A stretch of 28,949 nt of DNA from a virus, in IMG/VR virus record IMGVR_UViG_3300009091_000047, positions 1-28,949 of that record; one strand, given 5' to 3'. Positions within the stretch are counted from its first letter, which is position 1, and the number at the start of each line of letters is the position of its first letter. Both the position numbers and the translations under genes were made by a program. Positions 1 to 28,949 of this stretch are shown here, one piece after another. Below the pieces are notes generated by a model. It ran no database searches, was not told the DNA's origin, and worked only from the letters and a program-made list of their open reading frames with translations.

Positions 1-39
1 CGCGCTTTTGCGCAGTCCCATTTGAACGCCGTGTTAGGC
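1..39. other. partial integron attC site (right part only)
   Basis: The window opens inside an attC-like site. The R' core box GTTAGGC lies at 33-39, preceded by an arm containing AGTCCCATTTGAAC. The reverse complement of that arm, GTTCAAATGGGACT, has the TCAAG-GGGAC character of the 2L arm of attC sites, so the canonical polarity is on the minus strand. The loop side is CGCGCTTTTGCGC. The other half lies outside the window. The next ORF starts 30 nt after the core box, as in the two cassettes that follow. Confidence 0.7.
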
Positions 40-69
40 ACGGCTTAACAACGAAGAAAGGAACTAAAA

Positions 70-309
70 ATGAAAGCAGCGCTTGGAGTTGCAATGATGA
101 TCGCAGGAGTGGTATTCGGTGTTTACGCTGGCTTGTGGTGGGCATTCATCGGCGGAATTGTGGACGTGATAAGCGCCATCCGTGCTCCCGAACTTGTGGC
201 GATGGATGTGGCAATCGGAGTAGCGAAAGTAATGTGCGCCGGAGTAATTGGAGGCGTGAGCGGGATCATTGCGGTGTTTCCTGGCTATGCGCTATTTAAG
301 AGTGCCTAA
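70..309 (+). CDS. cassette-encoded small membrane protein
   Basis: This 79 aa protein is very hydrophobic, with one helix at about residues 5-30 and another at about 52-76, separated by a short segment (about 34-46) with charged residues. That predicts a two-span inner-membrane protein. SD AGAAAGGA precedes ATG at 70. The stop codon TAA overlaps the attC core GCCTAAC (304-310), the compact fit typical of a cassette gene. The leader between core box and ATG (34-57) is nearly identical to that of the third cassette (647-670). I do not recognise a function. Small membrane proteins of this kind are common in cassette arrays. It reads toward the phage and opposite to the polarity inferred for the neighbouring attC. 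Confidence 0.8.
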   Translation: MKAALGVAMMIAGVVFGVYAGLWWAFIGGIVDVISAIRAPELVAMDVAIGVAKVMCAGVIGGVSGIIAVFPGYALFKSA

Positions 310-394
310 CGTGGAGCTAAGGGGCGCGGCGCTCCCAAGCTTAGATTGAAAAACCACGCCGTTCGCCGCGTCCCGCTTGAGCGGAAAGTTGTGC
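304..394. other. integron attC site 1
   Basis: Core boxes are GCCTAAC at 304-310 and GTTGTGC at 388-394. The arms pair: GCTAAGGGGCGCGGCG on the left matches the reverse complement of CGCCGCGTCCCGCTTGAGC on the right, with extra bases only in the right arm. Known attC sites carry the extra (extrahelical) bases in the arm following RYYYAAC, so this site is canonical when read on the minus strand. The box GTTGTGC here and GCACAAC at 589-595 are exact complements, as expected for the two ends of one cassette. Confidence 0.85.
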
Positions 395-422
395 GGCTCT
401 ATGATCGAAGAAAGGAATCAAA

Positions 423-587
423 ATGGCGGGAAAACAAACAAGCGGATCGCAGGACAGGACAATCGCAAACGCGGAGAGCGATAGAACAATATGTGATTTG
501 CTGGACATAATAGAAGATCTTGACGAAAGGCTGGATAAGGCAATAAGTCGATTGGAAGAAAACGGAATAACCGCGAGCGACATATGA
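423..587 (+). CDS. cassette-encoded small acidic helical protein
   Basis: This 54 aa ORF has a strong SD (AGAAAGGA, 8 nt before ATG). The first 20 residues are polar. Residues about 25-47 form an amphipathic helix rich in Leu/Ile with Asp/Glu/Arg (DLLDIIEDLDERLDKAISRL), suggesting a coiled coil or dimerisation helix. The stop is 1 nt before the next attC core box GCACAAC. This tight fit between two attC sites supports a real cassette gene. No family recognised, and a regulator or antitoxin-like role cannot be argued from sequence alone. The opposite-strand ORF through the same region is Ser/Arg-rich and looks like a shadow. Confidence 0.75.
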   Translation: MAGKQTSGSQDRTIANAESDRTICDLLDIIEDLDERLDKAISRLEENGITASDI

Positions 588-588
588 C

Positions 589-652
589 GCACAACGTATG
601 AGTTCACCGGCTGGCGGCTTTTCGCCAGTCCGCGTGGAACGATGGGTTAGGC
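589..652. other. integron attC site 2
   Basis: Core boxes are GCACAAC (589-595) and GTTAGGC (646-652), 64 bp in all. The arms GTTCACCGGCTGGCG and CGCCAGTCCGCGTGGAAC pair around a GCTTTT loop, with the extra bases in the right arm. Read on the minus strand it is a standard attC (GCCTAAC, then arm CACGCGGACTGGCG, ending ..GAACTCATACGTTGTGC). Box GTTAGGC here is the exact complement of GCCTAAC at 1115-1121, so the intervening segment behaves as one cassette. Confidence 0.85.
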
Positions 653-677
653 ACGGATTAACAACGAAGAGGATTAC

Positions 678-1130
678 ATGAAAAAATTAAGCGCAAGGCA
701 GCAGGAAGTGATCGACCTCCTAAGTAATGGGTGGGAACTAGGATGGGGGCTTGATATTGGGGGGACGTGCTGGATTCAGAAGGGTGGTGCCGGGCGTGGC
801 GGCGAGAGCCGGAAAGTAAGCATTGCAACCGCCAGAGCTTTACGCGAAGCTGGAAAGGTTGTTTGTGTAGAAAACAAATTTCCAACGGCACGTTACCGCG
901 TGTCGCCCACAGTAGAGTTAGGCGATGCAGAAATTCGGGGAAGTGCTGCAATTTTGGCAATGTATTGCCAGGACAAAGATCGGCAATGCGCTTTGCAGCA
1001 AACCATGATTTTAACCCTAAGAAAAGCGCTATCTGAATACTCGACAGATAGACACCCAAGCGGTATTGCTGCGGAATCTACATGTTGGGCTGATAAAGCG
1101 CTCGTGGATACGATGCCTAACGTAATATAG
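678..1130 (+). CDS. cassette-encoded 150 aa protein, C-terminus formed at the phage junction
   Basis: SD GAGGA precedes ATG at 678. The first 75 residues look like a folded domain: a helix (KLSARQQEVIDLLSNGWEL), a Gly-rich stretch with WIQKGG, then a helix (SIATARALREAGKVV) and a strand with FPTARYRV. This resembles small winged-helix-like proteins of phages and cassettes, but I do not recognise a named family. The C-terminal half is less distinctive. The last codons (CCT AAC GTA ATA TAG) lie in the attC core plus the first bases of the phage terminus, so the phage supplies the stop codon. The pre-insertion C-terminus may have differed. Confidence 0.7.
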   Translation: MKKLSARQQEVIDLLSNGWELGWGLDIGGTCWIQKGGAGRGGESRKVSIATARALREAGKVVCVENKFPTARYRVSPTVELGDAEIRGSAAILAMYCQDKDRQCALQQTMILTLRKALSEYSTDRHPSGIAAESTCWADKALVDTMPNVI

Positions 1131-1296
1131 ACACCCTAAATAACCCTGCAAATGCACCTTTTATTTCCGCAACCAATTGAATTTAAAGTGCAGTTACAAA
1201 CTAAAATTGTCGAGTTTTGCGACAAAATAAGTAATTTAGTAGGTTACTCCCGCCGGTACTCCCCGGCATTGTCCCGGCGAAAGTCGGGGCTTTTTT
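1115..1296 (+). repeat. left terminal inverted repeat (TIR-L) of the phage
   Basis: It aligns gaplessly for 109 bp with the reverse complement of 28617-28725 (about 77 identities by hand), then resumes after a 5 bp offset at the terminator. Shared blocks, measured inward from 1116: the outer 24 bp (starts CCTAACGTAATATAG); CCTGCAAATRCACC at offset 29; TTGAAW at 61; TAAAAW at 86; GAGTTTTGCGACA at 96; and a 29 bp terminator at about 152. TTGAAW-19 bp-TAAAAW is promoter-like but with long spacing. On this side TTGTCG/CGACAA (1207-1225) forms a 6 bp palindrome around AGTTTTG. GCCTAAC at 1115-1121 is also an attC-type core box. Confidence 0.8.
1268..1296 (+). terminator. rho-independent terminator, left TIR, pointing into the phage
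   Basis: Stem CCCGGC / GTCGGG closed by a GAAA tetraloop, followed by GCTTTTTT. It would stop rightward transcription entering from the cassettes or from the TIR promoter-like element. An identical 29 bp copy lies inverted at 28540-28568. Confidence 0.85.
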
Positions 1297-1514
1297 GACC
1301 ATTATGTTGACGCTAACAATATGGTTGCGCGGATGGTGGAATAGGTGTAGAGTGACATTTGTTCGGGATAACGATCCGGGCAACCAACAAATAGGAATCA
1401 AGTGCAAAAAATCAATTTTCTTCTTGTAGCGCGGACGGGATTTTATCCTGTTGCCTATTGCTGGTTAAAATCCTGCGGTTCGTTACCGTGCGCGCTACAA
1501 AAAGGGAATTGATT
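1297..1514 (+). other. leader region with long inverted repeat before the antirepressor gene
   Basis: No ORF is convincing in 1297-1423. From 1424 to 1500 there is an imperfect palindrome. The outer arms are TTGTAGCGCGGACGG (1424-1438) and CCGTGCGCGCTACAA (1486-1500), one mismatch. The inner arms are GGATTTTA (1438-1445) and TAAAATCC (1466-1473). It ends 2 nt before the SD of the next gene. It could be an operator or an RNA hairpin in the 5' leader that hides or exposes the SD. Confidence 0.6.
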
Positions 1515-2180
1515 ATGAACAAACTCGTTGAATTATCAGCATCGCAAACCATGTCAAGCCGCGAAATTGCGGATCTTGTCGAATCTCGCCACGATAAAGT
1601 AAAGCAGTCAATTGATCGGCTTGTGGAGCGTGGCGTAATTTCCAACCCCCCAATGGGGGACGGGGAAAAGTCAGCGAATGGCGTAGTCGAAAAAATATAT
1701 CTTGTTGGAAAGCGCGACAGCTACATCATCGTCGCCCAACTTTCCCCTGAATTCACCGCAAAACTGGTTGACCGATGGCAGGAACTCGAAGCGCAACAAT
1801 TACCAGCCCTGCCAAACTATCAGGAAGCCCTGCGCCAGCTCGCAGACAGTCTGGATAAGCAAGCACAGCTACAGCTTACCATTGAAGCCCAGAAACCCGC
1901 TGTGGCGTTTTTGAGCGGGTATGTTGAGGCTAAGTCAAGCAAGTGTTTAAGCGATGTGGCGAAAATTTTGCAGTACAAGCCGCAATCGTTCATATCTATG
2001 CTGGCCGATGACGGGGTTATATTCAAGCGCGGCGGTGTATGGGTTCCATATCAGCACCAATTAGATGCCGGTCGGTTCACGGTCAAGACAGGAGAATCTG
2101 GCGGGCATTGTTTTGAGCAAACTAGAGTAGAGCCGTCCGGTATCGCTTGGCTTGCTACAAAGTATGGAAGTGGTGTATAG
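1515..2180 (+). CDS. Rha-type / KilAC-domain phage antirepressor
   Basis: This 221 aa protein starts at the ATG at 1515 because AGGGAA lies 8 nt upstream; an in-frame ATG at 1458 would run through the palindrome. Residues about 10-95 match the Rha (pRha) domain pattern: TMSSREIADLVESRHDKVKQSIDR, then KIYLVGKRDSYIIVAQLSPEF and LVDRWQELE. Residues about 140-221 look like a KilAC/ANT C-terminal domain (SDVAKILQYKP..FISMLADDGVIFKRGG.WVPYQHQLDAGRF). Such proteins counter or bypass a prophage repressor in temperate phages. It leads the early region just behind the left terminus. No partner repressor is visible in the window. Confidence 0.85.
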   Translation: MNKLVELSASQTMSSREIADLVESRHDKVKQSIDRLVERGVISNPPMGDGEKSANGVVEKIYLVGKRDSYIIVAQLSPEFTAKLVDRWQELEAQQLPALPNYQEALRQLADSLDKQAQLQLTIEAQKPAVAFLSGYVEAKSSKCLSDVAKILQYKPQSFISMLADDGVIFKRGGVWVPYQHQLDAGRFTVKTGESGGHCFEQTRVEPSGIAWLATKYGSGV

Positions 2181-2331
2181 TGCGTTTCTAGTGGCTGTAA
2201 GAGGCCGAATAGCAAAGGAATGTTGTGAATCTTTTCCCCTGTATCAATTTGAAGAACCTATATCGGCTGCTTGCCAGTCCTTTGCGGGTAACTCTTACCT
2301 TCGTTTTGGTACAGGACAAAGGATTTATTAC

Positions 2332-2667
2332 ATGAAAAAACGCAAAGCAAGAAAAGGATTTGTCTATATCTTGGTTAATCAAGACGAATCTCTTTTTAAG
2401 TACGGAGCATCATCATATCCTGATGAGCGCGTCAGGCATATCAACTACAAATTCAAAAACAACAAGTTCAAAATAATTCACTTAATGCAGTCGAATGATA
2501 TGTTTTCTATGGAGCATAGAATTAGATGCTTCATGCGCAGACTTGGCGTAGTTGGTGAAATTTTTGGACATGAAATTTTTACAAAAGAGCTTGTTTTAAA
2601 AATAGCTAACTGCGCTGCAATTTCCGATGATAAAGCTCTTGGGGAGATATATTATCAAATGGTTTAA
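2332..2667 (+). CDS. GIY-YIG-like (T5orf172-type) protein
   Basis: This 111 aa protein starts at ATG 2332 (AAAGGA 8 nt upstream); the in-frame upstream extension is not protein-like. GFVYILVNQ and KYGASSYPDERV fit the GIY-YIG pattern, with the conserved Arg in DERV and the expected helix with an acidic residue (MEHRIRCFM). This domain is common in phage early regions, often next to KilA/Rha proteins. Nuclease activity is possible but unproven: the fold is reduced, and many members are thought to be DNA-binding. It overlaps the next gene by 41 nt in another frame if that gene starts at its ATG. Confidence 0.6.
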   Translation: MKKRKARKGFVYILVNQDESLFKYGASSYPDERVRHINYKFKNNKFKIIHLMQSNDMFSMEHRIRCFMRRLGVVGEIFGHEIFTKELVLKIANCAAISDDKALGEIYYQMV

Positions 2668-3481
2668 GCATCAATCCTGCGCAAGGAACGACGAAAAGCT
2701 CTCAAGATTGGAAGATAAATCCGGCCTTGAGGGGTACGGATTTTACTTCAAAATGCTTGAAATTGTAGCAGAGGTAATCGACTCCACAGACAAACATGAG
2801 GTTACTTACAGCCTATCGAGATGGGGACGACAGACAAACATCACATCAAAAAAATGGCTGTTCTTGTCGTTATGTTGCTCTGATGTTGGGTTGATGTTTG
2901 TTTGTCGAGCTTCTGACGATATAACTGTTAGAATTCCTAACTTGTTGAAATACAGGGATAACCATACAAAAAACTTGCAAGCAACTTACAAGCAAGAAGT
3001 AGAAGTAGAAGTAGAAGTAGAACAGATACAGAAAAAGAAAGAACACATAAACACAAAGCACATAAGCACAGAAGATAAGAACAAGTACGTCCCGCCTATC
3101 GGCGCAGAATTATTGCAAGACTGGTTGAAGGTTCGAAAAAAGAAACGCGCTGGCGATGTGACGGAAAGGGTTTTTAAGGGATTGCAGCGCGAGGCCAAGG
3201 AAGCTGGAATTACTGACGAACAGGCAGTTACGGTTTGTTGTGAACGAACTTGGCAAACCTTTACAGCCGAATGGTATTTGAAAAAACCTAATCCTGCGTG
3301 GCAAAACGTGCAGGAAGCGAGGCTCGACGTTGCAAGGCAAATTTGGGGGAATAAAAATGGAAATGACAGACAGATTATCGACATTGGCTCTGGAAGCGCA
3401 GATCAGGGTTATGGAGCGCGTATTCCAGAAACTTTCATTGGCTTTCGGGAACCAGATGAATTCGAAGTGGCAGGGGATTGA
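2627..3481 (+). CDS. phage replication initiator-like protein (DUF4373/Lin1244-type N-terminus)
   Basis: The ORF from ATG 2627 codes 284 aa. Residues from IKWFKHQSCARNDEKLSRL through GLEGYGFYFKMLEIVAEVID match the winged-helix N-terminus of phage replication proteins that normally start M-x-WFKH. That homologous start falls at ATT/ATC (2651/2654) behind GGGGAG (2641-2646), not at 2627. A Glu-Val hexanucleotide repeat lies at about residues 125-132, followed by a Lys-rich linker and a helical C-terminal part (LLQDWLKVRKKKRAG...EWYLKK). It probably binds the origin and recruits the helicase loader encoded next. It overlaps that gene by 125 nt. Confidence 0.6.
   Translation: MIKLLGRYIIKWFKHQSCARNDEKLSRLEDKSGLEGYGFYFKMLEIVAEVIDSTDKHEVTYSLSRWGRQTNITSKKWLFLSLCCSDVGLMFVCRASDDITVRIPNLLKYRDNHTKNLQATYKQEVEVEVEVEQIQKKKEHINTKHISTEDKNKYVPPIGAELLQDWLKVRKKKRAGDVTERVFKGLQREAKEAGITDEQAVTVCCERTWQTFTAEWYLKKPNPAWQNVQEARLDVARQIWGNKNGNDRQIIDIGSGSADQGYGARIPETFIGFREPDEFEVAGD
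2999..3022 (+). repeat. GTAGAA hexanucleotide, four copies, inside the replication gene
   Basis: Four perfect tandem copies of GTAGAA encode a Val-Glu run. Slippage here would change linker length without shifting frame. The run may also be an iteron-like feature, because origins often lie inside phage O-type genes, but nothing else supports that. Confidence 0.7.
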
Positions 3482-3734
3482 TATGCAGGCCGTTTATTCC
3501 GACTGGGCGGAAGAGCTGCAAAGCTTGTCGCTGGGGGCCATAAACCACGGCATAGCGCAATCAAAAGCACTTGCGCACCCGCCATCGCAGGGAGAATTCA
3601 AGGCGCTATGCCAGTCATACAAGCCTGCTATGCCGATCATGATCGACTGCAAGCTATCGCCGGAGCAGATCGAGGAAAACCGCAAGCGCATAGCTGGAAT
3701 CGCTGAAATGCTGGCTGGGAGTAAAGCGGCATGA
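3357..3734 (+). CDS. helicase-loader-like replication protein (lambda P / DnaT role)
   Basis: This 125 aa protein starts at ATG 3357, chosen for the strong GGGGGA SD rather than the in-frame ATG at 3330. The middle part (MQAVYSDWAEELQSLSLGAINHGIAQSKALAHPPSQGEFKALC, in pieces) fits the pattern W-x3-L...I-x2-GI...PPS-x2-EF-x2-LC seen in P-type replication proteins that load the replicative helicase. The C-terminus is a charged helix. It lies directly after the initiator-like gene and overlaps its 3' end. Assignment rests on motif and position. Confidence 0.55.
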   Translation: MEMTDRLSTLALEAQIRVMERVFQKLSLAFGNQMNSKWQGIDMQAVYSDWAEELQSLSLGAINHGIAQSKALAHPPSQGEFKALCQSYKPAMPIMIDCKLSPEQIEENRKRIAGIAEMLAGSKAA

Positions 3735-3958
3735 ATTATGATCGATATGAACGCATAGCCATACGCTGTGACAGCGGAATGCTCGAGCGCGAGGCCGTCG
3801 CCCTGACCGATGCCGAGGCTCAATCGAAATCCATGCTCAAGCGCGTAGAGGCCATGGCGAAGCACCAGCGCGAACATGCCGCGCCGGTTCAGCTGACTGT
3901 TCCTAAATCGCCGCCTGTGCTTTCAGCTAAAGACAGGGCGGCTGGGGAGATAGCGTGA
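3731..3958 (+). CDS. hypothetical protein, 75 aa
   Basis: It overlaps the preceding stop as ATGA, so translation is probably coupled. The sequence is hydrophilic and mostly helical (residues 16-50, rich in Glu/Ala/Lys), then has a Pro-rich stretch (VPKSPPV). No family recognised. It is one of a chain of small overlapping early genes, typically host-takeover or accessory replication factors, but its role cannot be inferred. Confidence 0.6.
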   Translation: MNYDRYERIAIRCDSGMLEREAVALTDAEAQSKSMLKRVEAMAKHQREHAAPVQLTVPKSPPVLSAKDRAAGEIA

Positions 3959-4140
3959 GCGAACGAGAATCAAACATTCACTTGGCAAAAGTGTATTTGC
4001 AACAAGCTAGGTTAACCAAGCATAGAAATTGGGCGTTTGTGCTGCTTGCTTGGGCGGCTAATGCGCGAATCAGGGCATCGCAGAATTATATGGAAATACC
4101 AAAATTTATCATGGTCAGGCAAAGGGAACTATTTTTATGA
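3955..4140 (+). CDS. hypothetical protein, 61 aa
   Basis: GTG start at 3955, overlapping the previous TGA by coupling (GTGA). The protein is basic and mostly helical, with an Ala/Trp-rich central segment (WAFVLLAWAANARIRA) that is too short and charged to be a clear membrane span. No recognised domain. The overlap on both sides supports its being translated. Confidence 0.5.
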   Translation: MSERESNIHLAKVYLQQARLTKHRNWAFVLLAWAANARIRASQNYMEIPKFIMVRQRELFL

Positions 4141-4277
4141 GATCAACAATCGAAATGGCAAAAGAAGCATTTGCAAGCCGTGGCGCGGTAGATGCGTGGT
4201 TTATTGATGCCCTGCCAAACTTTGAGCTTTTCGCGGATATGGTGCGGAAAGAAGAGCGCGAGGCTTGTTTGGCTTGA
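4137..4277 (+). CDS. hypothetical protein, 46 aa
   Basis: ATG at 4137 overlaps the previous stop (ATGA). Composition is acidic and aromatic (WFIDALPNFELFADMV) with a helical C-terminus ending in Lys/Glu. No family recognised. It ends the first early gene chain. An AT-rich promoter region follows. Confidence 0.5.
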   Translation: MRSTIEMAKEAFASRGAVDAWFIDALPNFELFADMVRKEEREACLA

Positions 4278-4300
4278 AAAATAAATACTATTATTTTATG

Positions 4301-4328
4301 TTGATATTCTAGAATTAAGTGCTATAAT
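4301..4328 (+). promoter_or_regulatory. sigma-70 type promoter for the second early gene cluster
   Basis: TTGATA (4301-4306), 16 bp spacer, TATAAT (4323-4328), in an AT-rich 96 bp gap. The next gene (4374) has a strong SD. Confidence 0.75.
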
Positions 4329-4373
4329 GTTTTCACGGTGTAGAAAATTCCGGATGAAAAAGGAGCGGTGAAT

Positions 4374-4571
4374 ATGGAAAAATTAATGACAAAAGCGGAT
4401 GGATGGGATTATCTGATTGAGTCCGGTTTTTCTTTCGCAGCCACGCAATTTGCGTTTGCTAATGCTCCAAAAATGACATTAACCGTTGGAAGCAATGAAA
4501 AAGGAAATCCATTTATGGTGAATAAATGGAAGTGTGGCGATCTTGAACATTTTGCAAGTTGCAGCAAATAA
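4374..4571 (+). CDS. hypothetical protein, 65 aa
   Basis: First gene after the promoter at 4301. ATG 4374 lies 8 nt after AGGAG; a GTG at 4368 is in frame but too close to the SD. The protein has a short helical start, then alternating hydrophobic and polar residues suggesting a small beta sheet (MTLTVGSNEKGNPFMVNKWKC). Two Cys near the end. No recognised family. Confidence 0.6.
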   Translation: MEKLMTKADGWDYLIESGFSFAATQFAFANAPKMTLTVGSNEKGNPFMVNKWKCGDLEHFASCSK

Positions 4572-4592
4572 ACCAAAAAAGGAGCAGCGAAC

Positions 4593-4913
4593 ATGCACAC
4601 ACTTACAGCGAAACAAATGATGCAGCAGCCTAATGTTATTGCGTATCTCGAAGAATTGGCGGCTGACATAGCAAAGCATGGATGCAATGCAAACACGATT
4701 GAGCAAGATTTAAATGCATCCGTTGTGCGCCGCCAAGCCTTTGCAAAAGAAATGACGATATGTGCAACACGCCGCGCAAAGATGGCTCGCAAAGCGATCA
4801 TGGCTTCGGTTTTTATCGAAGTAAATGCACATCACTATCAGGAAAAGCAAAATCAGTTGGTGCGCGATACAAAGCGAAGTCTAAACATTGAAATGGAAGC
4901 GCTTTCAGTATGA
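4593..4913 (+). CDS. hypothetical helical basic protein, 106 aa
   Basis: SD AAAGGAGC lies about 9 nt before ATG. Almost entirely helical by composition, with heptad-like hydrophobics and a basic cluster (ATRRAKMARKAIM) near the middle. Could be a small nucleic-acid-binding or regulatory protein. No motif identifies it. Translationally coupled to the next ORF (ATGA). Confidence 0.55.
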   Translation: MHTLTAKQMMQQPNVIAYLEELAADIAKHGCNANTIEQDLNASVVRRQAFAKEMTICATRRAKMARKAIMASVFIEVNAHHYQEKQNQLVRDTKRSLNIEMEALSV

Positions 4914-5095
4914 ACCCCACTAACCCCCGCAACGCAGGCCGCAAGGCTCGCCCAGACACCAAGAAGCGCGGAATCGGGGTCGCGCTGCCGCCGTACCTGA
5001 TCGAGTGGATGCGGGCGCAATCTAAGAGCCATGCGGTGTTAATCGAGGATGCGCTGGTCAAGGTACATAAGATTAAAAAATCGGAGTCTGTATGA
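4910..5095 (+). CDS. small DNA-binding-like protein (ribbon-helix-helix style), 61 aa
   Basis: The first 20 residues are basic with AGRKARPDTKKRG. Then a strand-like segment (IGVALPPYLIEWM) is followed by a helix, in the order of ribbon-helix-helix repressors (basic strand, then 'P-x-x-L' helix). The next-but-one gene (5518) has the same architecture, and such pairs are frequent in phage early regions. A regulator role is inference. Confidence 0.5.
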   Translation: MNPTNPRNAGRKARPDTKKRGIGVALPPYLIEWMRAQSKSHAVLIEDALVKVHKIKKSESV

Positions 5096-5490
5096 CAACA
5101 ATGACGCTGGAGATGCGCAAGCTCCAAAACTGCCAAGAGGAGCTACGCATGGCGCGGGATGAAATACACCGGCTGAAGCTGGAAAATAGCACGTTGAAAA
5201 TTGCTGTAGGCGAATGGATTGATGCGGGAAATGCTCCGGTAACCAGTATGTTCGGTCTAGCTGAACGAGACACCTTAAAAAAGGCCGAAAATGTACTTGA
5301 ACATACTTTTGACATGCTGATTTGCAAGAAGTGCGGCGGCGATATGGCTGACGGGCAAGCGATTGAGCAAACTATGGTAGGAATGCCGGACTTTGCCGGA
5401 GATAAGTGTGCGGTGACGGTATCGCTGGGCGGTGCTGGGCGGCTTGTCGAGTGCAAAAAATGCAAAGATTGTGGTTGGAGTACAACGTAG
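5092..5490 (+). CDS. zinc-ribbon phage protein with N-terminal coiled coil, 132 aa
   Basis: Residues 5-45 form a coiled coil (QNCQEELRMARDEIHRLKLEN). The C-terminal part has CKKCGGDMADGQAIEQT near residues 78-94 and CKKCKDCGW near the end, a two-knuckle zinc-ribbon pattern. Proteins with the phrase C-x2-CG-x-MADGQAIEQT and a terminal C-x2-C-x2-CGW are common, uncharacterised early-phage proteins. The start overlaps the upstream stop (ATGA), and GGAG provides an SD. Confidence 0.6.
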   Translation: MTTMTLEMRKLQNCQEELRMARDEIHRLKLENSTLKIAVGEWIDAGNAPVTSMFGLAERDTLKKAENVLEHTFDMLICKKCGGDMADGQAIEQTMVGMPDFAGDKCAVTVSLGGAGRLVECKKCKDCGWSTT

Positions 5491-5517
5491 CGTAGATTCC
5501 GGTGAGGAGATTTTGCT

Positions 5518-5679
5518 TTGAAGTCTAAAGGGAGGCCACCAATTGCAAAAGACGGAGAGAAGATGCGCAACCGCAACTTCCGGGCGACTGATGCCGACTG
5601 GGCGAAGTGTATTGCCCTTGGCGGTGGCGCTTTCATTCGAGCGAAGATCAAGGCCGCGAAGTTGTGTCACACCATGTGA
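5518..5679 (+). CDS. small RHH/antirestriction-style DNA-binding protein, 53 aa
   Basis: TTG start at 5518, chosen because GAGGAG lies 8 nt upstream and no ATG gives a full domain. The sequence has GRPPIAKDGEKMRNRNFRATDADWAKC..LGGGAFIRAKI in outline: a GRP-type basic tail, then a strand (FRATDADW), then helices. This matches small phage proteins of the 'GRP...R.T..QW..F..LGG..WLR' kind, thought to be DNA-binding. The stop overlaps the next start (GTGA). Confidence 0.55.
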   Translation: MKSKGRPPIAKDGEKMRNRNFRATDADWAKCIALGGGAFIRAKIKAAKLCHTM

Positions 5680-5840
5680 TTCTCTGTCATGTTTGCCGGC
5701 ACCGGCACTGCATCAGCCAAGACGGCCATTACATCCGATTTGTGTGCGACAAGCGCCGGATCGGACTCGGGCTGGAGCATGAATGGCGGACTGGCGAAAA
5801 ATGCCAAACTAAATGCAAGGAGTTTGAAGAATGGAAATAG
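5676..5840 (+). CDS. small Cys/His-rich protein, 54 aa
   Basis: GTG at 5676 overlaps the previous TGA. Cys/His positions (CHVCRHRHC, later VC, EKC, KC) suggest a zinc-binding knuckle. Phages often carry such CxxC/RH proteins next to rusA, function unknown. The in-frame extension upstream to 5607 reads through the preceding gene and looks like a shadow. It overlaps the start of the resolvase gene by 10 nt. Confidence 0.5.
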   Translation: MILCHVCRHRHCISQDGHYIRFVCDKRRIGLGLEHEWRTGEKCQTKCKEFEEWK

Positions 5841-6229
5841 TCCTACCGTGGCCTGACCGAGTATTATCGCCAAACGCGCGCATACATTGGGCGACTCGTG
5901 CAAAAGCCGCTAAATTAGCTCGGAAAGATGGCTATTACCGCGCCATGCTCTCCGGATATACCAAAGCATCATTTGCCGGGTACGATGGCAAATTGCACCT
6001 TTGGATTGATTTTTTCGCTAAAACAAAAAACTACCCAGACGCGGACAATTGCCTGAGTTCGGTAAAAGCGTATTTGGACGGAATCGCGGACGCGCTCGGA
6101 GTGAACGACCGGCGTTTCGTCCATCACCCGTGGGTAAAGGATGAGACGCACAAGGGCGGGAAAGTGTGCATACGAATAACGATGGGGCCGGATGAGGTAA
6201 TTTCAGCGATTGAGAGGATTTTGAAATGA
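5831..6229 (+). CDS. rusA: RusA-family Holliday junction resolvase
   Basis: 132 aa, the usual length for RusA. The N-terminus (LPWPDRVLSPNARIHWA) and the central block YPDADNCLSSVKAYLDGIADALGVNDRRF carry the conserved acidic residues (D-x-DN, then DG-x2-D, then ND) that bind metal in RusA. RusA cleaves four-way DNA junctions, which resolves replication and recombination intermediates before packaging. Embedded in the early gene chain with overlaps on both sides. Confidence 0.9.
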   Translation: MEIVLPWPDRVLSPNARIHWATRAKAAKLARKDGYYRAMLSGYTKASFAGYDGKLHLWIDFFAKTKNYPDADNCLSSVKAYLDGIADALGVNDRRFVHHPWVKDETHKGGKVCIRITMGPDEVISAIERILK

Positions 6230-6381
6230 AAATATTTGACGTGTCGCTCAAGGAAAAAATACCAGAAATGGAAATTGAAGCGAAAAACGAAAAGGATGCC
6301 AAGAAAATTTACCTTGAGGCCATAATTCGAGCGCTCGATATAGATAAAATCGACGCTATCGAGGTTGAAATAACGCAATGA
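6226..6381 (+). CDS. hypothetical acidic protein, 51 aa
   Basis: ATG overlaps the rusA stop (ATGA). The sequence starts KIFDVSLKEKIPEMEIEAKNEKDA and ends with a strand (DAIEVEIT), giving a beta-alpha-beta feel. No family recognised. Chained to the next ORF by another ATGA overlap. Confidence 0.5.
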   Translation: MKIFDVSLKEKIPEMEIEAKNEKDAKKIYLEAIIRALDIDKIDAIEVEITQ

Positions 6382-6461
6382 CCGACCACATCACCGACCC
6401 GCTGGACGTGGCTGCGAACTTGGAGCAGGCAGAGCGAGACAGGAACCCGGCGAAGTGGTGA
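6378..6461 (+). CDS. very short ORF, possible truncated TraR/DksA-type protein, 27 aa
   Basis: ATG 6378 overlaps the previous stop. The 27 residues (MTDHITDPLDVAANLEQAERD...) resemble the extreme N-terminus of phage TraR/DksA-like zinc-finger proteins, which continue with a C4 zinc finger. No such finger follows in any frame here. It is either a truncated remnant or a chance extension of the chain. Confidence 0.3.
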   Translation: MTDHITDPLDVAANLEQAERDRNPAKW

Positions 6462-6462
6462 T

Positions 6463-6642
6463 ATGAAAACAGGACACAAACCATCACCGCCGCGATTTAG
6501 GGCGGCGGCTCTTATGCCATCTTTTAAGTGCTTTGCTACAGGCTTCAATATCAAAATCATTCGCCTTGCAGCCTTTGGTTTGCCAGCGAATGATTTGCGC
6601 TCCTATATTCCAGCGAATGCGGAATTTATGCGCGCAATTTAG
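6463..6642 (+). CDS. doubtful ORF, 59 aa, across a hairpin-rich region
   Basis: ATG directly follows the previous stop but has no clear SD. The protein has a short hydrophobic stretch (IKIIRLAAFGLP) and no recognisable domain. The DNA beneath it contains two strong inverted repeats (6487-6508 and 6554-6596), which suggests the segment may be regulatory instead. Both readings remain open. Confidence 0.25.
   Translation: MKTGHKPSPPRFRAAALMPSFKCFATGFNIKIIRLAAFGLPANDLRSYIPANAEFMRAI
6487..6508. other. GC-rich hairpin at the end of the early gene chain
   Basis: CCGCCGC (6487-6493) pairs perfectly with GCGGCGG (6502-6508) over an 8 nt loop. It is followed by CTCTT, not a T-run, so it is at best a weak terminator. 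Confidence 0.55.
6554..6596. other. 11 bp inverted repeat
   Basis: AAATCATTCGC (6554-6564) and GCGAATGATTT (6586-6596) are perfect complements with a 21 nt loop. A third GCGAATG follows within about 20 bp, inside a small ATTCC/GGAAT hairpin. Possible protein-binding site, cruciform or structured RNA. Confidence 0.6.
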
Positions 6643-6672
6643 GCGTGTTCTTTCGGTGTTTATTCTAGCGTC

Positions 6673-6694
6673 CTAGTATCCTTCTAGTGTCCTT
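6673..6694 (+). repeat. short tandem repeat, two 11 bp units
   Basis: CTAGTATCCTT followed by CTAGTGTCCTT, preceded by a partial unit CTAGCGTC at 6665. It lies in the non-coding stretch before the late promoter. Confidence 0.6.
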
Positions 6695-6716
6695 GTGTCG
6701 GAGCGCTTTAGGCTCA

Positions 6717-6849
6717 ATTCAGCCGTTGCCGGTCAATGCGGATGAAATCAAGCGCGCAGCTTGGCAAACGCAGCAAATTTTAGTGCTACTGGGCAGACGC
6801 TGAGTACCTGAAACAGATTGGCAATCGGATTTATGGCGAAAAATGTTGA
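6717..6849 (+). pseudogene. frameshifted small phage gene upstream of the late promoter
   Basis: One frame reads QPLPVNADEIKRAAWQTQQIL up to about 6783 and stops at 6801. The +1 frame then reads YWADAEYLKQIGNRIYGEK to a stop at 6847. Joined, the two halves resemble small phage proteins of the form PLPxNADExKRxxWxxQxILV...ExxxQIGxRLYG that often sit before the antiterminator or terminase genes. One inserted base (or two lost) near 6783 explains the break. Neither half has a clear ATG/GTG start: the homologous start would be ATT at 6717. It could be a true pseudogene, a programmed shift or a sequencing error. Confidence 0.45.
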
Positions 6850-6873
6850 CAATCAAAATTTAATCAATATAAT
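6846..6873 (+). promoter_or_regulatory. near-consensus sigma-70 promoter for the antiterminator/late region
   Basis: TTGACA (6846-6851), 16 bp AT-rich spacer, TATAAT (6868-6873). It is the best promoter in the window and sits where phage late promoters usually lie, just before the Q-like gene and terminase. Confidence 0.85.
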
Positions 6874-7005
6874 CACGGATGAACATACCGCTACGGCGCG
6901 CCAATCCAACTAGGGGAATGAATCATATACTCTGAACAAAACGATATACGCGACAGAGTCGAAAATTGGAGACGCTTCTTTCGGCAGGTTCAACGATTCG
7001 CCGCA

Positions 7006-7365
7006 GTGCCGTACTACCAGCCGCCGACATCAGGAAACCGCACACTCACCGATGCTGAAATAGATACACTCCCATCCGACATTCAGTTGGTGATCGCGGA
7101 AAACAAAAAAACACAGCAGCACCAATCAACTAGCCTACCAATACACATGCAGGACGCGCTCCATTTGGAGCTGTGTTGGCGCAACCTCACTGATGACGCG
7201 GTAAAATGGTATCTGAAATGGCAGTATATCCACAACATGCCGCAATCGCCGTTGTGGCGTAAGCTAAAAAATTACAATGTACGCATCAGGAATCACGAAG
7301 ATCATCAGATATTTGATCGTCGTGCGCTGGATGTGTTCGAACGATCACTAAATCATCCGGGATAG
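7006..7365 (+). CDS. antiterminator Q-like regulator (start probably further upstream)
   Basis: From GTG 7006 the ORF is 119 aa, but the frame is open back to 6922 and that extension is protein-like (RDRVENWRRFFRQVQRFAAV, then PYYQPP). AGGGGA at 6912-6917 sits correctly for a start at ATC 6922 or ATA 6925, giving about 147 aa. The C-terminal half (MQDALHLELCWRNL...AVKWYLKWQYIHNMPQ...RKLKNYNVRI) has the order of Q/RinA-type late activators: a core helix with H-x2-L, then an HTH-like segment. It lies between the strong promoter and TerS. Function is inferred from position and pattern. Confidence 0.5.
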   Translation: MPYYQPPTSGNRTLTDAEIDTLPSDIQLVIAENKKTQQHQSTSLPIHMQDALHLELCWRNLTDDAVKWYLKWQYIHNMPQSPLWRKLKNYNVRIRNHEDHQIFDRRALDVFERSLNHPG

Positions 7366-7395
7366 CCGGAGTCTCCCTAGAGGGAATGAATTATC

Positions 7396-7692
7396 ATGGC
7401 AGGCTCTAAAGTAGCGAAAAACAGCAACGTGGCAGGAAAAGGCAGAATTGGAGGCAGGGCTAAAGGTACGCCAAATAAAGTCACCAGATCAGTTAAGGAT
7501 GCCATTGCTTACGCTGCCGAGGGCTTGGGTGGTGCTGATAGGCTGATCGCTTGGGCAAAGGAGGATGCGGCGAACGAGCGCGCATTCTGGTCGAACATCT
7601 ATCCGAAGCTGTTGCCGCTTACCTTGGCTGGTGATGCTAACAATCCTATCGCTATAACAGAGATCACCCGAACAATAGTTAAGGCCAAGTGA
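7396..7692 (+). CDS. terminase small subunit-like protein
   Basis: 98 aa. The basic N-terminus with RAKGTPNKVTRSVKDAI is typical of small terminase-like proteins that recognise the packaging site. A helical middle (WAKEDAANERAFW) and YPKLLPL follow, matching the phage family often annotated as TerS immediately upstream of PBSX-type large subunits. SD AGAGGGA precedes ATG. The stop overlaps the GTG start of terL, so the two subunits are translationally coupled. Confidence 0.75.
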   Translation: MAGSKVAKNSNVAGKGRIGGRAKGTPNKVTRSVKDAIAYAAEGLGGADRLIAWAKEDAANERAFWSNIYPKLLPLTLAGDANNPIAITEITRTIVKAK

Positions 7693-8921
7693 ACCTCAAT
7701 ATAGACACACCAGAGGTATTTGAGCCGTTGCTGGCTGGCGGTCGGTATCTTGGGGCATGGGGCGGACGAGGTAGCGGTAAATCACACTTCTTTGCCGAGC
7801 TAACAATCGAAGATCATATCCGTGAGAGGTGCGATACGGTTTGCCTGCGCGAGATACAGAAGAGCTTGAAATTCAGCAGCAAGAAGCTGTTAGAGCTGAA
7901 GATTCAGGCTCTGAATGCTGGTGGGTACTTTGACGTGCAGGAAAGCGTCATAAAGGCCAAAAACGGCGGAATCATCATCTTTCAGGGTATGCAAGACCAC
8001 ACAAGCGATAGCATCAAGTCGCTTGAGGGTTTTAAATACGCATGGTTTGAAGAGGCACAGTCGGCGTCGCAGCGAAGCCTAGACTTGCTCAGGCCTACCA
8101 TCAGAGCGCCCGGTTCTCAGTTACGTTTTAGCTGGAATCCTAACCTAGCCACTGACCCTATAGACGTTTTACTACGCGGTGACAACCCTCCGCCTGATTC
8201 GGTGATAGTTAAGGCTAACTACAAGGATAATCCGTGGCTTCCTGCCGAATTGCTGGCAGAAATGGAATACGACAAGCGGCGCGATCCTGACAAATACGCG
8301 CACATCTGGCTTGGCGAGTATCAACGCAATAGCGAATCAAGGGTGTTCCGAAATTGGAAAGTAGAAGAATTTGAGCGCCCTGCTGGAACGGTTTACCGAT
8401 TAGGTGCAGATTGGGGCTTCTCGGTTGATCCTAGCATTTTGGTTCGGTGTTCAATCGAAGGCAATAGGCTGTATGTTGACTATGAGGCGTATTCCGTAGG
8501 CTGCGAGATAGTCAACCTGCCAGAGCTATTCATGGGAGTGCCGGAGGCCGAGAAATGGCCTATTACCGCAGATAGTGCCAGACCTGAAACCATCAGCCAC
8601 ATGTGCAAAAACGGCTTCCCGAAGATTAGGAGCGCAATTAAGGGAAGCGGCTCGCTTGAGGATGGTATCGAGTGGCTAAAGTCGTTCGACCTGGTGATTC
8701 ACCCGCGCTGCACGCACACAATCGACGAGCTGACCATGTATAGCTACAAGACTGACCCGCTGACCGGGCTGGTTCTTCCGTTGCTTGAGGATAAAAACAA
8801 CCATGTTATAGATGCGCTGCGCTATGCCTGCGAGGGTGCCAGGAGAGCAAAGCCTATAAAACCAGTTAAAGTAAAGCCGAAGCCATACGCTCACCGGCAC
8901 AATCAAGGATGGATGGCATGA
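7689..8921 (+). CDS. terminase large subunit (PBSX/Terminase_3 family)
   Basis: 410 aa, full length. Walker A GGRGSGKS at residues 25-32; Walker B AWFEE at 118-122; the RNase H-like nuclease acidic residues fit D241 (GADWGFSVD), D295 (ITADSARPE) and D375 (NHVIDALRYA). The ATPase drives DNA into the procapsid and the C-terminal nuclease cuts the concatemer, here probably by a headful mechanism as in other P22-type phages. GTG start overlaps the TerS stop. The end overlaps the portal start (ATGA). Confidence 0.95.
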   Translation: MNLNIDTPEVFEPLLAGGRYLGAWGGRGSGKSHFFAELTIEDHIRERCDTVCLREIQKSLKFSSKKLLELKIQALNAGGYFDVQESVIKAKNGGIIIFQGMQDHTSDSIKSLEGFKYAWFEEAQSASQRSLDLLRPTIRAPGSQLRFSWNPNLATDPIDVLLRGDNPPPDSVIVKANYKDNPWLPAELLAEMEYDKRRDPDKYAHIWLGEYQRNSESRVFRNWKVEEFERPAGTVYRLGADWGFSVDPSILVRCSIEGNRLYVDYEAYSVGCEIVNLPELFMGVPEAEKWPITADSARPETISHMCKNGFPKIRSAIKGSGSLEDGIEWLKSFDLVIHPRCTHTIDELTMYSYKTDPLTGLVLPLLEDKNNHVIDALRYACEGARRAKPIKPVKVKPKPYAHRHNQGWMA

Positions 8922-11167
8922 GTGAGAAAAAGACGAGCGAGAAAAAGACGATTGTCGAGGAGGCGTTAAAGCGGTTCAATACTGCTGAAGAAGCGTATAA
9001 GGATTCTCTGCGCATGGCTGTCACTGACACAGCCTTTGCGTGGGGAGATTCGGACAACATGAAACAGTGGCCAGAAAACGTAGCCGCAACGCGCAAGGAT
9101 GACCACAAGATATGCCTGACGATCAACCAGACAGCACAACATTGCAACCAAGTAATCAACGCTATCAGGCAGGAACGTCCAACTGGTAAAGTGATCCCGG
9201 CTAACGATTCAGCCCATAAGAAGGGTGCGGAGATATTCGGCGGACTCATCCGTTCTATACAAGCTAACTCAAACGCTGATGATGCGCACGATAACGCCGC
9301 AGAACATGCAATTTATGGTGGTATAGGCTATTGGAGGATAATCACAGAATACGAAGCGCCGGATTCATTCAGCCAGATTATTAAGATCAAGCCATGCCCA
9401 AACCCGCAACTGGTGCGTGTTGACCCGTTGCCAAGCCTGTTAGAGCCAGAAAAGCGCGAGTGGGGATTCATCTTCGAGGACGTGCTGAAAGAGACGTTCA
9501 AGCGCGAATATCCTGATATTGACCCGACGAACTGGCAGATTGACTCTGACGGGTGGGTAAGTGAGGACTCATTCCGAAGGGCTGAGTATTTCTATTCCGA
9601 GTACGTTGATGACGTTGCGATTCTGTTTTCAGACGGTTCAACCAAGCTAAAGAGCAAGATCGAAGGCGTTACTGTTGACGCTATGGGAATGCCGTTAAGC
9701 GTGGTTAAAGAGCGCAAGACACAGCGAAGGCAATGGAAATGGTGCGTGCTGGTCGGTGGGCACGATAAGCCGCTGGAAGAAAAACTATGGGCGGGAGAGT
9801 ATCTTCCTATCGTTGAGACTGTCGGTAAGGCAATCAATATCGACGGCAAGATGAACATCAAGGGCGAAGTGCGTGACCTAAAGGATCAGCAGCGCATCAT
9901 AAATTACTCGTTCTCAGAGACGGTTCAAACTCTGGCATTGCAGAACAAAGTTCCGTACATGGCCGCAGCTGAGGCCATCGAAGACTTTGAGGACGAATGG
10001 GCATCGGTTAATCTTGAGAATAGATCGTACTTGCCGTTCAACGCATACGACGAGAAAGGCAATGCATTACCTACTCCGGCGCGTCAGCCTCCGCCGCAAA
10101 TGGCAACAGCCCAGGTGCAATTGTTGCAGATAGCCTCTGAACAAATGAGGGCAGCATCAGGACAACAAAATGCAAACTTTGGGATTAGGTCTGAGGCTGC
10201 GTCTGGTGTAGGGATTCAAAGGCTGAAGGTACAAGGTGAGGTCGCAACCTTCCACTTCCCTGACAACCATGCACGCGGTTTGCGCTATGAGATAAAAATT
10301 CTCGTTGACCTTATACCTAAAATCATGGACACCAAGCAAGTTGTGACCATTCTAGGAGTAGACGGTAAACAGGAAAAGGTGATTCTCGACCCTGAAAATC
10401 AGGAATCTTACACACCTATCACGTCTGAGGACATTGAGCACATTTTCAACCCGAATATCGGGAAGTACACAGTAGCAATCGACACCGGCCCAAGCTATAC
10501 GACACAGCGCCAAGAGGGTGCGGCAAGCCTGAACGAGTTGGCCGGACGTAACCCGGCATTGATGCAAGTTGCTGGTGATTTGATAATGCGCGCTCAGGAC
10601 TTCCCCATGGCTGACCAGTTAGCTGACAGATTGGCTAAGACATTGCCGCCTAACCTGCAAGAAAGTAAAGGCGGGGCTGAACAGCAACTTGCACAACTGA
10701 GCCAGCAAGCACAGCAAATGCAACAGCAGATGCAGCAGATGGAGCAGGCATTGCAAGAGGCGCAAGGCAAGCTACAGCAAGCAGAATCAGGTCAAGCTAA
10801 GTCGCAGATGGAGATTGAAGCCAAGATGCAGCTTGCGCAGATTGAAGCGCAGATAGAAGATCAGCGCCACCAGCGCGAGATTGAGTTCAAGAAGCAACAG
10901 GCCGAGCTTGATGCGCATATGGAGCAACAGAAGATCGAAACTATGGCGCTGGTGGCGCAGAAGCAATCAACAATTGATGCGCACATGGCGATGGAAAAGG
11001 CGAGGCAGGATTGCGCTATCAAGATGGAAGTGGCTAAACTGGATATTGACAGCAAGGAAGAGATTGCAGAACTAAATGCTTACGTCGAACTGCAAAAGGC
11101 TGGAATGCAGAACGAGGCATTGACCGCAGACGTGAACAAGGATTTGAACGAACCAGAATCAGAGTAA
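8918..11167 (+). CDS. P22-type portal protein
   Basis: 749 aa from ATG 8918, which overlaps the terL stop and has AGGA 9 nt upstream (an in-frame ATG at 8909 has no SD spacing). The length and features such as ITEYEAPDSFSQIIKI, IINYSFSETVQTLALQNKVPYM and the SGQQNANFG motif fit the P22 portal family. The last 150 residues are a Gln/Glu-rich coiled coil, as in the P22 portal barrel. The dodecameric portal is the DNA gate and the docking point for gp4-like head completion proteins, one of which is encoded at 16789. Confidence 0.92.
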   Translation: MSEKKTSEKKTIVEEALKRFNTAEEAYKDSLRMAVTDTAFAWGDSDNMKQWPENVAATRKDDHKICLTINQTAQHCNQVINAIRQERPTGKVIPANDSAHKKGAEIFGGLIRSIQANSNADDAHDNAAEHAIYGGIGYWRIITEYEAPDSFSQIIKIKPCPNPQLVRVDPLPSLLEPEKREWGFIFEDVLKETFKREYPDIDPTNWQIDSDGWVSEDSFRRAEYFYSEYVDDVAILFSDGSTKLKSKIEGVTVDAMGMPLSVVKERKTQRRQWKWCVLVGGHDKPLEEKLWAGEYLPIVETVGKAINIDGKMNIKGEVRDLKDQQRIINYSFSETVQTLALQNKVPYMAAAEAIEDFEDEWASVNLENRSYLPFNAYDEKGNALPTPARQPPPQMATAQVQLLQIASEQMRAASGQQNANFGIRSEAASGVGIQRLKVQGEVATFHFPDNHARGLRYEIKILVDLIPKIMDTKQVVTILGVDGKQEKVILDPENQESYTPITSEDIEHIFNPNIGKYTVAIDTGPSYTTQRQEGAASLNELAGRNPALMQVAGDLIMRAQDFPMADQLADRLAKTLPPNLQESKGGAEQQLAQLSQQAQQMQQQMQQMEQALQEAQGKLQQAESGQAKSQMEIEAKMQLAQIEAQIEDQRHQREIEFKKQQAELDAHMEQQKIETMALVAQKQSTIDAHMAMEKARQDCAIKMEVAKLDIDSKEEIAELNAYVELQKAGMQNEALTADVNKDLNEPESE

Positions 11168-11213
11168 TTAGCTAACGGCGGCTTGCACCGTGTCCCGTAA
11201 TGGAGGAAATACA

Positions 11214-11999
11214 ATGTTTGACGAACAAGCAGCACCAGTGGTACAAGATGCACCAGCAACAGAAGCGGCAGCTACGCCGGAAACCGTAGCGACCCCTACG
11301 CCTGAAACTGAGGCAGCGCAGGGAGTAGAAACTCAGGCTGAAAAATCGTTTACCCAAGCGGAATTGAACGAGATCATTCAGAAGGAAAAAGCAAAGGCCG
11401 AGGCCAGAGCTGAACGAAGGGCATTAAAGGTATACGCTGACAAGCTTGAGGCGATGCACAAGCCGGTATCACAGCCTCAAGAAGCCACGCGAAACGACGG
11501 AAGGCCGCAACTATCTCAGTTTGAAAATGTTGAGGATTACGTTGAATCGGTAGCTGACTGGAAGCAGGCGCAACGTGATAATCAGGCAACGCAAGCACAG
11601 CAGCAACGGCAGTACGTTGAAACGGTAAATAAGTCGGAGAAGTTCTACGCGGAAGCGGAAAACTCACCCGGATTTGATCGTGAATCATTCGATGCTTTGC
11701 CACTGACTCATTCGATTGCGCAAGCGATTATTGATAGTGACGTTCCTGCAAAGTTGATGGTGTACCTTAACGCAAACCCGGCAGAATTTGCAAGGGTTGC
11801 AAACCTTAGTCCAGCAAGGCAAGCGGCAGAAATAGGGAAGCTGGAAGTAAAAATAGCTACAGCCCCGAAAGTCAGTAAAGCGCCAGAACCGATAACGCCG
11901 ATTGACGGAAGAAATGGAAGCGGCTCAAAGTCCATTTTTGATGCTAATATCTCGCAGGCTGAATTTGAAAAGCTGCGTCGGGCGCAAACAAGAAGGTAA
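11214..11999 (+). CDS. scaffolding protein
   Basis: 261 aa from ATG 11214 (SD GGAGGAA). N-terminal 40 residues are Ala/Pro/Thr/Glu-rich and probably disordered. Residues about 45-75 form a charged helix (FTQAELNEIIQKEKAKAEARAERRALK), followed by Gln-rich helical regions. The C-terminus is basic (FEKLRRAQTRR), matching the coat-binding helix-turn-helix tail of P22-type scaffolds. Position between portal and coat is the standard scaffold slot. It guides coat assembly and then leaves the procapsid. Confidence 0.8.
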   Translation: MFDEQAAPVVQDAPATEAAATPETVATPTPETEAAQGVETQAEKSFTQAELNEIIQKEKAKAEARAERRALKVYADKLEAMHKPVSQPQEATRNDGRPQLSQFENVEDYVESVADWKQAQRDNQATQAQQQRQYVETVNKSEKFYAEAENSPGFDRESFDALPLTHSIAQAIIDSDVPAKLMVYLNANPAEFARVANLSPARQAAEIGKLEVKIATAPKVSKAPEPITPIDGRNGSGSKSIFDANISQAEFEKLRRAQTRR

Positions 12000-12035
12000 T
12001 TTAATTTAATCCCGCCCATGTCGAGAGACAGAAGC

Positions 12036-12058
12036 AAGCCCCCAGAATATCGGGGGTT
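12036..12058 (+). other. intergenic hairpin between scaffold and coat genes
   Basis: CCCCC (12039-12043) pairs with GGGGG (12052-12056), extended by two flanking pairs. It is followed by TTCCTATTAAAGGAG, not a T-run. It may stabilise or separate the highly expressed coat mRNA. A tiny TGTC-GAGA-GACA hairpin lies just before it. Confidence 0.45.
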
Positions 12059-12078
12059 CCTATTAAAGGAGTGTTAAA

Positions 12079-13317
12079 ATGAGTAATTCGTTAAAAGTAA
12101 TTGATTTGGTGCTGAAAGAAAGTCAGCGCATCGCCCACGAAAAGTTGAGCTTCATTGCCACAACCGACCTGCAATACGACAAGTCTTTCACCTATCAAGC
12201 CGGTAAAGGCCCTAACGGTCAAACCCTGCGTGTTCGTGAACCTAACCAGTTCACCCGCACCCAAGGTTCTCGCCTTGCTGATGTCCAGGACGTAACGGAA
12301 ACCACGCAAGACATCACCGTTGCCACTCAAGATCACGTTGCTATGCGCTTTAACTCTGCCGAGTTGATGCAATCGGTAAACAGCACGTCGGCCTTTGATG
12401 ACCTGTCCAAGAGCTACATCGAGCCAGCTATTGCCAGCTTCGTGTCCGGGATTGAGGCGGATTACATCGCTTACTGCACAAAACGCACCTATAACGTGGT
12501 TGGCACTGCTGGAACGCCTCCTACCGATCTGGTGGCAATCGGTGCGGCTAGAGCAAGGCTGAATCAAGGTCTTGCGCCAAAAGACGGCAAGCGTTACATC
12601 CAAGCGGATTCTGTGACTATGGCAGGTATGGTCAACGGCCTGAAAGGTCTGTTCCAAGACTCTAGCCAGATCAAGGAGCAATACCGCGAGGGCATGATGG
12701 GGCGCACAGGTGGTTTTGATTGGTACGAAAACGACCGCATGTATACGCAAACCAACACGTCTGACGTTGCTGTGACTACCGCTGCCGCTGCTGCTGTTAC
12801 CAATGGTGGGACTAACATCACCTTGGCATCTGTGGCTACTGCAACGACCGCAGGCATGACGTTCACTGTTGCCGGTGTGTATGCTTGTCACCCGGAAACA
12901 AAGCAGTCATTGGGTTACTTGCAACAGTACGTCGTCATCACTGGTGGCACAACCACTCAGGAAGTGCGTCCTGCAACTTGGGTGTCTGGTGCGAAACAGA
13001 ACGTGTGCGATGCTACCGGCGCAGCAATTGCCGTGACAGCGTACAACGGGACTGCTGTTGCTGTGACCTTCCAAGGTGCTGCATCTACCAGCTATCTGCA
13101 AAACTTGGCATACCATAAGGAGGCTTTCCAGTTCATTACTGCTGACCTTCCTTTGATGGACGACGCTCATAAGTGCGTCCGTTCCGTCAAGGATGGCTTG
13201 TCGATGCGTGTATGGCAGGCATCTGATATCAGAAATGATGAGCTCATCCTCCGCGTCGATATGCTTTATGGCATGGCAGCTTTGCGGCCTGCCTGGGCGT
13301 GCCGCATCACCAACTAA
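12079..13317 (+). CDS. major capsid (coat) protein, P22 gp5 family
   Basis: 412 aa with a strong SD (AAAGGAG). The N-terminal part (KVIDLVLKESQRIAHEKLSFI, then a YDKSF region and TVATQDHVAMRFNSAELM) and the C-terminus (SMRVWQASDIRNDELILRVDMLYGMAALRPAWACRI) match the P22-like coat fold. A central Thr/Ala/Gly-rich beta segment (about residues 230-335, with TAAAAAVTNGGTNITLA) fits the inserted I-domain of this family. HK97-fold coat proteins of this type build the T=7 head. Confidence 0.93.
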   Translation: MSNSLKVIDLVLKESQRIAHEKLSFIATTDLQYDKSFTYQAGKGPNGQTLRVREPNQFTRTQGSRLADVQDVTETTQDITVATQDHVAMRFNSAELMQSVNSTSAFDDLSKSYIEPAIASFVSGIEADYIAYCTKRTYNVVGTAGTPPTDLVAIGAARARLNQGLAPKDGKRYIQADSVTMAGMVNGLKGLFQDSSQIKEQYREGMMGRTGGFDWYENDRMYTQTNTSDVAVTTAAAAAVTNGGTNITLASVATATTAGMTFTVAGVYACHPETKQSLGYLQQYVVITGGTTTQEVRPATWVSGAKQNVCDATGAAIAVTAYNGTAVAVTFQGAASTSYLQNLAYHKEAFQFITADLPLMDDAHKCVRSVKDGLSMRVWQASDIRNDELILRVDMLYGMAALRPAWACRITN

Positions 13318-13348
13318 CAGACCAATTCACAAATAAAGGAGATTCAAA

Positions 13349-13585
13349 ATGGCAACATACGAACGTCTTGACTATGGTTCACCAGATGGCTCCCAATGGG
13401 GCGGAGCTGCAAGCGATAAAGTTGGTTTTTACGGCGCAGTTCCCGTAATCCAGCGCGCTTACAGTTCGGCTCTTCACGCCACTTCCGGCATTTCGTCTAG
13501 CGCTGATTTCGGCGCTACGCAACTGGCATGGGCGCAGGAGGTGCAAAATACCTTCATCGGGTTAGGCATTTGGAGCACAGTGTGA
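13349..13585 (+). CDS. fibre/head-decoration-like protein, copy 1
   Basis: 78 aa with SD AAAGGAG. The C-terminal block from KVGFYGAVPVIQRAYSS through GIGLGIWSTV-like end is shared with the C-terminus of the 13819 gene (QRAYSSALHATSGISSS, FGATQLA, IGLG.W). The N-terminus differs (MATYERLDYGSPDGSQWGG). Phages often carry this short 'GFYG..P..QR' domain at the end of small structural proteins after the coat gene; some are called head fibre or decoration proteins. It is probably on the virion surface and may trimerise. Confidence 0.6.
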   Translation: MATYERLDYGSPDGSQWGGAASDKVGFYGAVPVIQRAYSSALHATSGISSSADFGATQLAWAQEVQNTFIGLGIWSTV

Positions 13586-13608
13586 TGATTATAAAGGGTA
13601 TTTTGTAT

Positions 13609-13637
13609 TTGATGTGATGTAGAAATTACGTTACAAT
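13609..13637 (+). promoter_or_regulatory. candidate promoter inside the structural operon
   Basis: TTGATG (13609-13614), 17 bp spacer, TACAAT (13632-13637), in the 233 bp gap between the two fibre-like genes. It would start RNA at the edge of the hairpin structure that follows. Confidence 0.5.
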
Positions 13638-13640
13638 TGA

Positions 13641-13701
13641 ATTGTCGGGACAGCTTTCGCGAGAAGTTTCCCCTACCTAAACTAGGTGGATTACCGACAA
13701 T
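13641..13701 (+). ncRNA. candidate structured RNA (three-way junction), class unknown
   Basis: ATTGTCGG (13641-13648) pairs with CCGACAAT (13694-13701), closing a 61 nt element. Inside are CTTT/GAAG with a CGCGA loop (13654-13666) and CTACCTA/TAGGTGG with an AAC loop (13673-13689). That makes a closing stem plus two hairpins. It does not match the hammerhead core, and I recognise no riboswitch class. It may be a leader element for the 13819 gene or a separate transcript. Confidence 0.45.
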
Positions 13702-13727
13702 CTCAATAACTGTTTAGGAGTATCAAA

Positions 13728-13772
13728 ATGCTTACACAACTGCACCAGAAGCACACGAAGCATATCTTGTAG
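13728..13772 (+). CDS. 14-codon leader ORF or decayed gene remnant
   Basis: ATG has an ideal SD (AGGAG, 8 nt upstream) but the frame stops after 14 codons (MLTQLHQKHTKHIL). The adjacent frame from 13727 reads NAYTTAPEAHEAYLVAKRSL and looks more protein-like, but has no start. It is either a leader peptide linked to the upstream RNA structure or a small gene broken by an indel near its start. Confidence 0.3.
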   Translation: MLTQLHQKHTKHIL

Positions 13773-13818
13773 CAAAAAGAAGCCTTCATTCAACTTGTTT
13801 AATTTAAGGAGAATAATT

Positions 13819-14163
13819 ATGACTGATTCAATTTCTATCGGTGCGGCTTACCGAGATCAAAAGATTGTTGGCGGTTCGGTTGATAACACGCCTATTGGCT
13901 CGACTACTCCTGCTGCTATTGCGGCAACCACGCTGACAGCTTCCGGAGCTACTACGCTGAACGGAAGTGTCGCTTTGGGCAACGCGGCAACTGATACAGT
14001 TGGTGTTTACGGTGTCACCCCTGTTGCGCAACGCGCTTACAGTTCTGCGCTCCATGCTACTAGCGGTATCTCATCCTCGACAGACTTCGGTGCTACCCAA
14101 TTAGCCGCCGTCCAAGAGATTCAAAAGACCCTAATCGGGTTGGGCGTGTGGGCGACTGTCTAA
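13819..14163 (+). CDS. fibre/head-decoration-like protein, copy 2
   Basis: 114 aa from ATG 13819 (SD AAGGAG). The N-terminal half is Thr/Ala-rich with TASGATTLNGSVALGN, a repeat style seen in phage fibre shafts. The C-terminal about 55 residues are paralogous to the 13349 product (VGVYGVTPVAQRAYSSALH, then FGATQLAAVQEIQ and LIGLGVWATV). The stop overlaps the start of the glycosyltransferase gene (TAATG). Likely a trimeric head or tail surface protein. Confidence 0.6.
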   Translation: MTDSISIGAAYRDQKIVGGSVDNTPIGSTTPAAIAATTLTASGATTLNGSVALGNAATDTVGVYGVTPVAQRAYSSALHATSGISSSTDFGATQLAAVQEIQKTLIGLGVWATV

Positions 14164-14981
14164 TGGATGACAACGAAAAACTAGAGCTGCACTGCGAGAT
14201 TAATAACATTGACCGCAGGGCTACGATTGTTTCCCCGCCGACGTTCCCATCCCATGCGTTGAAGGATGAGCCGACAAAGCGGGTTGTTTTTTGCATACCG
14301 ACCATCTCCAAGCCGTATCAAGTATGCCTTGATTCGCTTGAGGCATCACTGCCTCTCATAAAAGCGGCTGGCTGGACTGATTTCATGATTACGCTGATAG
14401 GATGCCCGTATATCTCGGCAGCGCGGTCTATGATGCTCAGGAAGGCTCTGGATGCAAAAGCTGATGTCATCGTGTTCATTGATCACGATATGTCATGGGA
14501 ACCTGCAAACCTGTTGAAGTTGATCGAGACTGAAGGTGATGTGGTGGCCGGGACGTATCGGTTTAAGGGTGAACCGGAAGAGTACATGGGCGCACTGTTT
14601 CAGGGTATTGGTGGAGTTCCGATTGTGCGAGAGGACGGGTGCATCAAGGCTCATTCAATCCCTGCTGGATTCCTTAAAATCACTCGGCAAGGAGTGAACA
14701 AGTTCATTGATGCTTATCCAGAATTGACCTATGGGGAAAAGTGTTCACCGATGATTGACCTGTTCAATCATGGCACGATTGACCATACATGGTACGGTGA
14801 GGATTACGCCTTTGCAAAGCGGTGGCGCGACAAGTGCGGGGATGTTTGGCTGATTCCTGATTTGAACCTTGACCATCATTCTGGTAATGGCGACGTTTTC
14901 AAAGGAAATTTTCACCAGTTTATGCTACGTCAGCCCGGTGGAAGCAACGACCCTAACAGAAAGGCAGAAGATGGCGCTTAA
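14163..14981 (+). CDS. glycosyltransferase, GT-A fold (family 2-like)
   Basis: 272 aa from ATG 14163, coupled to the preceding stop. The N-terminal strand VVFCIPTISKPYQ is followed by a helix. A run of hydrophobics then ends in D107-H108-D109 (VFIDHDMSW), the metal-binding DxD of GT-A enzymes. GDVVAGTYRFKG and a late acidic-aromatic motif (WYGEDYAFAKRW), followed by LDHHSG, fit a sugar-nucleotide-dependent transferase. Probably glycosylates a virion or host-surface target. It leads a three-gene sugar module. Confidence 0.8.
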   Translation: MDDNEKLELHCEINNIDRRATIVSPPTFPSHALKDEPTKRVVFCIPTISKPYQVCLDSLEASLPLIKAAGWTDFMITLIGCPYISAARSMMLRKALDAKADVIVFIDHDMSWEPANLLKLIETEGDVVAGTYRFKGEPEEYMGALFQGIGGVPIVREDGCIKAHSIPAGFLKITRQGVNKFIDAYPELTYGEKCSPMIDLFNHGTIDHTWYGEDYAFAKRWRDKCGDVWLIPDLNLDHHSGNGDVFKGNFHQFMLRQPGGSNDPNRKAEDGA

Positions 14982-15486
14982 AGGCAAAGTTCTGCATGTT
15001 GGTAGTGGTGGGACTAGCCTTCCAGAATGGTGCGGCAAGTGCGATGAGGTCAGACTTGATATTGATCCGGGTTGCAATCCTGACATTGTTGGCGATATTC
15101 GCAACCTTGGCGAAATAGGGAAATTCGACGTTATCCTGTCTAGTCACGTCATTGAGCACCTTTATGAGCATGAACTGGCGCAAGTATTCAGCGAGTTCCA
15201 GCGGGTACTAAACGATGACGGCGTGATGATTATGTTTGTGCCTGACCTCGAAGGAATAAAGGCTACGGATGAAATTGTTTATATTTCGTACTTCGGCACA
15301 CCAGTTACAGGGCTGGATATGATTTACGGCATGACGGATGCTATAAAGGATATGCCGTTCATGGCGCACCATACCGGATTCACTAAGGACAGGCTTGAAA
15401 AGGTGCTGTCGGCGGCTGGCTTTGTTGATGTTTCAGTAACAAGGCATCCGTATAACTTGATGGGTGTTGGGCGAAAAGCTAAATGA
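14971..15486 (+). CDS. class I SAM-dependent methyltransferase
   Basis: 171 aa from ATG 14971 (AAAGG upstream), overlapping the glycosyltransferase by 11 nt; in-frame codons further upstream are a shadow of that gene. Motif I VLHVGSGG (7-14), acidic loop LDID (29-32), GDIRNL, then FDVILSSHVIEHLYEHEL and a VLNDDGVMIMFVPDL strand give a small Methyltransf_11-like domain. It may methylate a sugar or a protein. Context with a sugar epimerase suggests carbohydrate methylation. Confidence 0.8.
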   Translation: MALKGKVLHVGSGGTSLPEWCGKCDEVRLDIDPGCNPDIVGDIRNLGEIGKFDVILSSHVIEHLYEHELAQVFSEFQRVLNDDGVMIMFVPDLEGIKATDEIVYISYFGTPVTGLDMIYGMTDAIKDMPFMAHHTGFTKDRLEKVLSAAGFVDVSVTRHPYNLMGVGRKAK

Positions 15487-16028
15487 TCGCTGTTCCAACA
15501 TCCATCCCAGATTTACTGATTATCGAGCCGAAAGTATTTAGCGATGATCGTGGTTTTTTCTTCGAAAGTTTCAACCGGCGTAATTTTTCAGAGCTAATCG
15601 GGCGCGATGTTGATTTTGTTCAGGACAATCATTCACGATCTGTTAAAAACGTGCTGCGCGGACTGCACTACCAGATTCAACATCCGCAAGCCAAGCTGGT
15701 TAGAGTGGTTCAAGGTGTGGTGATTGATGTTGCGGTTGATATACGAAGAAGCTCACCGACTTTTGGGCAACATGTTGCATTGGAATTGTCTGCCGAAAAC
15801 AAGCGCATGTTATGGATACCGGAAGGCTTTGCGCATGGATTCTTAGTGCTATCTGATACAGCAGAATTCTTGTATAAGACCACAGATTACTGGTATCCAG
15901 AACATGAACGCTGCATACGCTGGGATGATCCGGATTTGGCTGTTGATTGGAAGTTGAATTCATTTCCAACTGTTTCAGAAAAAGACACAAAAGGAATATT
16001 TTTTTCACAGATACAAGGGGAATCATAA
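15483..16028 (+). CDS. rfbC: dTDP-4-dehydrorhamnose 3,5-epimerase-like enzyme (RmlC/RfbC)
   Basis: 181 aa, full length for the cupin family. DDRGFFFESF (21-30), QDNHSRS (47-53), LRGLHYQ with catalytic His62, WIPEGFAHGF (111-120), TDYWYPEHERCIRWDDPDLAVDW, and SEKD with the partner Asp168 are all present. The family epimerises C3 and C5 of dTDP-4-keto-6-deoxyglucose on the way to L-rhamnose. The rmlA/B/D steps are absent, so the host pool must supply substrate, or the product is another 6-deoxysugar. Start overlaps the methyltransferase stop (ATGA). Confidence 0.93.
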   Translation: MIAVPTSIPDLLIIEPKVFSDDRGFFFESFNRRNFSELIGRDVDFVQDNHSRSVKNVLRGLHYQIQHPQAKLVRVVQGVVIDVAVDIRRSSPTFGQHVALELSAENKRMLWIPEGFAHGFLVLSDTAEFLYKTTDYWYPEHERCIRWDDPDLAVDWKLNSFPTVSEKDTKGIFFSQIQGES

Positions 16029-16573
16029 TGGGAAGTTCTGCGCATATTTTCAGGTTGTTCGTTCCGAAGCAGGCGGCGGGAGCGAATTTAGTCTATTTTG
16101 ACTTATTCAATGCTGCCGGGAGCGGATATGAAATTGGTATTTCTTCTATCCAGCCCGTGGTGTCTGGCGCGGTGGCTGTCACCGGAACGCTGGGAGTTGA
16201 CTTGCACCTTACCGGCACTACTGCGGTTGGTACTGGCGGCACTGCGGCAACATTAAACGGGACTGACATTGCTGCGTGCACGATTTCAGGAATTAACCCT
16301 AGGAACTCATTTCCTACGGCGGCAATCACGGCACGCTTAACCCCGTCCGGCGGTGCAACGGCTGGCCGAGTGTTGACGATGTGTTCGGTGTGGCCGGAAG
16401 AAACTGGTGCAGGCGCTTACGTTGCTAAGTTGAATGACTTTGTGAATATATCTGGCGATCCAGAAGATATTATTATTCCGCCCGGTCACGGCATCAGAGT
16501 TATTCAAGGCGCGGTAGCTTCGGTAGGTAATATTGGGTTTAACGTCGCATTTTGCATTTGTCCGATAGCATAG
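16028..16573 (+). CDS. putative virion structural protein, beta-rich, 181 aa
   Basis: ATG 16028 overlaps the epimerase stop (TAATG), with SD AGGGGA. The sequence is Gly/Thr/Ala/Val-rich with alternating hydrophobics (GAVAVTGTLGVDLHLTGTTAVGTGG) and ends in hydrophobic strands (GHGIRVIQG..GNIGFNVAFCI). This suggests a beta-sandwich such as a decoration or fibre-tip protein. Proteins of this kind lie between coat and adaptor genes in related phages. No precise family assigned. Confidence 0.55.
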   Translation: MGSSAHIFRLFVPKQAAGANLVYFDLFNAAGSGYEIGISSIQPVVSGAVAVTGTLGVDLHLTGTTAVGTGGTAATLNGTDIAACTISGINPRNSFPTAAITARLTPSGGATAGRVLTMCSVWPEETGAGAYVAKLNDFVNISGDPEDIIIPPGHGIRVIQGAVASVGNIGFNVAFCICPIA

Positions 16574-16581
16574 GGGAAAAC

Positions 16582-16785
16582 ATGAAAAAAGATATGCGCA
16601 ATAAAAATGGTGAAGTGAAATCTGTATTTTTGGATGACTTCGATCAGAAGTTAAAAGAGGGATGGGTTTTTGCTGACGACATAAAGCCTGTGCCTGACTC
16701 ACCCACCATCAGCTTCCATACGGCATATGAGCCGGATGAACCACTGCATCTTCCAAAAAAACGCGGCCCAAAGCCAAAGGGGTAA
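16582..16785 (+). CDS. hypothetical protein with basic tail, 67 aa
   Basis: ATG 16582 follows AGGGGA. The sequence begins with a charged segment, has VFLDDFDQKLKEGW, and ends in a Lys/Arg/Pro cluster (KKRGPKPKG) that may contact DNA or another virion protein. No recognised family. It fits the usual run of small connector-region genes before gp4. Confidence 0.55.
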   Translation: MKKDMRNKNGEVKSVFLDDFDQKLKEGWVFADDIKPVPDSPTISFHTAYEPDEPLHLPKKRGPKPKG

Positions 16786-16788
16786 TTG

Positions 16789-17487
16789 ATGACCACTGCG
16801 CTGACGCTGATTGAAAGCTCGATGCGGCTTGCTGGTGTGCTGGCAGAAGGTGAGACACCTACAGGAACGGCTGCGGCTGATGCACTGTCCGCCCTGAATC
16901 AAATGCTGGATAGCTGGTCGGTTATGCGGTTGAACGTGTACGCCACGCAAAACCAGCAACTAACTTGGCCTGCGAATACCGCGACCCGCACAGTAGGGGC
17001 AACTGGTCAGTTAGTCGGAGTTCGCCCTATCGAGGTAAGCCCGTCAACGTATTACATTGCAAGCGGTATTACCTACCAGCTTAAAGTGATTACCCAATAC
17101 GAATACGACGCGATAATTCAAAAGACACAAACAAGCTCATTGCCAGAGTTTCTAGCGGTCAACATGACCGTCACGAACGCGACGCTTACCATGTACCCGA
17201 TACCAACTGGATCAATCGAACTGCATCTTGTTTCGGTTGTTGAATTGACTCAACCGGCAAGCACCAGCACAACGCTATCAGTTCCACCCGGATATATGCG
17301 AGCAATTCGGTATAACTTGGCAGTTGAGATATGCAATGAATTCGGAGTAGAGGCATCAAGGAACGTATTGCGAACGGCTGAAAATTCGCTACGCGCAATC
17401 AAGAGGATAAATAGTAAGAGCACACAACGGAAAATTACTCTGCCTAGTTTTTTAGGTGTGAGTAGGTCTAATATTGAGCTTGGGTGA
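16789..17487 (+). CDS. head completion / tail accessory protein, P22 gp4-like
   Basis: 232 aa from ATG 16789 (SD AGGGG); a TTG three bases earlier is less likely. The N-terminal TALTLIESSMRLAGVLAEGETPTGTAAADALSALNQMLDSW pattern is diagnostic of gp4-type adaptors. A central beta region and a C-terminal helical part (YMRAIRYNLAVEICNEFG...) follow. The protein binds below the portal after packaging and starts tail assembly. Spacing to the next gene is 7 nt. Confidence 0.85.
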   Translation: MTTALTLIESSMRLAGVLAEGETPTGTAAADALSALNQMLDSWSVMRLNVYATQNQQLTWPANTATRTVGATGQLVGVRPIEVSPSTYYIASGITYQLKVITQYEYDAIIQKTQTSSLPEFLAVNMTVTNATLTMYPIPTGSIELHLVSVVELTQPASTSTTLSVPPGYMRAIRYNLAVEICNEFGVEASRNVLRTAENSLRAIKRINSKSTQRKITLPSFLGVSRSNIELG

Positions 17488-17494
17488 TGGTTGA

Positions 17495-18208
17495 ATGGCT
17501 AACGCACTTTCACAACTCGCTTCCGGCCTAGACCGCCCATCGGGTAATCCTGTTGGAAGATGGGTGCAAAGCGTGGCGCAACGCACCATGAACCCGCTGG
17601 CAACGCTTGCGACTGAAGCTAAACGCTGGCAGGATATACCGCGTGAGCAATTGATGAGCGAGGTTGCCGGTAACTTGACGGGCGGAGTGGGTGGGATTCT
17701 TGGCACTACCGCCTATCACGGCTCGCTACAATCTTTTATAGAAAAAGCTAGGCAAACCTTGCCTACTAAAAATGAAAATATTATTCAAAAAAAAGCTAAT
17801 GAATGGTATAAAAATTCGCTTTTACCAAAACCTGAAAAGATAGAGCAAACTGATTTTGATGCTTATGATGCAATAAAAATGGTAGGGCAAGAACTCTACA
17901 ATAAAGGTCATAAAGTAGCCGGAGCTTCTGATCAATCCGCATCTGTATATTATAAAAATCCTGAAACTGGATTAAATTTTAGATTGAGCGACCATCCAGA
18001 TATTCGTAATTCTTCAAGGGCTTTCGATAAACCTTTCGGAGAATATGTATTTGATAAAAATAAGACATATACTCAAGGAGAAATAGACGATATTGCAAAA
18101 AATATCCTGATGAGTGCTCCTAAAACCCCCTACGAATCCCTCCTATCCACCGCGCAGAAGTCGGTAGATGACATGATGGCGCGGAATGCAAAGAAAGCAG
18201 GGCAATAA
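17495..18208 (+). CDS. accessory protein with AT-rich insert, polyvalent-like segment, 237 aa
   Basis: ATG 17495. Residues 1-78 (helical, GLDRPSGNPVGRWVQSVA..., ending GGILGTTAYHGS) resemble N-termini of phage proteins that carry toxin or polyvalent-type domains ('YHGSP' style). Residues about 80-205 are encoded by a clearly AT-richer stretch (about 17733-18115) and contain SASVYYKNPETGLNFRLSDHPDI, similar to the 'Y.....G...R.SDH' pattern in polyvalent proteins ejected with phage DNA. The C-terminus (YESLLSTAQKSVDDMMARNAKK) returns to normal composition. Role unknown; possibly delivered to the host early. Confidence 0.5.
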   Translation: MANALSQLASGLDRPSGNPVGRWVQSVAQRTMNPLATLATEAKRWQDIPREQLMSEVAGNLTGGVGGILGTTAYHGSLQSFIEKARQTLPTKNENIIQKKANEWYKNSLLPKPEKIEQTDFDAYDAIKMVGQELYNKGHKVAGASDQSASVYYKNPETGLNFRLSDHPDIRNSSRAFDKPFGEYVFDKNKTYTQGEIDDIAKNILMSAPKTPYESLLSTAQKSVDDMMARNAKKAGQ

Positions 18209-19878
18209 TGGGCTCAATACCTACCTTCTTCGGCGGTTCCGATGTGCAGCGCAGCACGAACCTATCGGACAACAAATGCATCAACCTGATCCCGATTACC
18301 AATAACGCCGGAGACGTGCGCGGGTTTGTAACTGCGCCAGGACTTACTGCCGAGCTGACAAACACCGGCAACGCTTTGGCATCTGGAATTTACACGGCAT
18401 CAAATGGCCGATGCTTTGAAGTGGCTGGCGGTACGTTGTACGAGCTTACCAATAGCGCGCTTGATGTTATATCAACTACAAGTAGAGGTTCGATAACCAG
18501 CGCGACAGTATCGCGCATGACAGATAACGGGATTGACCTGATTATTGTCAATGGCACTGATGGATGGCTATTTACCTTTGCAACAAACGCATTGAGACAG
18601 ATCAAGGTATTGCAGGGCACGGTTACAATGACATCGGCAAGTCCTGCCGTGTTTTCCTATACAGCGCACGGACTGATTGCCGGTGATGCGTTCATGCTTT
18701 CGACTACAGGCGCATTGTGGATAGGGCTGGCAACGCTTACGGTTTACTATGTAATATCGGCTGGATTGACCGCCGATGCCTTCGAGGTATCTTTAACGGC
18801 TGGCGGTGCGGCGGTAAACACATCTGGCACGCAATCAGGAGTACATACGCTTACCACGATAGGTTATGGGTTCCCGAATGGTGCTAAGACAGTTTCCTAT
18901 GCGAATGGTCGTTTTATAGCGTGCGAACAAGGTACGCAGAATTTTTACTGCTCCGAGGTATTGGATGGGCATACGTGGGACGTGTTGAACGTCCAAACGG
19001 TTGACTCAAACCCTGATTTGGTAGTAGCTGAAGTAGTCAGCCATAACGAGGTAATCGTATTCTGCGAATTCAGCGGAGAGGTGTTCATTGATACCGGGAC
19101 TATACCAAGCCCATTTCAGCGAAATTCCAGCGGTTTGTTTGAGGTCGGATGCGGTGCAGCGTATTCAATTTGCAAGATGGATAATACGGTGTTCTGGCTC
19201 GGGCGTAGTTTGACAGGAAACGGGATTATCTACCGCTTGAACGGGTACATTCCCACAAGAATATCTAAATACGACATCGAATATGCGATTCAGCAAATGT
19301 CCACATTTTCTGATGCGATTGCGTTTACTTATCAGCAGGACGGGTATCATTTTTATGTGATTACGTTCCCGACGGGAGGTAAGTCGTTTTGCTACGACGT
19401 AAATACTGGGCTATGGCATGAGCGAGCAAACTTCGTAAATGGAGTTTTTACCAGATGGGAGGCTCAAGAGTACGCATTTTTTGGCGATAAACATCTTATC
19501 TGCGATTACAGCGAAGGTAAAATTTACAGCATCGACCAAGATGTTCACGCTTATGGAACTGAGGTCAGAAAATGGGTCAGATCGTTCCGCGTGCCTATTG
19601 GTAACATGAACCGCGCTAGGCATAGCAAATTGCAGTTAGATTGCGAAGCTGGAACAGGATTAATTGATGGAACGGATCATCAAATAATGATGCGCTTTTC
19701 GGACGATGGCGGGCATACATGGTCAAAGGAATTATGGCGCAGCTTGGGCGAGATTGGCGAATATTCAAAGCGCGTAATCTGGCATCGTCTTGGGATTACT
19801 AAAGGCCAGCCGAGAATTTATGAAATATCAGGAACGGCGGCGACTTCGGTCACTTTACTAAATGCTTATCTGGATTGA
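18208..19878 (+). CDS. tail accessory / DNA stabilisation protein, P22 gp10-like
   Basis: 556 aa starting at ATG 18208, overlapping the previous stop. The start (GSIPTFFGGSDVQRSTNLSDNKCINLIPI) and the long succession of beta strands with NG and DG turns (IVNGTDGWLF, ANGRFIAC) match the phage stabilisation protein family, a propeller-like component of the tail below gp4. Late motifs such as VYWLGRS-like VFWLGRSLTG and FSDDGGHTWSKELWRSLGEIGEYSKRVIWHRLG agree. It seals DNA in the head. Confidence 0.9.
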   Translation: MGSIPTFFGGSDVQRSTNLSDNKCINLIPITNNAGDVRGFVTAPGLTAELTNTGNALASGIYTASNGRCFEVAGGTLYELTNSALDVISTTSRGSITSATVSRMTDNGIDLIIVNGTDGWLFTFATNALRQIKVLQGTVTMTSASPAVFSYTAHGLIAGDAFMLSTTGALWIGLATLTVYYVISAGLTADAFEVSLTAGGAAVNTSGTQSGVHTLTTIGYGFPNGAKTVSYANGRFIACEQGTQNFYCSEVLDGHTWDVLNVQTVDSNPDLVVAEVVSHNEVIVFCEFSGEVFIDTGTIPSPFQRNSSGLFEVGCGAAYSICKMDNTVFWLGRSLTGNGIIYRLNGYIPTRISKYDIEYAIQQMSTFSDAIAFTYQQDGYHFYVITFPTGGKSFCYDVNTGLWHERANFVNGVFTRWEAQEYAFFGDKHLICDYSEGKIYSIDQDVHAYGTEVRKWVRSFRVPIGNMNRARHSKLQLDCEAGTGLIDGTDHQIMMRFSDDGGHTWSKELWRSLGEIGEYSKRVIWHRLGITKGQPRIYEISGTAATSVTLLNAYLD

Positions 19879-19898
19879 TTTTTAAAAGGTGATAAATT

Positions 19899-21242
19899 AT
19901 GGAAAGTCAAGACGCATTGAAAAAAAGAGTATCTGACGCATGGTCGGCGGTCACTTTACAAAATCAAATTTCCGGTTTGCTGGGTTCAAACAATCCGATG
20001 CAGCGCGCAAGAGTGCCAGCCATAAGGGCACAGATCGCGGGGCTGGGTGGTCAAGCCGCAATCAAAGCGCGATGGGATTCGTTGATGCAGGAACCGGCAG
20101 CGCGTGCAATTTATAACGCGCAAATGTCGTCACAGTATGGCGGTATTGGCAACAAAATCAGCAATCTAGTTATGGATAACGCGGTCCCGATTATAGGCGG
20201 GTTAGCCACTTATGGGGCGATGAGCGGACTTGGCGGAGCTGGCGCAGCGGGTGGTGCGTCCGCTGGAACGGGCGCTGCTGGTGCTGGCGTTCCAGTTGAT
20301 TTATTGGCGCAAGAAATAGCTGCCGGACAAGTAACCGGAGCTGGTACGTCTGCATTAGTAGATGGAGCAAGTAATTTAGCTGGTGGAATGATTAACCTTC
20401 CCGGATCCGGTTTGGCTGCAAATGCTATGACACCGGCAGAATTAGCATCAATTGGGAGCGGTGGGGCTGGAACACTTGGAACACTCGGAAATATTGCATC
20501 TGGTGTAAATACGGCATCCAATGTTGTAGGTGGAGGCTCTTCGTCAAATTTCCTTTCAGATTTAACCGGATTAAGCGGAAATGCGCTCGGTTCATTGGCC
20601 TCCGGCGCGGCCTCATTATACGGCGCGAATCAAGCATCGAATTCGGCTGCAGATGCGGCAAGTATTAGCGCGGCTTCCTCCGATAAAGCACTGGCCGAGC
20701 AACGCCGTCAATTCGATGTAGGACAGACAAATCAAACGCCATGGATGACTGCTGGAAAATCAGCGTTGGGTTCGCAGCTTGATTTAATGGGATTGCCGGG
20801 CGGAACTACAGGAAGTCCGACAAACTCGCTTGCAGAATTGCAAAAAACTCCCGGCTATGCTTTCAGGCTAGATCAAGGAAATCGCGGGGAGGCGGCAAGA
20901 ACAGCATCACGAGGCGGTATGGGTAGCGGTAAAGCATACGAATCTGCCATTAACTTGAATCAGAATATGGCATCGTCTGAGTACGGCAATCGGTTGAGCC
21001 AGCTTTCTAGCCTATCTGGTCAAGGTCAAGCGGCTGCATCAGGAATGGCTGCGCAGGGGCAGAATTACGCTAATACGGCAAGTAATACGATCATCGGGTC
21101 AGGTGCGAATCAGGCGAATGCTTCGATTTACGGCGGACAGGCTCGGCAATCTGGTATCACTGGCGCGGCGAATGCGCTGAGTAGCTACATGAACCCAACG
21201 CCGCAATATAAGTTGGTCAACGGTCAATACGTTCTAGCATAA
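19899..21242 (+). CDS. DNA ejection/transfer protein, 447 aa
   Basis: ATG 19899 with SD AAAAGG. Very rich in Ala/Gly/Ser. A membrane-active-looking stretch lies at about residues 85-130 (IIGGLATYGAMSGLGGAGAAGG). The C-terminal half has the common ejection-protein pattern: LYGANQASNSAADAAS.., LAEQRRQFD, QTPWMTAGKSAL, QKTPGYAFRLDQG. These proteins leave the capsid with or before DNA and build a conduit through the envelope (P22 gp7/gp16/gp20 role). First of three consecutive candidates. Confidence 0.75.
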   Translation: MESQDALKKRVSDAWSAVTLQNQISGLLGSNNPMQRARVPAIRAQIAGLGGQAAIKARWDSLMQEPAARAIYNAQMSSQYGGIGNKISNLVMDNAVPIIGGLATYGAMSGLGGAGAAGGASAGTGAAGAGVPVDLLAQEIAAGQVTGAGTSALVDGASNLAGGMINLPGSGLAANAMTPAELASIGSGGAGTLGTLGNIASGVNTASNVVGGGSSSNFLSDLTGLSGNALGSLASGAASLYGANQASNSAADAASISAASSDKALAEQRRQFDVGQTNQTPWMTAGKSALGSQLDLMGLPGGTTGSPTNSLAELQKTPGYAFRLDQGNRGEAARTASRGGMGSGKAYESAINLNQNMASSEYGNRLSQLSSLSGQGQAAASGMAAQGQNYANTASNTIIGSGANQANASIYGGQARQSGITGAANALSSYMNPTPQYKLVNGQYVLA

Positions 21243-21252
21243 GGGGAAAAAT

Positions 21253-22443
21253 ATGGCTGACGGCATAAATTGGGGCGGAATTGACACGCAATACGGCGAA
21301 AAGTTGGGGAATATCTTTAACCCGAACCTGATCGCCGAGCGTAACAACAAACTGGCGGAACTGGCGCAAGGTCAGCAATTGCGGAATATGCAGGTTATGC
21401 AGGCGCAAAATGAAATGGCTAGACTACCGATAAAACAAGGTCGGGAAGATACAGATTACGCGCAGAAGGTTGCTGAACATCAATTGACGCTGGACGATGC
21501 ACGTAAAAAGCGCGAGGCTTTGGCTGAAGCGAACGACCCAAAAACTACACCGGAGCGCAGAAACCAGCTTTTAGCCTTTGCATTCCCTGAAGAAGCGGCA
21601 AAGCAGGCGTTTAAGCCTTCCGCTGATGTAGCATTAAGCGGATTGGGCAAAGCAATGCAAGAGCGCGCTGCAATAGCCAAGTCAAACCCGAACGACCCGA
21701 GATTACTGGCATACGACAACCTGATTAGAAAAGAATCTGAAACGGCAAAGCAGATCACGCCTCAGATTAACGTGGGTGGTGACAACCAGCGCGGTCAGAT
21801 AATTTTCGACAGCAAAGGGAATGCGTTTAATGTAAATCCATACACCAACGAAGTTAAACCCGTAGCGATGGGTGGAAATCAGATTCAGGGCGCGCAGTGG
21901 ACACCCGGATTAGCTGGACAAATATCAGAGTCAAAAGCAATGGGTGCTGAATCCGGAAAAGCTACAGGAGAAGCACAGTCTAGCTTAAAGGAAGCACAAT
22001 CACAATTGCCTAATCTTGAAACTTTAGTGGGTAACTTGAGCGCGCTGGGGAAGAAGGCAACTTATACCAAAGCAGGGCAAGGTTATGATTTTGTTCGCAA
22101 GGAGACAGGATTTGATCCGAGTGAGGGTGCGGTAGCAAGAACGGAATATATATCAAAGGTTGATAACGAGGTACTGCCTCTTTTAAGGCAGACTTTCGGA
22201 GCGGCCTTCACCGTGAAAGAGGGTGAAACATTGAGGGCTACACTTGGCGACCCAAATAAAGCACCGCTAGAAAAAGATGCGGTTCTTAGATCGTTTATTG
22301 CTGCCAAAAAAGCTCAGATACAAACATTAAACAGAAGGGTTGGACAACCTGCACACCCGCAAGATAACGCTGCCATGCAGTGGGCACGTTCAAACCCAAA
22401 TGACCCACGCTCGGCTGCAATACTAAAAGCAAATGGAGGGTAA
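21253..22443 (+). CDS. DNA ejection protein, coiled-coil rich, 396 aa
   Basis: SD AGGGGA before ATG. Residues about 25-100 are helical with Gln/Glu/Lys heptads (LAELAQGQQLRNMQVMQAQNEMA). A middle segment (GQIIFDSKGNAFNVNPYTNEV) follows, then another helical part (ESGKATGEAQSSLKEAQSQLPNLETLVGN). The tail (NAAMQWARSNPNDPRSAAILKANG) is a recurring end of phage ejection and internal virion proteins. Spacing and order support a role as one of three internal proteins. Confidence 0.65.
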   Translation: MADGINWGGIDTQYGEKLGNIFNPNLIAERNNKLAELAQGQQLRNMQVMQAQNEMARLPIKQGREDTDYAQKVAEHQLTLDDARKKREALAEANDPKTTPERRNQLLAFAFPEEAAKQAFKPSADVALSGLGKAMQERAAIAKSNPNDPRLLAYDNLIRKESETAKQITPQINVGGDNQRGQIIFDSKGNAFNVNPYTNEVKPVAMGGNQIQGAQWTPGLAGQISESKAMGAESGKATGEAQSSLKEAQSQLPNLETLVGNLSALGKKATYTKAGQGYDFVRKETGFDPSEGAVARTEYISKVDNEVLPLLRQTFGAAFTVKEGETLRATLGDPNKAPLEKDAVLRSFIAAKKAQIQTLNRRVGQPAHPQDNAAMQWARSNPNDPRSAAILKANGG

Positions 22444-22445
22444 TA

Positions 22446-24479
22446 ATGGCTTTCGACCCTGACGCATATCTTGCCGAAAAAACACAATCAGGCGGCTTTG
22501 ACCCTGATGCCTATTTAGCGCAAAAGACTGGTGGGCAACCCTCCCCACCAGTGGAAGCGCAGTCCACCAGTCAGCCTGAACAACCGGCGGAAGATACGTC
22601 AAAACTATCATTACTCGGACGATTCATTGCTCGCCAAGCCGAAAGACAGAAAAACGCCGCCATTGATACAGGGAAAAACATCGCCGCCGGGGCTGCTGAT
22701 ATTGGCGCAACGTTATTGACCCCGTTCGATGCAGCCGGACTGAGCGCATACACCCCATCGCAACGCCGTCAAGCAATCAACGATTTTGCCGGTGATTCTG
22801 GCGTAGGGCAAACCGCTAGGGTGCTGACCAACATCGCCGGAACCGCTGGGGCGGGTAACTTGCTTGCTAAAGGTGTGCAGAAGATCGCGCCATTAGTTCC
22901 AGAAGTGGCTACCGCGCTCCGAAGCGGTGGAATGGCTACAGGTATGCCAGCGGCCAAAGCATTGAGCATGGAAGGGGCTAGGAACGCTGCTATCCGTGTC
23001 GGCGGTGGGGCGGCTTCGACTGCTGGTATGCAGGCCGCGATTGACCCTGACCCTGAACACATTGGGATTGCTGCGGGTATCGGCGGTATGATGCCTGGTG
23101 CGGCGAAAGTGGCTGGAGAGGCTGGAAAGGTTATTGGAAATCGGTTAAGCGCAACTCATGCACAAGCGATTACTGATGCAGTTCAAAAAACGCCAATTCG
23201 AGAAACATTACAAGACGCATCAAAAGCCGGATATGTGATTCCACCTAGTTACGCTGGAGGCGGCGTAGCTTCACGCCTTGCCGAAGGATTATCAGGAAAA
23301 TATAAAACAAACCAACTCGCCGGAATAAAGAATCAAAAGGTAACGGACAGCCTTGCTCGTAAAGCAGTTGGATTGCCAGAACATGCGCCGCTTACATCTG
23401 AGGCAATGCAAACGATTAGGCAAAATGCCTATAAGTCTGGATATGAACCGGTTGGAAGCATTGGAACTGTTGCAACAGACGATGCTTATGCGAACGCACT
23501 TAAAAGCATTGAGAAGCCTTTTACAAGCGCTGAAAAATCATTCCCGACAGGGAAGGCTTTGCCTACCGATGATCTGCTGACTTCATTGCGTGTAAACAGG
23601 TTTAATGCTGGAGACGCATTAAGCAAAATTCAGAATCTTCGCAATGATGCAAGCGCTGCCTATGCCTCTGGTAATAATGCGCTTGGTGCTGCGAATAAGA
23701 GCGCTGCTACCGCCTTGGAAGATGTGATACAGCGTAATCTCGAATTTAAATCAAATGCGAAAAATGCCTATCAGGAAATATCCGATGTGATCGGTAAAAG
23801 AATGTCGGGGGCTGATTTTGAATCAGTTAAACAGGCAAAAGCAATAATCGGGAAATTGTCGCAAGGCAAGATAACGCACGAAATGGCGATTGAGCAACTT
23901 GGCGGAATAACTGCAAAATCAAAAACTGCATCAACAGCATTATCTGAGGCCGCAGATGCAATATCAACTGTAAACAATAAGACCGCAGAAGCAAAGAAAT
24001 TGCTGGATAACTTTAAGGAATCTCGCATACTGATGGCTAAGGCGCATACAGTAGAAAATGCTGTTAAAGAGGGTGGCGGCCATGTTGACGCGATGAAACT
24101 TGCATCAAGGGTGCAAGCTGGTAAACCGATGACGGGTGAGCTTGCAACGATTGGAAAGTTTGCAAATAACTTCGGAGATGTGGCGCGCATACCCAAGAGC
24201 GGTGATGCGAACCCATTTACAGCATTAGACTTTATGGCGGGCGGATTAGGCTATGGAATAAGCCCTGTTAGTCTGGCTTTGCCAGCGGCACGAGTTGCAT
24301 CAAGAGGTGCTATTTTATCTGGTCCGGTTCAAAATTCATTAGTGAAGAATGCTTTTCAGCCACGCGGATTATCGGAGCTTGCTTATAAAGTATCGCAAGG
24401 AGGCGGTGGAAATAAACTTGCCAAACTACTCGAAAACCCCGCTATCCGCGCCCTACCGATAGCCGCTCAATCCAGATAA
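22446..24479 (+). CDS. internal virion / DNA ejection protein, 677 aa
   Basis: ATG 22446, 2 nt after the previous stop. It begins with two copies of the motif FDPDAYLA.KT (residues 3-14 and 18-29), a feature of some phage internal proteins. An Ala/Gly-rich amphipathic segment (about 75-225) could insert into membranes. A long helical C-terminal region (about 230-640) follows. Position after the two other ejection proteins and before the fibre matches the P22 gp16/gp20 block. No lysozyme domain is visible. Confidence 0.7.
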   Translation: MAFDPDAYLAEKTQSGGFDPDAYLAQKTGGQPSPPVEAQSTSQPEQPAEDTSKLSLLGRFIARQAERQKNAAIDTGKNIAAGAADIGATLLTPFDAAGLSAYTPSQRRQAINDFAGDSGVGQTARVLTNIAGTAGAGNLLAKGVQKIAPLVPEVATALRSGGMATGMPAAKALSMEGARNAAIRVGGGAASTAGMQAAIDPDPEHIGIAAGIGGMMPGAAKVAGEAGKVIGNRLSATHAQAITDAVQKTPIRETLQDASKAGYVIPPSYAGGGVASRLAEGLSGKYKTNQLAGIKNQKVTDSLARKAVGLPEHAPLTSEAMQTIRQNAYKSGYEPVGSIGTVATDDAYANALKSIEKPFTSAEKSFPTGKALPTDDLLTSLRVNRFNAGDALSKIQNLRNDASAAYASGNNALGAANKSAATALEDVIQRNLEFKSNAKNAYQEISDVIGKRMSGADFESVKQAKAIIGKLSQGKITHEMAIEQLGGITAKSKTASTALSEAADAISTVNNKTAEAKKLLDNFKESRILMAKAHTVENAVKEGGGHVDAMKLASRVQAGKPMTGELATIGKFANNFGDVARIPKSGDANPFTALDFMAGGLGYGISPVSLALPAARVASRGAILSGPVQNSLVKNAFQPRGLSELAYKVSQGGGGNKLAKLLENPAIRALPIAAQSR

Positions 24480-24547
24480 CCGAATAGCCCGAGAAAAAAC
24501 GCGATGACAACGACAGCGATAAACTTGAAAATCATAAATTCAACCAT
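24467..24547 (-). CDS. possible antisense 26 aa single-span membrane peptide
   Basis: Reading leftward, ATG (24547-24545) gives MVEFMIFKFIAVVVIAFFLG followed by LFGYLD and stop. It is a clean hydrophobic helix with charged ends. It lies in the 83 bp gap before the tail genes and overlaps the end of the ejection gene. No SD is evident. It could be real or chance; nothing else occupies the gap. Confidence 0.3.
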   Translation of the reverse strand: MVEFMIFKFIAVVVIAFFLGLFGYLD

Positions 24548-24562
24548 GGCGGTAATTGTAGC

Positions 24563-24817
24563 ATGAAGTTATCGCCTCCCCCATCGCGCGATAATTACGC
24601 AATAGATGGTAAATCTGCCGTTATCCCGCTATCTTGGCTGCAATGGTTCGATAGCATCGTCAGATACACAAAGTCACCACTTACCCCGCCGACTTACACG
24701 GTAGCAACAAGGCCAGACGTTACGTTAAACGAGGGCGGGATAATTTATGTCAGCGATGGCGCGGCGGGTGCAAAATTTCAAGGTTCCGATGGAGCTGCTT
24801 GGGTTAATTTAGGATAA
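24563..24817 (+). CDS. hypothetical tail-associated protein, 84 aa
   Basis: ATG 24563 with only a weak SD. The sequence has SWLQWFDSIVRYTKSPLTPP and ends in GGIIYVSDGAAGAKFQGSDGAAWVNLG. That last part is a common short beta element of phage tail-fibre-associated proteins ('I.Y.SDG..G.....SDG..W..'). Probably a connector or shaft protein for the fibre gene that follows 10 nt later. Confidence 0.55.
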   Translation: MKLSPPPSRDNYAIDGKSAVIPLSWLQWFDSIVRYTKSPLTPPTYTVATRPDVTLNEGGIIYVSDGAAGAKFQGSDGAAWVNLG

Positions 24818-24827
24818 GGGGATAAGA

Positions 24828-25898
24828 ATGGCAATTTTGACTATGCTTCGGCACGAATTCCGCAGAAATGACGGCACATTGAATGCTGGGGGAAAGGTAT
24901 ACACCTACGAAGCTGGAACTGGAAACACCCCGGTAACTACATACACCAGCAGCGCGGCGACTACGCCTAATACAAATCCGATAATCCTTGATGCAAAAGG
25001 AGAATGTGACCTGTGGATAACAGGGCAAATAAAAGTCAACGTACTGCAATCCGATGATGTTCAAGTCACCGGATGGCCAGTGGATAATATCGGATCAGGC
25101 GTATCGAATAACGATGCTACTTCGCGCTGGTCAGGAACTGCCGGTGGTACTGCCAATGCGCTAACGATTACGCCGTCACCGTCAATCACAGCTTATGCAA
25201 TCGGTCAGTCTTTTATATTCAAGGCTGGCGCGTCTGCTAACACATCGACGACAACGATTGCGGTATCAGGTCTATCCGCTATTGCGTCTCAATCTAATGG
25301 TGCGGCAATGGCTGGCGGTGAAATACTAGCAAATAATTTCTACATCGGCGTTTTAGATACGCTAACGACTTGCCAAATATCAAAACTTGGCGAGGCTACG
25401 CTTGCAGAATTAGGAGCGGCAGCACTCGCCGGTTCAGCAGCGCAAGCATTTCAGGGCAGCACGTTAAAGGCCGCTACTACGATAGGAGTCGGTGCGGCGA
25501 CACCGGCTGCATCGGGAGCAGGTATCACATTCCCATCCGTACAATCCGCATCATCAGACGCGAACACGCTTGACGATTATACAAAATTCACATGGACACC
25601 TTCGCCAACCAATTTAACGGTAGTCGGTACGCCGACCTACACAGGGACGGGTACTAAAATTGGTAATCTTGTCTACCTGTATTTAAAAGTATTCTCAACT
25701 ACGTCAACGCAAAGCGCCGCCAACTCCACTTACTTTGCGGGTTCTCCGTATTCACCCGCGAATGTGTCCGTGAATTCGGCGGTAAATGGATCCGTCCTAT
25801 CCTTAGGTAACGGTTTTACGTTTACCAACGGTAATGTTTACTCGCCAACTTGGGCGGCGACTTCCAACGTATATGTAAATTCAGTCTTTACGGTTTAA
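24828..25898 (+). CDS. tail fibre / tailspike protein, short
   Basis: 356 aa, SD AAGGGGA. The N-terminal 90 residues (FRRNDGTLNAGGKVYTYEAGTGNTPVTTYTSSAATTPNTNPIILDAKGECDLWI..G, then WPVDNIG) form the head-binding domain pattern shared by podovirus tailspikes. The middle is Thr/Ala-rich repeats (LAELGAAALAGSAAQAFQG), and the C-terminal about 110 residues are beta-rich (TYTGTGTKIGNLVYLYLKVFS), probably the receptor-binding tip. No pectin-lyase or glycosidase signature is visible, so it more likely binds than cuts its receptor. Confidence 0.8.
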   Translation: MAILTMLRHEFRRNDGTLNAGGKVYTYEAGTGNTPVTTYTSSAATTPNTNPIILDAKGECDLWITGQIKVNVLQSDDVQVTGWPVDNIGSGVSNNDATSRWSGTAGGTANALTITPSPSITAYAIGQSFIFKAGASANTSTTTIAVSGLSAIASQSNGAAMAGGEILANNFYIGVLDTLTTCQISKLGEATLAELGAAALAGSAAQAFQGSTLKAATTIGVGAATPAASGAGITFPSVQSASSDANTLDDYTKFTWTPSPTNLTVVGTPTYTGTGTKIGNLVYLYLKVFSTTSTQSAANSTYFAGSPYSPANVSVNSAVNGSVLSLGNGFTFTNGNVYSPTWAATSNVYVNSVFTV

Positions 25899-25910
25899 GG
25901 GGAAATAAAA

Positions 25911-26195
25911 ATGAGCCACATTAAAGCAGTATCACTAAGCGACACAGGTGAGTTCCTAGTTGTTATTGGCAAAAGCGCAGATGATGAACTTATAACGACC
26001 GGAGTTCATCTGATGCGATTACTTCCTGGGTGTGATGTATCAGCAACGATTGCTGCAAACAGCGCAGGTTTGGTCAGGCTTGGGTCAACCGAGATACTGC
26101 CAGCGCACGTTGCGTCTCTGGAATCTGAGGTTGATGCGAATTGGACACCTGCGGTTATCGCTGCCTACAAAGCAGCAAATACGCCACCTGTATGA
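25911..26195 (+). CDS. hypothetical protein after the fibre gene, 94 aa
   Basis: SD AGGGGA before ATG. The sequence starts with a beta hairpin (IKAVSLSDTGEFLVVIGK) and ends with a helix (VIAAYKAAN). Genes in this slot often encode fibre assembly factors or small tip proteins. No family recognised. It overlaps the next ORF by ATGA. Confidence 0.5.
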   Translation: MSHIKAVSLSDTGEFLVVIGKSADDELITTGVHLMRLLPGCDVSATIAANSAGLVRLGSTEILPAHVASLESEVDANWTPAVIAAYKAANTPPV

Positions 26196-26281
26196 AGCAC
26201 CTACTAGCCACCATGATTCTCGGAATCGTTAAGTTCCTACTGTGCGTGTCTGAGATTAAATCAAGGTTCCCAAAGGTATGA
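26192..26281 (+). CDS. tiny hydrophobic ORF, 29 aa
   Basis: ATG overlaps the preceding stop, and its own stop overlaps the next ATG (ATGA on both sides). The first 20 residues are hydrophobic (MKHLLATMILGIVKFLLCV). It could be a small membrane peptide of the lysis region, or serve only translational coupling. Confidence 0.4.
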   Translation: MKHLLATMILGIVKFLLCVSEIKSRFPKV

Positions 26282-26442
26282 AACTGATCGCCGCAATCTT
26301 AATCCTGTGGCTACCGTTCAGCCTAGCTGCGATCATATCTGTTCCAGTGCTGCTATGGGCGTTGGCTACCGATACGGAGTCAGTATGGAGGCCAGTAGGC
26401 CGTGCGATGGATAAACTGCTTGCTGCGCTGATGGGGTATTAA
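26278..26442 (+). CDS. small membrane protein of the lysis region, 54 aa
   Basis: Residues 1-30 are a long hydrophobic stretch (MKLIAAILILWLPFSLAAII...), one long or two short spans. An amphipathic tail (VGRAMDKLLAALMGY) follows. Similar small proteins, with 'AMD.L.AAL.G' endings, precede holin/endolysin genes in many phages. Possible holin accessory. The 95 bp after it (26443-26537) hold no convincing gene. Confidence 0.5.
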   Translation: MKLIAAILILWLPFSLAAIISVPVLLWALATDTESVWRPVGRAMDKLLAALMGY

Positions 26443-26537
26443 GGTCGCGGCGTATCAGGCGGCAGTAGCGGCTTATTTAGCTGCAATGCAAGCCTAGCAG
26501 GCTGCGCAGGTTATACAATCGGAAAGGGAAAAATAAA

Positions 26538-26828
26538 ATGATGCAAGATCAGAGAAAAGAACGCTGGCACGTCGGAAAAGAAATACCCGTCGCGGTGATA
26601 TTAGCTTTTTTTTTGCAGACAGTTGGAGCTGTGTGGTGGGCGGCAACATTGACGGCCAAGATTGATGAATTATCGTATCAAGTAGCGGCATTAACAGTTG
26701 ACAAATATACTCAAAATGACGCAAAGCGAGATCAGGCGTTGATATTTCAGAGAATATCTACAATTGAGAGTAGAATTGACAGGGCTGAATCTAAAAATTA
26801 TTCTGGAGGTGGAAAATGGCAAAGATAA
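26538..26828 (+). CDS. holin-like membrane protein with coiled coil, 96 aa
   Basis: ATG 26538 (a second ATG follows at 26541), with AAAGGGA upstream. One transmembrane helix spans about residues 15-38 (IPVAVILAFFLQTVGAVWWAATL). A coiled coil follows at about 39-85 (KIDELSYQVAALTVD...RISTIESRIDRAE). This architecture is frequent in phage lysis cassettes and is annotated as holin or membrane-anchored lysis regulator. The exact role is uncertain because a second holin-like gene lies downstream. Confidence 0.6.
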   Translation: MMQDQRKERWHVGKEIPVAVILAFFLQTVGAVWWAATLTAKIDELSYQVAALTVDKYTQNDAKRDQALIFQRISTIESRIDRAESKNYSGGGKWQR

Positions 26829-26959
26829 GAAATGCAAAAGTAGAGCAACAGCGCAAGGTGAATAACGGCGTTGCAATAAACAAGCGTGTTCTTGATTCTA
26901 GGAAGATTGCAAGCAAACAGGCTCCTTTGAGTAGAAACATAAAAGGGCGTATTGCCTAA
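26816..26959 (+). CDS. small very basic protein, 47 aa
   Basis: GGAGG gives a strong SD before ATG 26816, and the gene overlaps the previous one by 13 nt. About a third of residues are Lys/Arg, with Gln/Asn, and no hydrophobic core (MAKIRNAKVEQQRKVNNG...). It looks like a disordered nucleic-acid-binding peptide. Its stop is 1 nt before the endolysin ATG, so it may also couple that gene's translation. Confidence 0.5.
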   Translation: MAKIRNAKVEQQRKVNNGVAINKRVLDSRKIASKQAPLSRNIKGRIA

Positions 26960-26960
26960 A

Positions 26961-27371
26961 ATGATTACCCTTGAGCAATATTTCAAAGGGAAGCCACACA
27001 CCGCAGAGCAGTCTGTGAATGCGGTTGACTTGTTGCACAAGGTGGCGTTGCTGCTTGATTACGCTGCCATGCAAGGTGCTTACCACTGCGATGTTGACTG
27101 CGATACGGAGTGCTACATATCGGGCAGCAAAGGTGGCTCTGGTGACGGTGGGTTTAGATTACCCGATGCGGCCAATGGGCGAAAGCTGTCATCGCATAAA
27201 GAGGCCAAGGGTATTGATATTTACGACCCGCACAACTCACTCGATGACTTCTTGACGGACGCAATACTCGCTACCTACGGCCTGTATCGTGAGCATCCAG
27301 ACTCAACACCCAGATGGTGTCATTTAACGACCCGCGAACCGGGGAGCAAACGGAGAACTTTTATACCGTGA
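26961..27371 (+). CDS. endolysin, M15-type peptidase
   Basis: 136 aa from ATG 26961. Zn ligands fit His79 and Asp86 (SSHKEAKGIDIYDP) and His121 (WCHL). The frame LEQYF.G at the start, a Gly-rich loop before R-x-PDAANGRK, and the ending LYREHPDSTPRWCHL..REPGSKRRTFIP match phage M15-family (VanY/D,D-carboxypeptidase-like) endolysins that cut cell-wall cross-links. No signal peptide, so release depends on a holin. It ends in a GTGA overlap with the next holin-like gene. Confidence 0.85.
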   Translation: MITLEQYFKGKPHTAEQSVNAVDLLHKVALLLDYAAMQGAYHCDVDCDTECYISGSKGGSGDGGFRLPDAANGRKLSSHKEAKGIDIYDPHNSLDDFLTDAILATYGLYREHPDSTPRWCHLTTREPGSKRRTFIP

Positions 27372-27574
27372 TTAAAATATGGTTCGACAGAATCGTTCGA
27401 AGCAAGACAATGTGGTTCAACGCGGTAGTAGCGGGGCTCGCGGCACTTGAACCCGTATTCGGGCTGCTGCAATCGTTTTTGCCAGGTAACGTATACGCTT
27501 ACCTAACAGTTGTATTGACGGTAGGTAATGCTATGCTTAGGGTTGTGACCACCACAGCGCTGGAAGACAAATGA
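27368..27574 (+). CDS. holin, two-span, 68 aa
   Basis: GTG 27368 overlaps the endolysin stop and has GGAG upstream; an in-frame ATG at 27314 would lie deep in the endolysin gene. Sequence: a charged N-terminus (IKIWFDRIVRSKTMW), hydrophobic segments FNAVVAGLAALEPVFGLL and YAYLTVVLTVGNAMLRVV. Phage proteins of the type 'RSKT.WFN.....L...LP......L....N..LR..T' are annotated as holins. Position between endolysin and spanins agrees. Confidence 0.7.
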   Translation: MIKIWFDRIVRSKTMWFNAVVAGLAALEPVFGLLQSFLPGNVYAYLTVVLTVGNAMLRVVTTTALEDK

Positions 27575-28029
27575 AAGCTGCCGCGCTGTTATTTCTGAGA
27601 GGTATCTTTACTTGGATACTTGAAAACTGGCAGTTCTGCGCGCTTGTTGCTATCGGGGCTGCGCTGTTCTACTTAGGCTCACAACACACGCAGCACAAAT
27701 GGGATAAAGCGGTCGCAGCACAGACCGCCACCCAACTTGCAAAAAATGTAGCGGACAATGAAAAACTGAAGCAGTTACAGGAGAAATCAAATGTTGAATC
27801 TCAAGACAATCTGCGCCTGCGCGCTAATAACCACGCTCTTTGGTTGCGTCTGCCCCAAGGCTCATGTGGAGGATCAAGTCAAACCAGCAGCGATACAACT
27901 ACCGGAGCAGGGGAGCTTCCAACTCAAAGCGAACGAGATTTGGCAGAAGCTAAACGACAACTGGATGACGAAGCCCTCCGAGCCGACGAGGTAGTCAGGG
28001 CTTGCCGGGTGTTGAACGGCATGAATTAA
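27571..28029 (+). CDS. i-spanin (Rz-like)
   Basis: 152 aa, ATG overlapping the previous stop. One N-terminal transmembrane helix (about residues 18-36) is followed by a long periplasmic coiled coil (KWDKAVAAQTATQLAKNVADNEKLKQLQEK...) and a charged C-terminal helix (ERDLAEAKRQLDDEALRADEVVRACR), the Rz topology. It spans the periplasm with the outer-membrane partner encoded inside it at 27791 to fuse the membranes in the last lysis step. Confidence 0.85.
   Translation: MKAAALLFLRGIFTWILENWQFCALVAIGAALFYLGSQHTQHKWDKAVAAQTATQLAKNVADNEKLKQLQEKSNVESQDNLRLRANNHALWLRLPQGSCGGSSQTSSDTTTGAGELPTQSERDLAEAKRQLDDEALRADEVVRACRVLNGMN
27791..27994 (+). CDS. o-spanin (Rz1-like lipoprotein), nested inside Rz
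   Basis: 67 aa in the +1 frame, wholly inside the Rz gene. A lipoprotein signal peptide (MLNLKTICACALITTLFGC) carries the lipobox L16-F-G-C19, so the mature protein starts at Cys19 and is lipid-anchored in the outer membrane. The mature part has Pro/Gln-rich stretches, usual for Rz1. The embedded arrangement is known from lambda-type spanins. Confidence 0.85.
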   Translation: MLNLKTICACALITTLFGCVCPKAHVEDQVKPAAIQLPEQGSFQLKANEIWQKLNDNWMTKPSEPTR

Positions 28030-28265
28030 GCAGCCATAATCGTGCGCGACTTGGCGAAATCACGGTAGCTTTGGCGATTGCACTGCACGCATGACCCGTT
28101 GCAGGCGTACCTTATGCCGTCGTGGCCGTGGGGGCACGGCTTACCTTGATAAGTAGACTGGCCTGCGAGCTGCGCTTTTTCGGTCAATCGCTTACAGTTT
28201 CGCACCTTTCGGGTCTGCGATGACTCCTTGTCTTTCCAGACGTACTTGCGCTTCACTTTTTCCAT
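28026..28265 (-). CDS. Cys-rich zinc-knuckle protein (HNH-associated type), 79 aa
   Basis: Leftward gene with SD GAGGGAA. The C-terminal part has GKPCPHGHDGIRYACNGSCVQC: C-x2-GH-x-G-x-RY-x4-G-x-C-x2-C, a zinc-binding pattern found in many phage proteins and at the N-side of some HNH endonucleases. The HNH catalytic part itself is missing. N-terminus is basic. It ends at the Rz stop (4 nt overlap, convergent). Possibly a DNA-binding accessory protein. Confidence 0.65.
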   Translation of the reverse strand: MEKVKRKYVWKDKESSQTRKVRNCKRLTEKAQLAGQSTYQGKPCPHGHDGIRYACNGSCVQCNRQSYRDFAKSRTIMAA

Positions 28266-28528
28266 TTCGCTGTTCCCTCTTTCCAGTCGGTCATCGTAGT
28301 GCCGGGCGCGCCCATAACGTCAAACCGCTTAATATCCGCAATCAATGCCCGGTGCGCAGCCTCGGCCTGATTGCGCGCATCTTTCTCCCAGAAATACGCC
28401 TCACCGAAGTATAGGAGCACGATTAGAACTGCCAATGCGCTCCAAATATAGACACGCGCCCTGACGTGTCTCCAACGCCCTAAGGGCCAGTTAAACCGCT
28501 TCCAGCGCGGCAATGTGTACTCTCTCAT
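28253..28528 (-). CDS. membrane protein next to the right terminus, 91 aa
   Basis: ATG 28528 with AGGA 7 nt upstream; a longer frame from TTG 28567 would begin inside the terminator and is unlikely. N-terminal 25 residues are basic (MREYTLPRWKRFNWPLGRW), then one transmembrane helix (RVYIWSALAVLIVLLYFGEAYF), then a charged helical tail with KRFDVMGAPG. Positive-inside rule puts the N-terminus in the cytoplasm. Overlaps the following leftward gene by 13 nt. May be a superinfection-exclusion or accessory lysis protein; no evidence distinguishes these. Confidence 0.6.
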   Translation of the reverse strand: MREYTLPRWKRFNWPLGRWRHVRARVYIWSALAVLIVLLYFGEAYFWEKDARNQAEAAHRALIADIKRFDVMGAPGTTMTDWKEGTAKWKK

Positions 28529-28539
28529 GTATATCCTAT

Positions 28540-28568
28540 AAAAAAGCCCCGACTTTCGCCGGGACAAT
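28540..28568 (-). terminator. rho-independent terminator, right TIR, pointing into the phage
   Basis: Exact inverted copy of 1268-1296: stem CCCGGC/GTCGGG, GAAA loop, then six T on the minus strand. It stops leftward transcription from outside or from the TIR, and sits only about 11 nt upstream of the leftward gene that starts at 28528. Confidence 0.85.
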
Positions 28569-28726
28569 TCCGCTTACCTGACGGACGGACGGAGTAGTTG
28601 ACTAAAACGCTTTAAATGTCGCAAAACTCTGAGTTTTTAGCTTTAAGTCTCGTATATATTTCAATGTGTTGCAAGTAATTATGGTGTATTTGCAGGTTTT
28701 ATTAGGGTGTCTATATTACGTTAGGA
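28540..28726 (-). repeat. right terminal inverted repeat (TIR-R) of the phage
   Basis: Inverted partner of 1115-1296. The outermost 24 bp (28702-28725) are identical to 1116-1139. Conserved inner blocks lie at the same offsets from the end: CCTGCAAATACACC (29), TTGAAA (61), TAAAAA (86), GAGTTTTGCGACA (96), then the terminator. Intervening bases have diverged, which suggests selection on the blocks rather than recent duplication. The outer edge carries the core-like box GTTAGGA (28720-28726). Confidence 0.8.
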
Positions 28727-28870
28727 CTCATGCCATTTGCCTGCGCATAAATCTAAGAAATCTTCTGGGTCAAGCTCGATCACATATCCGCTATCAGTTC
28801 CGCCAGATGATATTCCACCATTGACAAGACTCTCTGCGCGCTTAATGTCCTGCCCCCATATTTTTAGCAT
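28721..28870 (-). CDS. cassette-type small ORF at the right junction, 49 aa
   Basis: Leftward ATG (28870) to TAA (28721), where the stop lies in the junction box TCCTAAC, as the 70-309 ORF ends in GCCTAAC. The protein (MLKIWGQDIKRAESLVNGG... VIELDPEDFLDLCAGKWHES) has a C-terminal acidic helix and looks coding. No clear SD; the start is 18 nt from the attC core box. The opposite-strand ORF from 28737 runs through the attC and is probably a shadow. No family recognised. Confidence 0.5.
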   Translation of the reverse strand: MLKIWGQDIKRAESLVNGGISSGGTDSGYVIELDPEDFLDLCAGKWHES

Positions 28871-28888
28871 TAGAGGTGAAAATTCCCG

Positions 28889-28949
28889 GCCTAACCCTGC
28901 ATTCGAGCGGGACAGGCAAGAAGCGGCCTGCCCCTCAATTTGAACGTTA
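28889..28949. other. integron attC site 3 (cut by the window end)
   Basis: GCCTAAC (28889-28895), left arm CGAGCGGGACAGGC, loop, right arm GCCTGCCCCTCAATTTGAAC, then the start of GTTA(GGC) at 28946. The extra bases are in the left arm (GAGcGGGaCAGGC against GAGGGGCAGGC), so polarity is canonical on the plus strand, opposite to the sites at the left end of the window. Confidence 0.8.

Follow-up and report, generated by a model that had tools for sequence, protein, structure and literature searches.

Two inverted attI-like sites with reversed gene cassettes flank the core of a P22-like phage

The window analyzed here (28,949 bases; an IMG/VR virus record) contains a 27.6-kb phage core (1121-28720) set between inverted copies of an integron-like recombination sequence, with gene cassettes on the outer side of both copies. 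This arrangement raises the question of whether the phage integrates by integron recombination or instead carries acceptor sites of its own in which cassettes have been captured, two possibilities that a first-pass annotation had left side by side. The core has the P22-type portal, coat, tail, and ejection genes of a P22-like podovirus in order, together with a scaffold gene, an antirepressor, O- and P-like replication genes, RusA, a holin, and a spanin (Table 1). The window covers part of the phage genome, and the remaining part may encode an integrase; within the window, a search for tyrosine recombinases (Phage_integrase, PF00589) gave no match even at E<=10.

Table 1. Coordinates of features in the window (a slash marks an integrase cut point; L083 is contig 3300006224_000326)
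Feature	Position	Strand	Remarks
Partial attC, left window edge	1..39	-	covariance model, 36 bits; complete in L083:3571-3633
Cassette 1 ORF	70..309	+	79-aa membrane-type protein; antisense to attI/attC
attC 1	304..394	-	covariance model, 54 bits
Cassette 2 ORF	423..587	+	54 aa; sequence, translation
attC 2	589..652	-	covariance model, 81 bits; itself in training set
Cassette 3 as IntI unit	595..1120	-	526 bp; present in window, absent from L083
Cassette 3 ORF	678..1130	+	150 aa; no family match; stop codon inside attI_L
Predicted attI_L, left core end, read outward	1119..1205	-	cut point G/TT between 1121 and 1120; core form as Burkholderiales attI beside intI
Phage core, P22-like	1121..28720	+	no tyrosine recombinase match
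Intrinsic terminator behind attI_L	1264..1297	+	hairpin then TTTTTT; 97% identical to right copy; faces left-array transcription
Antirepressor Ant	1458..2180	+	phrog_63, E 6e-61
O-like replication initiator	2627..3481	+	phrog_678, E 9e-12
RusA-like Holliday junction resolvase	5831..6229	+	phrog_34, E 2.5e-16
Terminase large subunit	7689..8921	+	phrog_3717, E 1.5e-55
P22-like portal protein	8909..11167	+	phrog_156, E 5e-107
Major head protein	12079..13317	+	phrog_283, E 3e-53
Rz-like spanin, last rightward late gene	27571..28029	+	phrog_6197, E 4e-4
Two leftward ORFs between late genes and attI_R	28026..28567	-	local GC skew negative from here
Intrinsic terminator behind attI_R	28540..28572	-	hairpin then TTTTTT; faces right-array transcription
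Predicted attI_R, right core end, read outward	28640..28722	+	core same as attI_L
Cassette 4 ORF	28721..28870	-	~49 aa; antisense to attI_R
attC 4	28889..28949	+	covariance model, 68 bits; window edge cuts at GTTA

The outer 24 bp of the two ends had been described as identical and inverted, and CCTAACGTAATATAGACACCCTAA indeed occurs exactly twice in the window, at 1116-1139 (+) and 28702-28725 (-). This 24-nt repeat forms the outermost portion of a more extended inverted repeat, with one arm of 66 nt that is 79% complementary and another of 33 nt that is 97% complementary, and the two core ends form a single continuous local alignment of ~190 nt, in inverted orientation, with a near-identical intrinsic terminator as its inner limit. 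Of the CCTAAC/GTTAGG box that had been read at both ends, the AAC/GTT portion is phage-derived, but the CCT/AGG portion belongs to the cassette, as the corresponding junction in contig L083 reads GCAC-AAC. The flanking ORFs had also been thought to stop in this box, which is true of the right-hand ORF, whereas ORF 678-1130 reads through it and stops at a TAG in phage sequence.

The core of the phage sites, TTAGGGTGTCTATATTACG/TT, matches genuine attI sites that lie beside intI in Burkholderiales chromosomes. With at most two mismatches allowed, the pattern GGTGTCTATATTACGTTRRRY gave 16 matches in 300 genomes from the order to which a Methylotenera genome belongs (Burkholderiales), compared with 3 for a control pattern. 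Many of these matches adjoin a divergent intI (for example, loci L116, L117, L133, L135, L143, L154, and L160), and the host attI context beside intI reads GGTGC-TTTT--GGCGCTTTTTAGGGTGTCTACTTTACG/TTRRRY, with the core common to the phage ends. The similarity of the 100 nt upstream of the core to host attI reached a score that was attained in 5 of 500 shuffles for attI_L and in 2 of 500 for attI_R, a likeness that is suggestive rather than strong. Judged from their sequence, the core ends are more than copies of a core box, namely attI sites backed by a terminator, and they are probably not the physical ends of the phage genome. No attI core was found in INPHARED phages or PLSDB plasmids. The search for the end sequence in other contigs that had been recommended gave no viral contig with an exact 22-mer, but a 17-mer matched viral contigs. 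An attI-like core was also observed inside a 56.7-kb phage (L151); it was rejected as a phage attI, its R box not fitting RYYYAAC and 1-2 chance matches being estimated for the pattern. Further short-pattern matches (L085-L088, L094-L100, and L119-L126) look like chance.

For the flanks, we used a covariance model trained on 12 attC sites, 5 of which came from phage-linked arrays. It detected three attC sites to the left of the core and one to its right (range 36-81 bits), nine in L083, and 56 in host loci, and none inside the phage core. The attC sites that had been placed outside both ends are thus present, but they are inverted relative to their own ORFs and canonical relative to the phage attI, with the half bearing the extrahelical bases (CCCATCATTC...) placed relative to attI as in host arrays. 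When L083 was compared with 399 Burkholderiales genomes, 77 of the genomes matched it, almost only at its attC sites and with up to 95% identity, and no ORF of the phage arrays was found as a cassette among these genomes. On this kind of comparison, the flanks are true attC cassettes of the Burkholderiales type, and Burkholderiales, the single order searched, serves as a working guess for the host taxon. Most of the cassette ORFs are without a phage homologue, and none was found for window 678-1127 or L083:779-1270.

A direct view of cassette turnover is provided by L083, a contig from metagenome 3300006224 whose cassettes and phage end are those of the window, cassette 3 excepted. With 595-1120 removed, the window is identical to L083 (0 mismatches over 712 nt), and the 526-bp difference is bounded exactly by two IntI cut points, G/TT in attI_L and G/TT in attC 2. 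A second contig from this metagenome, L003, matches the window at 99.98% identity across 16.4 kb; it starts at the exact point of divergence of the two variants, and its overlap with L083 is exactly 120 nt. Variants with and without cassette 3 would probably coexist in the sample, because an assembler would normally join L003 and L083 in the absence of a second junction. An integron integrase is known to act in this way at attI, and the cut points and the identity of the site point to that enzyme. The exact gain or loss of a cassette, together with the chromosomal attI match, strongly supports the earlier proposal of two attI-like acceptors that captured cassettes.

The same observations bear on two trivial or non-integron origins of the junctions. 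A chimeric join of cassette and phage at a short shared sequence would fit with the metagenomic origin of the contigs and with AACGTA as all that the junctions share. The junction nevertheless recurs in separate contigs, among them the window, L083, and two from other metagenomes (L084 and L118), and in each case it falls at the integrase cut point; the overlap between L083 and L003 is also exact, so that an assembly artifact appears highly improbable. We give equally little credence to a transposable phage or transposon whose terminal inverted repeats target attC sites, which would account for the long inverted repeats at both ends and for the location of every observed junction at an attC half-box. 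No transposase was matched in the window, no direct target duplication is present at either junction (1110-1120 and 28721-28731), and the same ends have so far not been seen at non-integron sites, whereas the repeat resembles host attI in the place expected of attI and L083 differs from the window by the whole of one cassette.

The direction of the cassette ORFs sets the phage-linked arrays apart. In host arrays, 59 of 63 ORFs beside attC sites run away from attI and 4 run toward it, whereas 9 of 10 ORFs in phage-linked arrays run toward attI; the Fisher p value of 7e-8 for this comparison is too small, as neighboring cassettes are not independent, although the contrast is still plain. The single exception, probably a shadow ORF, is ORF 341-583 (-), which overlaps one of the cassette ORFs. 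Relative to a complete integron, the window has an attI site and attC cassettes canonically oriented to it but no intI gene, and the cassettes are not read outward from a Pc near attI, the ORFs instead running toward attI with a terminator facing them.

At the far end of L083 lies a Cro-like ORF (478-690; phrog_409, E 4e-4; Pfam P22_Cro, E 0.08). The same end carries an ORF in divergent orientation, a promoter-like site that points leftward, and, near base 400, a switch in GC skew. The assignment as Cro is weak; the fold prediction (pLDDT 52) was too uncertain to use, and the protein had no match by sequence in the PDB. A circular phage record of the same phage group, MW202573, whose TerL is 64% identical to that of the window, carries, in the corresponding operon, reversed ORFs and attC sites of the type seen here, and its geometry is that of the right flank of the window, namely rightward late genes followed by leftward ORFs with attC on the + strand. 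No attI was found in MW202573 with up to 6 mismatches.

Because of the ORF reversal, the Cro-like gene, and the MW202573 geometry, we read the arrays as phage early operons. It is likely, in our judgment, that they are the phage's own early operons, filled in trans by the IntI of the host, in a P22-like phage that is integrase-less as far as sequenced; that host IntI is the enzyme, that the arrays lie inside the phage genome, and that early promoters drive them are steps that we infer. The PL and PR early operons would be gene-cassette arrays of the integron type, each ending, distal to its promoter, in an acceptor module of attI plus intrinsic terminator, with the two modules inverted at the core ends. 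Host IntI would insert and remove cassettes at the phage attI through the ordinary attI x attC reaction, and the cassettes would be read toward attI from phage early promoters at the far ends of the arrays, with PR transcription passing through the left array and PL transcription through the right, each halting at the terminator behind attI. A promoter at the far end of the array would make sense of the reversed ORFs.

Our first reading, in which the arrays were host chromosome around a prophage integrated by IntI, was dropped on account of the same three observations. A prophage inserted by host IntI into a chromosomal cassette array, with the attI pair as attachment site and the flanks as host cassettes, would be an IntI-using counterpart of XerCD-exploiting elements. 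It would fit with attC and attI sites of host type and with the lack of an integrase in the window, in contrast to some terminase relatives, which have one. Such an insertion calls for one attI-cassette and one attC-phage junction, but both junctions are outward attI-cassette junctions, which a single attI x attC event would not yield without a second capture or an inversion. The orientation of the ORFs relative to host arrays, a divergent promoter region with a Cro-like gene at the distal side of an array, the same geometry in a circular relative, and the comparison with the 399 Burkholderiales genomes, in which almost all matches were attC sites, argue further against it, and we regard it as unlikely, though as the main rival. 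The earlier suggestion that the phage integrates by integron recombination is accordingly disfavored, with flanks that look like early operons with reversed cassettes.

That the arrays are part of the phage is probable also because one integration event would not give the two outward junctions and because many terminase relatives, on contigs of 33-40 kb, exceed the 27.6-kb core. No contig was found that joins the left and right arrays, links the right array to L083, or closes a circle. Among the terminase relatives, no attI core was present in the stretches examined, and apart from MW202573 none had a convincing attC or an array.

Phage attC clusters are already known. Qi et al. 2023 (PMC9892861) described phage-borne CALINs, which are clusters of attC sites without an integrase, including those of MW202573 and Tetrasphaera phage TJE1. 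The window resembles these in having attC cassettes that include DNA methyltransferase genes and no intI, and with two or more attC sites and no intI it would itself count as a phage-borne CALIN if its arrays are correctly placed in the phage genome; it differs in the inverted attI pair with terminators and in the cassette turnover that was seen, and the TJE1 cassettes have the usual orientation, whereas the window ORFs are antisense to attC. The Vibrio anguillarum prophages Va_90-11-286_p16 and PF430-3_p42 (Qi et al. 2023) are likewise temperate phages physically linked to an integron, but they carry intI and fragments of the host array, and p16 is flanked by attC repeats, whereas the window phage is flanked by its own attI sites. 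With the sedentary chromosomal integrons of Burkholderiales, the window shares the attI core and the attC family, but it differs from them in its lack of intI, its cassettes directed toward attI, and its two attI sites on one replicon module. XerCD-exploiting elements such as CTX phage (IMEX) imitate a site and in this way open phage DNA to a tyrosine recombinase of the host; site mimicry would be common to both systems, but here the enzyme would be IntI and the likely purpose gene capture, not integration. In the open-access literature, preprints excluded, we encountered neither an integrase-less phage described as having paired attI acceptors nor any account of phage attI acceptor sites or orphan attI.

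Integron pieces in phages have so far been regarded as captured fragments. If the arrays are early operons as proposed, the phage would keep dedicated attI acceptors at which the host integrase brings about gain and loss of whole genes at a defined place, with the cassettes turned round to suit phage early promoters. Part of the mosaicism of early regions and of the turnover of accessory genes such as methyltransferases would then be tied to site-specific recombination, and cassettes would have a way to pass between bacteria and virions.

Comparable sites were found in two other phage contigs. L084 (terminase phrog_38, a different family from the window terminase) ends in TTTTAGGGTGTCTATATTACG/TTGGGC and L118 (portal phrog_156) in TTTTAGGGTGTCTACTTTACG/TTAGGC, each followed by a single antisense cassette, so that these ORFs are reversed too. 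The L118 portal has no detectable similarity to that of the window, and no intI (TIGR02249) was found in the stretches examined of L083, L084, and L118. The L084 and L118 sites resemble host attI in the core alone, and both convergent mimicry and exchange of a minimal site are possible origins. IntI is induced by the SOS response. We lean, by a narrow measure, toward a recurrent strategy in which the lineages of the window phage, L084, and L118 mimic host attI, with the result that host IntI shuffles a phage-specific pool of early-operon genes; phages would in that case have their own integron without an integrase.

Several genomes of one Burkholderiales family carry attI sites with cassettes but without an integron integrase gene (intI) close by. 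These orphan sites sit behind housekeeping genes, the gene being aspS in two of the genomes, and these hosts seem to hold multiple acceptor sites that are served by an IntI in trans. In a single host contig that contains two attI cores, the inner side of each core consists of ordinary chromosomal genes.

Among the phage contigs, L118, which ends in the same attI core as the window phage, has a second attI-like sequence, AGGTGTCTATTTCTACGTTATGC, immediately inward of its terminal core. The small ORF beside the attI-like core of the phage contig L151 has GTTATACC/GGTATAAC on its flanks, and this core may be a chance occurrence. The best phage match of the methyltransferase in L083, a contig that carries the end of the window phage and a cassette array, is the methyltransferase of the attC cluster in Tetrasphaera phage TJE1 (60%), which hints that distant phages share one cassette pool.

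Coordinates of integron-related and other features in the window, related phage contigs and host loci
Feature	Position	Remarks
Orphan attI sites	L164:13331, L169:1841, L165:6837, L167:11959, L168:1795, L170:4014	With cassettes, without intI close by
Two attI cores, facing outward	G200:C20:344975 (-) and 397958 (+)	53 kb apart, single host contig
Second attI-like sequence	L118:14100-14200	
attI-like core	L151:2084-2103	Within 56.7-kb phage contig; adjoins small ORF
N6/N4 DNA methyltransferase	L083:2169-2897	Cassette-borne
PAPS-reductase-like gene	L084:4939-5640	One of the genes closest to the attI end of this phage contig
dTDP-4-dehydrorhamnose 3,5-epimerase-like gene	window 15483-16028	phrog_8784, E 4e-67; among structural genes
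Imperfect inverted repeat, 29 nt, 47-nt spacer	window 1410-1514	Immediately ahead of antirepressor gene
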